Shown here: positions 1-64,000 of the stretch, in pieces
Layout: every line of letters begins with the position of its first letter
Position numbering within the stretch: position 1 is the first letter of the stretch
NCBI GenBank assembly: GCA_902362365.1
Contig: CABIVQ010000001.1
Span: forward strand, 124,001 to 188,000
DNA: 64,000 nt
Reading direction: 5' to 3'
From: Clostridiaceae bacterium
GTDB lineage: Bacteria; Bacillota; Clostridia; Peptostreptococcales; Peptostreptococcaceae
Notes under the pieces: generated by a model
Databases searched by the model: none
What the model was told of the DNA's origin: nothing
Seen by the model: only the letters and a program-made list of their open reading frames with translations
Translations under genes and position numbers: made by a program

Positions 1-1
1 T

Positions 2-919
<918 letters not shown>

Positions 920-928
920 TTTTAGACT

Positions 929-971
929 AGTCCGGGTTTGTAGTTTTATACTACGGGCTCCGGACTTTTTT
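929..971 (+). terminator. Intrinsic terminator after gap
   Basis: AGTCCGG at 929-935 pairs with CCGGACT at 960-966. An inner GTAGT/ACTAC stem lies between them and a run of T follows. The stem is GC-rich for this genome. Confidence 0.9.
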
Positions 972-1126
972 AAGCAATTGGAAAAAGTCATTGAGTCTAT
1001 AAAAAAATTCGTGTACATAGCAACTCAATAAAAATGAATTTTTACCTAAGAAGTATGAATTAATTATATAGAATATACATAGGGAAGATATATTATAAAA
1101 TCTCGGTTTTGAAAGGAGAATTCAAC

Positions 1127-2326
1127 ATGTCAATGCTTAACAAAAAAAGTATAGAAGATATAAATGTGAACGGAAAAAGAGTATTAGTAAGATGTGACTT
1201 CAACGTACCTTTAAAGGATGGAGTTATAACTGATGAAAATAGATTAAATGGTGCATTACCAACTATAAAGTACCTAATAGAACAAGGAGCTAAAGTTATA
1301 TTATGCTCTCACTTAGGTAAGCCAAAAGGGGAAGCTAAGCCAGAATTATCTTTAGCACCAGTTGCAAAAAGATTATCTGAAATGCTAGGTCAAGAAGTAG
1401 TATTTGCTGCTGACGAAAACGTAGTAGGAGAAAATGCAAAGGCTGCTGTAGCTAAAATGCAAAATGGTGATGTAGTATTATTAGAAAATACTAGATATAG
1501 AAAAGAAGAAACTAAAAATGAAGAAAACTACTCTAAAGAATTAGCTTCTTTAGCAGAAATATTTGTAAATGATGCATTCGGTACTGCTCATAGAGCTCAC
1601 TGTTCAACAGTAGGTGCGGGAGAATTCTTACAAGAAAGAGCTTGTGGATACTTAATTCAAAAAGAATTAAAGTTCTTAGGAGAAGCTGTAGCTAATCCTG
1701 TAAGACCTTTCACTGCTATACTAGGTGGGGCAAAAGTTTCTGATAAGATAGCTGTTATAAATCAATTATTAGATAAAGTTGATAACTTAATAATAGGTGG
1801 AGGAATGGCTTATACATTCTTAAAAGCTCAAGGATATGAAATAGGAACTTCTTTAGTAGAAGAAGATAAAGTAGAATATGCTAAAGAAATGATGGAAAAA
1901 GCAGCTGCTAAAGGTGTTAAATTATTATTACCAATAGACAACGCTGTTGCTGATAAATTTGCTGATGTTACTCCAGTTATAACTGAAGAGGCTAACATAC
2001 CAGCAGGACATATGGGATTAGATATAGGACCAAAAACTATAGAAGAATATGTAAATACAGTAAATGCTTCTAAGACAATAGTATGGAATGGACCAATGGG
2101 AGTTTTCGAATTTGCTAACTTTGCAGAAGGTACACTAGCAGTAGCTAAAGCTATGGCTGCGTTAACTGATGCAACTACAGTAATAGGTGGAGGAGATTCT
2201 GCTGCTGCTGTTAATCAATTAGGATTCGGAGATAAAATGACTCACGTTTCTACTGGTGGAGGAGCATCATTAGAATTCTTAGAAGGAAAAGAATTACCAG
2301 GTATAGTAGCTTTAGATAATAAATAA
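1127..2326 (+). CDS. pgk: Phosphoglycerate kinase
   Basis: Transfers phosphate from 1,3-bisphosphoglycerate to ADP in lower glycolysis. It is about 399 residues, the usual bacterial length. N-terminal substrate motifs RCDFNVPL and SHLGKPKG and the C-terminal nucleotide-binding GGGDS/STGGGA stretch are present. The frame is open from a TTG at 1109, but AAAGGAG at 1112-1118 sits 8 bases before the ATG at 1127, so that ATG is taken as the start. The 200-base gap after gap holds the gap terminator and a further weak ATTGAGT/ACTCAAT dyad (990-1029). Confidence 0.97.
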
Positions 2327-2438
2327 TAAATTGCAATTACCAATAGAGTATTTATTATACTCGATTTTGACACTATAGATATGTTACCACAGAAGTTTTA
2401 TTTTAATAAAACTACCTTAAATTTTGTTATAATTAAGC

Positions 2439-2472
2439 TTAGGAAAATTTATCCTAAGGTAAATTTTCCTAA
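2439..2472 (+). other. 13-bp inverted repeat in the pgk-tpiA leader
   Basis: The arms TTAGGAAAATTTA (2439-2451) and TAAATTTTCCTAA (2460-2472) are perfectly complementary around an 8-base loop. There is no T-run after it, and the tpiA ribosome-binding site starts 18 bases downstream. It is therefore more likely an mRNA-stability or processing hairpin, or an operator, than a terminator. The function is not known. Confidence 0.5.
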
Positions 2473-2502
2473 TGACTTGATTAAAGTGTGGAGGAATTGA
2501 AA

Positions 2503-3246
2503 ATGAGAAAACCTATAATAGCTGGAAACTGGAAAATGAATAAGACTATAGCAGAAGCTTTAGCTTTTGTTGAAAATGTTAAAGAAAGAGTAAACAATGA
2601 AAATGTAGATGTAGTAATATGTGCACCGTTCATAGCTTTAAAAGATTTAAAAGAGGCAACAAAAGGAACAGACATAAAAATTGGAGCTCAAAATATGCAT
2701 TTTGAAGAAAGTGGAGCTTTTACAGGTGAAGTTGCACCTGAAATGTTAAAAGAAATAGGAATTGACTACGTGGTTATAGGACACTCTGAGAGAAGAGAAT
2801 ATTTCAATGAAACAAATGAAACAGTAAACAAAAAGGTAGTAAAAGCTTTAGAACATGGCATACATCCAATACTTTGCTGTGGAGAAACTCTAGAACAAAG
2901 AGAAGCTGGAGAGACTAAAGCTCATTGTAAAATACAAATTGAAGAGGGATTAAAAAATGTAGCTAAAGAAGATATATCTAAGGTTGTCATAGCTTATGAA
3001 CCAATATGGGCTATAGGAACTGGAAAAACTGCAACTGCTGAAGATGCTAATGATGTTATATCTTACATAAGAGAAGTAGTAGCAGGATTATATGGAGAGT
3101 TAGCTCAAGATGTTAGAATACAATATGGTGGAAGTGTTAAGCCATCAAATGTTGCTGAAATAATGGCACAAAGTGATATAGATGGAGCTTTAGTTGGTGG
3201 AGCTAGTTTAGCTGCTGACGACTATGTAAAGCTTGTAAATTTCTAA
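2503..3246 (+). CDS. tpiA: Triosephosphate isomerase
   Basis: Interconverts dihydroxyacetone phosphate and glyceraldehyde-3-phosphate. The N-terminal GNWKMN carries the catalytic Lys, IGHSERR the electrophilic His, and [11 protein letters not shown] the catalytic Glu. The phosphate-binding YGGSV is near the C-terminus. Length is about 247 residues, normal for the family. A GTG-initiated extension from 2488 is possible, but the GGAGG at 2490-2494 would then lie inside the gene, so ATG 2503 is preferred. gpmI follows after 13 bases, so the two are almost certainly co-transcribed. Confidence 0.97.
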
Positions 3247-3259
3247 GGAGTGAAATAAT

Positions 3260-4801
3260 ATGAAAAAACCAGTTGCTTTAATCATAATGGATGGTTATGG
3301 ATATACTAGTGAAACTAAAGGGAATGCTGTAGCTGCGGCTAACACTCCTAACTTAGATAGAATATCTAAAGAATATCCAAGCACATTAATAAATGCGAGT
3401 GGTCTAGATGTTGGATTACCAAATGGACAAATGGGTAACTCAGAAGTTGGACACACAAACATAGGTGCAGGACGAATAGTATATCAAGACTTAACTAGAA
3501 TAACAAAAGCAATAGAAGATGGTGAATTCTTCAATAATGAAGTATTATGCCAAGCTATGGAAAATGCTAAAGATAAAGCACTTCACATAATGGGATTATT
3601 ATCTGATGGTGGAGTACATTCACATATAGACCACCTAAAAGCTTTAGTAAAAATGGCTAAAGAAAAAGGTGTAGAAAAAGTATATGTTCATGCATTTACA
3701 GACGGTAGAGATACTGATCCACAAAGTGCAATTACATATGTAAAAGAAGCTGAAGAAGTTATGGCTGAAGTAGGTGTAGGGGAATTTGCTTCTGTAAGTG
3801 GTAGATACTACGCAATGGACAGAGATAAGAGATGGGAAAGAGTTCAACTTGCATATGATGCAATGGTAGAAGGAAAAGGTGAAACTGCTACTTCTGCTAC
3901 TGAAGCTATTCAAAATTCTTATGATGAAGGTAAAAATGATGAATTCGTTTTACCAACAGTTATAGTTAAGGATAAAAATCCTGTTGGAACTATAAAAGAA
4001 GGAGATTCTGTAGTATTCTTCAACTTTAGACCAGACAGAGCTAGACAAATAACTAGAGCACTAGTTTGTGATGAATTTGTAGGATTTGAAAGACCTTGCA
4101 TGAAGACTTTCTTTGTATGCTTAACTGAATATGATATAACTATCAAAAATGTTCATATAGCATTTGGACCTCAATCATTAAGCAATACTTTAGGTGAGTA
4201 CCTAGCTAAGAATGGAAAAGTTCAATTAAGAGCTGCCGAAACAGAAAAGTATGCTCACGTTACTTTCTTCTTCAATGGTGGAGTTGAAGAACCAAACCAA
4301 GGTGAAGAAAGATTATTAATACCATCTCCAAAGGTTGCAACTTATGACTTACAACCAGAAATGTCTGCTGGTGAGTTATTAGAAAAGGTTGTAGCTAAAA
4401 TAGATGAAGATAAATTTGACTTTATAGTTGTTAACTTTGCAAATCCTGATATGGTTGGGCATACAGGAAATGTAGAAGCTGCTATAAAAGCAGTAGAAAC
4501 AGTTGATAGCTGTGTAGGCAAATTAGTCGATAAAATAATAGAAAAAGGTGGAAGCGCAATTATAACAGCTGACCACGGAAATGCAGAATTAATGGAAGAT
4601 GTTGAGTCTGGAAAAACAATAACAGCTCATTCTACTAATCCAGTACCATTTATAGTTGCAGGTGAAGAATTTAAAACATCTACATTACTAGAAGGTGGAA
4701 GATTATCTGATATAGCACCAACTGTATTAGATATGATGCATTTAGAACAACCAGAAGAAATGACTGGTCATTCATTAATAAAAAATAATTATTTAAATTA
4801 A
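3260..4801 (+). CDS. gpmI: 2,3-bisphosphoglycerate-independent phosphoglycerate mutase
   Basis: Manganese-dependent mutase of the alkaline phosphatase superfamily (513 residues) that interconverts 3- and 2-phosphoglycerate. The N-terminal IMDGYGY metal ligands, the catalytic-serine motif GNSEVGHTNIGAGR and the C-terminal TADHGNAE metal site are all present. AAGGAG lies 9 bases before the ATG. It is coupled to tpiA and followed by a 191-base gap before eno that probably holds the eno promoter. Confidence 0.97.
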   Translation: MKKPVALIIMDGYGYTSETKGNAVAAANTPNLDRISKEYPSTLINASGLDVGLPNGQMGNSEVGHTNIGAGRIVYQDLTRITKAIEDGEFFNNEVLCQAMENAKDKALHIMGLLSDGGVHSHIDHLKALVKMAKEKGVEKVYVHAFTDGRDTDPQSAITYVKEAEEVMAEVGVGEFASVSGRYYAMDRDKRWERVQLAYDAMVEGKGETATSATEAIQNSYDEGKNDEFVLPTVIVKDKNPVGTIKEGDSVVFFNFRPDRARQITRALVCDEFVGFERPCMKTFFVCLTEYDITIKNVHIAFGPQSLSNTLGEYLAKNGKVQLRAAETEKYAHVTFFFNGGVEEPNQGEERLLIPSPKVATYDLQPEMSAGELLEKVVAKIDEDKFDFIVVNFANPDMVGHTGNVEAAIKAVETVDSCVGKLVDKIIEKGGSAIITADHGNAELMEDVESGKTITAHSTNPVPFIVAGEEFKTSTLLEGGRLSDIAPTVLDMMHLEQPEEMTGHSLIKNNYLN

Positions 4802-4971
4802 ATAGTTATTAATATATAAATAAATAAGGTTTACAAAATATACAATATATTATATAAATCACCCAAATACAAAACTAGAAATAAAATTTATCCATCAAAT
4901 AATATATATTCTAAAATGTAAAAAGGGGAAAGGGTATTATATTGTATAAGAGGTTAACTATTATATTATAA

Positions 4972-6285
<1,314 letters not shown>

Positions 6286-6322
6286 TTTTATAAAAGAATT
6301 ACTTTAATATAAAAAAAATATT

Positions 6323-6363
6323 CAGTCCGTTGAGCTAAAAAATGCTCAATGGACTGTTTTTTT
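6323..6363 (+). terminator. Intrinsic terminator after eno
   Basis: CAGTCCGTTGAGC (6323-6335) pairs with GCTCAATGGACTG (6344-6356), with one G-T wobble, followed by seven T. Confidence 0.92.
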
Positions 6364-6390
6364 ATTAGTAATTATTATTTAAAGGAGTGA

Positions 6391-6429
6391 AAAAAGTAGT
6401 AGTTTATACAAATGAATTACTACTTTTTT
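6391..6429 (+). terminator. Second hairpin with T-run downstream of eno
   Basis: AAAAAGTAGTA and TACTACTTTTTT flank a loop of about 16 bases. It lies 28 bases after the eno terminator and just after an orphan AAAGGAGTG. It could be a backup terminator, or the terminator of a small transcript. Confidence 0.6.
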
Positions 6430-6514
6430 ATGTTGGATAAATGAAATATAATGAAAGTGTAATATACTAAACCTCAGGATAAATTCTTGGTGTAAAAATA
6501 GGGGAGACATTTTT

Positions 6515-8077
6515 ATGATTAGATTTGAGATAAGTACTAGAGATAGGCTGGGCATAACTACTGAAATACTATGCAAGATTTATAATAGAGATATAGATTT
6601 AGTATCTATGGAGGTTTTTACAGAGAAGGTTTGTATTAAGATTAATGATATAGATTATGCCACTAAAAAAAATCTTAGAGAAGAAATAAGTAGTATTGAT
6701 GATGTTATCTTTATAAAAGAAATAGAGCTTTTAAGTCATGAAAAGAATGAGCAGAAGTTATTAGCTGTAATTGATTCTGTAGATGAAGGAATAATCTCCA
6801 TTGATAAAAATTTTGAAATTAATATATTTAATAATTATTGTGAAGAGCTGTTTAATTACAAAAAAGAAGAGGTTATAGGTAGAGATATAAGAGATATTAT
6901 TGGTGAAGATGATATCATTGTAGGCTTAATTAAATATGGGCATGAGTATGATAATATTAAGTCTAGCATAAAACATAATGATATAAAAAGTAGCTATATA
7001 ACTACCGGTAGAAGAATAACTAATGATAATGATGAAACGATTGGGGCTGTAGTTTCAATAAAAGATGTAAATAAAGCTAGAGAGCTTGTTAATATAATTA
7101 ATAAAAATAATGATGGACCTTTCAAAAATATAATAGGAAATAGTAAAAGTATTGAAAAGGTAAAACATATGACATTAGCTATATCAAAAAGTAACTCAAC
7201 TGTTCTACTAAGAGGAGATAGTGGTACTGGTAAGGAACTATTTGCAAATGCTATACATGATTTAAGTGATAGAAGAGATAAACGTTTCGTTGCTATTAAC
7301 TGTGCAGCCTTACCTGATAGCTTACTAGAAAGTGAATTATTTGGATATGAGAAGGGAAGTTTTACAGGTGCTATGCAAAGTGGAAAGGAAGGGCTTTTTA
7401 AAGAAGCAAATGAAGGAACTATTTTTTTAGATGAAATAGGAGAGTTATCGATGCTTCTGCAAGCGAAACTTCTAAGGGTACTACAAGAAGGAAAGATAAG
7501 AAAGATTGGTAGTAGTAAAGAAGAGGAAGTTGATGTAAGAGTTATTGCAGCAACTCATAAAAATCTTGAAAAGATGATAAAAGATGGAGAGTTTAGAGAA
7601 GATTTATATTATAGACTAAATGTTATTCCAATAAAAATTCCGAGTTTGAAAGAGCGATTAGATGATATACCTGTATTAGTTCATTTTTTTATAAATAAAC
7701 TTAACAAGAAGCTTAGAACTAATATAAAAGGATTTAAAAAAGGTTTCTTAGATAAATTAATGAATTATGATTGGCCTGGGAATGTAAGAGAGTTACAAAA
7801 TGTAGTAGAAAGAGCTATGAATTTATGTAGTGGTGATGTATTAACTAGCCAGGATATTATGATTGATTGTATATATAGGAATGAAGATATTATAGATAAT
7901 TTTATTGAAGAAGAGCAGAAATTTAAATCTTTAAAAGAAGAGATGGAGAAATATGAGAAAGAGATAATTATGAGAGTATATAATGGTAATAAAAGTTATA
8001 GAGAAAGTGCTAAAATACTTGGAATTTCACATACTGCAGTAATGAATAAAATTAAAAAATATAATATAAAAGAATAG
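6515..8077 (+). CDS. Sigma-54-dependent activator, TyrR-like (ACT-PAS-AAA+-Fis)
   Basis: A 520-residue enhancer-binding protein. Residues 1-70 resemble the ACT domain of TyrR ([18 protein letters not shown]), about 75-185 form a PAS domain, and about 200-435 are the AAA+ sigma-54-interaction domain. That domain has Walker A GDSGTGKE at 234-241 and the sigma-54-contact loop GSFTGA at 281-286 (GAFTGA in most relatives). The C-terminal 45 residues form a TyrR/Fis-type helix-turn-helix ([20 protein letters not shown]). Directly downstream are TyrR-type boxes and a sigma-54 promoter before methionine gamma-lyase, so it very probably activates that gene in response to an amino acid bound by the ACT or PAS domain. 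The ligand is unknown. GGGGAG precedes the start. Confidence 0.92.
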
Positions 8078-8147
8078 TGTAAAGAATTATTTACAAATGC
8101 AAAGAAATGTTTACGAAGTTTGTGGATTATGTAAAGAATTATTTACA
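8078..8147 (+). promoter_or_regulatory. Cluster of three TyrR-type activator boxes
   Basis: Two identical 18-bp dyads, TGTAAAGAATTATTTACA, lie at 8078-8095 and 8130-8147 (centres 52 bp apart). An imperfect third, TGCAAA-N6-TTTACG, lies at 8098-8115. The TGTAAA-N6-TTTACA form is the known TyrR box pattern. The cluster starts at the base after the regulator's stop codon and ends 126 bp before the -24 element, a normal distance for sigma-54 enhancer sites. Binding by the upstream regulator is inference from adjacency and family. Confidence 0.8.
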
Positions 8148-8273
8148 ACATATGAAATTTATTTGAATTAACCTTAAAATATCTCGGGAAATCGTTTTTA
8201 ATGAAAGGTGGTTATTTCAATATATTTATAAATAAAAAAATAAAAAATGATTTTTTTTACTTTAATCAAAAAG

Positions 8274-8290
8274 TTGGCATGGGAGTTGCT
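8274..8290 (+). promoter_or_regulatory. Sigma-54 (-24/-12) promoter of megL
   Basis: TTGGCATGGGAGTTGCT matches the RpoN consensus TTGGCAC-N5-TTGCW with correct spacing and the invariant GG and GC. It is 67 bases upstream of the megL ATG. Confidence 0.88.
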
Positions 8291-8357
8291 CTTAAAATAT
8301 AGCGTAAATAAAAATAATTATAAATTATATTAAGATAAATTATAGGGGGAACTTAAA

Positions 8358-9551
8358 ATGGAAAACTTAAAAAATAAAAAATTCGCAACTCAAGCTATAC
8401 ACGGGGGACATAAAAAGGATCCAGTTTCAGGAGCATTAACTACACCTATATTCCAAACGTCAACTTTCGTATTCGATAGTGCAGAACAAGGAGGAAGAAG
8501 ATTTGCACTTGAAGAAGACGGTTTTATATATTCAAGATTAGGAAATCCAACAAATATGCAATTAGAAGAAAAAATAGCACTACTTGAAAAAGGAGAAGCT
8601 TGTTTATCAACTGCTTCAGGAATGGGAGCTATAACTTCAGCATTATGGACTGCATTAAAGGCAGGAGACCATATAGTAGCAAGTAAAACTTTATACGGAT
8701 GTACTTATGCATTATTAAATCACGGAATAAGCAGATATGGGGTTGAAGTTACTTTTGTTGATGCTGCTAACTTAGATGAAGTAAGAGCAGCTATGAAAGA
8801 AAATACTAAAGTTGTTTACTTAGAAACTCCAGCAAATCCAGACCTAAAGTTAGTAGATATAGAAGCAGTAGCTAAGATAGGTCATGAAGTAGAAGGATGT
8901 ATGGTTATTGTCGATAATACTTTCTGTACTCCATATATACAAAGACCATTGGAATTAGGGGCAGACGTTGTTGTTCATTCTGCTACTAAATACTTAAACG
9001 GACATGGAGATGTTATAGCTGGATTCGTTGTTGGTAAAAAAGAATTCATAGATCAAGTAAGATTATTTGGTGTTAAGGATATGACTGGCGCTGTTCTTTC
9101 TCCATTTGATGCTTACTTAATAATGAGAGGTATGAAAACTTTACAAATAAGAATGGATAGACATACTAAGAATGCTATGGAAGTTGCTAAATTCTTAGAA
9201 TCTCATGAAAATGTAGAGTTAGTTAATTACCCAGGATTAGAAAGTTTCCCACAATATGAGTTAGCTCAAAAGCAAATGGATATGCCAGGTGGAATGATTG
9301 CATTTGAAGTTAAGGGTGGACTTGAAGCTGGTAAGAAATTATTAAACTCTTTAGAATTATGTACACTTGCAGTTAGTTTAGGTGATTGTGAAACATTAAT
9401 CCAACATCCTGCATCAATGACTCACTCTCCATATACTCCAGAAGAAAGAGCAGAAGCTGGAATATCTGAAGGATTAATAAGAATATCTGTAGGACTTGAA
9501 GATGCAGAAGATATAATAGCTGACTTAAAGCAAGGTCTAGATAGATTATAG
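8358..9551 (+). CDS. megL: Methionine gamma-lyase
   Basis: PLP enzyme of the Cys/Met metabolism family (397 residues). It splits L-methionine into methanethiol, ammonia and 2-oxobutyrate. The PLP lysine is K211 in [12 protein letters not shown]. The C115 in LYGCTYA corresponds to the active-site Cys that marks methionine gamma-lyases (Cys116 of the Pseudomonas enzyme), which separates it from cystathionine lyases and O-acetylhomoserine sulfhydrylases. GGGGGAAC precedes the ATG. It has its own sigma-54 promoter and activator boxes and ends before a 328-base gap with a strong hairpin. Its 2-oxobutyrate could feed the ferredoxin oxidoreductase encoded next. Confidence 0.9.
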
Positions 9552-9640
9552 AAATCCATACCTAAGTGGTGATATTTATATATTAAATAAAATTTTAATT
9601 AATAATCCATTATGAAAAAACAAATAACTTATTATGAAAT

Positions 9641-9685
9641 TAATATATCCACTATGATAAGGAAATTATCATAGTGGATATATTA
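9641..9685 (+). terminator. 20-bp perfect hairpin downstream of megL
   Basis: A perfect 20-bp inverted repeat (9641-9660 and 9666-9685) around a GGAAA loop. There is no long T-run, so it may act as an mRNA 3'-end stabiliser as well as a terminator. The rest of the 9552-9879 gap holds an interrupted dyad GGTTCTA...TAGAACC (9739-9787) and a sigma-A-like promoter, but no convincing gene. Confidence 0.55.
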
Positions 9686-9810
9686 AGATTTCCATAATCA
9701 GATAAAAGTAATTGTCTGATAATTGAAGTCTTAAATATGGTTCTATTAAATAATATTAATATCTCAAAATTTGATAATATTAGAACCTTGAAAGCGTTAT
9801 TTTACTTTTA

Positions 9811-9840
9811 TTGACAGAAGTCATTTTGCAGTGTTACCAT
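9811..9840 (+). promoter_or_regulatory. Probable sigma-A promoter of the por operon
   Basis: A perfect -35 TTGACA at 9811-9816 is followed after 18 bases by TACCAT (four of six -10 matches). No -24/-12 pattern is present, so this operon appears not to share the megL sigma-54 control. Confidence 0.5.
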
Positions 9841-9879
9841 AAAAATAAGCATTAAAGCTATTATATTTAAGGGGGTATT

Positions 9880-10455
9880 ATGGTGAATAATACAATAGAG
9901 ATTAGATGGCATGGAAGGGGAGGCCAAGGTGCAAAGACAGCTGCATTACTATTAGCAGACGTTGCATTTAGTACAGGAAAGTATGTACAAGGTTTCCCAG
10001 AATATGGTCCAGAAAGAATGGGGGCACCAATAACTGCTTATAACAGAATAAGTGATTCAGAAATAAGAGTACACTCAAATATATATGAGCCACAATTTGT
10101 AGTAGTTGTTGATGAAACTTTATTAGAAGCAGTAGATGTAACTAAGGGACTAAAAAAAGATGGAGCAATTATAGTAAATACATCTAAGCCAAAAGAGGAA
10201 ATCACAAAACACCTTAAAGGATATGAAGGTAAATTATTCACAGTGGACGCAAGAGGAATATCAGAACGAACTTTAGGAAAAAATTTTCCGAATTCACCAA
10301 TGCTTGCATCGATAGTAAAAGTAGCAGACATTATGCCTTTAGACATATTTTTAGAAGAAATGAAAACTTCTTTCCAACACAAATTTGCATCTAAACCAGA
10401 GGTTATAGGTGGAAATATGGAAGCTTTAAAATTGGCACTAGAGGAGGTAGAATAG
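9880..10455 (+). CDS. porG: 2-oxoacid:ferredoxin oxidoreductase, gamma subunit
   Basis: A 191-residue gamma subunit of the pyruvate/2-ketoacid ferredoxin oxidoreductase family. The typical N-terminal RWHGRGGQGAKTAA and the GFPEYGPERMGAP stretch are present. It is the first of four genes in the order gamma-delta-alpha-beta, as in four-subunit POR/VOR enzymes. GGGGG precedes the ATG at 9880 by 4 bases; the GTG one codon later (9883) is better spaced and could be the true start. The substrate (pyruvate, 2-oxobutyrate or branched-chain 2-oxoacid) cannot be read from sequence, but the megL neighbour favours 2-oxobutyrate. Symbol by family. Confidence 0.88.
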   Translation: MVNNTIEIRWHGRGGQGAKTAALLLADVAFSTGKYVQGFPEYGPERMGAPITAYNRISDSEIRVHSNIYEPQFVVVVDETLLEAVDVTKGLKKDGAIIVNTSKPKEEITKHLKGYEGKLFTVDARGISERTLGKNFPNSPMLASIVKVADIMPLDIFLEEMKTSFQHKFASKPEVIGGNMEALKLALEEVE

Positions 10456-10764
10456 ATGGATAAGAAAATAAGTGAAATCATTACTGAAAATATATCTTGG
10501 AAAGATATAACACCAGCAGGGAACGTATATGCTGGAGGAACTTCAGAAGAATTTAATACAGGAGAATGGAGAGTAGATAAGCCTATATTTATAGAAGATA
10601 AATGTAAGCAATGTCTGTTATGTGTTCCTGTATGTCCAGATAGTTCTATTCCTGTAGAAAACAAGAAAAGAGCAGATTTCGATTTTATGCACTGTAAAGG
10701 ATGCGGAATATGTGCAAAAGTATGTCCTTTCGATGCTATAGAAATGGTAAAGGAGGAAGTTTAG
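10456..10764 (+). CDS. porD: 2-oxoacid:ferredoxin oxidoreductase, delta (ferredoxin) subunit
   Basis: A 102-residue ferredoxin-like subunit with two [4Fe-4S] motifs, CKQCLLCVPVCP and CKGCGICAKVCP. It starts at the base after the porG stop codon, with GGAGG inside the end of porG, so the two are translationally coupled. It carries electrons from the TPP site to external ferredoxin. Confidence 0.93.
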   Translation: MDKKISEIITENISWKDITPAGNVYAGGTSEEFNTGEWRVDKPIFIEDKCKQCLLCVPVCPDSSIPVENKKRADFDFMHCKGCGICAKVCPFDAIEMVKEEV

Positions 10765-11991
10765 ATGTCTACTACAGCAGTAATGGAAAATGAAAGAGCA
10801 GTATCTCCTGCAGGAATAAGAGAGCGATTGTCAGGAAATGAAGCAGTAGCAATAGCTATAAAGCAAATACATCCAGATGTATTTCCAGCATTTCCTATAA
10901 CTCCTTCAACAGAAATACCACAATATTTTTCATCATACGTAGCTAATGGAGAGGTTCAAACTGAATTTGTTCCAGTAGAAAGTGAACATAGTGCAATGAG
11001 TGCAGCTATTGGTGCTCAATCAGCAGGCGCTAGAACTATGACAGCTACATCATCTTGTGGTTTAGCGCTTATGTGGGAAGAATTATACATAGCAGCATCT
11101 AACAGACTTCCAATAACATTAGCTTTAGTAAATAGAGCTTTATCAGGTCCAATAAATATAAACTGTGATCACTCTGATAGTATGGGAGCAAGAGATGCAG
11201 GATGGATACAAATCTATTCTGAAAATAATCAAGAAGCTTATGATAACTTTATACAAGCTGTGAGAATAGGGGAACATAAAGATGTACAATTACCAGTAAT
11301 GGTTTGCCAAGATGGATTTATAACAAGCCATGCTGTTGAAAATATAAACTTAATAGAAGATTCTTTAGTAAAAGATTTTGTAGGAGAATACACTCCAGAA
11401 AATTACTTATTAAATGCGAAAAGACCAATGTCTACTGGTGCTTATGATGTAACATCTTATTACATGGAACATAAGAGACAACAGGCTCAGGCAATGAAAA
11501 ATGCGAAGAGAGTAGCTTTAGAAGTTGCAAAAGATTTTGAAAAAATATCAGGAAGAAGCTACGGATTATTTGAAGAGTATAAATTAGATGATGCAGACTA
11601 TGCAATAGTTATAATAAACTCTGCAGCAGGAACTGCAAAGGATGCAATAGATAAGATGAGAGCTGAAGGAAAGAAAGTTGGATTGTTAAAAATTAGACTA
11701 TTTAGACCTTTCCCAGCTGAAGAGATAAGAGAAGCGTTAAAAAATGTAAAAGTTTTAGCTGTAATGGATAGAAGTGAAGGCTTCAATGCTTATGGGGGAC
11801 CGCTAGGGGCGGAAGTAAAAGGAGCGCTTTATTGTTTAGAAAAGGGGCCTAAAGTTGTAAATTATATTTATGGATTAGGTGGTAGAGATGTTAGAGTTGA
11901 GAACGTGGAAGAAGTATTTAACGAACTTGAAAAAATAGATAATAGTGGAGAACTAGGAGAAGAGTATCGTTATTTATCAGTAAGAGATTAG
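10765..11991 (+). CDS. porA: 2-oxoacid:ferredoxin oxidoreductase, alpha subunit
   Basis: A 408-residue alpha subunit of the pyruvate/ketoisovalerate oxidoreductase family. It has the N-terminal GNEAVAIAIKQ and FPITPSTEIPQ motifs and the VESEHSAMSAAIGAQSAGARTMTATSSCGLALM stretch characteristic of the family (quoted from residues near 70-110). It begins at the base after the porD stop codon with AAGGAGG just upstream. It forms the active site with the beta subunit. Confidence 0.92.
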   Translation: MSTTAVMENERAVSPAGIRERLSGNEAVAIAIKQIHPDVFPAFPITPSTEIPQYFSSYVANGEVQTEFVPVESEHSAMSAAIGAQSAGARTMTATSSCGLALMWEELYIAASNRLPITLALVNRALSGPININCDHSDSMGARDAGWIQIYSENNQEAYDNFIQAVRIGEHKDVQLPVMVCQDGFITSHAVENINLIEDSLVKDFVGEYTPENYLLNAKRPMSTGAYDVTSYYMEHKRQQAQAMKNAKRVALEVAKDFEKISGRSYGLFEEYKLDDADYAIVIINSAAGTAKDAIDKMRAEGKKVGLLKIRLFRPFPAEEIREALKNVKVLAVMDRSEGFNAYGGPLGAEVKGALYCLEKGPKVVNYIYGLGGRDVRVENVEEVFNELEKIDNSGELGEEYRYLSVRD

Positions 11992-12003
11992 GGGGGTGTG
12001 AAG

Positions 12004-12942
12004 ATGAGTTATAATTTTAAGGATGTAATGAATAAACCAGAAAGATTAGCTGGTGGACATAGAATGTGTGCGGGATGTGGAGGAACTATTGCTGTAAGAA
12101 ACGTACTACGTGGATTAAAAGAAGAAGATCATGCAGTAATAGGAAGTGCAACAGGATGTTTAGAAGTTTCTACTTTTATGTATCCTTATACAGCATGGAA
12201 GGATTCTTTTATACATAATGCTTTTGAAAATGCAGCAGCTACAATAAGTGGAGTAGAAGCTGCTTATAAAGCAATGAAGAGAAAAGGTAAAATAGATGAT
12301 AGTTATAAACTTATAGCATTTGGTGGAGATGGTGGAACTTATGACATAGGATTCCAATCATTATCAGGCGCTATGGAAAGAAATCACGACATGGTATATG
12401 TATGCTATGATAATGGTGCTTACATGAATACAGGTATCCAACGCTCATCTGCAACACCAATGTATGCAGATACTACAACAACTCCAGTTGGAAGTAAATC
12501 ATCTGGAAAACCACAAAATAGAAAAGATTTAGCATCTATAATAGCATCGCATGATGTTCCATATGTAGCTCAAACAACATTTATAAAAAACTTTAAAGAT
12601 TTACATACTAAATCTGAAAAAGCTATATATACAGAAGGTGCAGCATTCTTAAATGTAATGGCACCGTGCCCAAGAGGATGGAGATATCCAGCAGAAGATA
12701 TGATGAAAATATGTGAGTTAGCAGTAGAAACTTGCTACTGGCCACTATTTGAAGTCATAGATGGGAAATGGATATTAAATTATAAACCAAAGAAAAAACT
12801 TCCAATTGAAGAGTTCTTAAAACCACAAGGTAGATTTAAGCACTTATTCAAAAAAGGGAATGAACATTTAATAGAAGAATTCCAAGCTGAAGTAGATAGA
12901 AGATGGAATGAACTATTAGCTAGATGTGGAGAAGAAATATAA
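12004..12942 (+). CDS. porB: 2-oxoacid:ferredoxin oxidoreductase, beta (TPP) subunit
   Basis: The thiamine-pyrophosphate-binding subunit, 312 residues. It has the CAGCG cysteine pair, the TPP motif GGDGGTYDIG and a downstream YDNGAYMNTG. The GTG at 11998 is in frame, but the G-rich ribosome-binding site at 11991-11997 is correctly spaced for ATG 12004. It completes the porGDAB operon and yields acyl-CoA and reduced ferredoxin. A branched-chain or 2-oxobutyrate preference is possible. Confidence 0.93.
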   Translation: MSYNFKDVMNKPERLAGGHRMCAGCGGTIAVRNVLRGLKEEDHAVIGSATGCLEVSTFMYPYTAWKDSFIHNAFENAAATISGVEAAYKAMKRKGKIDDSYKLIAFGGDGGTYDIGFQSLSGAMERNHDMVYVCYDNGAYMNTGIQRSSATPMYADTTTTPVGSKSSGKPQNRKDLASIIASHDVPYVAQTTFIKNFKDLHTKSEKAIYTEGAAFLNVMAPCPRGWRYPAEDMMKICELAVETCYWPLFEVIDGKWILNYKPKKKLPIEEFLKPQGRFKHLFKKGNEHLIEEFQAEVDRRWNELLARCGEEI

Positions 12943-13026
12943 TTTAACCTATCATTAAACATTATCATGAATGCTAGCCAAGAATATTTTAACAGAACTA
13001 AAAGATTATAATATTGACAACAGTTT

Positions 13027-13081
13027 CATCAAGATAGAAGTTTAGGTAATGCACTAAGCATTATCTAGACCTATTTTGATG
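13027..13081 (+). other. Long G-U-tolerant hairpin in the porB-nhaC interval
   Basis: An 11-bp outer stem (13027-13037 with 13071-13081) and a 13-bp inner stem close on an ACTAA loop. All three non-Watson-Crick positions are G-T pairs on the plus strand, which pair in RNA from this strand but would be A-C mismatches in the other. This favours a transcribed structure. No T-run follows, so it is not a simple terminator. It could be a 5' leader element of the transporter gene. Confidence 0.5.
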
Positions 13082-13139
13082 AGGAAATTCAATCAATAAT
13101 ATATAAATATTATAAAAAATTATTAAGGGGAGAAGAAAT

Positions 13140-14459
13140 ATGAATAAAAATGTTTCAAAAGGAAATCCATTGGCATTATTACCTATTGTTGTATTTTTAG
13201 TTTTATTTGTTGGAAGTGGAATTATAACAGGAGATTTTTATCAAATGCCAGTTTTAGTTGCATTTATGATAGCATCTGGGGTTGCATTATTATTTAATAA
13301 AAATGAAAAGTTTGACACTAAGATGGATATATTCTGTAAGGGTGCAGGAGACCCTAATATAGTTCTTATGTTAGTAATATTCTTATTAGCTGGAGCATTC
13401 GGAAGTGTTGCAAAGGCTATGGGTGGAGTTGACTCAACTGTAAACTTAAGTTTATCTGTATTACCTCCAAATCTTTTAGTAGCAGGATTATTTATAATAG
13501 GAAGTTTCATCTCTATATCAATGGGAACATCAGTAGGAACAATAGCAGCTCTTGCTCCAATAGGACTTGGAATAGCTGAAAAGACTGGAATTCCAGTAGC
13601 ATTAGTAACAGGAGCTATAGTTGGTGGAGCTATGTTTGGTGATAATCTATCTATGATATCTGATACTACAATAGCAGCGTGTAGAACTCAAGGTTGTGAT
13701 TTAAAAGATAAGTTCAAGGTGAATTTTTTAATCGTTTTACCGGCTGCTATACTTACTGTAATATTACTTGCCGTAATGACAAGTGGATATAAAGGGTCTA
13801 TGGGGCAAACGTATTCTTATGAATTTATTAAAGTTGTTCCTTATATAGCTGTTTTAGTAGGAGCTCTATGTGGAGTTAATGTTTTTGTTTTGCTTGGTGG
13901 AGGAATATTATTTGCTGGGGTTGTAGGAATGGCTACAGGTTCTCTTGATTTATCGGCGTTAATTCAAGCTATATCTGGTGGAATGGCTGGAATGCAAGAA
14001 TTATGTATACTAGTTTTAATAGTTGGTGGAGTTGTTGGTTTAATGAAACATAATGAAGGAATAGATTTTTTACTTCACTTTATAACTAGTAGAATAAATA
14101 GCAAAAAAGGTGCAGAGTTTGGAATAGCTGCATTAGTAAGCGTTGTAGATCTGTGTACTGCAAATAATACTATAGCAATAGTAACTGCAGGACCTCTTGC
14201 TAAAGATATAGCAGAGCAATATGACATAGATCCAAGAAAAACTGCAAGTATACTTGATATATTTTCAGCTTGTTGGCAAGGTATGATACCTTATGGGGCA
14301 CAACTTGTTACAGCAGCAGGAATAGTTGGAGTATCTGCTGTTGAAATAATAAAATACTTACACTACCCAATGTTAATGTTAGTATGTGGTATAGGTTCAA
14401 TAATCTTTGGAATACCAAAGCTAAAAAAGACTAAAGAAGATACAAGTAAAGTATCATAA
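13140..14459 (+). CDS. NhaC-family Na+/H+ antiporter-like transporter
   Basis: A 439-residue integral membrane protein with about 11 hydrophobic segments. Family motifs include ISMGTSVGTIAALAPIGLGIAEKTG and GAMFGDNLSMISDTTIAACRTQGCD (quoted from residues near 125-185). It belongs to the NhaC/ion-transporter superfamily. Some members of this superfamily have been proposed as methionine transporters (MetT-like). Its position after megL and por makes amino-acid import as plausible as Na+/H+ exchange; this is inference. AAGGGGAG precedes the ATG. A bidirectional terminator follows. Confidence 0.85.
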   Translation: MNKNVSKGNPLALLPIVVFLVLFVGSGIITGDFYQMPVLVAFMIASGVALLFNKNEKFDTKMDIFCKGAGDPNIVLMLVIFLLAGAFGSVAKAMGGVDSTVNLSLSVLPPNLLVAGLFIIGSFISISMGTSVGTIAALAPIGLGIAEKTGIPVALVTGAIVGGAMFGDNLSMISDTTIAACRTQGCDLKDKFKVNFLIVLPAAILTVILLAVMTSGYKGSMGQTYSYEFIKVVPYIAVLVGALCGVNVFVLLGGGILFAGVVGMATGSLDLSALIQAISGGMAGMQELCILVLIVGGVVGLMKHNEGIDFLLHFITSRINSKKGAEFGIAALVSVVDLCTANNTIAIVTAGPLAKDIAEQYDIDPRKTASILDIFSACWQGMIPYGAQLVTAAGIVGVSAVEIIKYLHYPMLMLVCGIGSIIFGIPKLKKTKEDTSKVS

Positions 14460-14466
14460 TAAAAAT

Positions 14467-14512
14467 GAAAAATCACTAGCTTAGTAGTAATTTACAGAGT
14501 TAGTGATTTTTT
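14467..14512 (+). terminator. Intrinsic terminator after the NhaC-like gene
   Basis: AAAATCACTA and TAGTGATTTTTT arms around a loop of about 20 bases. The A-tract before and T-tract after would allow bidirectional use. Confidence 0.8.
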
Positions 14513-14522
14513 ATAATGCTAA

Positions 14523-14586
14523 CTGCTAAAATTGAGCAACGGACGCAGTCGTTGGCGACATGAGCGAAGCGAATTTTTGTTAGCAG
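14523..14586. repeat. Imperfect palindrome with GC-rich core
   Basis: CTGCTAAAATT (14523-14533) and AATTTTTGTTAGCAG (14572-14586) are inverted with a 4-base bulge. The interior contains CAACG...CGTTG and GAGCGAAGCGAA and is much richer in GC than its surroundings. It overlaps the 3' end of the decayed ATPase gene. It may be a small dispersed repeat. Confidence 0.4.
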
Positions 14587-15251
14587 ACTTGCGTTTGAAG
14601 CAATTGTTTATTTTTAACCAGATAAGTTACATCAGATTTTTTCTCAATTTCGTTATTGTGAGTTACTAGTATAACAGTTTTATTATGTGCTCTTACTAAT
14701 TTTTCAAAGATTGATATTATCTCATTTGAAGTACTTTCATCTAAGTTTCCAGTAGCCTAATCAGCTAAGATTAAGTTTGATTCAGTAGCTAATGCTCTTG
14801 CAATGGCTACTCTTTGTTGTTGACCACCACTTAGAGTTAATACCTTTTGTTTTCCTTGTTCTTCAGTTAAGCCAACTTGTTTAAGTATTTCTATGGCCTT
14901 TTCCTTTTTATTAGGTCATTTTGTATCTTTAATTTCCATAGCACAAATAATATTATCTAAAGCACTCATATATGTTAGTAGATTATAGCTTTGGAATATT
15001 ATAGATATACACTTATTTCTATAATTAGAAAGACCTATGCTATTTATATTCTTATTATCAAATAAGATTGAGCCAGAATTAGCTTTATCAAGTCCAGCGA
15101 CTAATGACAAAAATGTTGTCTTACCAGAACCAGATGGTCCTATAATTGTATAAAATTTACTTTGTTCGAATTTAGCATTGAACTTATCTAAGATAACAGT
15201 ATTGTTATTGTAAGAATAAGTTATATTTTTAAATTCTAATATTGTATTCAT
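14580..15251 (-). pseudogene. Decayed ABC transporter ATPase (MacB/LolD type)
   Basis: The frame starts with MNTILEFKNITYSYNNN and carries Walker A GPSGSGKTT and a Q-loop region, then meets an in-frame TGA at 14916-14918. The same frame continues with the signature [15 protein letters not shown] and then a Walker B in which the catalytic Glu codon is replaced by TAG (LILAD-stop-ATGNLD). It ends at about 14580. Two nonsense codons, one at the catalytic Glu, make it a pseudogene. It was probably an antimicrobial-peptide or lipoprotein-type exporter ATPase paired with the permease remnant upstream. Confidence 0.85.
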
Positions 15252-15260
15252 ATAATCCTC

Positions 15261-15587
15261 CTAACTATGTTTACTTAAGATATTTTTAGGGTTAACTCTA
15301 ATCACCGTAACTGCTGGAGTGCAAGTTGCTATTAATGAGATAGCAGTTCCTAATGTTGCCATTTTGAAGAAGTCGCTACTTGAAACAGAAACATCAAGTT
15401 CGTCTATCACATCTACATCAGGTCTAGGCTTTGAGAACATTCCACTAAATCCTTTGTTTGAACCTCTATCTCCACCAGGCATCTCTGTAGCATTTACTTC
15501 ATTACTATTATAAGAAGATGAAATTATGGAAATAATATTAATATGAAAAGATTTAGAAGAGTGATTGTCAAAATGCTTATGAAACAT
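15261..15587 (-). pseudogene. C-terminal remnant of an FtsX/MacB-type ABC permease
   Basis: The frame ends with a typical permease C-terminus (one hydrophobic segment, then VIRVNPKNILSK), preceded by a Gly/Pro-rich stretch. Only about 80 convincing residues remain; the periplasmic-type domain and the other membrane spans are missing. The first 25 or so residues of the open frame do not look like the family. It lies 9 bases upstream of the decayed ATPase in the same orientation, so both are relics of one transporter operon. Confidence 0.65.
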
Positions 15588-15679
15588 AGTTATTGGATGT
15601 GAATGCTTGTATTAACAAGTCTATTATGATAGACTAAAAATGAATGAATTTTTTATCAGAAATGATAGGAGGATAACAT

Positions 15680-15907
15680 ATGTTAGGCAACGTTTTAATG
15701 GGATTACAAGTTGTATTAGGGATTATATTAATACTTGCTATAATGCCTCAAGATAGTAAAAGTGCTGTTCCTACACAATTTGGTGGGGAAGGAAGCCAAA
15801 GCTACTTCAAGCCAAAAGGTAAGGAAGCTTTCCTTGGTAGAGTTACAAAGATAGCAGCAGTATTATTCTTTTTAAATGCATTAGCATTAGCTGTTATAAA
15901 TAAATAA
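15680..15907 (+). CDS. secG: Preprotein translocase subunit SecG
   Basis: A 75-residue membrane protein with two hydrophobic helices (residues 4-22 and 53-72). They flank the family's loop with a Gln/Gly-rich GGEGSQSYF motif. It is part of the SecYEG protein-export channel. AGGAGG precedes the ATG by 7 bases. secG lies upstream of rnr in clostridia; here a palindromic element and an oppositely oriented AEC permease gene separate them. Confidence 0.93.
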   Translation: MLGNVLMGLQVVLGIILILAIMPQDSKSAVPTQFGGEGSQSYFKPKGKEAFLGRVTKIAAVLFFLNALALAVINK

Positions 15908-15975
15908 TAATAAGTAAATGGCCATTATTTAATATTATTTATAAATGACATTTTAAAAATTAAATTTAATTTTTA

Positions 15976-16131
15976 AAAAGGAGTTACTTTAGGTGTGGTT
16001 GAATACGGGCGCGCGGGTTTATATATAATTTGCCTTCCATGCAGCAAAATACGCTGCAAATGTCAGTGCAAATTATATATAAACCCTATACGCTAGGGTA
16101 TTCAACCACACCACTTAAAGTAACTCCTTTT
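15976..16131. repeat. Palindromic element A (about 155 bp) after secG
   Basis: The arms AAAAGGAGTTACTTTA-GGTGTGGTTGAATAC and its inverse (15976-16005 and 16099-16131) enclose a second perfect pair GGGTTTATATATAATTTGC / its inverse (16015-16033 and 16067-16085), and then a GCAGC...GCTGC hairpin. The whole piece can fold into one long stem. Its core and ends resemble the element at 19635-19717. It looks like a non-coding miniature repeat and could serve as a 3'-end structure for secG. Confidence 0.75.
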
Positions 16132-16155
16132 GTATTGTGGGAAAGAGATGAAATA

Positions 16156-17094
16156 TTAGATTAATGATAGTTGTTTTAGGGTTAGTATCCATAGGAATAC
16201 TGTTGGGATGCAGAATAAGCATGTAAACACTATTGATTGTTCTGCTAAGATGCTGTCTCCATCCATTTGTTTTGACATTTGGAAGGTTGAGACTGCTACG
16301 GGTGCTGCAAATATTAGTAGTATTGTTAGTAATTCGATACCTCTAAACCCTAGCTTTATTGCGATTGGTATAAATATAAGAGGTACGAAGATTAGTTTAT
16401 TGAAAACTATTATTATTGTGTGATTTAAATATTCTTTTATGTGACTAAATGAGAATGATCCACCTAGTAGTATTAATGATAGTGGGGTAGCTATTTTGGC
16501 TATGTCACTTACTGATTTTTCTATAAATGTTGGTAGAGTAATGTTAAGAGTAACAAATAAAATACCTATAGCTGATGCTATAATTAGTGGATTTGTGATT
16601 ATTCCTTTAAGAATTTTTTTTAAGTTTATTTCTCCGTCTCTAAACAATTCTAAAGAAATTACTGATAAAAGATTAAATAGTGGAACTATGACAGCAATTA
16701 GTAATGCTGTTGTACCAATATTTCCTTCACCATATATTGAAGTGGCTATAGGCATTCCAAATATAACAAAGTTACTTCTAAATATACCTTGAATCATGAC
16801 CCCTCGTTTTTTATTATCTTTTTCTATTTTAGGAATAAGGAAACATAGAACTACAAATAAGATAACTATTGAGCTAACTGAAAAGGTGATTAGGTTGATA
16901 TTAAAAGAACTTTTTACATCACTTTGATAAATATTAAAAAATAGTAGTATTGGTAAAAAAAACTTAAAACAAACACTGTTCATAACATTTAAGGTCTGTT
17001 TGTCTAAAAGTTTTATATACTTTAAATAATATCCTAAAGACATAATAATAAATAATGGTGTAACTACGTTAAAAGATAAAATAAAATTCTCCAT
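16156..17094 (-). CDS. AEC (auxin efflux carrier) family permease
   Basis: A 312-residue membrane protein with about ten hydrophobic segments. The N-terminal VTPLFIIMSLGYYLKYIKLL and the internal FFLPILLFFNIYQ pattern are typical of the AEC family, whose bacterial members export or import carboxylates such as malate or other organic acids. The substrate is unknown. GGGAGG lies 9 bases before the ATG on the minus strand. It is a single gene, convergent with secG across element A. Confidence 0.85.
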   Translation of the reverse strand: MENFILSFNVVTPLFIIMSLGYYLKYIKLLDKQTLNVMNSVCFKFFLPILLFFNIYQSDVKSSFNINLITFSVSSIVILFVVLCFLIPKIEKDNKKRGVMIQGIFRSNFVIFGMPIATSIYGEGNIGTTALLIAVIVPLFNLLSVISLELFRDGEINLKKILKGIITNPLIIASAIGILFVTLNITLPTFIEKSVSDIAKIATPLSLILLGGSFSFSHIKEYLNHTIIIVFNKLIFVPLIFIPIAIKLGFRGIELLTILLIFAAPVAVSTFQMSKQMDGDSILAEQSIVFTCLFCIPTVFLWILTLKQLSLI

Positions 17095-17475
17095 ATTTTA
17101 AGCCTCCCAATTTTGAATGTTCATACATTTCAGTTTAGATAAAAAAACTTTAAAAATCAATATATATTATGGCAAAATATGTAATAAAATAAGAGAGTAT
17201 AGTCATTAGATTTTATTTTATCTAAAACTGTGCTAGAATAACAAGGTATTCCAAATATTAGAAATATACAATAAAATAAAAAACTTAATATACTAAATAC
17301 ATTAAAAATTGATAATAATAAAGTATATATAGACAAACAGGGAAATTACAATTTCCTTAAAATAAAAAAGAAATTTATAGTGAATAGTTATAATGTTTTA
17401 GAAAATACATCGTATATATTTACTAATAAGAATTTTATAAATTTAATAATATAAAAAGAAATATAGGAGGCAATC
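17095..17475. other. AT-rich intergenic region before rnr
   Basis: No gene, hairpin with T-run or repeat recognised. It must contain the promoters for the leftward permease and for rnr. AT content is extreme, so promoter calls by eye are unreliable. Confidence 0.5.
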
Positions 17476-19623
17476 ATGGTACCAGGACTTAAAGAACGTT
17501 TATTAGGACTAATAAATGACTCGGCATATAGCCCTCTAAAGAAAGAGGAACTTGCTGTTATATTTGATATACATCCAGCAGAAATGCCAATGTTTTATAA
17601 TTTTTTAGATGAATTAGAAGAAGACGGATATATAGGAAGGACAAAAAAAGGAAAGATAATGTCATTAAATCAAATGGGATTATTTGTAGGTAAATTTGTA
17701 TCTCATAGAAAAGGGTTTGGATTTGTTGAGTCTGATGAAGAATATACTCAAGATTTATTCATACCAGCTGATAATGTAAATACAGCTATGCACAATGACA
17801 GAGTTATAGCAGAAATAGTAACTCCTGCCACTGATGATAGAAGAGCAGAAGGTAAGATAATAAAGGTAGTAAAAAGAGAAGTTACAGAAGTAGTTGGATT
17901 ATTCCAACCAAGTAAGAACTTTGGATTCGTAGTTCCAGATAATAAAAAGTTCAATCAAGATATATATATACCTAAGAAATTCTTCTCAGGTGCAAAGGAA
18001 AATGACAAGGTTGTAGTTGAAATAACAGTATGGCCATCAGAAGATAGAAAGCCAGAAGGTAAAATAATAGAAGTATTAGGTCAAAAAGGTGAAAGAGGAG
18101 TAGAAATAGATTCTATAGTTAAATCTCATGGTTTACCAGAAGAATTCCCTAAGAAAGTATTAGATGAAGCTGAGTTTGTTGCAGTACCTATTCCTGAAGA
18201 AGAAATTCAAAGAAGATTTGATATAAGAGATCTTAAGACTTTCACTATAGATGGAGAAGATGCAAAAGACTTAGATGATGCTGTTTCTATAGAAAAACTA
18301 TCTAATGGAAACTTCAAGTTAGGGGTTCATATAGCTGACGTTACTCATTATGTAAGAGAAAAAAGTAAGTTAGATAAAGAAGCTTTAAAAAGAGCAACTT
18401 CTGTTTACTTAGTAGATAAGGTAATACCAATGTTACCTAAGACACTTTCTAATGGAATGTGTTCATTAAATCCATTTGAAGATAAGCTTACTTTATCAAT
18501 ATTTATGGAAATAAATGATAAGGGTGAAGTTGTAAAACATGATATATATGAGAGTGTAATAAATTCAAAAGCTAGAATGACTTACACAGAAGTATCAGAT
18601 ATATTAGAAAAAGATGACCCATTATTAAAGAAAACTTTCTCTCATATGGTAGATGAATTTAAGATGTCAGAAGAATTAGCTAGAATTCTTATGAAGAGAA
18701 GAGAAAGAAGGGGATCAATAGACTTTGATTTCCCAGAAGCAAAAATCATCTTAAATAAAGATGGAGAAGTTGTTGATATCAAACATTATGAAAGAAGAAT
18801 ATCTAACAGAATAATAGAAGAGTTCATGCTTATAAGTAATGAAACTATAGCAGAGCACTACTTCTGGTTAGGATTACCTTTTGTTTATAGAGTCCATGAA
18901 ACTCCATCAGCTGAAAAGATGGAACAATTAAGCAAGTTCGTAGCTACATTTGGATATACAATAAAAGGTGACTTAGAAGATGTTCATCCAAAGGCTTTAC
19001 AAGCAATAGTTGAAAACATAAAAGGTAAAAGAGAAGAAGAAGCAATAAGTACAATATTACTTCGTTCATTAAAACAAGCAAGATATGAACCAACTTGTTT
19101 AGGTCACTTTGGTCTTGCGGCTAAATACTATTGTCACTTTACTTCTCCAATAAGAAGATATCCAGATTTACAAATACACAGAATTATAAAAGAACAATTA
19201 AATAATAAGATAAATCAAAAAAGACAAGATCAGTTAAGTAATATAGTTGAATATGCATCTACTCAATCTTCTGAAAGAGAAAGAGCGGCAGAACTTGCTG
19301 AAAGAGATGTCCATGATTACTATAAAGCTTGTTATATGGCTGATAAAGTAGGTCAAGAATTTGAAGGAACTATATCAAGTGTAACTAACTTTGGCATGTT
19401 CGTTGAGTTAGAGAATACTATAGAAGGTCTTGTTAGACTTGCTAATATGGCAGATGATTATTATATTTATGATGATATGACTTATACTATAATTGGTGAG
19501 AGAACTAAGAAGACATTTAGAATAGGTGACCCTGTTAGAATTAGGGTTGATAGAGTAAATGTAGATTTTAGAGAGATTGATTTTGAATTATTAGAAAAAA
19601 TAGAAGAAGATACTGCTGAGTAA
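17476..19623 (+). CDS. rnr: Ribonuclease R
   Basis: A 715-residue 3'-5' exoribonuclease of the RNB family. Residues 1-65 form a winged-helix region, two cold-shock/OB domains lie at about 70-205 (each with an RKGFGFVES or KNFGFVVP motif), the RNB catalytic domain is at about 250-580 (DGEDAKDLDDAVS metal site, HFTSPIRRYPDL), and an S1 domain lies at about 635-710. RNase R degrades structured RNA and works with SmpB-tmRNA in trans-translation, consistent with smpB and ssrA just downstream. AGGAGG precedes the ATG by 8 bases. Confidence 0.96.
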   Translation: MVPGLKERLLGLINDSAYSPLKKEELAVIFDIHPAEMPMFYNFLDELEEDGYIGRTKKGKIMSLNQMGLFVGKFVSHRKGFGFVESDEEYTQDLFIPADNVNTAMHNDRVIAEIVTPATDDRRAEGKIIKVVKREVTEVVGLFQPSKNFGFVVPDNKKFNQDIYIPKKFFSGAKENDKVVVEITVWPSEDRKPEGKIIEVLGQKGERGVEIDSIVKSHGLPEEFPKKVLDEAEFVAVPIPEEEIQRRFDIRDLKTFTIDGEDAKDLDDAVSIEKLSNGNFKLGVHIADVTHYVREKSKLDKEALKRATSVYLVDKVIPMLPKTLSNGMCSLNPFEDKLTLSIFMEINDKGEVVKHDIYESVINSKARMTYTEVSDILEKDDPLLKKTFSHMVDEFKMSEELARILMKRRERRGSIDFDFPEAKIILNKDGEVVDIKHYERRISNRIIEEFMLISNETIAEHYFWLGLPFVYRVHETPSAEKMEQLSKFVATFGYTIKGDLEDVHPKALQAIVENIKGKREEEAISTILLRSLKQARYEPTCLGHFGLAAKYYCHFTSPIRRYPDLQIHRIIKEQLNNKINQKRQDQLSNIVEYASTQSSERERAAELAERDVHDYYKACYMADKVGQEFEGTISSVTNFGMFVELENTIEGLVRLANMADDYYIYDDMTYTIIGERTKKTFRIGDPVRIRVDRVNVDFREIDFELLEKIEEDTAE

Positions 19624-19634
19624 GGTAGTTAAAG

Positions 19635-19717
19635 GGTGCGTGATATGGAGTTTTGACTCATGCAAAGCAAAGTGCGCTTTGCAAATGAGTGGAAAACATC
19701 CATATTCACACAACACC
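19635..19717. repeat. Palindromic element B (about 83 bp) after rnr
   Basis: Starting 12 bases after the rnr stop, GGTG-GTGA-TATGGA-GTTTT-ACTCAT-GCAAAGC folds on its inverse (GCTTTGC...ATGAGT...AAAAC...TCCATA...TCAC...CACC). The core CATGCA..GCAAA.T.CGCT..GCAAATG is shared with element A, as is the right end ATTCA...ACACCA. No T-run follows. Confidence 0.7.
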
Positions 19718-19768
19718 ATCCATGAAAAATATACTTAGTGTTAGTTGGATGCTTAAAATTTTAGAAAA

Positions 19769-20344
19769 TTATAGTTCTGATATACTTTGTATAAGGTTAA
19801 TGCTGGATGCAAGTTGGATTATATTTGGTAAAAAGCTATATGCATCATCTTGAAATATTTTTAAGTTTGGTGGATTATAAGTGAATCTAAATAATATTAC
19901 TATTGTAAATATTAGTACTATTAGTGATAGTATACTTAATATAGGGGATACTTGGGGTGCTAATAATACTTTTTCTATAATTTTCAGTGGTATTATTATT
20001 GATATTGCATATATAGCTAAATCTATTGGTAACACTGCTTTTTTTGTGAATGATACATATAATAAAAATAAGAGCATTATTATAGCTATTGGAAGAACTG
20101 CAGCTATAGCTAGTGATGGCAGCAAGTTATTTATATCATTTCGGCAAATTAAGTATATTATTAGTGTTATTAATAAAAGTGGATATACTGATAGTTTTAC
20201 ATGTTCCCAAGCACTTTCATTTATAGCAGAGAAATACCCTAATATGTGATTTTGATCTAAAAAGTCATATAAGTAGTGGAGTAGGACTCCTAATATGATA
20301 CTAAATATAATACCTATAATTATATGTTTTCTTAGTGATTTCAA
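19769..20344 (-). CDS. Hypothetical integral membrane protein (possibly DUF6512-like)
   Basis: A 191-residue protein with five or six hydrophobic segments. The first loop contains a conserved-looking motif HILGYFSAINESAWEHVKL, which resembles a group of uncharacterised clostridial membrane proteins (DUF6512-like by memory, not verified). The start is TTG with AAGGAGATG 5 bases upstream on the minus strand. It sits between rnr and smpB in the opposite orientation and breaks that conserved order. No function can be assigned. Confidence 0.7.
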   Translation of the reverse strand: MKSLRKHIIIGIIFSIILGVLLHYLYDFLDQNHILGYFSAINESAWEHVKLSVYPLLLITLIIYLICRNDINNLLPSLAIAAVLPIAIIMLLFLLYVSFTKKAVLPIDLAIYAISIIIPLKIIEKVLLAPQVSPILSILSLIVLIFTIVILFRFTYNPPNLKIFQDDAYSFLPNIIQLASSINLIQSISEL

Positions 20345-20594
20345 AATATCATCTCCTTAATTACTTTTATGATAGTATTCCAAGTAAACAATATTTAGAT
20401 ACAATTTTTTTTAGACATACTATATTCAATAAAAAATAAATAAGAATTAAAGTGCATATTTATTACGTTTAAAATTAATAATAAGCTTATAATGAATTTT
20501 AGTATTCTTGACTATAAAGCATAAATATGGTATATTTTTACTTATAATATATATTTTTAATTAATGAAATTTTTTAGTAAAGAAGGTGAACTTG

Positions 20595-21050
20595 TTGTCA
20601 GGTAAAAAAGTATTAGCTACAAATAGAAAAGCAAGACATGAGTATTTTATAGAAGAAACTTATGAATGCGGTATAGAACTTAAAGGGACAGAAGTAAAGT
20701 CAATTAGACAAGGTAAGATAAATCTAACTGATGGATTTGCATCTGTTGATAATAGTGAAGTATTTTTAAAACAAGTTCATATAAGTCCTTACGAACAAGG
20801 AAATAGATTTAATGTTGATCCACTTAGAGTAAGAAAATTATTACTTCACAAAAGTGAAATAAGAAAACTTATAGGGGCAACAACTATAAAAGGATATTCT
20901 TTAATACCATTAAGTGTTTACTTAGTAAGAGGCAAAGTTAAAGTAGAATTAGCTTTAGCTAAAGGTAAGAAGTTATACGATAAGCGTCAAGATTTAGCTA
21001 AGAAAGATGCTCAAAGACGTATAGAAAGAGAAATGTCAGGAAGATACTAA
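20595..21050 (+). CDS. smpB: SsrA-binding protein SmpB
   Basis: A 151-residue partner of tmRNA in rescue of stalled ribosomes. It has [27 protein letters not shown] (quoted from residues 9-35), the KGKKLYDKR motif and a basic C-terminal tail. The frame opens at GTG 20586, but AAGGTG at 20583-20588 is correctly spaced for the TTG at 20595, giving [15 protein letters not shown] as in other SmpB proteins. The TTG at 20592 is an alternative. ssrA follows 133 bases downstream. Confidence 0.95.
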
Positions 21051-21183
21051 AAAATCCATTAACTAACATTGATTTTTGAAGCTAAAAATATTATATTATA
21101 AATACATCAGAAATAAGACAACTGAATAAAGAAATGATGAAGTTTGCGAAAATAGTATAGTCTCAAAGACTTTAAACTACCAC

Positions 21184-21535
21184 GGGGGCGTAAAGGTTTC
21201 GACGTGGGTTTGGAACTTGGGGCTGCGTGTCGTGTTACTCTGGGTCACGTAAAAACTGGGGAATTAAAAATAAACGCAAACGATAATTACGCTTTAGCAG
21301 CTTAATGACTGCTCGTCCCGCCTAAGCCCTCCTGCCGGCTAGGCCTGGACGTCATCTATGCAGGGTACTACTTTTGGGGTGTCTCGACCAAAAGCGGACT
21401 AACTGGGACTGGCCAATCACATAGCCTGCCGCTTGGCGATGTGAAAGGCGAGATACTAAGTAAAGTTGGCTACACACGTAGATGCAACGAGGAAAAGACT
21501 TACGGACAGGGGTTCGACTCCCCTCGTCTCCACCA
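21184..21535 (+). ncRNA. ssrA: tmRNA (10Sa RNA)
   Basis: The 5' GGGGGCG (21184-21190) pairs with CGTCTCC (21525-21531) to form the acceptor stem, followed by ACCA at 21532-21535, so CCA is encoded. The T-arm is CAGGGGTTCGACTCCCCTC. The resume codon GCA at 21276 opens a tag reading frame encoding ANDNYALAA, ended by TAA at 21303-21305. GC content is far above its surroundings. The 3' end of this gene is duplicated at four further places in the window. Confidence 0.97.
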
Positions 21536-21550
21536 TTGAAATCCACGAAA
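21525..21550 (+). repeat. Attachment-site copy 1: ssrA 3' end plus flank
   Basis: CGTCTCCACCA of ssrA followed by TTGAAATCCACGAAA. This 26-base unit, or a close variant, recurs at 26739, 45850, 50683 and 54505. The 3' end of ssrA is a well-known integration site for phage-like and satellite islands. Confidence 0.8.
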
Positions 21551-21578
21551 AATATTAGCGATTTGCTAATATTTTTTT
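21551..21578 (+). terminator. Terminator of ssrA
   Basis: AATATTAGC / GCTAATATT stem with a five-base loop and a run of T. Each of the other four att-like copies is followed by an equivalent hairpin of unrelated sequence. Confidence 0.88.
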
Positions 21579-21761
21579 ATTTGCCAAAAACAAATTTAAT
21601 AAGTATAATTGTGAGCTTAACACATGATACATCCATTAAAACATGTTTTTTTCAATTACAAGAAACAAATGGTGTGAATAACTAATAAAAGAAAAGCCTG
21701 TAATATCTATTGAGGATTTAATTAATAATAATGAAAACCAAAATAAAAAATAAATTATAAA

Positions 21762-22107
21762 ATGATTATATCAAAGATTAAAAATCAACTAATAATAGAA
21801 GCTCTTAGTTTAGTTGTTATGGGTATACTTAAAAGAAATAACATTTATTATAGAATAAACTCTGCTTACAATGATAAGGTAAAAAAGTTTTCGAAAGTAA
21901 GGATTTTCCGTATAAAAGTGATATATTATTTGGATAAATATCTATGAAGGAAAAAGATCAGAAAAGATAGTTTTTTATGCACAGGATAAAGAAATATCTA
22001 TTAAAAAAGCCAGTGAAATATTGCTAGATATTAAGAATATATTAAATAAAGAGTTATATAATAAAATAGAAAATAAGTATTGTAATATATTGGAAATCGT
22101 TATATAA
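21762..22107 (+). pseudogene. Decayed small gene next to ssrA
   Basis: A frame starting MIISKIKNQLIIEALSLV runs to a stop at 21947. The neighbouring frame then continues from 21946 with YEGKRSEKIVFYAQDKEIS to a TAA at 22105-22107. Joined by one frameshift the two give a protein of about 115 residues. A further coding-like scrap (KPVISIEDLINNNENQNKK) lies just upstream at 21694-21753. No family is recognised. Its position beside the attachment site is where an island's integration module would sit. Confidence 0.4.
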
Positions 22108-22124
22108 TGTTTTTATAGAGTTAA

Positions 22125-22189
22125 CGTGTAACTATTAAATTAGGCATGAGTTCTTAGATAATTTTATTCTGAGGATTCGTGCCTTTTTT
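22125..22189 (+). promoter_or_regulatory. Leader terminator with possible LicT antiterminator site
   Basis: A 17-bp stem that includes four G-U wobbles (22142-22158 with 22168-22184), followed by T6, lies 40 bases before the EIIA gene. Just upstream, GTAACTATTAAATTAGGCATGAGTTC loosely resembles the ribonucleic antiterminator (RAT) near 23559 and overlaps the 5' arm of the terminator, as RAT elements do. The terminator is convincing; the RAT call is weak. Confidence 0.55.
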
Positions 22190-22229
22190 ATTTAAAAGGG
22201 AATCCTTATACTAAATAGGGGGCAATTCA

Positions 22230-22712
22230 ATGTTAAACTTTTTCAAAAAAAATAAAAGTTATAAATTAGAAGCTACAGTGAGCGGTAATAGTATAAATAT
22301 TGAGAAAGTAAATGATTCTATGTTCTCAAAAAAATTAATGGGGGATGGAATAGCAATTATTCCAAACAATGATATTGCTTTAGCACCTTGTGATGGTAAA
22401 ATAACTGTACTTCCAGAGTCAAAACATGCTTTTGGTATGGTTACAGATGAAGGCGTTGAAATATTAGTTCATATAGGAATTGATACCGTTAATTTAAAAG
22501 GTGATGGATTTAGAACAGCAGTATCTCAAGGAGATGTTGTTAAAAAGGGAGACCCAATAATTTATTTTGATAGAGAAAAAATAGCTTCTCAAGGAGTAGA
22601 TACTACAACGATGATGATTGTATTAAATCATACAGAATTCTCAAAAGTAAATTGCATAACGGAGAATGAAGTTGTTGCTGGGCAAGACACTGTTATTGAA
22701 ATTATGAAATAG
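22230..22712 (+). CDS. PTS glucose-type EIIA protein
   Basis: A 160-residue free-standing EIIA of the glucose superfamily (Crr-like). It takes phosphate from HPr and passes it to an EIIB. H66 (PESKHAFG) and the phosphorylated H81 (VEILVHIGIDTVNLKGDGF) are both present. It supplies the EIIA activity missing from the EIICB permease encoded at 23669. The stretch GGGGGC precedes the ATG. It is the first gene of an apparent EIIA-LicT-EIICB-GH4 operon. Confidence 0.92.
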   Translation: MLNFFKKNKSYKLEATVSGNSINIEKVNDSMFSKKLMGDGIAIIPNNDIALAPCDGKITVLPESKHAFGMVTDEGVEILVHIGIDTVNLKGDGFRTAVSQGDVVKKGDPIIYFDREKIASQGVDTTTMMIVLNHTEFSKVNCITENEVVAGQDTVIEIMK

Positions 22713-22733
22713 TAGGGAAGGAAGTAATTTAAT

Positions 22734-23549
22734 ATGATAGCAGTAAAAATCTTTAACAATAATGCATTATCAACAGTGACTGATGATGGAAAAGATGCAA
22801 TCATACTAGGGCTTGGTATAGGTTTTAATAAACGCCCAGGTGATCAAGTTAATGAGGATAAAATAGAAAAAATATATTATGTTCAAGATGATATGCAAAC
22901 TAAATTCTTAGAACTATTAAATAACGTAAGTCCAGAAGTTATGGATGCATCAAATGAAATCATAAGACTTATTCCAAATAATGATGGGAAGTTTAATAAT
23001 AAAGGTATATTATCTCTAATAGAACATATTAGTTTTGCAATAGAAAGAACAAAAAATAATGTATTTTTACCTAATTTAATGCTATCGGATATAAAAGTGA
23101 TGTATTCAAAAGAGTTTGAATTAGGAATGAATGCTTTAAGTATTATAAATAAGCGATGTCAGACTAATTTACCCGAAGATGAAGCGGGTTACATAGCTCT
23201 ACATTTTGTGAATATGCAATCAAATGATAATCTAGCATATGATACCTTAAAATTTGTAAAAGGTAGTATGGATCTAGTTAAAGAATGCTATGGCCTAGAA
23301 TTAGATGAATTAAGTTTAAGTACAATACGTTTTATGACTCATCTTAAGTTTCTTGCACAAAGAATTTTTAAGAAAGAAACCTATGAAGATGAGAAAATGG
23401 TTGAAATGTATGTGTATTTACTTACAAAGCATCCAAAAAATGTAGAATACCTAGAAAAGCTAAATGAATACATTGAAAAAGAGTTTAAATATAAATTAGA
23501 TAAACCTGAAATGATTTATATATTATTACATTTAACAAAAATTTTATAA
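22734..23549 (+). CDS. licT: BglG/LicT-family transcription antiterminator
   Basis: A 271-residue RNA-binding antiterminator. The N-terminal CAT domain (about 1-56, beginning MIAVKIFNNNALSTVTDDGKD) binds RAT hairpins. PRD1 (about 65-170) and PRD2 (about 171-271) carry the regulatory His residues (IEHISFAIERT, AGYIALHFVNM, FMTHLKFLAQR, YILLHLTKIL). PTS phosphorylation of these residues couples activity to sugar transport. A textbook RAT-terminator follows directly downstream and would be its target. Symbol by family; the exact orthologue is not certain. Confidence 0.9.
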   Translation: MIAVKIFNNNALSTVTDDGKDAIILGLGIGFNKRPGDQVNEDKIEKIYYVQDDMQTKFLELLNNVSPEVMDASNEIIRLIPNNDGKFNNKGILSLIEHISFAIERTKNNVFLPNLMLSDIKVMYSKEFELGMNALSIINKRCQTNLPEDEAGYIALHFVNMQSNDNLAYDTLKFVKGSMDLVKECYGLELDELSLSTIRFMTHLKFLAQRIFKKETYEDEKMVEMYVYLLTKHPKNVEYLEKLNEYIEKEFKYKLDKPEMIYILLHLTKIL

Positions 23550-23558
23550 ATATAAAAT

Positions 23559-23627
23559 GGATTGTGACTGGTAATGCAGGCAAGACCCAGAAAAGTAGCA
23601 TAGTAGATATGCATTTTTGGGTCTTTT
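23559..23627 (+). promoter_or_regulatory. RAT antiterminator overlapping an intrinsic terminator
   Basis: The stretch at 23559-23587 starts GGATTGTGACTGGTAATGCA and ends GGCAAGACC, a close match to LicT/SacY-type RAT sequences. It overlaps the 5' arm of a terminator (AAGACCCA at 23582-23589 with TGGGTCTT at 23618-23625, then T-run), so the two structures are mutually exclusive. It controls the downstream EIICB and GH4 genes. Confidence 0.88.
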
Positions 23628-23668
23628 TTATTTAAATAAAACTATATAATCTAGGAGGAGGTATAAAA

Positions 23669-25219
23669 GTGAAAGAAAAACTACTTGGAGGATTAGAAAC
23701 ATTTGCAAAAGCAATGGTTCAACCGTTAATGTATCTATCAAGTGCAGGTATATTAATGGTAATAGGGGTATTACTCACAAATGATATACTAACAGGTGTA
23801 ATTCCATTTTTGAAGTGGGAACCAATACAAATATTTGGGGATTTAATTTATAACTGCGTGATGGCTATTATTAACAATCTTTCAGTTATATTTGCAATAG
23901 GAATTCCAGCTGCATTAGCGAAGAAAGAAAAGCATAAAGCAGCATTAATAGGATTTATGAGTTACTTTATATATCTTACAACTTCAAACACTATATTGAC
24001 TGCCTTAGAGCAGTTAGCTGAGCCAAGTAAAATGCTTGGATTAATAGGAACTGGTCAAGCGACTATTTTAGGTATACAAGTTGTAGATACAAGTGTATTT
24101 GGTGGTATTATTTTAGGTTGTATAACAGGATATATATTTAACCGTACAAGTCAAAAGACATTTAAAGGCGCTTTACAAATATATTCTGGAGCAAACTTCA
24201 GTTTTATATGTATGTTCTTTGTAGCTATTTTATTTGGTGTAGCTATGAATTATGTATGGCCATTAGCTCAACAAGGAATTGCATCTCTTGCAAATGTTAT
24301 CAAAAATACTGGTACATTTGGTTTATTCTTATATGGTTTCCTAGAAAGAATATTAGTTCCAACTGGACTACATCACTTAATATATACACCATTCCAATTC
24401 TCTGATTTAGGTGGAGTACTTCAAGTAGGTTCAGAAACTGTAGCAGGAGCTTATGCAATAGTAATGACAGAAATGAATATGCCAATAGAGCGTTTCTCAG
24501 AGAGTATATATTATATGGCAACTGGATTTACAAAGATGTTTGGGTATATAGGTATAGGAGCAGCATTTATTCATACAGCACATAAGCATAACAAGAAAAA
24601 AGTTAGAGCAGCAATTATTCCATTAATAGTTACAGCAGCATTAGCGTCTGTAACAGAGCCTCTAGATTTTATGTTTGTATTCTGTGCACCATTATTATTT
24701 GTTGTACATTCAGTTATATCAGGACTTTTCATAGCATTACTAAAAATATTTGATGTTACTGCATTCTGTGGAGGTAACTTATTAGTATCAATAATAATGA
24801 ATACTACAGTAGGAGCAGCAAAAACAAATTGGCCAGTGATGATGATATTAGGAATAGTACAAATTCTTGTATACTTCATAGTATTTAGTTTCTTAATTAA
24901 GAAATTCAACTTCAAAACGCCAGGGCGTGAAGATGAGGAAATTGCTACAGATAAAGAGCAATCAAATAAAATTAATTCAGATACAAATATAGAAAATATA
25001 ATCAATGGATTAGGTGGAAAAGAAAATATAAATACAGTAGAAAATTGTATTACTAGATTACGTGTTAATGTAAAAGACGAAAGCTTAATAAATGAAGATA
25101 CAATAAACTTAACACCAAATAGTGGTATTGTAAGAAAAGGGAAAAATATACAAATAATCTTTGGACTTCATGTACCAGATGTAAGGCGTTCAGTAGCAGA
25201 TTACCTAGAAGCATATTAA
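23669..25219 (+). CDS. PTS EIICB, alpha-glucoside (maltose) type
   Basis: A 516-residue sugar permease-phosphotransferase. The EIIC membrane domain spans about residues 1-420. A short linker leads to an EIIB domain with phospho-accepting C460 in ENCITRLRVNV. There is no fused EIIA, which matches the separate EIIA gene upstream. The neighbouring 6-phospho-alpha-glucosidase indicates alpha-glucosides such as maltose or trehalose-like sugars as substrates. The start is GTG with AGGAGGAGG 8 bases upstream. Confidence 0.9.
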   Translation: MKEKLLGGLETFAKAMVQPLMYLSSAGILMVIGVLLTNDILTGVIPFLKWEPIQIFGDLIYNCVMAIINNLSVIFAIGIPAALAKKEKHKAALIGFMSYFIYLTTSNTILTALEQLAEPSKMLGLIGTGQATILGIQVVDTSVFGGIILGCITGYIFNRTSQKTFKGALQIYSGANFSFICMFFVAILFGVAMNYVWPLAQQGIASLANVIKNTGTFGLFLYGFLERILVPTGLHHLIYTPFQFSDLGGVLQVGSETVAGAYAIVMTEMNMPIERFSESIYYMATGFTKMFGYIGIGAAFIHTAHKHNKKKVRAAIIPLIVTAALASVTEPLDFMFVFCAPLLFVVHSVISGLFIALLKIFDVTAFCGGNLLVSIIMNTTVGAAKTNWPVMMILGIVQILVYFIVFSFLIKKFNFKTPGREDEEIATDKEQSNKINSDTNIENIINGLGGKENINTVENCITRLRVNVKDESLINEDTINLTPNSGIVRKGKNIQIIFGLHVPDVRRSVADYLEAY

Positions 25220-25284
25220 ATAAAAATATTGATAGATTAAATAAAAATTATTAAGGGATAGATATAGTAGAGGAGGAATATATT

Positions 25285-26637
25285 ATGATTATTACTGTTG
25301 TTGGTGGAGGAAGTACATTTACTCCTGGGATTGTTAAATCAATTGCGCAAAGAGCAAAAGAGTTGGATTTAGATGAGATTCGTTTATTTGACATTGATAA
25401 AGAAAGACAAGATAAAGTAGCTGTGGTTGTTGAGTGGATATTAAGAGAAGATGTTAAGACAGATGTTAAGTTAACTGTAACAAATGATGTTAAAGAAGCT
25501 TACACTGATGCTACATTTGTATTTGCACAAATGCGTGTTGGTAAATATGAAATGCGTGAACAAGATGAAAAAATACCACTAAAGCATGGCTGTGTAGGTC
25601 AAGAAACTTGTGGTTGCGGAGGTATGGCATACGGACTTCGTACAATAAACCCAATGATAGACCTTATAGATGATGTAGAAAAATACGCTAAGAAAGATCA
25701 CTGGATATTAAACTACTCTAACCCGGCAGCTATAGTTTCAGAAGCTTGCCGTAAGTTAAGACCAAATGCAAGAATAATAAATATATGTGATATGCCAATA
25801 GCTATAATAGATATAATAGCTGAATCATTAGGTATAAAAGATGTTAACAATATAGTTTATGACTACTTTGGATTAAATCACTTTGGGTGGTTTACATCTA
25901 TAGAGTACAAAGGTAGGGATATAATGGCGGAAATAAAAGAATACATAAAGAAACATGAAATATTACTGCCTGAATCTTATATAGAAAGAATAAAGAAAGC
26001 TCAAAGTGTAGGAAATCGTCATGCTGTAAGTAGCTGGAATCACGTTTGGAAATCAGTTTACACAATGCTAGAAAGTTTCCCAGATTACTTACCTAATACT
26101 TATTTAACATATTACCTTTTAGCTAAGGAAACAGTAGAGAAATCAAATATAGACCGTACTCGTGCAAATGAAGTTATGGAAAGTCGTGAAAAAGACTTAT
26201 TTGAAGGCGTAGAGCACTACTTAAAAACAGGTGAAATATCACAAAAGGCATTCTATGCAGGGTCACACGGAGATTGGATAAGTGATTTAGCAGTTGCGAT
26301 AAAAAATGATACAAAGGCTCGTTTCTTAGTTATAACTGAAAATCGCGGAACTATACCAAATATGCCATATGATGCAATGGTAGAAGTACCAGCATACATA
26401 GGAAAGAATGGTCCAGAAGTTATAGCTAGAGGTCCAATACCTCTATTCCAACAAGGATTAATGATGCAACAAGTTAATAGTGAAAAACTAATAGTAGAAG
26501 CGTGTGTAGAAAATAGTTACGAAAAGGCACTACAAGCATTTACTTTAAATAAAACTGTTCCAAGTATGAGGGTTGCTAAAGCTATATTAGATGATATGAT
26601 AGAAGCTAATAAAGGATACTGGCCAGAATTAAGATAG
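25285..26637 (+). CDS. 6-phospho-alpha-glucosidase (GH4)
   Basis: A 450-residue NAD+- and divalent-metal-dependent glycosidase of family GH4. It has the dinucleotide-binding VVGGGSTFTPG at the N-terminus, NYSNPAA, and the metal-binding CDMP motif at C168. CDMP distinguishes the alpha-glucosidase branch from the CNVP of 6-phospho-beta-glucosidases. It would cleave the phosphorylated disaccharide imported by the EIICB. GAGGAGG precedes the ATG. It is the last gene of island I. Confidence 0.93.
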   Translation: MIITVVGGGSTFTPGIVKSIAQRAKELDLDEIRLFDIDKERQDKVAVVVEWILREDVKTDVKLTVTNDVKEAYTDATFVFAQMRVGKYEMREQDEKIPLKHGCVGQETCGCGGMAYGLRTINPMIDLIDDVEKYAKKDHWILNYSNPAAIVSEACRKLRPNARIINICDMPIAIIDIIAESLGIKDVNNIVYDYFGLNHFGWFTSIEYKGRDIMAEIKEYIKKHEILLPESYIERIKKAQSVGNRHAVSSWNHVWKSVYTMLESFPDYLPNTYLTYYLLAKETVEKSNIDRTRANEVMESREKDLFEGVEHYLKTGEISQKAFYAGSHGDWISDLAVAIKNDTKARFLVITENRGTIPNMPYDAMVEVPAYIGKNGPEVIARGPIPLFQQGLMMQQVNSEKLIVEACVENSYEKALQAFTLNKTVPSMRVAKAILDDMIEANKGYWPELR

Positions 26638-26737
26638 TAAAATATCTTTAGTAATAAAGACTTTGTCCTTGTATGACCCTCGGATAAAAATTGTGTAGGA
26701 ATGTATAAATTTAAATCGTGGGTATTATTGCTGAGAG

Positions 26738-26795
26738 TCGTCTCCACCATTGAAATCTACGAAAAAGGTATTGATTATTAAGTCAATACTTTTTT
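26738..26795 (+). repeat. Attachment-site copy 2 with terminator
   Basis: TCGTCTCCACCATTGAAATC, then TACGAAAAA, matches the ssrA 3' junction with one change. The preceding bases (GCTGAGAG) do not match ssrA, so homology begins at the acceptor-stem end. The hairpin GTATTGA/TCAATAC plus T7 follows, unlike the ssrA terminator in sequence but identical in layout. Confidence 0.8.
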
Positions 26796-27147
26796 TATTA
26801 CAAGAAAACTATAATACTTTGAAATCTGTGGAAAACTTGTGTATTAAAATCATATCAATATATTCAGGAAAGTAAAAAGTGACAAAAATGTCGTAAGCAT
26901 AGATTATATTATTAGTGGATGTCACCATAAAAATAAGTTCGCAATTGTTATATAATGTGTATAAACTATATAAAGTTTAATAAATAACTGTATTTTAGCT
27001 TTAAAAGATTTGAATTGCTAAGATATAGTTATTTTTATATTATACTTATCAAAATGAAACTAGCATAACAAATCTTTATTATAAAAATTAATATTTTATG
27101 TAACGAAATAGATTTTTTTAGGATATATATTCGAAGGAGGTGATGGT
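26796..27147. other. Intergenic region between att copy 2 and the sigma gene
   Basis: No gene recognised. Immediately before the sigma gene, TGTAACGAAATAG is followed about 16 bases on by GATATATA. An AAC-containing -35 of this kind is typical of ECF-controlled promoters, so autoregulation is possible but unproven. Confidence 0.35.
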
Positions 27148-27630
27148 GTGCATGAAATGGACGGTATATATAAAGAACATGCACAGATGGTTTTTAGGTA
27201 TTTAATGAGCCTTTGTAAAGAAGAACAACTAGCAGATGAACTTACACAAGAAACATTTTATCGTGCAATAAAATCCTCAAATAGATATGATGGAACTTGT
27301 AAAATATCTACTTGGTTATGTCAAATTGCAAAACACGTTTGGTATCAAGAGCTTGATAAGAGAGCTAGAAAGGGAACTTTTGAATTAAATGATGAAACAC
27401 CATCTACAAATACTGGTGTGGAAGAGGCTATCTGTTTAAAAGAAAATAAAATGGAGTTTATGAAACAAATTTATAAGCTAGACCAAACTTCAAAAGAAGT
27501 AGTATTACTTAGAATAACAGGTGCATTTTCATTTAAAGAAATTGGTGAAATACTTAATAAAAATGAAAATTGGGCAAGAGTTACATATTATAGAGTTAAA
27601 CAAAAAATAGTGAAGGGAGGAACTATATGA
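27148..27630 (+). CDS. ECF RNA polymerase sigma factor
   Basis: A 160-residue sigma-70-family factor with region 2 at about 5-70 (FRYLMSLCKEEQLADELTQETFYRAI) and region 4 at about 105-155 (KEVVLLRITGAFSFKEIGEILNKNENWARVTYYR). The start is GTG with AAGGAGG 7 bases upstream. Its stop overlaps the ATG of a zinc-finger anti-sigma gene (ATGA), the usual sigma/anti-sigma arrangement. The regulon is unknown. Confidence 0.9.
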   Translation: MHEMDGIYKEHAQMVFRYLMSLCKEEQLADELTQETFYRAIKSSNRYDGTCKISTWLCQIAKHVWYQELDKRARKGTFELNDETPSTNTGVEEAICLKENKMEFMKQIYKLDQTSKEVVLLRITGAFSFKEIGEILNKNENWARVTYYRVKQKIVKGGTI

Positions 27631-28238
27631 AGTGTGAAATTATAAAGGACCTTTTACCAAGTTATGTTGACGAACTAACAAGTACTGAAAGTAATATAGA
27701 AATTGAAAAGCATTTAGAGTCTTGTATTTCATGTAAAGAAGAATTGAATAAAATGAAAGAAGATATAAGCATAGAAGAAATAAAATTGAATAAAAAAGAT
27801 ATTAAACCATTGAAGAAATTAAATAAAAAAGTTCTAAAATATGTTATTATAACTATTTTGGCTGAAATAACTTTAGTAGGTTCATATTTTCATTTCTTTG
27901 GATTTGATTGGAAAGTAAATTCAAATGATTTATATGTTGCATATTACTTAAAAGATGACATTATATATTTTGACTTTGAATTAATGAATGGTAGAGTACT
28001 TAATGCATGGACTGATGTTGAAGAGCCTTATACAATATCATTTACAGAGTGTTTTGGAAGTGTTTTAGATGATAAAGGTGTGCATCCGAATGAGTTTTCT
28101 TATAGAATACACTACAGAAATGAAAAGGGGAAAATTATATTTAAAGATGGTGATACTTTAAAGTTAAAGTTCAAAGATAAGGTAGAAGAAATTAACTTGA
28201 ATAAAATTGTAGAAGAGCTTAAAATAAATAAACATTAA
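27627..28238 (+). CDS. Membrane anti-sigma factor with zinc-finger domain
   Basis: A 203-residue protein. The N-terminal zf-HC2-type motif HLESCISCKEEL (H-x3-C-x2-C) is typical of ZAS anti-sigma factors. One transmembrane helix (YVIITILAEITLVGSYFHFF, about residues 72-91) is followed by an extracytoplasmic domain of about 110 residues. It overlaps the sigma gene by 4 bases and should hold that factor at the membrane until a signal arrives. The outer domain matches no family I recognise. Confidence 0.85.
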   Translation: MKCEIIKDLLPSYVDELTSTESNIEIEKHLESCISCKEELNKMKEDISIEEIKLNKKDIKPLKKLNKKVLKYVIITILAEITLVGSYFHFFGFDWKVNSNDLYVAYYLKDDIIYFDFELMNGRVLNAWTDVEEPYTISFTECFGSVLDDKGVHPNEFSYRIHYRNEKGKIIFKDGDTLKLKFKDKVEEINLNKIVEELKINKH

Positions 28239-28455
28239 TTAGTAGAATGAGAACTTGAAAGTAGGAGTACATTAAGACGATATTGTTTTTGCTTCGGTAA
28301 TAGACTTGATGAACAATATTAATATATTGCGAACAATTTATATCAAACTGAATAAATAACCATACCTTATAATTCAAATTATTGAAAATACTAAGGTATT
28401 ATAAAAATTGAAATTGTGGATAAGTAGTGTATAAAAAATAGTATGAATATTATGA

Positions 28456-28650
28456 CAAAAACAAACAATAACGATAAAAGAAATATTAAGAGATAACTAT
28501 GATAGATTTAAAAAAGAAATGTGGTATTGAGTTTCAAAGGACATGAGGAGTCATATAGATGATACAGTTAGAAAAGCCTTAAGTTGTGGTGATATTAGTA
28601 AAGGATTTAGAGAATACATGTGTTTTAAATGTGGCGTTAGCCACTCAAGG
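28456..28650 (+). pseudogene. Fragment of an IS91-like transposase (N-terminal zinc-binding region)
   Basis: One frame reads KEILRDNYDRFKKEMWY, an in-frame TGA at 28528-28530, then VSKDMRSHIDDTVRKAL and FREYMCFKCG. This resembles the zinc-binding N-terminus of IS91/IS801-type transposases. It then runs into a terminator hairpin with no catalytic domain. No ends of the element could be identified. The stop and truncation make it a relic. Confidence 0.6.
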
Positions 28651-28672
28651 TCCCCTTTAGGGGATTTTTTTT
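28651..28672 (+). terminator. Short GC-rich terminator
   Basis: TCCCC-TTTA-GGGGA followed by eight T, directly after the transposase fragment. Confidence 0.75.
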
Positions 28673-28681
28673 ATTACATAA

Positions 28682-28783
28682 ATTCCTATCATAGATTATA
28701 ACCACATACAAAAATACTTTGATACTATATACTCATCAAACGAAATCAAACAAAAAATAGAATACGAAACCAAAAAATTATAA
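28682..28783 (+). pseudogene. C-terminal coding scrap before the replication module
   Basis: A 33-codon frame ending YFDTIYSSNEIKQKIEYETKKL has the Lys/Glu-rich composition of real coding sequence and the same A/C-rich plus strand as the genes that follow. No start or ribosome-binding site is present. It is probably the tail of a lost gene of the satellite module. No family recognised. Confidence 0.3.
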
Positions 28784-28867
28784 AACACTTTATTAAAATA
28801 CTTTAATACAAGGTGAAAAAATTTTCTGATAACATCTATCTAATATAACAAAACAGGAGGAAATAAA

Positions 28868-29068
28868 ATGAATTACAAAATAAACATACCACTAATAGAA
28901 ACTAAAATGCTACAAAAAGGCTACTCACTAACAAAACTAGCATCAATAGCAAACACTTCGACATCAACCGTAGCAAGAGTAATAAACAAACAAGGAACAC
29001 CAAGACCACAAACCATATACAAAATAGCTCAAGCACTAGAACTAGAAACATCAGAAATACTACTATAA
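28868..29068 (+). CDS. Small helix-turn-helix DNA-binding protein (Cro/CI-like)
   Basis: A 66-residue protein consisting of one HTH: GYSLTKLASIANTSTSTVARVIN and a C-terminal TIYKIAQALELETSEILL. It resembles phage and satellite repressors or excision-type regulators. CAGGAGG lies 6 bases upstream. The CHC2/VapE gene begins 22 bases downstream, so the two form a small replication/control module. Confidence 0.85.
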   Translation: MNYKINIPLIETKMLQKGYSLTKLASIANTSTSTVARVINKQGTPRPQTIYKIAQALELETSEILL

Positions 29069-29089
29069 ACATAATCACAGGGGGTAAAC

Positions 29090-30691
29090 ATGTATAAACA
29101 ATATATTGAAGAGATAAATAATCTAAAAAATTTAGAAACAATAATAAACTACTACTATCCAAATCAACTAAAGAAAAACAAAATGAACTGCCCATTTCAC
29201 AAAGAAAGCACACCAAGTTTCTACATAAAAGACAAAGAAAATGTAGCATTTTATCATTGCTTTGGATGCGGTGAAGGTGGAGGAATAATAAACTTTATAC
29301 AAAAAGTAGAAAGCATACCATTTAGACAAGCTCTAAAAAAAGCATATGAAATACTAGAAATACCAATAAATTTACCTAGCCTAAATAAAGCATCTAATCA
29401 TAAAGTAAATAAAAATAATGCAGTTCAATTTTATAATAATCAAGCAATCAAAGCCATAAAAGAAGGAGATATAGACAAAGCTTTTGAACTAACATGTAAA
29501 AGTGATGAAGAGAAAAATAAAAATTACTTTATAGATTATCCATACTTAGATGAAAAAAACGCGCCACTAAAAATATGGGAAAATATGAATGAAATCTTAA
29601 AAGCAAACAACATAACAGTAGCCTATAATGAAATTACCAAAGATGTAGAAATAGAAGGACTAGACTCAACTAATTTAGATAATCAACTAGTAGATATACA
29701 CTCGCTATGTATTAAATATGGATTTAAACTACCGTTTGCTACTATAGATAAATTTGTAAATCGTATAGGAGAATTAAATCCTAAAAATCCTGTAATAGAC
29801 TATCTAAGAGAATGCTATATGGAGTTTGATGGAAACTATAAATATATACAAAAACTATGTGATGCTATTATCACATCAGAAGACTTTAATCCTAAGTTAA
29901 AGAAAATACTTATCATTAAATGGTTACTAAATACAGCTATGATACCTTTTAATGAAGGAAATTCAAACATAGAAGGAATACTTACACTACAAGGTAGGCA
30001 AGGTCTTGGAAAGACTAGGTTAATAAAAAAGCTTGTACCAATGTATGTAAAGACAGGTCTAGAATTAGATCCTAGTGATAAAGATAAGGTTTACCAATGT
30101 ATTAAATACTGGGTAGCTGAATTAGGTGAACTAGATGCTACTTTTAAACGTGATTTAGCAAAACTTAAAGCATTTATTACAGAGCAAAATGATGAATTTA
30201 GACGACCTTATGCTATTAAGCCTGTTATCTATCCAAGAAAAACTTCTTTTTATGCAACTGTTAATAATGATGATTTTCTAAAGGATGAAACAGGAAATAG
30301 GAGGTACTGGATAATTCCTGTTAAAGAAATAGATTTTAATATAATTGATAATTTAGATATAGATAATCTATGGGGAGAGGTAATGCATATAAAGGAAGAA
30401 AATAAAGTCAAACATTATTTAGAAGCAGAGGAACTAGATTTACTAAACAATAGTAATGAAGAATTTAAAATATATAACTCAATTGAAATTTCTATAGATA
30501 GGGAATTTAACTGGGATATTGATAGATCTCATTGGCAGTTCAAACCTAGTATGGAAATAGCAAGTAGATTAAATGTAAATTCTACAAAAGGAATAAAAAC
30601 TTGCTTGCTAAGTAGAGGAGCTCAATATACAAAAAGGGGAACTAAAAGAGGATATGTAACACCACCATATAAGGTACCTATTAATTTTTAA
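29090..30691 (+). CDS. Satellite/phage replication protein: CHC2 zinc finger plus VapE helicase domain
   Basis: A 533-residue protein. Residues 34-60 form a primase-type CHC2 zinc finger (C34, H37, C57, C60) within an N-terminal primase-like segment. The C-terminal half is a virulence-associated-E (VapE) P-loop domain with Walker A GRQGLGKT at 302-309, a GELDATFKRDLAKLKAFIT stretch and an ETGNRRYWIIPV motif typical of VapE proteins. Such proteins drive replication of phage satellites and integrative islands. GGGGG precedes the ATG. The frame is full-length and undamaged, unlike much of the neighbourhood. Confidence 0.88.
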   Translation: MYKQYIEEINNLKNLETIINYYYPNQLKKNKMNCPFHKESTPSFYIKDKENVAFYHCFGCGEGGGIINFIQKVESIPFRQALKKAYEILEIPINLPSLNKASNHKVNKNNAVQFYNNQAIKAIKEGDIDKAFELTCKSDEEKNKNYFIDYPYLDEKNAPLKIWENMNEILKANNITVAYNEITKDVEIEGLDSTNLDNQLVDIHSLCIKYGFKLPFATIDKFVNRIGELNPKNPVIDYLRECYMEFDGNYKYIQKLCDAIITSEDFNPKLKKILIIKWLLNTAMIPFNEGNSNIEGILTLQGRQGLGKTRLIKKLVPMYVKTGLELDPSDKDKVYQCIKYWVAELGELDATFKRDLAKLKAFITEQNDEFRRPYAIKPVIYPRKTSFYATVNNDDFLKDETGNRRYWIIPVKEIDFNIIDNLDIDNLWGEVMHIKEENKVKHYLEAEELDLLNNSNEEFKIYNSIEISIDREFNWDIDRSHWQFKPSMEIASRLNVNSTKGIKTCLLSRGAQYTKRGTKRGYVTPPYKVPINF

Positions 30692-30951
30692 TGTACTATT
30701 TGATGATTTAGAGTTCTATAAATTGTCTAGAGTTACAAATTTTATGCAGCACAAAGACATTAAAATTAAAAAATGGACAGCTGATGGGAACTCTAAAGTG
30801 AATTCTGCTAAAATTTTCATCATTCACTCATGATTAAGAATAAAAACTTGTTTATTTTTGTGAAAACATCTATTATTAGTAATATAATTTCAATTTATAT
30901 ATCTAAAGAAAAAACATATTAAATCTACAGCTACGATAAATGGAGGTTTTT

Positions 30952-32019
30952 ATGCAAAATATGAGATATTATTATGATTTTTCAGGTCAAAAATTTGGAT
31001 ATCCTTTAAGCCTAAGCATCAATAGCTTTAGCCGACAAGTATTTTCCCGTCATAGTAGCCTAGAAATAACTTACGTTTTAAAGGGAGAATATGAGGCTAT
31101 TACAGAAAACTTCTCTCATACAATTAAAGAACATGAACTAGTAATCATTGCTCCAAATGATATTCATATAATTCGCCAAAATTCTAGAGATGAAAATGTG
31201 ATTTTAACCATACATATTGATTTTTCGCTATTTCCATCAGCAATGATAGGAGAAATAAAGCATTCCTACGAATCAATTGTTTGCACTGATAATAATAATG
31301 TTAAATTATTGAAAAAATTAAAGATTCAAATAGGTAAACTAGTTGAAGTTCTATTACGTGGAAACAATAATTTATTTGAGTTAAATACAATAATGATGGA
31401 AATTGTTTATATAACTTCTAATAACATGCAGTATCCTATTGAACGTTTGCCTCTTCAGTCTACTCATAGAGAAAATTATATTAAAGCTATTCAGTATATA
31501 GATAGTCATTATAAAGAGGATATACGTTTAAGTGATATAGCAAATACACTTATGTTTAGTGTTTCTTATACTTCCAAACTATTTAAAAAGTATACAGGTA
31601 TTCCATTTGTAAAATATGTTGCTCTAGTAAGAGTACGTGAATCCATAGAATCTCTATTAGAAGGGAAAAAATCCATTGAGCAGATTGCTGCTGATTGTGG
31701 GATGCCAAATTCTAAAGCATATACAACAGCTTTCAAGGAACTATATGGAATTGCCCCTAGCCACTATCGAAAAAAGTTTGTTAATAATATTAAATTTAAT
31801 GAAGATAAAAGAGAACAATTAATGTGTTTAGATTATAACCAAAGGGAACTTCTTCAACACCTATTAGAAGAATCAGAAAACATACTTTATGAAAATGACG
31901 GTATAAAAATTAAAGAAAAAGAAGGACGTATTCTTTGTTCAATTCAAACATCTAAAAATGTAAAAAGTACTATAACTAACTGTAATGATGAAATCATTAT
32001 AGATATTGTTAAAGCTTAA
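30952..32019 (+). CDS. AraC-family regulator with cupin sensor domain
   Basis: A 355-residue regulator. The N-terminal cupin-like domain is at about 1-130 (HSSLEITYVLKGEYEAI, HELVIIAPNDIHII). A two-HTH AraC domain lies at about 175-275 (RLSDIANTLMFSVSYTSKLFKKYTG; SIEQIAADCGMPNSKAYTTAFKELYGIAPSHYRKKF, residues split here). An in-frame ATG at 30940 exists, but GGAGG at 30942-30946 fits ATG 30952. An extra tail of about 75 residues follows the HTH. It is 164 bases upstream of the enoate-reductase-like gene and is its probable regulator. Confidence 0.88.
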   Translation: MQNMRYYYDFSGQKFGYPLSLSINSFSRQVFSRHSSLEITYVLKGEYEAITENFSHTIKEHELVIIAPNDIHIIRQNSRDENVILTIHIDFSLFPSAMIGEIKHSYESIVCTDNNNVKLLKKLKIQIGKLVEVLLRGNNNLFELNTIMMEIVYITSNNMQYPIERLPLQSTHRENYIKAIQYIDSHYKEDIRLSDIANTLMFSVSYTSKLFKKYTGIPFVKYVALVRVRESIESLLEGKKSIEQIAADCGMPNSKAYTTAFKELYGIAPSHYRKKFVNNIKFNEDKREQLMCLDYNQRELLQHLLEESENILYENDGIKIKEKEGRILCSIQTSKNVKSTITNCNDEIIIDIVKA

Positions 32020-32183
32020 AATTCACCTTTTAACTTTCTATTATAAGTCATTTTTTCTCTAATCTTACCTCATTTCGTCTTTAATCTTCAAATATGAAGA
32101 CATATTTTAACCTTTAATATCAAGCTAGAACAAGGAAACTAATTGAAAAATATGATAACATCAAAGAAAAAGGAGATGAGGAT

Positions 32184-34130
32184 ATGAAAAAATATAGTCA
32201 TTTATTTTCACCTATTAAAATTGGTGAAACCATAGTTAAAAATCGTATTTTTATGCCACCAATATCTACAAACCTAGCAGATAAAGGTTATGTAACAGAT
32301 GCTTTAGTTGAGCATTACGCTGCAAGAGCCAAAGGTGGTGTTGGTCTTATTGTAACTGAAGTAACTACTGTTGAACCTGTTTATACATATTTACCTGGAG
32401 ATATGTCCATAAGTGATGATTCTTATATTCCTGGTTGGAAAAAGTTGACGGATGCTGTGCATAAGTATGGTGCAAAAATACTTCCACAATTATTCCATCC
32501 TGCTTACATGGCCTTCCCTATTCCAGGAACACCTCGTTTAATTGCACCATCAAATGTGGGACCTTCGTATGCAAAGGAAGCGCCAAGACCAGTAACTATA
32601 CCAGAGTTAAAAGTTATTATCAAGCAGTTTGGTGAAGCAGCATTAAGAATTAAAATCGCTGGAGGAGATGGTGTTGAAATTCATGCTGCCCATGCTCACG
32701 GTTTATTAGGAGGTTTTTTATCTCCAATATATAATAAAAGAACTGATGAATATGGCGGTGATATCAATGGACGTTTGAAATTAACACTAGAAGTTATTGA
32801 AGAAGTTCGTAAAACATGTGGAAAAGATTTTATTATTGATGTAAGAATTTCTGGTGATGAATATTGTGATGGAGGTTTAAATCTTAACGATGGAATATAC
32901 ATTGCTAAGCAGTTAGAGAAATCTGGAGCTGATATGATTCATGTATCTGGAGGAACTACTATCATGCGTGGTAGCTCAATACCTGCACCTGGTACAAAGC
33001 AAGGTTATCATGCTAAGTTATCAGAAGAAATCAAAAAACATACGTCAATCCCAATAGCTACTGTTGGACGAATTACAGAGCCTTGGATTGCTGATGAATT
33101 AATTGCCAATGGCAAGTCAGATATCTGCATGATTGGAAGAGCTAATTTGTGCGATCCTGAATTTGCTAATAAAGCAGAAAAAGGGTTGGATAAGGATATA
33201 CGTCCATGTATTGGATGTCTTCGCTGCCTAAATGGTATTATGTTTGGAAATCGTATAGCTTGTACAATAAATCCATCTCTTGAAATTGAAAATGAAGATA
33301 CTCTTAAGTTATCTGATACAAAGAAAAAAATTCTTGTTATTGGTGGGGGACCTGCTGGTATGGAAGCGGCCTATGTTGCAAAGAAAAGGGGACATCATGT
33401 AGTCCTTTGCGATAAAAATGAAGAACTAGGCGGACTTATGCGTATAGCTTCTGTACCAATTTCTAAGCAAGATCTTTCAAAGGTTACACAATACATGGTT
33501 AGAAAACTAGAAGAAAGTGGAGTTGAAATTCGTTTAAACTGTAATGTTAATAAAGAATTATTACAAAATGAATTTGCTGATTATGAAGTGATTGTAAGTA
33601 ACGGTGCTTGTCCTATTGTTATCCAACCATTTACAGCCTTTAAACACTGGGCAACTGCCGATGATATTCTAGCTGGCAAAGAATTTCCTGGACGTAAAAT
33701 TGTTATTATTGGAGGTGGTTCTGTAGGCTGTGAAACTGCAGATTATTTGGCACCTCTAGTTTATGACCGTTTTCCTAGAGATAGAAAAGTCACTGTAATT
33801 GAAATGGCAAAAGAAGTTATGGGAACAGAAACCGGCCCAGGTAGAAGTTTACTTGTACAGCGTATGATGAAAAAAGGTATAGAGTTAATCTGCAATGCCA
33901 AGGTTGAAAATGTAGAAGAAGATAAAATTTATTATAGCAAAGACGGTGAAATATACTGTATTGATGATTGTGATACACTTATCTTCGCAGTGGGTTACAA
34001 AACTGACACTAGACTAGTCGATACCTTAAAGGAACTTCAAATGCCTTATCATATTATAGGAGATGCAAACAATGTTGGAACAATAAAAGATGCTATTAAT
34101 GCAGGATATGATATTGCTAAAAAATTGTAA
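32184..34130 (+). CDS. FMN/FAD/[4Fe-4S] enoate reductase family oxidoreductase
   Basis: A 648-residue enzyme of the 2,4-dienoyl-CoA reductase / 2-enoate reductase / bile-acid BaiCD-BaiH group. The old-yellow-enzyme TIM barrel covers about 1-335 (HAAHAHGLLGGFLSPIYNKR with the substrate-side His and Tyr region). Cluster ligands are C342, C345, C348 and C360. A C-terminal FAD/NAD(P) domain carries VIGGGPAGMEAA and VIIGGGSVGCE. It reduces an activated C=C bond; the substrate could be an enoate, dienoyl-CoA or a bile-acid intermediate and cannot be fixed from sequence. AAGGAG precedes the ATG. No other bai-like gene is in the window. Confidence 0.88.
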   Translation: MKKYSHLFSPIKIGETIVKNRIFMPPISTNLADKGYVTDALVEHYAARAKGGVGLIVTEVTTVEPVYTYLPGDMSISDDSYIPGWKKLTDAVHKYGAKILPQLFHPAYMAFPIPGTPRLIAPSNVGPSYAKEAPRPVTIPELKVIIKQFGEAALRIKIAGGDGVEIHAAHAHGLLGGFLSPIYNKRTDEYGGDINGRLKLTLEVIEEVRKTCGKDFIIDVRISGDEYCDGGLNLNDGIYIAKQLEKSGADMIHVSGGTTIMRGSSIPAPGTKQGYHAKLSEEIKKHTSIPIATVGRITEPWIADELIANGKSDICMIGRANLCDPEFANKAEKGLDKDIRPCIGCLRCLNGIMFGNRIACTINPSLEIENEDTLKLSDTKKKILVIGGGPAGMEAAYVAKKRGHHVVLCDKNEELGGLMRIASVPISKQDLSKVTQYMVRKLEESGVEIRLNCNVNKELLQNEFADYEVIVSNGACPIVIQPFTAFKHWATADDILAGKEFPGRKIVIIGGGSVGCETADYLAPLVYDRFPRDRKVTVIEMAKEVMGTETGPGRSLLVQRMMKKGIELICNAKVENVEEDKIYYSKDGEIYCIDDCDTLIFAVGYKTDTRLVDTLKELQMPYHIIGDANNVGTIKDAINAGYDIAKKL

Positions 34131-34743
34131 TTTTCATATTTATTCTAATATCATGTCGAATCAACCATTTTACAAGGTTATTATCCATAATTTACGATTA
34201 GGTATCTTTTAAAACTTTATTAATCTATTATCTCCTTTTATTATATAGGCTGTTTATTCTAAATAAATATAATTTACCTTATCTTATATAGTAAATAACA
34301 AATAGATACAATCGATTTTTATTCAGAAAAACATAAGTAGTAATAAGATAGTAATCAATATTTGGAAAGATGAAGACTTAGAATTTTTTTAACATCAAGC
34401 TATATCTATATTATTCTAGAAATTTACCAGAACGTAAGAAGTTTATAGCAGATTTAATTAAAGAGATATTTATAGAGACTACGTTGAAATAATATTTAGA
34501 GTAGTCTTTTCTTTTAATAAGTATAATAAAGTAACTTATAATAAAGAAATTAATTTTATTAAGTAAAAATATTATATATGGCAATAATTACAATATCAAA
34601 ATATTATAGAAGAAAGTTTTGTAAATGAAATTTGAAAAGAGCCCAAAAGGCTCTTTATTTTTTATGAAATAATGAATTACAAATTATCTGACTCATGTAT
34701 GATTTATAAATCACAACTAATTTAATCTATTTTTCAATTTTAG
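34131..34743. other. Intergenic region with two hairpins
   Basis: AGACTAC/GTAGTCT followed by T4 lies at about 34475-34514. A clean terminator AAGAGCC-CAAAA-GGCTCTT with T-rich tail lies at 34636-34663. A short coding-like stretch (NLPERKKFIADLIKEIFIETTLK) ends just before the first hairpin and may be a gene relic. Nothing else is supported. Confidence 0.45.
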
Positions 34744-34878
34744 TTACCATAAATGCCTGTTATGGTAAAAGCCAACTTCATATGACTTTTTACAATAGTC
34801 TAGATAAAATTGAACACCATCATTTAAAAATCTAGCAACACTCATAAATATATTTTTTACTAATCTTTTAAAATTCAT
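34744..34878 (-). CDS. Small basic protein of 44 residues
   Basis: A short frame on the minus strand reads MNFKRLVKNIFMSVARFLND, then a Tyr/Lys-rich tail ending HNRHLW. AAAGAGGTAGGG lies 4-15 bases before the ATG. The amphipathic N-terminal half could sit on a membrane. No homologue recognised. The reading relies only on the ribosome-binding site and composition. Confidence 0.4.
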   Translation of the reverse strand: MNFKRLVKNIFMSVARFLNDGVQFYLDYCKKSYEVGFYHNRHLW

Positions 34879-34998
34879 ATACCCTACCTCTTTCTTAAAT
34901 AAATTGATAAAACCATTGTATTTTTTAAATATTTATATTTTGATTGTATTTTGTTTATATTTTATTAAATTCGATTTTTCTAATGATTTTTCAACCTA

Positions 34999-35373
34999 TG
35001 TGATGTTTGCGATTTGGCAGATGGCTGTATAGCAGCAGACAAGGGACGTAAAGGTGAATGTTATATCCTTGCAAATGAATAAGTGGCTTTAAAAGAAATA
35101 TGCACAATGTTAAATAAAGATTTGGGATGTAAATTAATACGTGTTTATCTTTCGCTTTGAATCGTAAAACTTTTAGCGAAAATAATGGAAAAGCAAGCTG
35201 CCAAAAAAGGAACGAAACCGTTGATGACAACATTCTCTGTATACAATTTTGAGAGAAATAATAATTTTGATTGCTCTAAAGCTAGAAAAGAGCTTGGTTA
35301 TAAGACACGTTACTATGAAGAAACATTGCATGATGAAGTAATTTGGTTGAAGAAGGAGGGAAAAATCGTATAA
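34999..35373 (+). pseudogene. NAD-dependent epimerase/dehydratase (extended SDR) C-terminal remnant
   Basis: One frame reads DVCDLADGCIAAADKGRKGE, CYILANE, an in-frame TAA, VALKEICTMLNKD, KLIRVYLSL, a TGA, then IVKLLAKIMEKQ and on to HDEVIWLKKEGKI. This is the C-terminal third of an extended short-chain dehydrogenase. The Rossmann N-terminus is absent. The two stops (35089-35091 and 35158-35160) and the truncation make it a pseudogene. It is the first piece of the block that continues with the small charged protein and the two-component system. Confidence 0.75.
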
Positions 35374-35484
35374 GGTTAAAAATTTACGAATTAATATTTT
35401 GTAAACAAAAGTCAAACATTACTTAAATAATGGAATGATACTATTATGTCATTAAATGAAGCAAATTTAAGGAGGTTAACAAAT

Positions 35485-35721
35485 ATGGCAAAATCAAAAT
35501 TAGTAAAAGTAAATGAAAAAATTGCAGAAGGCGTAGTTGGTAGATACAAAAAAATTGAAAATGGTGTAGTTGGCGGATTCAATAAAATTGCGGACAAATT
35601 CGTAGATAACTATCTGACAAAAGAAGGTGAGTCTATAGAAGAAGCAAAAGAAAGACTTGCAAAAGAACAGAAGGCGAGAGAAGAGGCGAGTATATCAGAA
35701 AGAGAAAAGCATTCATTGTAG
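35485..35721 (+). CDS. Small charged protein (78 residues)
   Basis: Starts MAKSKLVKVNEKIAEGVVGRY and contains a repeated pattern VVGRYKKIENG / VVGGFNKIADKFVDNYL, then a Glu/Lys-rich tail. AAGGAGG lies 9 bases before ATG 35485; the longer frame from 35446 has no such site. Similar small proteins occur in gut Lachnospiraceae beside SDR and two-component genes, from memory. The function is unknown; it is predicted cytoplasmic and helical. Confidence 0.7.
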   Translation: MAKSKLVKVNEKIAEGVVGRYKKIENGVVGGFNKIADKFVDNYLTKEGESIEEAKERLAKEQKAREEASISEREKHSL

Positions 35722-35801
35722 CAAGGTGAAGCTGTAGAAGAAATCGAATTAGATGTATAAAATGAAGCTATGTAAGCAATAAGAAAGGAAGGTATTGAAT
35801 A

Positions 35802-36170
35802 GTGAAAAAAAGTATATTTGTATCAATGATTTCAGGAACTATCGGTGGGATTTTATTTTCACTTGGTATGTGTATGGCATTGATTCCAGAATGGAATTCG
35901 TTTAAGCCGGGAGTTATTATGGGAGTAGCTGGAATGATTGTATTACTCATCATGATAGTTGTTTGGAGAAAAATGGAGAATAAACCACCGGTTAAGCCTT
36001 CAGGAAAAACAATTGGAGCCGTATTGATTAGTATCATAGGTTCTTTACTGCTAGGAGTTGGAATGTGTCTCACAATGGTATGGAGTCATATGGTAATTGG
36101 TATTATAATAGGAATTGTGGGAATCGTTACACTTCTTTGTCTGATTCCATTTATTAAGGGATTAAAATAA
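35802..36170 (+). CDS. Four-helix membrane protein, unknown function
   Basis: A 122-residue protein with four hydrophobic segments in two similar halves: a TIGGILFSLGMCMALIP-type half and an ISIIGSLLLGVGMCLTMV-type half. Both contain a GMC motif, so an internal duplication is likely. A hydrophilic linker RKMENKPPVKPSGK separates them. The start is GTG with AAGGAAGG upstream. It lies before the response regulator and could be its target or sensor partner. Confidence 0.7.
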   Translation: MKKSIFVSMISGTIGGILFSLGMCMALIPEWNSFKPGVIMGVAGMIVLLIMIVVWRKMENKPPVKPSGKTIGAVLISIIGSLLLGVGMCLTMVWSHMVIGIIIGIVGIVTLLCLIPFIKGLK

Positions 36171-36318
36171 TTTAAAGTAAAGATATGCAGCATAAGAAAA
36201 TATGCTGCACATTTTTTGTAAAATATTTCACTATCTCAGTAGGCAGAATGTATTTTCCAGGATTTACAATATATGTTGCATAGATATATAATCTTTTCAT
36301 AGAGAAGGGGGAAGCAAA

Positions 36319-36990
36319 ATGATAAATATATTAGTAGTAGAAGATGATATTAAATTAAATCAGATTGTATGTACCTATTTGAATGATAATGGATTTCATA
36401 CAAAAGGGTGTCTGAATGCAAAAGATGCATATAGTGAAATGTATAACAACCTTTATGAATTGATTATTTCAGATATTATGATGCCTGAGATTGATGGATT
36501 TGAGTTTGCAGAAACAGTGAGACAGGTAAACAAGAGAATTCCGATTTTATTCATGTCGGCGAAAGATGATTTGCCGTCTAAGAAAAAAGGATTCAAAATT
36601 GGAATTGATGATTATATGGTGAAACCAGTAGAATTGGATGAACTGTTACTGCGTGTAAGGGCATTGCTTCGCAGAGCAAACATCGAAATGGAACGGAAAC
36701 TGATTGTTGGTAATCTGGAGCTGGATGCGGACGGAATGAGTGCAGAAATTGAAGGAGAGGAAGTAAACCTTACTACAAGGGAATTTAATATTATTTATAA
36801 GATGCTTTCTTATCCAAAAAAAACATTTTCTAGGGCTCAGCTTATGGATGAGTTCTGGGGTGTGAACAGTGATACCAGCTTGCGGGCAGTAGATGTCTAT
36901 GTGACGAAGCTTCGAGATAAGTTATCGGACTGTGATGGTTTTAAAATTGTAACAGTGAGGGGACTTGGATACAAGGTGGTGTTATTATGA
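36319..36990 (+). CDS. OmpR-family response regulator
   Basis: A 223-residue protein. The receiver domain is at 1-115 with the phospho-acceptor Asp in LIISDIMMPEIDGFEF and Lys in DDYMVKPVELDE. A winged-helix DNA-binding domain lies at about 125-220 (TTREFNIIYKMLSYPKKTFSRAQLMDEFWG, RAVDVYVTKLRDKL). The stop overlaps the kinase ATG (ATGA). Codon use here (CTG, CGG, GCG, GGA-rich) is noticeably richer in GC than flanking genes, which suggests transfer from another lineage. Confidence 0.93.
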   Translation: MINILVVEDDIKLNQIVCTYLNDNGFHTKGCLNAKDAYSEMYNNLYELIISDIMMPEIDGFEFAETVRQVNKRIPILFMSAKDDLPSKKKGFKIGIDDYMVKPVELDELLLRVRALLRRANIEMERKLIVGNLELDADGMSAEIEGEEVNLTTREFNIIYKMLSYPKKTFSRAQLMDEFWGVNSDTSLRAVDVYVTKLRDKLSDCDGFKIVTVRGLGYKVVLL

Positions 36991-38081
36991 GAAAACACGA
37001 TGGATCTGTAAGGGTAAAGAAAAGCCGCTTTCCACCACATCTTTTTGTTGCATATCTCATAGTTCTTTTGCTGATGTGTGGTGCACATACAGGTCTTATC
37101 ATACTTTCAAATAGGGAAGGTTGGAGTAAGATAACTCAGGTAATTGTACCCGTGGTATATTGGGTAGCTGTTGCTATAGGACTTACTTTGTTTACAAGAA
37201 AAAAGATTATGACTACTTATGAAGAGCCAATGCAGAACTTGGCAGAGGCTACCAAAATGGTAGCAAATGGTGATTTTTCAGTGTATGTTCCAACACTGAA
37301 TACTTCCGATAAATTGGATTATCTGGATGTTATGATTTTGGATTTTAATAAAATGGTAGAAGAACTAGGAAGTATTGAGACATTAAAAACGGATTTCGTG
37401 TCTAATGTATCCCATGAAATGAAGACACCGATTGCAATTATTAAAAATTATGCAGAATTGATTAAGATGGATCAAATTACAGATGAACAAAGAAAAGAAT
37501 ATGCACAGTCTATTATAGATTCCTCTGTAAGATTATCCAATTTAATCAGCAATATTTTGAAATTGAATAAGTTGGAAAATCAGAAAATTACTCCAGAAAT
37601 GGAAGCCTATGATGTATGCAGACAGTTATGTGAGTGCGCAATTTTGTTTGAAGATGCATGGGAAGAAAAGGAAATTGAGTTAGTAATAGATATGGAAGAT
37701 GTAGCAATGGTAAAGGCTTATGAAAGTCTATTGGAACTGGTTTGGAATAATCTGCTATCCAATGCTATTAAGTTCACGGAACCCGGCGGAACCATTGCTA
37801 TCAGACAGGAATCAAAGGATAAGGAAATTCATGTATCTGTTTCGGATACAGGATGTGGCATGAGCAGCGAAAGCATAAAATATATATTTGATAAATTTTA
37901 TCAAGGAGATACATCCCGTTCAAAAGAAGGAAATGGTCTTGGACTTGCTATGGTAAAGCGGGTAATAGAGCTCTTGGATGGAGAGATTCAGGTTTCAAGT
38001 GAGGAAGGAAAAGGAAGTACCTTTACCATTACATTACCTTCAGCAGAGATTGTTAATAATGTGAGTGGAGGAAGGCAATAA
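36987..38081 (+). CDS. Membrane sensor histidine kinase
   Basis: A 364-residue protein. Two transmembrane helices lie at about 15-35 and 50-70 with only a short outer loop, and a HAMP-like segment follows at about 75-130. HisKA has the phospho-accepting His in VSNVSHEMKTPIAIIKNYAE. The ATPase domain has N- and G-boxes (NNLLSNAIKFTEPGG, SDTGCGM, GNGLGLAMVK). The near absence of an outer domain implies sensing within the membrane or through a partner protein. It overlaps both neighbours by 1-4 bases. Confidence 0.93.
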   Translation: MRKHDGSVRVKKSRFPPHLFVAYLIVLLLMCGAHTGLIILSNREGWSKITQVIVPVVYWVAVAIGLTLFTRKKIMTTYEEPMQNLAEATKMVANGDFSVYVPTLNTSDKLDYLDVMILDFNKMVEELGSIETLKTDFVSNVSHEMKTPIAIIKNYAELIKMDQITDEQRKEYAQSIIDSSVRLSNLISNILKLNKLENQKITPEMEAYDVCRQLCECAILFEDAWEEKEIELVIDMEDVAMVKAYESLLELVWNNLLSNAIKFTEPGGTIAIRQESKDKEIHVSVSDTGCGMSSESIKYIFDKFYQGDTSRSKEGNGLGLAMVKRVIELLDGEIQVSSEEGKGSTFTITLPSAEIVNNVSGGRQ

Positions 38082-38650
38082 TGGATGAAATAGAAAAAAA
38101 GCAGAAAGAATTCGTAGGGTATGAATACAAAGAAGTGATTGCCGATATTAGTAAAGCTTCATTTATTTTTGACGGATATGAATACTTCGGATGGGAACTA
38201 GACAAAAAACTGAATGGAAATATCTATGGAAATCCAGTGGAAAATATCCGTTCACCATATCAGAAGAAAATCGTAATACGGTTGAAACGAAACCGAAAGA
38301 TTCTCAATAAAATGGAACTTACCAGACTTCAGAGGAATTTTGAAGCATGTATAAATGAAATCGAAGAATTAGAAAAATCAAAAACTTCTACGGCAACCGT
38401 GTATGCACTTGTTATAGGGATTTTGGGAACGGCATTTATGGCAGGTTCAGTTTTTGCTGTAACAGCACAGTCACCAAATATTATTTTGTGTATTTTGCTT
38501 GCAATACCAGGTTTCATTGGCTGGATAACTCCATATTTTGTGTATAAAGAAATGGTAAAAAGGCAAACAGGTAAAGTAACACAACTTATAGAAGAAAAAT
38601 ATGATGAGATTTATAAAATATGTGAAAGGGGAAATAAATTGCTGCATTAA
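38081..38650 (+). CDS. Membrane protein co-encoded with the two-component system
   Basis: A 189-residue protein. The N-terminal cytoplasmic part of about 105 residues (FDGYEYFGWELDKKL, basic RLKRNRK) is followed by two adjacent transmembrane helices (about 107-126 and 132-152) and a charged tail. It starts on the last base of the kinase stop codon. No family is securely recognised; by context it may modulate the kinase. Confidence 0.75.
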   Translation: MDEIEKKQKEFVGYEYKEVIADISKASFIFDGYEYFGWELDKKLNGNIYGNPVENIRSPYQKKIVIRLKRNRKILNKMELTRLQRNFEACINEIEELEKSKTSTATVYALVIGILGTAFMAGSVFAVTAQSPNIILCILLAIPGFIGWITPYFVYKEMVKRQTGKVTQLIEEKYDEIYKICERGNKLLH

Positions 38651-39042
38651 TAATGATTATAAAAAATTCTGTCTGTATATAAAGTATAGACAGCATTTTC
38701 GAAATCTATTAAGTTATTTGTTAGCGTAGCTAGTAAAGAGTATACATTATAGAAATTTAATAAAGGGTATGAGTGGCAAGTAAAAGTATATTCAAGACGT
38801 GCAGGTAGTGGATATCCTTAATGTTATAAGCACTCGAGAAAAAGTAGTTGTAATGGTGATTAATAATTTTATTATAACAATAAAGAATATTAGTGTATGG
38901 TAACAGGGACTTAGTTCTTGAAAAAACAGGGCTGAAAGTAAAGGACTATACAGAAGAATATCAGTTATTATTTAGTGATAATGCCTTAATAAAAGATCAA
39001 TTGCTTTATTAAGGTATTATAGGTTAAGAAAATAGGAAAAAA
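38651..39042. other. Intergenic region with gene relics and two hairpins
   Basis: CTGTCTGTATA/TATAGACAG (38669-38693) probably terminates the preceding operon. NKGYEWQVKVYSRRAGSGYP followed by a stop and CYKHSRKSSC (about 38760-38855) looks like a scrap of a treble-clef zinc-ribbon protein. LEKTGLKVKDYTEEYQLLFSD is another scrap. A 16-bp hairpin with one G-U pair lies at 38978-39020 without a T-run. Confidence 0.5.
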
Positions 39043-39071
39043 TTGACATAAGATATATAATATGATAGAAT
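39043..39071 (+). promoter_or_regulatory. Sigma-A promoter of the riboswitch leader
   Basis: TTGACA at 39043-39048, a 17-base spacer, and TAGAAT at 39066-39071 (five of six -10 matches). The predicted start falls about 10 bases before the aptamer. Confidence 0.75.
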
Positions 39072-39087
39072 TTTCTTGAAAATTTAA

Positions 39088-39163
39088 TAGGCAAACCTAT
39101 GGAAATGTAGGGACGCAAAGCTATAGGGACTAAGGTTTTAAAACTATGTCAGCCAGTTGCCAA
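39088..39163 (+). promoter_or_regulatory. Cyclic di-GMP-I (GEMM-I) riboswitch aptamer
   Basis: The conserved elements occur in order: GGCAAACC, GGAAA tetraloop, GGGACGCAAAGC, GGGACTA, CAGCC, and GTTGCC closing the P1 stem with GGCAA. This is the class I c-di-GMP aptamer layout. It lies about 90 bases before a strong intrinsic terminator and 180 bases before the M60 protease gene. Confidence 0.93.
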
Positions 39164-39253
39164 AGAGTACATTATACTTTTTGTTTAAAGCTTTATAGTT
39201 AATATTATTGCATATATTTGTATGAAAAATATTAAATTATTAAAGTATATTTT

Positions 39254-39280
39254 AAGTTGCTCTTTTTGAGCAACTTTTTT
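39254..39280 (+). terminator. Riboswitch expression-platform terminator
   Basis: AAGTTGCTC / GAGCAACTT with a five-T loop, then T4. Its 5' arm shares AGTTGC with the 3' strand of aptamer P1 (39155-39160), so the 3' arm could pair with either. Confidence 0.88.
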
Positions 39281-39341
39281 ATTGCAATTTAAAATATGCA
39301 AATTTAATGTGCTTCTGAGGGAGATTAATCAGGAGGGAAAA

Positions 39342-42300
39342 ATGAAAAAGAAACTAGCATCAATAGTGGCTATATCTATAATAGCTACGAATACTATGCC
39401 TGCAATGAATGTTTTTGCAGATGAGATTATAAGAAACAAAGCAACAAGCATAGAAAAAGAAGTAAGCAAAAATATGACGGTGGAGACTTTCAAAATAAAG
39501 AATTATGAAAACTTCACTAGGTACAATGAAGATTATAGAGTAAATATAAAATCTATAAGCAACAATGGCGGTAAGTACAATCAAAGTATTATAACTAACG
39601 CTATAGATGGTAAATTAGAAACTCACTGGGAAACAGGAAGAGAAAATGAAGAAGACTTTAAAAATGAGGTAGAATTTGAATTTGAAAACGTTGAAAAAAT
39701 AAACAGATTAGCTTATGCTACTAGACAAGATAGTGCAAGACCTAAAGGTTATCCTAAGGTTGCAAAAATATTAGTAGCAGATTCTGATGAATCAGAATAT
39801 AAGTTAGTAGGTGAAGTTGCAAGTGATAAAGTAACTGGAGATATGGTTGAATTTAAATTCGATACAGTAGAAGCTAAGAAAGTTAAGTTCATATTCTCTG
39901 ATGTTCATAATGGTTGGGCAAGTGCTTCTGAGTTTTGGTTCTATAAAGAAGATAAAACTTTAGATAAGATGGAAAGTCTTTTTACGGACGATAACATGAA
40001 TGAAATTAGCCCTGAGTTTGCTGATTTAGAAGCGCTTAATGCTTTAGAAAAAGAGGCTAAGGATCATCCATTTTATACAAACTTCAAAGAAGATATAGAT
40101 AATGCTATAACTATATTAGAAGAAGAAGAATTAGAAAGTACTTTAGCAAAAGTATCTAAATTAACTGGATATGGTACAGAATATCAAGATGCTTACAACG
40201 AAAAATTTATGATACCAACAAATAAAATAACTAAAGTAGAAGCTAATGGTGGAATATATCCAGGTACTAAATATGAATATATGTTTGATGGTGACCCTAA
40301 TACACATTGGGAAACTAACAAAGCTAACAGCTCAGATTTCACAAATGAAATAACTTTAACTTTAGATGAAGCACAAACTATAGATAGATTAGCTTATAAA
40401 GCTAGAAGTTTAAATAATAAAGGATTCCCTACTAAGTTTGAAATATATGTTTCAGAAACTTCTAAAGGACAAACTTTCCAGAAAATAGCATATGGACAAG
40501 CTAATGTAACAAGTGATATGGTTGAATTCAAGTTCACTCCTACAAAAGCTAAAAGAGTTAAATTAGTATTCAATGAGTGTAATATGAATAGAGCATTCGC
40601 TTCTGAAATGAGATTATATAAGCACGATGAATTAAGTGAAAAGTATAATACATTATTTACAAATGATAAGAAAAATGAAATAAGTAGTGAGTTTAATTCT
40701 ATAGATAAATTAGAGAAGTTTTCTAAAGAATTAGAACAACATCCTTTATATAATTTATATAAAGAAGGTATAAATGATGCTAGATTAATATTAGAAAATA
40801 AGAAAGTTACATATATTGACGCAAAAGTATCTAAATTTAAAAGCTTTGATTCACCTGAATTAGTAGAGTATGATAAAGCTTATAAAATAGATAATAAGCA
40901 TATAGTAAACATAACTACTAATGGAAGTCACTATTCTAATGAAGTAATAGCAAGAGCAATAGATGGTGACGTTACAACTGCTTGGCATTCAAATAAAACA
41001 AACAGCGAAAACCACACTAACGAAGTTATAATGACGTTAGATAAATTAGAAACTATAGATAAGGTAGTATATACTTCGCCTAGAGCCAGAGGGTTCGCAG
41101 AAGAATTTGACATATATGTATCAAAAACTCTAGAAGGTGATACTTTCGAAAAGGTTACAAGTGGTAGAGCAAGCAGAACAAATGATTCAGTTTCTATAAA
41201 GTTTAATCCAACAGAAGCTAGAAGAGTTAAATTTGTATATACTAAAGCTTATGAAAATTTTGCATTAGCTTATGAGTTTGGTTTATATAAACAAGATTCA
41301 ACTATAGATAAAATGGATAACTTATTCACTGATGAAAATATGAATACTGTAAGTGAAGAATTTGCTAATATGGAAGCTTTAAATAAATTAGAAGATGAAG
41401 TTAAAGAACATCCATTTTATTCTGACTTTAAAGAAGATATAGAAAATGCTAAGGCTTTGGTTGAACAAGGGCAAGTTGAAGCAACTGTAAGTAAAACTAA
41501 AAAGTTTAACCATTATAACAACCAAGAATACATGGAGCAATATGCTATAAATAGAGATAATATAAAGAAAATATCTAACAACGCTGGACAATGGTCTACT
41601 ATGAAAATAGATAATGCAATAGATGGCAAGTTAGATACATATTGGGAAACTAATACATCTAATACAGAAAGTTTCAAAAATGAAGTTACTGTAGAGTTCA
41701 TAAATCCGGTAACTATAGATAGATTAGCTTATGGGGCTAGAGAATCTGATAGAAAAGGTTTCTTACAAGAATTTGAAATTTATGTGTCTGCTACAACTAA
41801 AGGAGATAACTTTAAATTAGTATCTACTGCAAAAGCAGATAAAACTACTGGTTTAGTTGAGGCGAAGTTTGAGCCAACTAAGTTCCAAAGATTAAAAATA
41901 AAAGTAACTAAAGGCGATCAAAACTGGGCCACTTTAAATGAGTTAGTATTCTTAAAACAAGACTCTATAGCAAATCAAGTGGAAAGTATGTTTACTAATG
42001 ATTTAATGAATGAATTAACAGATGATTACAACACAATACAAGAAATAGAAGCTTTAGAGCAAGAAGTTAAGAAACACCCTCTTGAAAGAGAATTAATGGA
42101 ATATATAGAAAGAGCCAAGTATATAATTAGCAATCCTGAACAAGCGAATAATTATATATACGAATTAGAATCTAGAGGAGACTCTATAAAAGAATCTCAA
42201 AAGAGACAAATGTGGAATTTCCAGGATTGGCAACCGACAGGGTTAGCAGTTAAGTCAGGACAACAAATAACTGTTTACGTAGATGCAGAACCAGGAACAC

Positions 42301-45300
42301 CATTACCTCGATTAGTGTACAAGCAAATGGACTCTCAACATAACGGAAACCACAACATAGCTTTAACTAATGGGAAGAACGTAATAACAATACCTGAAAC
42401 TAATCCTGACCAATTAAGACCTGGAACACCTCAATCAGGTGTATTATATACAACAAATCCTTATACTCCTGAGGAGCAAATAAGAGAACCTAAGGTAAAA
42501 ATAGAAGGTGCATTTGAGTATCCATGTTTCGTGTTAGGTGAAGACACAGACGAAGAGATATTTAAAGACTTAGAAGAATATACAGAAAAATTAAAGAAGG
42601 ATAAGCAACTTCCTGATGTATTTGAGATATTTAGTGAAAAGAACTTAATAAATGTTAGGGCTACTTATGCGCTAGATTGGTACAGTAAGAATGACATAAC
42701 ACCAAGTGAAAATGCAAAGAAAATTGATGCTATTTTAAAAGAATCTATGGATTTCTGGGGATTTGATAACTCTAGTGAAGTAAACTCAGATTATAACTAT
42801 AGATATATGACTATATTAAAATGGTTAGACAACGGTGGATTCATGAATGCTGCAAATGGTATAACAGGTTATAACCAAGCTGAACAAGGTGCAGTATTAA
42901 ACTACGGAACAGGTTGGGGATTAATGCATGAGCTTGGACACAATATGGATACGAACAGTATGAGTATAGTTGAAGTTACAAACAACATGTTACCTTTACA
43001 CTTTGAAATGATAGAAGGTAAGGAAAGTAGATTCGTACAACAAAATCAATACCAAAAGAACATATTCCCTAAAGTAACTAAGGAAGATTATTCTCAAAAC
43101 AAATGGTATCCTGATAATGATTATAGTAACTTACAGCATATAGCACCGTTATGGCAATTACAGTTATATGATGAAACATTCTGGCCTAGATTACAACAAG
43201 AGTTTAGAGAGAACAAGTTAGGTGGAGGAGATTGGGATAACAAGCATGAAGCATGGGCAATCGCTGCATCTAATGTACTTGAAATGGATTTAACAGAACA
43301 CTTCGCTAGACATGGATTTAGAGTGTCAGAAGAGACTAAAAATCATATGAAACAATATCCTGCTCCAACTCAAAAATTATGGTATTTAAATGATAACAAG
43401 TATTTAAAAGATGGTGAAGCTTTTAACGGTAACTTAAACGTAAAAGTGAGCCCTAAGATAAATAAAGATAATATAACTTTAACTATGGATATAGATAAAG
43501 AAAATGATAAAAGTCTTTTAGGATACGAAATATACAGAGATGGAAAATTAATAGGTTTCACAGACAAGGGAACTTACGTAGACCAAGAAGTTGATTTAAG
43601 CGATAACCACATTTATGAAGTAGTGCCTTTTAGTAACGATTTAAACACTGCTAAGAAGATAAGTGTAAACTCTCAGCAACCTGTTATAGAAACTACTGGA
43701 GGAGTAACAGTAAAATTAAATGAAGAGTTTAATCCTTTAGATTATGTTAAATCTACTGATTACCAAGGTAACCCTATAGAAAATATAGAAGTGAAACATA
43801 ACGTTGATAACACTAAACAAGGTAAGTATACAGTAACTTATAAAGTTAAAGACAACAATAATTTATTTGCAGATGAAACTTTAGAAGTTGAGGTAGTAAG
43901 TGATTACACATTCTTATCAGACTTTGAGTGGACAAGTGCTACTAGTGGATATCAAAATGCTAGACGTAACGAAAGTATAAAAGGTAGACATTTAGGTGAA
44001 CCTAAGACATTTGATAAAGGCTTAGCTACACATGCAAATGGAGTTATAACTTATAACTTAGGAGAACACGACTACGATTATTTAGAAATGAGGGTCGGTG
44101 TAGATATGAGTATACCTGAACAAGGTAATTCAAGTATAACTTTCAAATTAACTGGAGATGGTAAAACTTTAGCAACTACATCTGTTATGAAACATGCAGA
44201 TAATTTAAAATATATTAAGGTTCCCGTAAAAGATGTAGATGAAATAAAAATAGAAGTTAACAATGGTGGTAACGGAATTACATCTGACCATGGTATAATA
44301 GTTGAACCTAAGTTAGCTACTAACAACGGTAAACCAACATTAAAAGTAGATAAATCTATATCAGTAAAAGTTGGTGAAGAGTTGGAAGACGTAATCGGTA
44401 AGATTGAAGCTTACGATGCAGAAGATGGAGATTTAACTAAAGCCGTTCAGATAAGCGGACAAGATAAAGTTAATACTAACAGAGTTGGGACATACCCAAT
44501 AACATATACAGTTACTGATAAGAGTGGAAATACGGCTACTGCTACAAGAAATATAAAAGTAGTTAATATGCAAGATTTCACTTACTTAAGTGATTATGAC
44601 TGGAAATCTCAATCTAATAACTATACACAACCTAAAAAGGATGTAGCTATAAATGGTGGAAATTTAACACTTACAGGTGAAAATAACGAAGCAGTTGAGT
44701 ATGAAAAAGGTTTAGGCATGCACTCAACAAGTACAGTTATATACGATTTAACTGATAAAAATGCAGATATATTTAGTACTTATATAGGCGTAGATAGAGC
44801 AATGTATCATTCTGTAGGCCAAGTACAGTTCGAAATATATGTTGATGGTAAGCTATCTTATGATAGTGGAATAATGAAAGCTAAAGATAAACAAAAATAC
44901 GTAGAATTAAATTTAGCAGATGCTAAAGAATTAAAATTAGTCGTTAAAGATGGTGGTAACGGAAATGGTTCTGACCATGCAACTTTTGGTGATACTAAAT
45001 TACACTTTGTAAATGAATCAAGAATAGACAAAACTGAATTAACTAATTTAGTGAACGAGGCTAAAAAGTTAAATGAAGATGACTATACAGAAGAATCTTT
45101 TAATGCAATGCAAATACTTTTAGATAAAGCAGAGCAAGTTTTAGAAGATAGCAATGCTAGTCAAGATACTATAGATAGTGTAACTGCAGAGCTACAAGAA
45201 TCAGTTAAATCATTAACGGTAATAAACTTAGATGAGGTTGTAAATATACCAGATAAATATCTAGCTAGATCTTTATCTAGTGTTCTAGGTAAGTCAGAAG

Positions 45301-45764
45301 GATTTACTATTGGTGATATGAGAAGTTTAACTGAATTAAGCTTAAGTGGTGTTACTGACTTAGAAGGATTACAATATGCGAAGAATTTAGAAGTATTAAA
45401 TATAGAATATAATGAGATAAGTGATTTATCACCACTTAAAAATCTTAAAAATTTAACGGATTTAAGAGCTAATCCTCAAATAATAACAGCAGGATCAATA
45501 GCTAAAAAAGATAATAGAGTAACAATAAATTATGATATTTTAAATAGAAAAGGTGAAAAATTATCACCAAAAAGTGTGACAATAAGAAATAATCAAACAT
45601 TAGAAGATACTACTTTAGATTTAGATGAGTGTGTAGATGAAAATGGAGTAATATCTTTTGATACTACAAATCTTGATTCAGTTGTATATAGTGTGTATTT
45701 AGAATATGAAGATACTAATGACAACTATTTATCACAAGTATTGTTTATGTTTAGTAATAAATAA
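39342..45764 (+). CDS. Large secreted M60-family metalloprotease with carbohydrate-binding modules
   Basis: About 2140 residues. The start at ATG 39342 follows AGGAGGG and gives a signal peptide (MKKKLASIVAISIIATNTMP). Four tandem F5/8-type-C-like repeats of about 225 residues begin near 71, 298, 522 and 743, each with an AIDG/FDG...HWETN motif and a helical linker. The M60 (enhancin-like) domain has HELGHN at 1196-1201. NPCBM-like modules lie near 1523-1660 and 1746-1890, an Ig-like DUF5011-type domain between them, a FIVAR-like helical module near 1896-1965 and leucine-rich-repeat-like sequence near the end. No LPXTG anchor is visible. M60 enzymes cleave glycosylated proteins such as mucins, which fits a host-surface role. 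Expression should respond to c-di-GMP. Confidence 0.92.
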   Translation: MKKKLASIVAISIIATNTMPAMNVFADEIIRNKATSIEKEVSKNMTVETFKIKNYENFTRYNEDYRVNIKSISNNGGKYNQSIITNAIDGKLETHWETGRENEEDFKNEVEFEFENVEKINRLAYATRQDSARPKGYPKVAKILVADSDESEYKLVGEVASDKVTGDMVEFKFDTVEAKKVKFIFSDVHNGWASASEFWFYKEDKTLDKMESLFTDDNMNEISPEFADLEALNALEKEAKDHPFYTNFKEDIDNAITILEEEELESTLAKVSKLTGYGTEYQDAYNEKFMIPTNKITKVEANGGIYPGTKYEYMFDGDPNTHWETNKANSSDFTNEITLTLDEAQTIDRLAYKARSLNNKGFPTKFEIYVSETSKGQTFQKIAYGQANVTSDMVEFKFTPTKAKRVKLVFNECNMNRAFASEMRLYKHDELSEKYNTLFTNDKKNEISSEFNSIDKLEKFSKELEQHPLYNLYKEGINDARLILENKKVTYIDAKVSKFKSFDSPELVEYDKAYKIDNKHIVNITTNGSHYSNEVIARAIDGDVTTAWHSNKTNSENHTNEVIMTLDKLETIDKVVYTSPRARGFAEEFDIYVSKTLEGDTFEKVTSGRASRTNDSVSIKFNPTEARRVKFVYTKAYENFALAYEFGLYKQDSTIDKMDNLFTDENMNTVSEEFANMEALNKLEDEVKEHPFYSDFKEDIENAKALVEQGQVEATVSKTKKFNHYNNQEYMEQYAINRDNIKKISNNAGQWSTMKIDNAIDGKLDTYWETNTSNTESFKNEVTVEFINPVTIDRLAYGARESDRKGFLQEFEIYVSATTKGDNFKLVSTAKADKTTGLVEAKFEPTKFQRLKIKVTKGDQNWATLNELVFLKQDSIANQVESMFTNDLMNELTDDYNTIQEIEALEQEVKKHPLERELMEYIERAKYIISNPEQANNYIYELESRGDSIKESQKRQMWNFQDWQPTGLAVKSGQQITVYVDAEPGTPLPRLVYKQMDSQHNGNHNIALTNGKNVITIPETNPDQLRPGTPQSGVLYTTNPYTPEEQIREPKVKIEGAFEYPCFVLGEDTDEEIFKDLEEYTEKLKKDKQLPDVFEIFSEKNLINVRATYALDWYSKNDITPSENAKKIDAILKESMDFWGFDNSSEVNSDYNYRYMTILKWLDNGGFMNAANGITGYNQAEQGAVLNYGTGWGLMHELGHNMDTNSMSIVEVTNNMLPLHFEMIEGKESRFVQQNQYQKNIFPKVTKEDYSQNKWYPDNDYSNLQHIAPLWQLQLYDETFWPRLQQEFRENKLGGGDWDNKHEAWAIAASNVLEMDLTEHFARHGFRVSEETKNHMKQYPAPTQKLWYLNDNKYLKDGEAFNGNLNVKVSPKINKDNITLTMDIDKENDKSLLGYEIYRDGKLIGFTDKGTYVDQEVDLSDNHIYEVVPFSNDLNTAKKISVNSQQPVIETTGGVTVKLNEEFNPLDYVKSTDYQGNPIENIEVKHNVDNTKQGKYTVTYKVKDNNNLFADETLEVEVVSDYTFLSDFEWTSATSGYQNARRNESIKGRHLGEPKTFDKGLATHANGVITYNLGEHDYDYLEMRVGVDMSIPEQGNSSITFKLTGDGKTLATTSVMKHADNLKYIKVPVKDVDEIKIEVNNGGNGITSDHGIIVEPKLATNNGKPTLKVDKSISVKVGEELEDVIGKIEAYDAEDGDLTKAVQISGQDKVNTNRVGTYPITYTVTDKSGNTATATRNIKVVNMQDFTYLSDYDWKSQSNNYTQPKKDVAINGGNLTLTGENNEAVEYEKGLGMHSTSTVIYDLTDKNADIFSTYIGVDRAMYHSVGQVQFEIYVDGKLSYDSGIMKAKDKQKYVELNLADAKELKLVVKDGGNGNGSDHATFGDTKLHFVNESRIDKTELTNLVNEAKKLNEDDYTEESFNAMQILLDKAEQVLEDSNASQDTIDSVTAELQESVKSLTVINLDEVVNIPDKYLARSLSSVLGKSEGFTIGDMRSLTELSLSGVTDLEGLQYAKNLEVLNIEYNEISDLSPLKNLKNLTDLRANPQIITAGSIAKKDNRVTINYDILNRKGEKLSPKSVTIRNNQTLEDTTLDLDECVDENGVISFDTTNLDSVVYSVYLEYEDTNDNYLSQVLFMFSNK

Positions 45765-45849
45765 TTAAATTTAAAGTGAGAATTTTTAATATTATTGAAA
45801 CAAAGAATATATAGGGCCTAAAAGAGTTTTGTATATTTACACATAGGAT

Positions 45850-45910
45850 CGTATCCACCATTGAAATTCACGAAATGTATTATCATAAATTTATGATAAT
45901 ACATTTTTTT
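45850..45910 (+). repeat. Attachment-site copy 3 with terminator
   Basis: CGTATCCACCATTGAAATTC then ACGAAA: two changes from the ssrA junction. The hairpin TGTATTATCATAAA/TTTATGATAATACA with T7 follows at 45876-45910. It lies 86 bases after the M60 gene. Confidence 0.75.
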
Positions 45911-46047
45911 ATATCTAAAAATAACATAATGAGAAGTTAATATGATAGAAAGGTATATAGATTATAAATTTTTAAACTATTGAAAATAAATACAGAACTA
46001 CCTTACGTTTATAGATAGAAATGTGGCAGAATGCACGAAGAGATTTG

Positions 46048-46111
46048 TTAAAAATTTAATGGTAATCAAATTCTTTACCAATGAATATAAAAAATATCCT
46101 CATGTTATAAT
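46048..46111 (+). promoter_or_regulatory. Operator-promoter of the nitroreductase/arsR unit (left mirror copy)
   Basis: A 49-base segment (46048-46096) is repeated almost perfectly in reverse at 48197-48245. It contains the dyad TGGTAA-N9-TTACCA at 46060-46080 and is followed by TATAAT at 46106-46111. The same spacing from segment to -10 is kept in both copies. The likely binder is the ArsR-type protein encoded between them. Confidence 0.7.
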
Positions 46112-46147
46112 AGTTTAAACTAATGAACGGAAGGTAGATGAATTTAT

Positions 46148-46924
46148 ATGAAATACCAACATAAAATTGAAGTTAATAAAGATCTTTGTATTGGATGTGA
46201 ACTTTGTAAAAATGATTGTCCAGTAAATAATATAATTATAGAAAATAAAAAATCAGTAATTAAAAATCAAGATTGTTTAATGTGTGGGCACTGCGTAGCA
46301 ATATGTCCAAAAGAAGCTATTACACTGACAGGATTTGATGAACCACCAATAGAACTTACAAATAAGCCAATCTTAGACCAAGATGAATTACTAATGGCAA
46401 TTAAATCTAGAAGAAGTATTCGTAAATTTAAAGATAAAGAAGTATCTTCGGAAATTGTAAATCAAATTATTGAGGCAGGTAGATATACTCCTAGTGCTAA
46501 AAATTCACAAGATGTATCATATATTGTTTTAGACAACAAAAAAGGAATGTATGAAGAGGTGGCAGTGAAGTTTTTTAGAAAAATAAAACCTATTGCAAAT
46601 ATTGCTGTTAAACACTCAAAGGAACTTTCGATTGATGATAATTTTTTCTTCTAGAATGCTCCTATTGCAATAATGATAGCTACAAAAGATAAGATTAGTG
46701 GTTCACTTGCAGCATCAAATATGGCACTGATAGCAGAATCTTATGGACTCGGAGTTTTATTTAGTGGATATTTTTCAGACGTAGCAAATAATTTGACAAA
46801 GTTAAAAAAGCTTTTAAGTTTAAAACACAGAGATCATGTTATTACAACGCTAGTGATTGGATATCCAGATGTTAAATATAGACGTACTGCACAAAAAGAG
46901 ACAGCAAATGTTAGATACTTATAA
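46148..46924 (+). pseudogene. Ferredoxin-nitroreductase fusion with in-frame amber codon
   Basis: Two [4Fe-4S] motifs (CIGCELCKNDCP, CLMCGHCVAICP) lead into a nitroreductase domain (SRRSIRKFKDK, AGRYTPSAKNSQ). A TAG at 46652-46654 follows DDNFFF. The same frame continues with NAPIAIMIATKDKISGSLAAS and YGLGVLFSGYFSD to a TAA at 46922-46924, so the protein would be 258 residues with one sense codon restored. Only a nonsense change separates it from an intact FMN-dependent reductase. It could be a true null, a sequencing error or, less likely, read through. It is co-oriented with arsR. Confidence 0.85.
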
Positions 46925-46939
46925 GCTATGGAGTATTTT

Positions 46940-47305
46940 ATGGAAATAGAATGTAAAGAAAGAATAGAAGAAATAACGTCTAAATTTAAAGAATGCCGTA
47001 AAGCTATTTCTGCTATGGGTGATGAAACTAGACAGCTGATTTTAATTACGTTACTAGAGAGTGACTTTAATGGAATACGAGTGGGGGAAATCACAGAAAA
47101 AACACATCTTTCTCGTCCTGCTGTATCTCATCATCTTAAAATATTGAAAGAAGCAGAAATTGTTAATGTACGTAGAGAAGGAACGAAGAACTATTATTAT
47201 TTTGATTCAAAGAAATCACAATGGAAATCACTAACAGAACTAATAAATCTTATATTTGTTGGAATACAACATATTGGTGAAAATGATGTAATAAAAGGTG
47301 AGTAA
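46940..47305 (+). CDS. ArsR-family transcriptional repressor
   Basis: A 121-residue winged-helix protein. The HTH reads IRVGEITEKTHLSRPAVSHHLKILKEAEIVNVRREGTKNYYYF (split: recognition helix SRPAVSHHLKIL, wing RREGTKNYYYF). The ATG at 46928 is also in frame, but ATGGAG at 46928-46933 spaces well to ATG 46940. It has no obvious paired-Cys metal motif of the CVCD type, so it may be a redox or thiol sensor rather than a metal sensor. It probably controls both facing units through the mirror dyads. Confidence 0.88.
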   Translation: MEIECKERIEEITSKFKECRKAISAMGDETRQLILITLLESDFNGIRVGEITEKTHLSRPAVSHHLKILKEAEIVNVRREGTKNYYYFDSKKSQWKSLTELINLIFVGIQHIGENDVIKGE

Positions 47306-47322
47306 ACCAATAAAAGAAGGTA

Positions 47323-48071
47323 TTATTTTAAATAATACCTTCTTTTATTTTGAGTATTATTTTTATACTCAATAGCCTCAGTAGGGCAACCACAAATACA
47401 TGCCATACAATGAGTACAGTTATTTTTCCAAACTGGTTTTTGATTTTTTAAATTAATATTATTTAGAGGACATAGTGTTACACACTCTCCACAGCCAATG
47501 CATTTATTAGTATAATGAAATCCCTTTGCATGGACAAATATTTTATAAAAAGCTGTATTTGTTATACCACTTTTAAGTGTACCACTTAAGCCACTAGGGT
47601 TAATAATTTCAAATTCATTTTCAGATTTTATATCAGAAATAATTTTATTTATTTGTTTATCTGATTCTTTAATGATTTGTGTTGATGTTTCTTTATCTGG
47701 TACAGAAAATAAAGCGATATAATTCTCTGGTATTTTAATTTCTGCTATACCTTTTAGTTGCCATTCTTTATATTTACATAACTTTTGAATATATTTTATG
47801 GCTTTTCCTGTATCACCTCCACAAGTCATTATAAAATATACTTTGTTACTTCCTGAAAATCTTGTTTTTTTATAAAATCAGTAACGACTATTGGCAATCT
47901 CCATGCATAAGTAGGGCATACGAATATGAATGGTTTATCTGTTGATATTAATTCATCTGTTTTTTCTTCTTTTATAAGTTGATTTAATGATATTAGTTGA
48001 TCATTTAATTCTTGTGCAATTTTGCGAGCTACATATCAGCTATTACCAGTACCGCTAAAATATAAAATCAT
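47323..48071 (-). pseudogene. EFR1-family flavodoxin-ferredoxin, disrupted
   Basis: Starting at ATG 48071 (GGGAGATAT upstream) the frame reads MILYFSGTGNS, an in-frame TGA at 48036-48038, then YVARKIAQELNDQ, PFIFVCPTYAWRLPIVVTDFIKK. It then shifts by one base in a run of A (47866-47872) into MTCGGDTGKAIKY and ends with two ferredoxin motifs (CIGCGECVTLCP, CTHCMACICGCP). Nonsense plus frameshift inactivate it. EFR1 proteins are fused flavodoxin-ferredoxin electron carriers of anaerobes. It converges on arsR, with an inverted repeat of AAGGTATTATTT between them (47316-47347). Confidence 0.85.
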
Positions 48072-48182
48072 AATTATATCTCCCTAACTATTTTTTTATT
48101 TTAACCTTTAATATTTTTGATCTAATAAAGTGATTTATCGATATATTGTATTCAATAAATATAAAACTTACTAGTTAAAAAA

Positions 48183-48245
48183 ATTATATCATATTAATAT
48201 TTTTTATATTTATTGGTAAAGAATTTGATTACCATTAAATTTTAA
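48183..48245 (-). promoter_or_regulatory. Operator-promoter of the EFR1 gene (right mirror copy)
   Basis: A 49-base segment at 48197-48245 is the reverse complement of 46048-46096 with one substitution and one single-base gap. Its dyad is at 48214-48234. On the minus strand the -10 TATAAT is at 48188-48183, the same distance from the segment as in the left copy. Confidence 0.7.
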
Positions 48246-48600
48246 GGTCTATTTATGGTGATTTAAATAATGTACTTGAAAATATAGACTTTATTAATCT
48301 AAAAGATATAATAATTTACAATGACAACTATAGCTTATTTTTCTATAAAGATAACATGATAAAAGTAAAATAATAAAAATACTACAAAATGGAATCAAGA
48401 GACTAGTAACGATATTAGGTGCATATTGAGGAGGTAAACCTAGTTTAGTTATGAATACCATAAGAGAAGCATTGGGTAAAGACTTGATTGATTTTTATGG
48501 TGTTGTATGGATTTTTTATTATAAAAAATTGAAAATGTAACAAAAAATGACATATTGGAATATAATAATATGAAACATATGGTATATGGAGGTTGAGTAT
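48246..48600. other. Intergenic region with coding relics
   Basis: A frame 48249-48374 (SIYGDLNNVLENIDFINLKD...IKVK) and another (GIKRLVTILGAY, stop, GGKPSLVMNTIREALGKDL, about 48391-48500) look like tails of lost genes. Neither has a start. No family recognised. Confidence 0.35.
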
Positions 48601-49560
48601 ATGGATATAAAGTGGATTATAGTTATAATTATAATTATACTTGCCCTATTCTTATATAGATGGATAATACAAAGAAAACAAGCTATTAATAATGTCCTAC
48701 AAAGAAGTGATGAAGAAAAAATTAAAGATATTAATAATGTACTAGAGTTATATAGTTTTGTATATGATGAAACTAATGATATTATATGTTCAAGTATGTA
48801 TCCTTGGCAAAGAGAGGTAGGGTATTGTAGATTTTATGATGAAGCAGCACCTGCCTTAAATATGATTATTGATAGTGAGCCTATTTATTTTGAATATGAT
48901 AATAGAAGATGGCTTATTGAATTTTGGAAAGGTCAGTATGGAATGACTACTGGTGGCGAAATTGGTATATATGTAACTGATATGGATGATATTAATATAC
49001 CAGGTATTTTTTCAGGTCCTTTTTTCAAAGCCGTATCAGATAAAGAACTCTTAAATATGGATTTTAAGCTTAAAATATGTGAAAAAAAATTGTTTCAAAG
49101 AAAAGATTATCATTGGTGGCTAACAGGCTTTGATGTAGGTGTATTTTCTAATCCTCGTAAGTTATCAATGGAAATTAGGATAATTTTTCCGAATATAATT
49201 ATGAAACATGCATTTCTTAGTGGATTAAAAAGAGCAGGTTATAAAGAAGATGAAATTAAAATAATTAAGAATACAATTTATTTTGATTTTAATAAACCCA
49301 AGTCAGATCAACCACGTAATCGTTACAAATTGATAATACCTTTTATCCAATTGATGAATAAAACCTACTGCAAGATATATAATTTAATTACTAAAGATTT
49401 TACACGTACAATAGATAAAATTGATTTTTTACGATTATACTATCCTAATTTGTTTATGTTAATTGTAGGTAAAAATAGAATGAAAAAATTACAAAAATCT
49501 TATAAAGTAATTTCATTTTATATAAATAGAAATGAGATGAGAAGTAATGAGCACTTATAA
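48601..49560 (+). CDS. DUF4474-like protein with N-terminal membrane helix
   Basis: A 319-residue protein with one N-terminal hydrophobic helix (WIIVIIIIILALFLYRWII) and then a soluble domain. The core SSMYPWQREVGYCRFYDEAAP and EFWKGQYGMTTGGEIGIY matches what I remember of DUF4474. The function is unknown. GGAGG at 48588-48592 spaces to ATG 48601 rather than to 48586. Its last 14 bases overlap the metallophosphoesterase gene, implying translational coupling and a shared role. Confidence 0.75.
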   Translation: MDIKWIIVIIIIILALFLYRWIIQRKQAINNVLQRSDEEKIKDINNVLELYSFVYDETNDIICSSMYPWQREVGYCRFYDEAAPALNMIIDSEPIYFEYDNRRWLIEFWKGQYGMTTGGEIGIYVTDMDDINIPGIFSGPFFKAVSDKELLNMDFKLKICEKKLFQRKDYHWWLTGFDVGVFSNPRKLSMEIRIIFPNIIMKHAFLSGLKRAGYKEDEIKIIKNTIYFDFNKPKSDQPRNRYKLIIPFIQLMNKTYCKIYNLITKDFTRTIDKIDFLRLYYPNLFMLIVGKNRMKKLQKSYKVISFYINRNEMRSNEHL

Positions 49561-50464
49561 ACGCTTATCCAAAGTCTATGAAAATTCTAAGGTTATTCCT
49601 TATGATTATTCTTCAAAATTTGTCATAATGAGTGATTGCCATAGGGGTAGTGGAAATTCAGGAGATAATTTTCTAAAAAATCAATATATATTTTTCGCGG
49701 CACTTAATGATTACTACAAAAAAGGATTTACTTATATTGAATTAGGTGATGGAGATGAACTTTGGGAAAATAGATCTATGGAACAGATTATTGAAGTACA
49801 CAGTAGTACATTTGAACTATTATCTAAATTTTATGAGTCAGACAGAATGTATATGATTTATGGTAATCATGATATGCAAAAAAGTGATACAGAATTTTTA
49901 GAGTGTCATTACAAAGGACACTATTGTGGAATAAGAAAAAAGTTTTTTTCATTATTTAATTATATAAAAGCATATGAAGGAATAATTCTAGAAAATGAAG
50001 ATAATAATCAACATAGAATCTTTCTCCTACATGGTCATCAAGGAGATTTGATTAATGATAGACTGTGGAAATTAGGTAAATTTTTAGTTCGTTATATCTG
50101 GAGACCACTAGAGATATGGGGATTTAACGATCCTACAAGAGCAGCTAAAAATTATAGAAAGAAAAATAGCATAGAACAACAATTGATAACATGGTCAAAA
50201 GAGAATAACATAATGTTAATTACAGGTCATACTCATAGATCTAGTTTTGCTAACTTAGATGAACCAATGTATTTTAATTCAGGAAGTTGCATACATCCAA
50301 CAGCAATTACAGCTATAGAGATTGAATATGGTCGTATTAGCTTAGTGAAATGGAGTATTATGACAAGAGAAGATAATAGTATATATGTAGGAAAAGAGGT
50401 TTTAAAAGGACCGGTAAAATTAGAAGATTACTTTTTAAAAAATATAAAAATAGAAAACTTTTAA
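49547..50464 (+). CDS. Calcineurin-like metallophosphoesterase
   Basis: A 305-residue protein with all five metallophosphoesterase motifs in order: SDCHRGSG, GDGDELWENR, YGNHD, LHGHQGD and GHTHRS. The middle W/R-rich segment (LVRYIWRPLEIWGF) resembles membrane-associated, LpxH-like hydrolases, but lipid A is not expected in this kind of organism. The substrate may be another pyrophosphate or nucleotide. It overlaps the DUF4474-like gene by 14 bases. Confidence 0.88.
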   Translation: MSTYKRLSKVYENSKVIPYDYSSKFVIMSDCHRGSGNSGDNFLKNQYIFFAALNDYYKKGFTYIELGDGDELWENRSMEQIIEVHSSTFELLSKFYESDRMYMIYGNHDMQKSDTEFLECHYKGHYCGIRKKFFSLFNYIKAYEGIILENEDNNQHRIFLLHGHQGDLINDRLWKLGKFLVRYIWRPLEIWGFNDPTRAAKNYRKKNSIEQQLITWSKENNIMLITGHTHRSSFANLDEPMYFNSGSCIHPTAITAIEIEYGRISLVKWSIMTREDNSIYVGKEVLKGPVKLEDYFLKNIKIENF

Positions 50465-50841
50465 GTAGTTAAAAGCTGATTTCTATATTGATAAGAGATT
50501 GATTTTTTAGTTAATACTTTAATTACTGGACAATATAACCTACTATAGATATTACAATATAGATTTTCATATAAAATACATTGAAATAGATGACATGATG
50601 CTATAAAGGTTAGTTGTTGATAAAATTTTAAATAAATTAGGTCGTATAAAAATGATTAATCATAAGTATAATACCTATAATTCGTATCTAGCATTTAAAT
50701 TTACGAAAACCACATTGATGTAATAATCAATGTGGTTTTTTACGTATAACATTATTTTTGATAAAATAATTAAAATATGCTATAAAAAATAAAACCTTTT
50801 ATAAATACAAATCGTTATATAAGTGAAAGGGTGATGATAAT
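50465..50841. repeat. Intergenic region containing degenerate attachment-site copy 4
   Basis: CGTATCTAGCATTTAAATTT then ACGAAAA at 50683-50709 matches copy 3 at 22 of 26 positions. It is followed by the hairpin CCACATTGAT/ATCAATGTGG and T6 (50709-50740). The hairpin starts with the same CCA-AT-TT-A pattern as the one after copy 5. The remaining sequence shows no gene. Confidence 0.6.
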
Positions 50842-51426
50842 TTGGCACAGACAGATGAAAAATTAATTAAAGAAATACTAAAAGGGAACGAAAGTGCAAT
50901 GGAAATACTAGTAAAAAGACATTACGAGCTTGTACATAGTTACATATATAGAGCTACGAATGATCACAATATAGCCTATGATATAACACAAGAAGTATTT
51001 ATAAAAATGATGAAAAATATAGATAAATATAATTTGGGAAATGGTAAGTTCAGAAATTGGATATTAAAAATAGCTGTAAACGCAACAAAGGATTATTTTA
51101 AAAGTAATACGTATAAGCAAAGAAGTGAAATTTGTGATATAGAAAATCATCAAATAGGAGATAAATCAAATGTTATTGATATAATTTCTAAAAAAGAAGA
51201 ATCAATAAAAATTAAAGAAGCTATAAAAAAATTACCAAATCGTCAAAGAGAAGCCATACTTCTAAAGTACTACAATGATTTAAAAATAAAAGAGATAAGT
51301 AACATAACAGGAGATAATGAAAATACTATAAAATCGAGACTATTCAATGGAATTAAAAATCTTAAAAAATTACTTGGAGGTGATATATTTGAAGAAAAAT
51401 ATGAGTATTCACAGTCTAAGATGTGA
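50842..51426 (+). CDS. ECF RNA polymerase sigma factor
   Basis: A 194-residue sigma-70-family factor. Region 2 is at about 20-90 (LVKRHYELVHSYIYRATNDHNIAYDITQEVFIKMM) and region 4 at about 130-180 (KLPNRQREAILLKYYNDLKIKEISNITGDNENTIKSRL). The start is TTG after AAAGGGTGAT. Its 3' end overlaps the next gene by 38 bases. It heads an operon with an ABC exporter, an arrangement typical of envelope-stress or antimicrobial-peptide responses. Confidence 0.88.
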   Translation: MAQTDEKLIKEILKGNESAMEILVKRHYELVHSYIYRATNDHNIAYDITQEVFIKMMKNIDKYNLGNGKFRNWILKIAVNATKDYFKSNTYKQRSEICDIENHQIGDKSNVIDIISKKEESIKIKEAIKKLPNRQREAILLKYYNDLKIKEISNITGDNENTIKSRLFNGIKNLKKLLGGDIFEEKYEYSQSKM

Positions 51427-52237
51427 AAATATAGAAGATGAAAAATTTGAAGAACTACTAGAATTAGATTTAATAGATATAGATGAATTTTTAGATAGTT
51501 ACGTTGTTAATAACGTTGATGAGGTAAAAATTGATTCAACAATAGATACATTAAAAACATATATGCCAAAACCAGAAGTACAAGTTATCAAGGAGAAAAG
51601 TGGAACTTTAGATAAAATAAAAGAAAATATAAACCTAGTAAAATTTCAATTTAGTTTAATGAATAAAGCATATTTTATAGCATCACTATTATTAATACTT
51701 GTAGGAACTATAACTACAATAAAGTTAAATTTAAGTACATATTTTAGTGCATCTATAATTGCACCAATACCAATATTACTTGGAATGTTTGACATAATTA
51801 AAGGTAGAGAGGAAAATGTATGGGAGTTAGAGCTTAGTTATAAATACTCTTTAAGAGAAATTGTTTTATCAAGGTTAATAATTATAAATACAGTTTCTAT
51901 AGTAATGAGCATTGCTATGAGTATTATATTAAATAATACATACTCACAAATCAATCTATTAAAAATGATTAGTATATGGTTAATTCCAGTATTTATAATA
52001 GGGGCAATATCTTTAATTATTACTTCATTATACAGAAGTATAAATAGCATTACTTTATGTACATCAATCTGGATATTAGGCGCAATGAGTATTAGTATAT
52101 ATGAAAACATAGCTGATATAACTAATATTAATACATTTATAGTTTTAATTGTATCTATAATATTTGCATTAGGATCGATGAAATTATTTTACAAGAAAAG
52201 TATAAATATTATAGATTATATAACGTTTGATTTCTAG
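51389..52237 (+). CDS. Six-helix membrane protein, probable anti-sigma factor
   Basis: A 282-residue protein starting at TTG 51389, 8 bases after GGAGG; the longer frame from 51347 lacks such a site. An acidic cytoplasmic N-terminus of about 85 residues (ENIEDEKFEELLELDLIDIDEF) precedes six hydrophobic segments. There is no zinc-binding HCC motif. By position after an ECF sigma gene the N-terminus is the likely sigma-binding part. No named family is recognised. Confidence 0.65.
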   Translation: MKKNMSIHSLRCENIEDEKFEELLELDLIDIDEFLDSYVVNNVDEVKIDSTIDTLKTYMPKPEVQVIKEKSGTLDKIKENINLVKFQFSLMNKAYFIASLLLILVGTITTIKLNLSTYFSASIIAPIPILLGMFDIIKGREENVWELELSYKYSLREIVLSRLIIINTVSIVMSIAMSIILNNTYSQINLLKMISIWLIPVFIIGAISLIITSLYRSINSITLCTSIWILGAMSISIYENIADITNINTFIVLIVSIIFALGSMKLFYKKSINIIDYITFDF

Positions 52238-52246
52238 GGGGATTTT

Positions 52247-53128
52247 ATGGAAATTATTATAAAAAATATAAGAAAAGAATTTAAAGATAAACTAGCAGTA
52301 GATAATTTTAATGCAACTTTAAATAGTGGAATATATGGACTACTGGGGACAAATGGAGCGGGTAAAACAACACTTATGAGAATACTTGCAGATGTATCAA
52401 ACCCAAGTAGTGGAGATATTTTAGTAAACGGAGAAAGTAAAAGTAAGCTAGGAGATAAGTACAGAGATTTAATAGGATATGTACCTCAAAATATAGGATT
52501 TTATAAAAATTTTACAGCAGAAAAATTTTTATATTATGTGGCAGCACTAAAAGGTATAGATAAGAAAATTGAGAAAAGTAAAGTAGATGAACTTTTAAAA
52601 TTTGTTAATTTAGAAAAAGATAGAAAAAGAAAAATAGGTAAATTTTCAGGTGGTATGAAACAAAGGTTAGGTATTGCTCAAGCTTTATTAAATGATCCTA
52701 AGATACTCATATTGGATGAGCCTACAGCAGGTCTTGATCCAAATGAAAGAATAAGGTTTAAAAATTTAATCTCACAATTATCGAAGGATAAAATAGTAAT
52801 ATTATCAACTCATATAGTTTCAGATATAGAGTTTATAGCAAACGAAATACTTGTTATGAAAGAAGGTAAACTAGTTGAAAAATCCTCATTAGAAGATATT
52901 CTAGATATTGTGAGGGGAAAGGTATATACATTAAGTGTTAATGAAGGAGATTTAGAAAATGTTCAAAATAAATTTAAAATATCTAGTATGATGAGAACAA
53001 ATAATGGAATCTGTGCAAGAGTAGTAGGAGATAATAAACCTGATATAAAAGAATTTAAATACATAGAAGAAGAACCAAATTTAGAAGATGTATTTTTGTA
53101 TTATTTTAATGAAAGTGTTAGAGTATAG
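52247..53128 (+). CDS. ABC transporter ATP-binding protein
   Basis: A 293-residue ATPase with Walker A GTNGAGKTT, Q-loop GYVPQNIGFY, signature FSGGMKQRLGIAQAL, Walker B LILDEPTAGLDP and the H-loop STHIVSD. The C-terminal extension of about 80 residues is typical of ABC-2 exporters. It is 9 bases after the membrane protein and 12 before the permease, so it is in one operon. The substrate is unknown; peptide antibiotic self-protection or sensing is a reasonable guess. Confidence 0.92.
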   Translation: MEIIIKNIRKEFKDKLAVDNFNATLNSGIYGLLGTNGAGKTTLMRILADVSNPSSGDILVNGESKSKLGDKYRDLIGYVPQNIGFYKNFTAEKFLYYVAALKGIDKKIEKSKVDELLKFVNLEKDRKRKIGKFSGGMKQRLGIAQALLNDPKILILDEPTAGLDPNERIRFKNLISQLSKDKIVILSTHIVSDIEFIANEILVMKEGKLVEKSSLEDILDIVRGKVYTLSVNEGDLENVQNKFKISSMMRTNNGICARVVGDNKPDIKEFKYIEEEPNLEDVFLYYFNESVRV

Positions 53129-53140
53129 GGGGATTTTGAG

Positions 53141-54295
53141 ATGATAGATTTGATAAAATTTGAGTTATATAAAATATTTTCTAAAAAGTCAGTACGCATA
53201 GTTTTATTGCTAACTGTGCTATTTAGTGCTTTTAATGCATTTGGGGAAAGTATAAATATGAAATCTAAAGGCCTAAATAGTATGAATGATGTGTATAGCG
53301 TTATGAAAGAACATGAAGGTAAGGTAATTATACAAGAAGGAATACTTAAAGCAGAAAATACAATAGAAAAACTAAAGGAAAAAGAAAAAAGAGGCGAAAA
53401 GCTAACTAAAGAAGAGATAGTTTATAGATATTATTTATATGAGGTAATGATAACTGATCCAGTCTATATGGTAAATAATGAATACTATACAATAGATGAA
53501 ATAAAAGATGAGATAAGTACGTTAGAAAACAATAATAAAACCGATACATATGAATATAAAAATCTTAATTTTGTATACGAAAAAGTAAAAAATATAGAAG
53601 AATCAAAGTATTATTTTAAATCTGGCTGGATATCAACTACTGACTTTAACGTTATAGCAACATTGATAACTACACTAATAGTAGTAGGATTAGCTACAAT
53701 TTTTAGTGATGAATACCAAAATAATAGTGCTCAAATAATGTTAAGTTGTAAACGTGGAAAGAATAAGTTGGTTTTATCTAAGATATTAACTGGACTAATA
53801 TATACAGTTATAATGTTTACTATAGTAAATGGTACATATATGCTTGGAGCTTTAAAATTTGATTTTACAGGATGGGACAAGCCTTTAGAGTTATTTAAAT
53901 ACTATAGAAATACTCCTTTTGATATGAGGGTGATTGATTTTTATATTACAGGATTAGGTGTTAGCTTTATAGGTGCGATGTTATTTTCATTAGTAACAAT
54001 GTTAGTATCTTTATTAGTAAGAAATAACATGATATCACTATTACTAAGTTTAGGTATGTACTATGTTCCAACATTTGTATCTGGTTTTATTCCCATAGAT
54101 TCTATGGCTAGAGTTCTTAGAGAAATTAATTTAGCAGAGGCGGTTAGGATAGAAGGTATGTTTATAAATCCTAGTACGTATAATATTTTGGGAAATCCAA
54201 CTCTGTATTCAACTGTATTAATAAGCTTAGTGGTTATATCTATACCGGTTGTAATATACTTAATAAGATATTTTGGAAAAAGACAAGCTATATAA
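53141..54295 (+). CDS. ABC-2 type permease
   Basis: A 384-residue membrane protein. One N-terminal helix (about 16-33) is followed by a large outer domain of about 130 residues rich in Glu and Lys, then five C-terminal helices (from about 170). This one-plus-five pattern is usual for ABC-2 permeases. It partners the ATPase immediately upstream. The gene ends the island IV operon about 200 bases before att-like copy 5. Confidence 0.85.
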   Translation: MIDLIKFELYKIFSKKSVRIVLLLTVLFSAFNAFGESINMKSKGLNSMNDVYSVMKEHEGKVIIQEGILKAENTIEKLKEKEKRGEKLTKEEIVYRYYLYEVMITDPVYMVNNEYYTIDEIKDEISTLENNNKTDTYEYKNLNFVYEKVKNIEESKYYFKSGWISTTDFNVIATLITTLIVVGLATIFSDEYQNNSAQIMLSCKRGKNKLVLSKILTGLIYTVIMFTIVNGTYMLGALKFDFTGWDKPLELFKYYRNTPFDMRVIDFYITGLGVSFIGAMLFSLVTMLVSLLVRNNMISLLLSLGMYYVPTFVSGFIPIDSMARVLREINLAEAVRIEGMFINPSTYNILGNPTLYSTVLISLVVISIPVVIYLIRYFGKRQAI

Positions 54296-54504
54296 TTAGT
54301 TAGTGAAATAGATAAATTCATTGTAAAATTCAAGCTAAGCTTTAATTTATTACTATTTTTTATATAAGTAAATTCTAAAATTATGATATATGTGTATACT
54401 AATGATTACTATATAAAAATGTCTGATATTAAGTTAAAAATTATTGGATAGACAATATAATAACTAATGCATGATTTAGACTATGGATTTTAAAAGTTAT
54501 GTAT

Positions 54505-54568
54505 CGTCTACACCATTGAAATTCACGAAAACCATATTAATGAAATAGTTAATATGGTTTTTATTTTA
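54505..54568 (+). repeat. Attachment-site copy 5 with terminator
   Basis: CGTCTACACCATTGAAATTC then ACGAAAA agrees with the ssrA junction at 25 of 27 positions. The hairpin CCATATTAA/TTAATATGG with a T-rich tail follows. If islands insert next to ssrA, this outermost copy is the oldest, and its hairpin may be the ancestral ssrA terminator. Confidence 0.75.
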
Positions 54569-54633
54569 TGATAATATAATTAAATAAAGGAAGTGTATAA
54601 ATGTTAAATAAATCAAAAATGGTTATAGAATTA

Positions 54634-54713
54634 GGCTCCAAGCAAAGACTGTAAAACATTATAATAAAGTGTTGTTTGGAGCCGTAATTAAATATGTTTT
54701 ATACAGTCTTTGC
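54634..54713 (+). other. Two crossing inverted repeats before the CD3324-family gene
   Basis: GGCTCCAA (54634-54641) pairs with TTGGAGCC (54676-54683). The directly adjacent GCAAAGACTGTAAAAC (54642-54657) pairs with GTTTTATACAGTCTTTGC (54696-54713; 2-base gap). The pairs cross, so the RNA could form a pseudoknot or switch between two folds. They could instead be remnants of a miniature transposon. Confidence 0.5.
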
Positions 54714-54757
54714 AACGACTATTTATAGAATTATCAAGTAGTATAGGAGCAAAGAGT

Positions 54758-55033
54758 ATGAGATATAAAAAAGCACAAGATATATTACCAAAGCATATAA
54801 TCGAGATACTTCAAGAGTATGTAGATGGAGAATATTTATATATACCAATTAAGAATAATACTAAGAAATCTTGGGGAGAGAAAAGTGGATTAAAAAAAGA
54901 GTTAAGTGAAAGAAACAAAGAAATTTTTAATAAATATCAAAATGGAATGAAAATTAAAGAGCTGACAAGTCAATACTATTTAACTGAAAGTAGCATAAGA
55001 AGAATAATAAGAGAACAAAAAATTAAAGAATAA
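54758..55033 (+). CDS. CD3324-family small regulator-like protein
   Basis: A 91-residue protein starting MRYKKAQDILPKHIIEILQE, with a YVDGEYLYIPIK core and a C-terminal HTH-like segment (KELTSQYYLTESSIRRIIREQ). It matches the small family named after C. difficile CD3324. Its function is unknown, but the last helices look DNA-binding. TAGGAG lies 9 bases before ATG 54758; the longer frame from 54710 would overlap the inverted repeats. Confidence 0.82.
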   Translation: MRYKKAQDILPKHIIEILQEYVDGEYLYIPIKNNTKKSWGEKSGLKKELSERNKEIFNKYQNGMKIKELTSQYYLTESSIRRIIREQKIKE

Positions 55034-55149
55034 TTGCTTTATTTATAATCAAGAATAATACAGAATAGTTTATGAACATATTTCTTTAAATGTCTAGTGA
55101 TATAATTATAATCTATGGATAAGAGGTTATTAATCATGGAGGTAGTAAT

Positions 55150-55869
55150 ATGAATAAATTAAATGTATTAGAAATAAACTTTGAATTCAATGGAATGGTA
55201 GATACAATATATCCTGTTATATTGAGAGATGATAAAGAAATGATTTTAATTGATTGTGGTTATCCTAATTTTTTAGCATTAATAGAAGATTGCGCAAGTA
55301 AAAATAATATAGATTTAAGTAATCTAACGAAGCTAATTATAACTCATCATGATTTTGATCATATGGGATCAGCAGCTGATTTAAAGGCAAAATATCCAAA
55401 TATCAAAATATTAGCATCATCAAAAGATGAAAAATATATTAATGGAAAAGAAAAGTCTTTAAGACTTCAACAAGCAGAGTCAATATATGAGAGTTTGCCA
55501 GAAGAACAAAAAGAATGGGCGCTTAATTTCCATAAAATACTAGGGTCAATAGAGAATGTTGATATAGATAGAGCATTAAATGATGGAGATATATTTGATT
55601 GGTGTGGCGGTATAGAGACAATAGAAACACCGGGACATATGCCAGGACATATATCAATTTATATTAAGGAAAGTAGAACATTGATAGCTGGAGATGCTTT
55701 AGTTATTGAGGATGGTAAATTATGTATAGCAAATCCACAATATACCTTAGATATGAAAGAAGCTAAAAAAACTATAAACAAGTTACTAAATTATGAGATT
55801 GATAGGATTATATGTTACCATGGAGGAATATATCAATCAGATATAAAAAAATCATTAGAAAATATATAA
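55150..55869 (+). CDS. Metallo-beta-lactamase-fold hydrolase
   Basis: A 239-residue MBL-fold protein. The metal site THHDFDHMGS is the H-x-D-x-D-H variant seen in some family branches, with later ligands in ETPGHMPGHIS, IAGDALV and CYHGG. The substrate could be a thioester, lactone or phosphodiester and is not predictable. GGAGGTAG precedes the ATG. It is a single gene. Confidence 0.85.
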   Translation: MNKLNVLEINFEFNGMVDTIYPVILRDDKEMILIDCGYPNFLALIEDCASKNNIDLSNLTKLIITHHDFDHMGSAADLKAKYPNIKILASSKDEKYINGKEKSLRLQQAESIYESLPEEQKEWALNFHKILGSIENVDIDRALNDGDIFDWCGGIETIETPGHMPGHISIYIKESRTLIAGDALVIEDGKLCIANPQYTLDMKEAKKTINKLLNYEIDRIICYHGGIYQSDIKKSLENI

Positions 55870-56147
55870 ATCTATTTTTACTAAGACAAGGAATATCATT
55901 TATTCCATTTTTAATTAAGGAATTTAAAATCTACAATAACGGTCTAGAAGTTATAGGTTAATTATATTAATAACAAATATTAATTAGTACAAATTAAAGA
56001 TAGGAGAACGTGGAATAAAAGTATAGAGTTTTCTATCTGAAAATATAATATGTTATAAATCAAAAAAATTTAAATATGAGTTAAGATAGACAATTAAAAA
56101 CTATAGCTAATACTATCATAATTATGAATAATTACGTTAAAATAAAT

Positions 56148-56187
56148 CTAAAAAAGATGCTAGCTTAACTGTTAGCATCTTTTTTAG
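56148..56187. terminator. Bidirectional terminator between MBL-fold and AraC genes
   Basis: A perfect 15-bp inverted repeat CTAAAAAAGATGCTA / TAGCATCTTTTTTAG with a 10-base loop. It terminates the leftward AraC gene and possibly the rightward transcript. The 280 bases between the MBL gene and this hairpin show no gene. Confidence 0.85.
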
Positions 56188-57409
56188 ATTTATGCATATC
56201 AGCTCTATATTTAGTAGGTGACATATTAGTAAAACTTTTAAATAACTTTGAAAACCAACTCAAATCATCAATACCAACCAAATGGGAAATTTCTTGGATA
56301 GTTAGATCAGTATAAGTAAGCATTCTGATTGACTCTTCAATTCGCCTTTTTTGGATATACTTTGTAATAGTACTACCCGTTTCCTTCTTAAATTGGCTAG
56401 ATAAAAATGAAGCATTTTTTTCAATTGCACTTGATATAGTCGCTAAAGATAAGCTACTTTGCAAATTAAAGTTAATATATTCTATAGCAGCACGTACTGT
56501 ATATGAGTATTCTTGCAGGTTATAATTTGAAACTAAAATGCTATACATTTTTAACATCTTATAAGGCATTTTTATTAACCGAATTCTATTTGATTCAGTT
56601 TCTATTTCTAATTGATTTTTAAGAGATAGTTGCCTTACTTGTGCTGGAGATATAGGCTCTTTTAGTAGCTCTGATTCAAATTGTGTATTTAAAATATATA
56701 AATTATTTTTTATTTTTTCTACTGACTTATCTTTTAATATACCTGTTAATTCAAGGTAATCATTTAATCTTTGAGTAGCATCTTTTCCAAATCGGATATA
56801 TTTAAATATATCTTCGAGGCAAGATTTATATTTTTTATGGTATTCTATATAGAAATTTGAATCATCATCATAATTATAATTAGCTAATTTTGGTTTATCT
56901 TTAGAAAAATCTACATAGTACAAATTAGAAGGATCATAATTTGAGATAAATGTTCCTAAAAGTGTATTTAAAGTTAAAATCACCTTCATAGAATCTGCAA
57001 TAGGAAGTGAATTATAATACACCGAAAAAGTTTTCCTAAGGGTTTCAGGTAAATGATTTTTCTTTAATAAGTTAATTATATATTCATCATTAGGTTCAAT
57101 TTCTAAGAATGGACCAATAACTAATATATCATTTGATATTTCTCTTGGAAAAGAAAATACTATTGTTGTAAATTCCATAGCACTTTGTACTATACATAAA
57201 GCTCCTTTCTTCATTTGAGAAAGATCATCTAAATTATAATTATTCTCATAGTTATAATCTGGCCAAATTATTCTTCTAAATTCAATATCAAGATAATTAG
57301 TAAAATCAAAAACATCATGTATTTTAGTGACACTAATATTAAATGAACTATCTAAAACAGAAGTAATTAAGTTGTAAATATCATTGTAAGTAAAATTTGT
57401 TTTAAGCAT
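56165..57409 (-). CDS. AraC-family regulator with large N-terminal sensor
   Basis: A 414-residue protein. The C-terminal AraC domain lies at about 305-405 (SLATISSAIEKNASFLSSQFKKETG; LTIQEISHLVGIDDLSWFSKLFKSFTNMSPTKYR, split here). The N-terminal 300 residues match no domain I can name but resemble regulators of oligosaccharide uptake in clostridia. It is divergent from the GPH symporter across 202 bases and is the likely activator of the symporter/GH3 operon. Confidence 0.85.
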   Translation of the reverse strand: MLKTNFTYNDIYNLITSVLDSSFNISVTKIHDVFDFTNYLDIEFRRIIWPDYNYENNYNLDDLSQMKKGALCIVQSAMEFTTIVFSFPREISNDILVIGPFLEIEPNDEYIINLLKKNHLPETLRKTFSVYYNSLPIADSMKVILTLNTLLGTFISNYDPSNLYYVDFSKDKPKLANYNYDDDSNFYIEYHKKYKSCLEDIFKYIRFGKDATQRLNDYLELTGILKDKSVEKIKNNLYILNTQFESELLKEPISPAQVRQLSLKNQLEIETESNRIRLIKMPYKMLKMYSILVSNYNLQEYSYTVRAAIEYINFNLQSSLSLATISSAIEKNASFLSSQFKKETGSTITKYIQKRRIEESIRMLTYTDLTIQEISHLVGIDDLSWFSKLFKSFTNMSPTKYRADMHKSKKDANS

Positions 57410-57611
57410 CTTTCACCATCCGTAAAAAAATAAATTTTTAACAAAATACCCAAAAATTAGACAAATGTATGTGAATTTTATTATAACATAACTTTAGAAT
57501 ACTAGTATATAATCAATTAGAAATAAGAAAACAATAAATTATTACAATATGAACTGATAACGTTTTTTTAGGTGGAGTAATAATAATTTCATATTTAGGG
57601 GAGGACAAAAA

Positions 57612-59021
57612 ATGAATTTAAGTGAAGCAAAAAATTTGAATTATTCAAAAAAGCAAGATAAGCCATTTGGAATAAAAGATAAATTAGGGTATCTTTTTGG
57701 CGACTTTGGTAATGACTTTATGTTTATTTTCGCAAATATGTACTTTATGATATTCTACACAAAAGTACTAGGTGTAAGCGCTGCAATGGTAGGTACATGT
57801 TTCTTAGTAGCTAGATGTATAGATGCTTTTACAGATATAGCTATAGGTCGTATCATAGATAAAAGTAAGCCAACAAAACATGGTAAATTCCGTTCATGGA
57901 TAATGAGAGTAGCAGGTCCAGTTGCACTTATGAATTTCTTAATGTATCAACATAGTCTAGCAAACGCTTCTATGACAATTAAAATTGGGGTAATGTTTGC
58001 TACATATATATTATGGGGCTCAATATTCTATACGGCAATAAACATTCCATACGGATCTATGTCATCTGTCATGACAGGAGATACAAAAGAAAGAGCGTCT
58101 CTTTCTACATGGAGAACTCTTGGAGCATCATTTGCTGGGATAATAATAGGGGCTTTGACACCTCAATTAATATATAGTGCAGATGCTGCTGGAAATCAAA
58201 TTATAGATCCACAAAGATTTACAGTAGTTGTAGGAGTATTCTCTATAGCGGCATTTATTTGCTATATGTTATGTTTTATATTAACAACTGAACGTATTAA
58301 GCCAGAAATTAAAGAAAATCAACAATCTCTTTCTTTAATAGATACATTTAAATCATTGACAACAAATAAAGCTATGATTTCTATGGTAGTAGTATCAATA
58401 GTATTAATATTTAGTACGCTTATGGGGCAAACAGTAAATACTTACCTTTGTATTGATTACTTTAATAATGTAAATGCATTATCTACATTAAGTATAATAT
58501 CACTACCTATTTATTTAGTGGTAGGGGCATTAGCTGCTAAGTTAGCAGATAAGTTTGGTAAGAAAGAAGTGTCTATGATAGGTTTAATGATAGCTGGTGG
58601 AATATTCTTAGTTGCATATTTTATGCATATAAAAAATGCTTATACATTTATAGCTATATACGCGGCAGCAACACTAGGAACATGTATATTTAGTATGCTA
58701 TCATGGGCATTTATCACAGATATAATAGACTACAATGAATTAAAAACTGGAGAAAGAAATGATGCAACTATATACGGAGTATATTCTTTCACTAGAAAAT
58801 TAGGACAAGCAGTAGCAGGTGCTGTTACAGGATATGCGTTGACATTAATAGGATATGATTCACTAGCAGCTACTCAAGTTGAAAGTGTAAAGACTGGAAT
58901 CTATGCATTGAGTACATTATTCCCTGCAGCTTGCTATATACTTGCAGGATTATTACTTATGATTACTTATCCTTTAACTAAAAAGGTAGTTCAAGAAAAT
59001 GTAGCTAAATTACGTGGATAA
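57612..59021 (+). CDS. GPH-family glycoside:cation symporter
   Basis: A 469-residue MFS-type transporter with about twelve membrane segments. The start FGIKDKLGYLFGDFGNDFMFIF and the GRIIDKSKPTKHGKFRSWI loop are typical of the glycoside-pentoside-hexuronide family (MelB/XynB-like). AGGGGAGG precedes the ATG. It is 43 bases upstream of the GH3 gene and probably imports its substrate, an oligosaccharide or amino-sugar glycoside. Confidence 0.9.
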   Translation: MNLSEAKNLNYSKKQDKPFGIKDKLGYLFGDFGNDFMFIFANMYFMIFYTKVLGVSAAMVGTCFLVARCIDAFTDIAIGRIIDKSKPTKHGKFRSWIMRVAGPVALMNFLMYQHSLANASMTIKIGVMFATYILWGSIFYTAINIPYGSMSSVMTGDTKERASLSTWRTLGASFAGIIIGALTPQLIYSADAAGNQIIDPQRFTVVVGVFSIAAFICYMLCFILTTERIKPEIKENQQSLSLIDTFKSLTTNKAMISMVVVSIVLIFSTLMGQTVNTYLCIDYFNNVNALSTLSIISLPIYLVVGALAAKLADKFGKKEVSMIGLMIAGGIFLVAYFMHIKNAYTFIAIYAAATLGTCIFSMLSWAFITDIIDYNELKTGERNDATIYGVYSFTRKLGQAVAGAVTGYALTLIGYDSLAATQVESVKTGIYALSTLFPAACYILAGLLLMITYPLTKKVVQENVAKLRG

Positions 59022-59064
59022 TAACACTTTAAAATAAAAATAAAATAAAGTCAGGGAGAATAAA

Positions 59065-60834
59065 ATGGTAAACTTAAAAGCAAAACCGTATTATTTAGAT
59101 GAAGAAGGTATATCGTGGGTTGAAGAAACTCTTGAATCTATGACTATAGAAGAAAAAATAGGACAACTATTTATAAATATGGGATCTTCGACAGAAGAAG
59201 AATATTTAAAAAACTCATTAGAAAAATATAAATTTGGAGCAGTTAGATATAATCCAGGACCAGCTGACAAAGTATTAGAGCAAAATAGAATATTACAAGA
59301 AAATTCAAAAATACCTCTATTAATAGCTGCTAATGCTGAAAGCGGTGGTAATGGAGCGTTCATGGGTGGTACAGAAATAGCAACGCCTATAAAAATAGGT
59401 GCAACAAGAAATGTTGAATATGCTTATGAAATGGGGCGTGTATCAGGTATAGAATGCGCTGCTATAGGAGCTAATTGGACTTTCGCTCCTGTTACAGATA
59501 TAATGCTTAACTGGAGAAATCCTGTTATACAAACTCGTACATTTGGTGATGATGCTAGTAGAGTTTTAGAAATGAGTAAAGCATATATGAAAGGTTTCAT
59601 GGAAAGTAATGGAATATGTGCTATGAAACACTTCCCAGGAGATGGAGTTGATGAAAGGGATCAACATTTATCAAACAGTAGTAACTCGTTATCTTGTGAA
59701 GAGTGGGATAATACTTTTGGAAAAGTATACAGTGGAATGATAGACGCAGGTATACATTCTATAATGGTAGGTCACATAATGTTACCTTCTTACGAAAGAA
59801 AATATAATAAAGATTTAGCTGAAGGTGGAGAAATAATGCCAGCTACAGTAAGTAAGGCTATTATAACTGATTTATTAAAAGGTCAATTAGAATTTAATGG
59901 ATTAGTTGTGACTGATGCATCACATATGGCTGGATTAACATCTAGAATGAAACGTAGTGATATGTTACCAGCATCAATAGCAGCAGGTTGTGATTTATTC
60001 TTATTCTTCAATGATCCAGATGAAGATTTTGGATATATGATGGATGGATATAAAAATGGAATAATAACTGATGAAAGATTAAATGATGCTATAAGAAGAA
60101 TACTTGGAACAAAAGCATATTTAGGTCTTCATAAAAAAGATAAAAAAGATATAGTTCCACCAAAAGAAGGTTTAAGTGTTATAGGTAGTGAAGAATTTAA
60201 AAACATAGCTAAGGAAATATCTGATGAAGCTATTACATTAGTTAAGAATGTTGATAAGTCAATACTTCCTATATCAGTTGAGAAAAATAAAAGAATATTA
60301 CTTATAGAGCAAGAAATATCTAATCCAGTAATGGCATTGTTTGTAGGTGCTGGAAATAAAAAGACATTTACAGAATACTTCAAAGAAAAATTAGAAGCAG
60401 AAGGATTTGAAGTAGATATTTATGAATCACCAATAGATAAAGTTAAGAGAGTAAGCAAAGAAGAAGCTGGAAAAATAATGATGAATGCTTATTCAGCTAA
60501 AGCTCCTATAACTGACTTAACAGATAAATATGATTTAGTTATACAATTAGCAAGTATATACAATGCAGCTGGAACAACTCAAAGAATAGAGTGGAAAATG
60601 AGTAAAGGGACTCCAGATATACCTTGGTATGTACATGAACTACCTACTATATTTGTTTCTTTATGTTCACCATTCCACTTAGCAGATGTACCACAAGTTA
60701 AAACTTATATAAATTGCTATGATAAAAATGAGCATACATTAGATGCATTAGTAGAAAAATTACTAGGACGTTCTGAATTTAAAGGAGTAGATCCTGTTGA
60801 TTCATTCTGTGGATTAGAAGATACGCGTTGGTAA
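59065..60834 (+). CDS. Glycoside hydrolase family 3, beta-N-acetylglucosaminidase-like
   Basis: A 589-residue protein without a signal peptide, so cytoplasmic. The N-terminal TIM barrel (about 20-350) contains KHFPGDGVDERDQHL, equivalent to the KHFPGHGxxxxDSH loop of NagZ-type enzymes that provides the Asp-His acid/base pair, and the nucleophile Asp in VVTDASHMAGL. A second domain follows (about 390-589). It would release sugars from glycosides imported by the adjacent symporter. N-acetylhexosamine specificity is inferred from the loop. Confidence 0.88.
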   Translation: MVNLKAKPYYLDEEGISWVEETLESMTIEEKIGQLFINMGSSTEEEYLKNSLEKYKFGAVRYNPGPADKVLEQNRILQENSKIPLLIAANAESGGNGAFMGGTEIATPIKIGATRNVEYAYEMGRVSGIECAAIGANWTFAPVTDIMLNWRNPVIQTRTFGDDASRVLEMSKAYMKGFMESNGICAMKHFPGDGVDERDQHLSNSSNSLSCEEWDNTFGKVYSGMIDAGIHSIMVGHIMLPSYERKYNKDLAEGGEIMPATVSKAIITDLLKGQLEFNGLVVTDASHMAGLTSRMKRSDMLPASIAAGCDLFLFFNDPDEDFGYMMDGYKNGIITDERLNDAIRRILGTKAYLGLHKKDKKDIVPPKEGLSVIGSEEFKNIAKEISDEAITLVKNVDKSILPISVEKNKRILLIEQEISNPVMALFVGAGNKKTFTEYFKEKLEAEGFEVDIYESPIDKVKRVSKEEAGKIMMNAYSAKAPITDLTDKYDLVIQLASIYNAAGTTQRIEWKMSKGTPDIPWYVHELPTIFVSLCSPFHLADVPQVKTYINCYDKNEHTLDALVEKLLGRSEFKGVDPVDSFCGLEDTRW

Positions 60835-60890
60835 TACTTAAAAATATGTAAGTAATTAGGAAGATTATGAGAAATAAATAATATAAAAAG

Positions 60891-60939
60891 GAGAAGTCTT
60901 ATTAAATGATTAAAAATCATTTTGAGACTTCTCTTTTTT
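60891..60939. terminator. Bidirectional terminator between the two GH3 genes
   Basis: GAGAAGTCT / AGACTTCTC outer stem with an inner ATGATT/AATCAT stem, then T6. The mirror A-tract also serves the leftward gene. Confidence 0.85.
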
Positions 60940-60941
60940 AC

Positions 60942-62758
60942 TTAGTATTTTTTATATTTTGCTACTCTGCTATCATTTATAACTCCATTAAAATCAAGAC
61001 CATATGCAAACTCATATACATTTCCTAATTCATCCTTGTAACACTTCATATCATGAGGAACATCTTCACACTGATTTTCTACAGTTTTCATATTAGCAGG
61101 CATATTAAATGGTAATAATCCACTTGGATTTATATTTCCACTAATTATATCCATTATAGCTTGTGTTTGAGCTCCAAAGTCTGTAATTATTGCATTTACA
61201 AATTGCTCAAATTCTTCTACTATAGTTGGATTTGTCATATTTAAAGATACTATTATAGGTTTTTGACCTATAGCTTTTCTAGTTTCTAATATTATATTTA
61301 AGTCAGATTCATTACTAGCAAAGTTAGTTTTTCCTAAGTAAGATCTATTAGTTGAGGACTCTAACGGGTCTCCTCCAGCAATACTTATTTTTCTTGAATT
61401 TACTGCAGTATATGGTCTATACTGTAAGCTTATTGGTAAGTATCCATCTTCTTTTGTATATCCAACAGTTTTTGGAGATTCTATAAATACTATCGAGAAA
61501 TCAGCTTCTTTTGGATCCTCTACAACATCAAAATATTTTTCAACTATAGATTTATTAGCAGGATCAATTTCTCTAGCAGGTATCACATTACCAAACCAGT
61601 CTTTACTTTCTTTTATTCTTCTTTTGGGAATATACACTTTTTTTATTCCTTTTATTGGAAGTATATTGTTTTTATTTTTTAGCATAACTAATGACTTTAA
61701 TTGCGCATCATACCCAGCTTGCATAAACTCAGGATTACCAACTAATTCTTGAGATTTATCTGCATCTAAATATGGATTTTCGAATAATCCTGTTCTGAAT
61801 ATATTAAGTAGTAATCTTACTGCTGACTTTTCAAATCTTTCACGCATAAATTTTTCTCCGTGCTCTTTAACACCCATATAATATGCATTAAGAACAGGTT
61901 GAACCTCATTATTTCCACCAAACTGGTCAACACCAGCCATAAGAGCTTTGTAATGTCTTTCATCTACAGAAAGATTTTCAACACCCCAGCACTTTCCTGA
62001 TATGAATGCATCAATTACATGATTATCTTTAGTAATACTCCAGTCTGTGCATACAACTCCATCGTATTCATATTTATCTCTTAATAAATCACTTATTATA
62101 TATTTGTTATATGAGTTACCCACATTTTCACCATTTTTCTTATCTTGATTATAAGATATAGTATAGTAAGGCATTACAGCAGAAGCTTTTTTAGTTTTTC
62201 CTTTTAATTTAAAAGCACCTTCTGTAAAAGGTATTAAATGTTCATCAAAGTTATCTCCTGGATACACAGCAAACTTACCATAAGCATAGTGAGCATCTCT
62301 ACCACTTTCATCACTACCTCCACCTGGCCAGTGTTTAACCATTGCATTTACGCTATTATATCCCCAACCATCATTTATTTCAGAATCATCATATGAAGTT
62401 TGGAAACCATCACAATAAGCTTCTCCTAAATCTTTTGATAAAATTGGGTCTTCTCCAAGAGTTCCATTAAATCTCATCCACCTTGGTTCTGTTGCTATAT
62501 CTACCTGTGGTGATAAAGCTGTAGATATTCCTAAAGCTCTATACTCATTTTAGATGCTAAGTCTTTAGCTCTTTCTTCTACAGGTAATCTCCAGTCTTCA
62601 TATTTTTCTAATTGCCCACTTTTACTTAGGTTTTTAAAAGCATACCCATCTTCTTCTATAATTTTAATTCCTGAGTCTGGTGAGTAGGCGATATTTTGCC
62701 CACCTTCATTTAATATAATGTTGTATCCTTGTTTTTTAATCACTTTCCACTTTTTCAA
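60942..62758 (-). pseudogene. Glycoside hydrolase family 3 gene with internal deletion
   Basis: From TTG 62758 (AAGGGGGA upstream) the frame encodes a GH3 N-terminus (MKKWKVIKKQGYN ... ERAKDLASKMSIEL) and stops at 62531. The adjacent frame then encodes RALGISTALSPQVDI, MRFNGTLGEDP, the acid/base-region KHWPGGGSDES, nucleophile Asp in VVCTDWSITKD and the C-terminal domain. The segment expected between KMS and the start of RALGIS is missing. The junction contains GAGTATAGAG, which fits codons on both sides, so a deletion between short direct repeats that shifted the frame is likely. It was probably a beta-glucosidase or xylosidase-like enzyme. Confidence 0.85.
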
Positions 62759-62826
62759 AGTTATAAATCCCCCTTTTCTCTTTAACTTACAGTATTTATA
62801 GTTATTTTTGATTAATAATATTAAAT

Positions 62827-62860
62827 AAAAAAGAGACACATGCGTGAGTATCTCTTTTTA
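62827..62860 (-). terminator. Terminator of hpf
   Basis: AAAAAGAGA / TCTCTTTTT arms around a loop that itself contains CAC-ATGC-GTG. On the minus strand it ends in a T-run just after hpf. Confidence 0.75.
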
Positions 62861-62875
62861 TTTAACATTATTCAA

Positions 62876-63409
62876 CTAAACATGTTCTATTAATCCATAC
62901 CCATCATGTCTTTTATATACAATATTTATTTCTTCTGTATTTGAATCTCTAAATACAAAAAAGTTATGGCTTAATAAATCCATTTGAATTATAGCATCCT
63001 CAGGTGTCATAGGTTTATTTATATTAAATTTCTTAACTTTTTTAATTTTATTATCATGATCATTATTAGAAGGTATATAGTCTTCTACATTATCAAATCT
63101 AATACTAGCATTAGATTTATTTCTTTTAGATAGCTGAGTCTTTAATTTTCTTATTTGACTATAAAGCTTATCGTAAACAATATCTATAGAAGAGTATAAA
63201 TCATCTTTAGAATCTTCAGCTCTAAGGATTGTACCACCTTTAGTAAATATAGTTACTTCTATTTTCTGGCTTTTCTTTTTTACATCTAATTTTACATTTA
63301 TATCAGTATCTTGATTTATGTATCGTTCTAACTTGCTAAACTTATTTTCTATCTTTGATTTAATAGAATCTGTTAATTCTATTTGTTTTGAAGTTATAGT
63401 TATATTCAT
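62876..63409 (-). CDS. hpf: Ribosome hibernation-promoting factor, long form
   Basis: A 177-residue protein. The N-terminal ribosome-binding domain is at 1-100 (MNITITSKQIELTDSIKSKIENKFSKLERY). A linker leads to a C-terminal dimerisation domain at about 120-177 (KRFNINKPMTPEDAIIQMDLLSHNFFVF-like). The long form alone makes inactive 100S ribosome dimers in Bacillota. GGAGGTAATATT precedes the ATG on the minus strand. It is a single gene with its own terminator. Confidence 0.93.
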   Translation of the reverse strand: MNITITSKQIELTDSIKSKIENKFSKLERYINQDTDINVKLDVKKKSQKIEVTIFTKGGTILRAEDSKDDLYSSIDIVYDKLYSQIRKLKTQLSKRNKSNASIRFDNVEDYIPSNNDHDNKIKKVKKFNINKPMTPEDAIIQMDLLSHNFFVFRDSNTEEINIVYKRHDGYGLIEHV

Positions 63410-63766
63410 AATATTACCTCCAATAAATTTAGTTTGTTATGTAGTTATAATTTTATTTATGACATAATTATACTTGGAAAATGTTTTCTAGAAAAGACTA
63501 TTTTTTTACAAAATTTTCTGATATTATATTGATTATACGGTGTTTTGTAAATATATAATTAATTTTGATGGTAGGGGTAGTTTATCTAAATGTAGATACT
63601 ACTTTTATGTATATGAAAGGTTATCATATAAAAAATATTTAATTAATGTTAATTCTTTATTTATACAAATTAGTAGAAAACTATAGAATAAATATAAAAA
63701 TATAGTTGAAGACTAAGGCTATTAAATCAAAGAGAATTATAATTTAGATAAAATAAAAATTTAAAA

Positions 63767-63820
63767 TATATAAAGTAAAAGAGATGTCAGAGAATTCTGA
63801 TATCTCTTTTACTTTATATA
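63767..63820. other. 25-bp hairpin in the region upstream of the last gene
   Basis: Arms 63767-63791 and 63796-63820 pair throughout with one G-T wobble around a GAAT loop, and the right arm contains CTCTTTTACTTT. It lies about 360 bases from hpf and 148 from the last gene, and no gene ends at it. It may end an unseen small RNA. The rest of 63410-63967 shows no gene. Confidence 0.5.
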
Positions 63821-63967
63821 AAGATTACTAAAAAAATATAAAAAACTACAAATGACGACTAAATATTACATTTAATGGGTATATATGGTAAAATATGGTG
63901 TAAAATTTAGGTTCAGAACACAATCAGAAGTTAAATAGATTATAAATTAACAAAGGAGGATGAGGAT

Positions 63968-64000
63968 ATGAAGAAAAAAATATCAAGTGCATTAGCTGCA
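63968..64000 (+). CDS. Start of a secreted protein (cut by window end)
   Basis: ATG at 63968 after AAAGGAGGATGAGG; the eleven visible codons read MKKKISSALAA, the beginning of a signal peptide. Nothing more can be said. Confidence 0.6.
   Translation, partial: MKKKISSALAA

Follow-up and report, generated by a model that had tools for sequence, protein, structure and literature searches.

A tandem array of accessory cassettes at the 3' end of ssrA, probably built by a CcrB-like large serine recombinase

The 64,000-nucleotide stretch of DNA analyzed here (the window) carries behind its tmRNA gene a tandem array of accessory genes that was probably built (at a probability of about 0.83) by a CcrB-like large serine recombinase, which would have inserted cassettes one by one at the 3' end of ssrA. 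The sequence evidence consists of the recombination sites, their hairpins, stretches shared between species, relatives of the recombinase and a relic of its gene in the window, and from it we infer which enzyme performs the reaction and in which direction, where the crossover falls, that cassettes pass through a circular form and that they move in trans. Such an array would explain how an essential RNA gene survives repeated insertions with its end and terminator kept, and the model predicts an enzyme and sites that are directly testable.

The anchor gene ssrA (21184-21535, tag ANDNYALAA; ARAGORN, and Rfam RF00023 at 190.8 bits) shares its end with the first of five copies of a 26-bp core, which start at 21525, 26739, 45850, 50683 and 54505 and differ from the 26-mer by 0, 1, 2, 6 and 2 mismatches, respectively. 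The gene, the copies and the cassettes that they delimit all lie on the + strand, and a hairpin with a T-run occurs within a few bases 3' of each copy. A 20-mer search allowing 3 mismatches recovered four of the copies, with 0 matches in 100 shuffles, while a 51-bp weight matrix trained on 83 sites, the window's own being left out (a site model of 69.7 bits), gave copies 1-5 scores of 5.9, 78.4, 23.8, 26.9 and 11.7; the top score among 50 block-shuffled windows was -13.7, and no other site in the window scored above -5. The mismatch search, shuffles and matrix thus confirm what the first-pass annotation described, namely five ssrA-end repeats on one strand with a hairpin and T-run behind each. 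The repeat had also been taken as the ssrA end plus its flank, which holds for one part of it: the ARAGORN and Rfam bounds imply that ssrA owns only the first 11 nt, and the other 15 nt are not native flank in five of the six relatives printed, which lack them behind ssrA. In our reading, these 15 nt form one half of a putative recombinase site, the other half of which would be the right end of the cassettes. The inverted-repeat arms of the sites match at 5.92 of 8 positions in register and at 2.8 or fewer at ten slid registers.

Cassette 1 (21551-26738) opens with the hairpin and T-run adjoining ssrA (21551-21578, from the sequence), which we read as its left end, behind core copy 1 (21525-21550), where the last 11 nt of ssrA are joined to the 15-nt right half-site and the left half is the ssrA T-arm; by Pfam it encodes a PTS EIIA, a PRD/CAT antiterminator, a PTS EIIBC and a family-4 glycosidase. 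Copy 2, the only one in the window with a clear left half (AATCGTGGGTATTATTGCTGAGAGT; full site 26714-26764), is followed by the 19.1-kb cassette 2 (26765-45849; Pfam, PHROGs and Rfam), which is probably composite and holds an ECF sigma factor, a zinc-finger anti-sigma-type protein, an AraC regulator, a flavin oxidoreductase and a two-component system, together with a DnaG-zinc/VapE primase-helicase (29090-30691), a c-di-GMP-I riboswitch (39080-39164) and a surface-type protein of 2160 aa. Behind copy 3 (45850-45875, left half matching at 11/25) lies cassette 3 (45876-50682), with a split nitroreductase, ArsR, a ferredoxin-type protein, DUF4474 and a metallophosphatase; three blocks of it have 90-92% DNA identity to regions of G014, G032 and G053, of which only that of G053 sits between two called cores. 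Copy 4 (50683-50708, left half 17/25) precedes cassette 4 (50709-54504; ECF sigma and ABC transporter by Pfam), which is 82% identical to a block in the array of G052, a value not taken as exceeding the 81% between the two ssrA loci. Copy 5 (54505-54530) has a left half at 9/25 that is clearly of neither type and, like copy 3, retains little of it. Downstream of it we place a probable cassette 5 (54531-55900; Mor-family regulator and metallo-beta-lactamase-fold protein), at the right end of which no site was found. A match in G031 to 54498-55860 (87.5%) begins at a core of that genome, and those in G026 and G055 also begin just right of a core, while that in G003 begins at no called core. The array, previously put at about 33 kb and ending at 54568, probably comprises five cassettes and ends at about 55.9-56.2 kb, ahead of a right flank (56172-60844, +) that is colinear in and common to G057 and G071.

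In the sample of 71 genomes (the family of G003), the core called at the 3-mismatch rule was found in 37, with up to 27 copies in one genome; a single anchored place appears to collect accessory genes in these relatives as discrete cassettes of one orientation. Defence genes occurred in or beside the cargo of the few recombinase-bearing elements examined. A hand tally of 83 copies, in the 19 genomes with all listed matches on the ssrA contig, placed 61 at or downstream of ssrA, on the same strand and within 82 kb, and 22 elsewhere on the contig. The objection named in the first-pass annotation, that the motif might be a dispersed repeat unrelated to ssrA, therefore applies only in part. Hairpins were present at 123 of 137 sites as opposed to 285 of 3000 random positions (sampled regions rather than whole genomes, related species included); the earlier claim that each copy has a different, non-homologous hairpin survives insofar as each element has its own terminator, but hairpin types recur across the family. 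This recurrence, the 22 copies away from ssrA and the edges of shared blocks, which mostly lie off cores (see below), would suit an explanation by ordinary terminators or dispersed repeats, with the accessory genes brought in by homologous recombination. We regard it as extremely improbable, as conservation spans 51 bp and takes in the half that lies beyond the terminator, and core-to-core cassettes are common to species with ssrA loci 13-18% apart.

The nearest relative, G057, matches the window at 90% up to 21552, and from there to 56172 has no match to it over 150 bp. In G049, a 5.1-kb cassette lies between ssrA and an element that in G057 adjoins ssrA directly; this common element extends over 18.7 kb at 99.8% identity, compared with 82% at the ssrA locus, and the two genomes form an insertion/no-insertion pair across species with breakpoints at cores. 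Likewise, G050 and G051 have in common a 4.5-kb core-to-core cassette at 96.8%, with ssrA loci at 85-87%. Stretches common to different species measured 2.5-18.7 kb, some of them running from core to core, and were more alike than the ssrA locus in five of the seven pairs checked, the exceptions being G054/G055 and G052/window, where the shared blocks were no more alike. Among 136 blocks (pair counts from sampled regions, not whole genomes, with related species included), 26 left and 20 right edges fell at cores, where about 3% are expected, and the majority (110 and 116) fell off cores. Age order within arrays was weak (P 0.039). The G057/G049 comparison, the core-to-core cassettes and the hairpins support the first proposal of serial integration at the ssrA end with each element bringing its own terminator; the search for empty sites that had been suggested along with it yielded no genome with ssrA directly adjoining the right flank seen in the window.

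The first-pass annotation had further assumed tyrosine-recombinase islands and stated that no integrase remains. Pfam indeed detected no recombinase domain in the 27 ORFs scanned (out of 36 of at least 80 aa between 21.5 and 56.2 kb, the other nine being minus-strand ORFs that overlap others), but a decayed 3'-end fragment of an array-type serine recombinase gene persists within cassette 2 at 34418-34543 (+; tblastn, blastn). In tblastn it reached an E value of 8e-8 against the local 1 kb (G057 query), and of 0.009 (G057), 6e-6 (G049) and 5e-4 (G065) against the whole window, with no match on the reversed window. No degenerate core was found to its right, in 34.4-36.4 kb. That tyrosine-integrase islands built the array and lost their integrases afterwards seems very unlikely to us, even though four of ten genomes searched (G003, as a fragment, G012, G032 and G059) have tyrosine-integrase matches at 0.15-3.4 kb behind ssrA, so that such elements do use ssrA here, and matches further inside arrays are seen in G012 (with a stop codon) and G003 (a fragment). 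In several genomes, the displaced ends that we attribute to such integrases show ...GACTCCCCT, the T-arm half, to the left of the core, whereas the one clear left half in the window (26739) is of the other form, the remaining ones being too worn, and the window relic is of the serine type. With the array-linked enzymes being CcrB-like serine recombinases, a tyrosine recombinase as builder is not upheld.

The best candidate for the array enzyme is instead a CcrB-like large serine recombinase that arrays themselves encode, the best NCBIfam match of which is CcrB (E 3.5e-49; 167.9 bits against a cut-off of 900). Genes at least 52% identical to it were present in 7 of 71 genomes. Those of G047, G057 and G049 lie between array sites, as do fragments in G015 (81%) and G053 (63%), and that of G022 lies 1.5 kb left of an array site; for G065 (57%) no array site was seen within the 11.9 kb read. 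Where placed, the gene has the orientation of ssrA and is separated by 1.5-3.4 kb from the next site to its right, and on viral contig L081 a split copy lies between two cores. Solved-structure searches returned general serine-integrase relatives only. A 587-aa protein near the recombinase of G049 matched a primase/helicase only weakly (PHROG E 1e-6) and had no match among solved structures. Two other serine recombinases were not counted as array enzymes, namely one in G026 (33% identical) that separates ssrA from the first array site, and an internal one of G059, read as part of an IS607-type pair.

A host enzyme such as XerC/D could alternatively recombine the sites, with the linked serine recombinase as a passenger. 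Between 4 and 14 tyrosine recombinase matches were seen in every one of the ten genomes searched, and no Resolvase-domain protein was detected at E<=1e-6 in G053 and G048 though both hold arrays, only a decayed recombinase fragment remaining in the former. Against this, 27 of 44 viral-contig relatives of the serine recombinase have a tmRNA 3'-end octamer next to the gene (control 84 of 4506), which ties the enzyme family to the ssrA target and makes the host enzyme very unlikely in our judgment. This count covers 46 of 80 viral loci (L233-L280 minus L255 and L267, with L281-L311 left out), of which the 44 with at least 60 bp downstream were counted, near-duplicates included. An array-type site above -5 was present in only 2 of the 80 viral loci. 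Cassette-end queries gave short chance-level matches only in plasmid and phage collections, and 21184-26800 gave four short unrelated matches against phages.

Under insertion by the serine recombinase, a circular cassette would have the order AATCGTGGGTATTATTCCTG(T/C)GA(A/T)T - CGTCTCCACCA - TTGAAATCCACGAAA - hairpin/T-run, its outer arms forming the inverted repeat. Crossover inside the shared CG(T/C)CTCCACCA would leave ssrA intact and put the right half-site and terminator of the cassette directly behind it, so that each insertion would shift the pre-existing site and terminator farther downstream. Cassettes mostly lack a recombinase gene and would probably be mobilised in trans by those that have one.

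Second arrays sit at sites that look like ssrA, where the acceptor consists of a GGGGTTC-like left half and the core; several of these sites are next to phage-type replication genes. On 13 loci (12 ectopic arrays and L232), ARAGORN predicted no tRNA or tmRNA and Rfam a T-box only, in six. An exact-pattern search for look-alike acceptors returned none in viral contigs and, in phages, three Wolbachia matches that were taken as chance. Tentatively, and with less than even confidence, the arrays could be a serine-recombinase counterpart of superintegrons. As the ssrA site retains the right half of the cassette after insertion, growth would require recombination between attP and a hybrid ssrA/attP site, and the enzyme would thus be free of the usual one-way attP-attB rule; the look-alikes would serve as second landing pads, and with several of them next to phage-type replication genes, phages might transfer cassettes from one host to another.

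Similar ssrA islands are already published for Dehalococcoides and C. difficile. Our search of the literature on the family of G003, outside of which most subscription journals lay, found no account of such arrays. In the consulted part of the Dehalococcoides account (PMC3146451), direct repeats of the ssrA 3' end flank tandem islands downstream of the gene, a CcrB-like serine recombinase (DsiB) is present in some islands and absent from others, and a conserved motif missing from ssrA lies just left of each repeat. All three traits recur here, the recombinase in relatives and, in the window, as the relic only. In the same part of that account (PMC3146451), the insertion point is inferred to be mid T-loop, with a repeat of 20 bp of ssrA, and a six-gene module adjoins attL on the reverse strand, whereas here 11 nt of ssrA and a 15-nt half-site make up the repeat, the recombinase is encoded on the strand of ssrA and closer to the right site, and most sites come with a terminator of their own. 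The consulted part of PMC10061031 describes SCC-like elements that occupy ssrA in Clostridioides difficile and Clostridium perfringens and that resemble those here in target gene, large serine recombinase and conflict-type cargo, and reports Pol-SSB primases in the islands, an empty site for the C. difficile element, and ssrA-end repeats for one other species; family-wide arrays, paired half-sites and portable terminators are not among the features described there. Staphylococcal SCC (CcrA/B/C) has inverted repeats at its ends, targets a gene end and forms composite tandem elements (PMC10061031, same part), and arm matching found the inverted repeats here too. The array recombinase has CcrB as its best match, yet scores far below the Ccr cut-off, and the insertions here lie at the end of ssrA rather than that of rlmH. 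Integron gene-cassette arrays are comparable in that recombinase-free cassettes accumulate in a single orientation at an anchored site; their recombinase is of another family, and the cassettes here are operon- to island-sized.

The five repeats that the first-pass annotation had placed at 21525, 26739, 45850, 50683 and 54505 were found at those positions by a sequence search of the window, each followed by a hairpin and T-run as described there. Its reading of the repeat as the ssrA end plus flank holds for one part of it: ARAGORN and the Rfam placement set the tmRNA 3' end at 21535, so the 26-bp repeat (the core) comprises the final 11 nt of ssrA (21184-21535, + strand) and then 15 nt that appear to have another origin. 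These 15 nt are absent after CCA at ssrA in five of the six relatives with a printed flank (G015, G018, G019, G021 and G060; the sixth, G071, has a variant of them behind ssrA) and are kept with 0-2 changes in 17 arrays, picked for having a called ssrA-adjacent core, from which we conclude that they are part of the inserted element and not of ssrA. At sites that end cassettes (the DNA between cores), the left half before the core has the consensus AATCGTGGGTATTATTCCTGTGAAT, in place of which the T-arm stands at the ssrA site. The outer arms of the sites are inverted repeats, with 5.92 of 8 positions in register (84 sites), compared with at most 2.8 of 8 at ten other registers.

A hairpin and T-run begins no more than 8 nt from the core in 123 of the 137 sites vs. 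285 of 3000 random positions, the mean folding energy of the 40 nt after the core is -10.4 vs. -2.9 kcal/mol at random positions, and 88 different left arms were counted among 122 hairpins. In the sister genomes G054 and G055, 98.6% identical over 1 kb at ssrA, the match breaks off at the core end, as expected if the newest cassette supplies the terminator. A 43-bp stretch of the window including a terminator hairpin (28631-28673) is identical to a stretch at 93631 in the array of G057, the nearest relative.

By SmpB, the closest named relatives are Clostridioides, Peptacetobacter and Metaclostridioides (83-88%). Allowing up to 3 mismatches, the core was found in 37 of 71 genomes from the family of G003 (Metaclostridioides mangenotii), while its reversed control pattern had no matches in these 71. 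In the 19 genomes with every listed core match on the ssrA contig, 61 of 83 copies counted by hand (ssrA's own included) were located at ssrA or within 82 kb downstream of it, in the same strand orientation, and 22 were elsewhere; a single ssrA is followed by as many as 18 sites, its own included.

The protein linked to the arrays carries Resolvase, Recombinase and zinc-ribbon domains, and its top NCBIfam match is SCC CcrB (E 3.5e-49, below the cut-off). Genes or fragments at least 52% identical to it occur in 7 of the 71 genomes: those of G047, G057, G049 and G022, a fragment (G015) and a fragment with stops (G053) lie in or beside arrays, the gene of G065 being the sole one that does not. 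The next relatives in the 71 genomes fall to at most 33% identity, and one of these, in G026, is also placed between ssrA and an array site. The window retains a 126-bp relic of the gene, the G057 array holds a second decayed relic of the array type at about 120.7 kb (L147), and on a viral contig another copy of the gene, broken into two frames, is flanked by a core on each side.

Among 46 viral-contig relatives drawn from 80 loci, 44 had at least 60 bp downstream, and the tmRNA 3' octamer lay within 400 bp in 27 of these (24 distinct contexts) vs. 84 of 4506 control stretches. In our reading, some contexts are full tmRNA 3' ends, others are sites with inverted repeats, and a few are possibly tRNAs; a complete tmRNA was detected by ARAGORN in 2 of the 80 loci. 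In L234 (49% identical), the recombinase gene ends at a related inverted-repeat site, and in L243, L251, L256, L258 and L259 such sites likewise surround the octamer beside the recombinase relative. Because L245 and L246 are alike through TGGTGGAGGCG and then diverge, one going on like tmRNA, the crossover would, in our reading, sit within that stretch.

The cassettes appear to move. The window matches G057 at 90% through 21552, followed by no match over 150 bp before 56172, and the counterpart of its right flank (from 56172) follows ssrA at a distance of 253 kb in G057 and of 37 kb in G071. A stretch of 18.7 kb starting at a core is common to G049 and G057 at 99.8%, adjoining ssrA in G057 and separated from it by a 5.1-kb cassette in G049; G050 and G051 have a 4.5-kb core-to-core cassette in common (96.8%), and G003, G025 and G026 have 2.5 kb in common (98%). 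Identity of shared block vs. ssrA locus was 99.8% vs. 82% for G049/G057, 99.9% vs. 84% for G047/G057, 96.8% vs. 85-87% for G050/G051, 92.3% vs. 83% for G053/window and 93-97% vs. about 86% for G049/G053; no such excess was seen for G052/window (82% vs. 81%) or G054/G055 (at most 97.6% vs. 98.6%). For 68 shared blocks (≥ 90% identity, ≥ 800 bp), 26/136 left and 20/136 right edges were at cores vs. about 3% expected, most edges lying away from cores. Cassette 3 of the window (45876-50682) is a mosaic, in which 46048-47306, 47313-48245 and 48506-50510 have matches in regions of G014, G032 and G053 (90-92% identity). When 73 sites are pooled, they are more decayed the farther they lie from ssrA (rho -0.41), and since this trend is weak within arrays (P 0.039), an insertion order of cassettes along the array is only suggested.

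Ten sites in arrays away from ssrA have a T-arm-like left half (GGGGTTC-like; L121, L123, L124, L125, L134, L151, L161, L183, L186, L187), and eight of them are first in their own cluster. No tRNA or tmRNA genes were found at the tested look-alike loci, and no look-alike sites in the viral or phage collections searched. Of the eight whose upstream genes were listed, five are preceded by replication genes of phage type (VapE helicase, DNA polymerase, DnaC/DnaD), and one each by aspS, a GNAT gene and unscanned genes. Separately, a conserved displaced ssrA end (ATAACCACYTATAGACTC...) occurs in several genomes (L088-L090, L092, L136, L137) and probably belongs to tyrosine-integrase prophages or ICEs.

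The window cargo includes sugar uptake, sigma factors, regulators, a large surface-type protein, an ABC transporter and others. KwaB-like, Lamassu, Hachiman HamA and type I restriction genes occur within or adjacent to the few examined elements that carry a recombinase; PADLOC gave no match for the three window proteins tested from cassettes 3 and 4 (the latter at 50709-54504). A c-di-GMP-I riboswitch (39080-39164) lies upstream of the gene (39282-45764) for a 2160-aa protein with F5/8-type, NPCBM, Ig-like and FIVAR domains, and a nitroreductase (46148-46924) is split across two reading frames.

Published descriptions exist of tandem serine-recombinase islands at ssrA in Dehalococcoides (PMC3146451) and of SCC-like elements that occupy ssrA in C. 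difficile and C. perfringens (PMC10061031). The present arrays would be a variant of such islands, apparently set apart by two half-sites, insertion near the final 11 nt of ssrA, a portable terminator on most sites, as many as 18 sites behind one ssrA, and look-alike acceptors.
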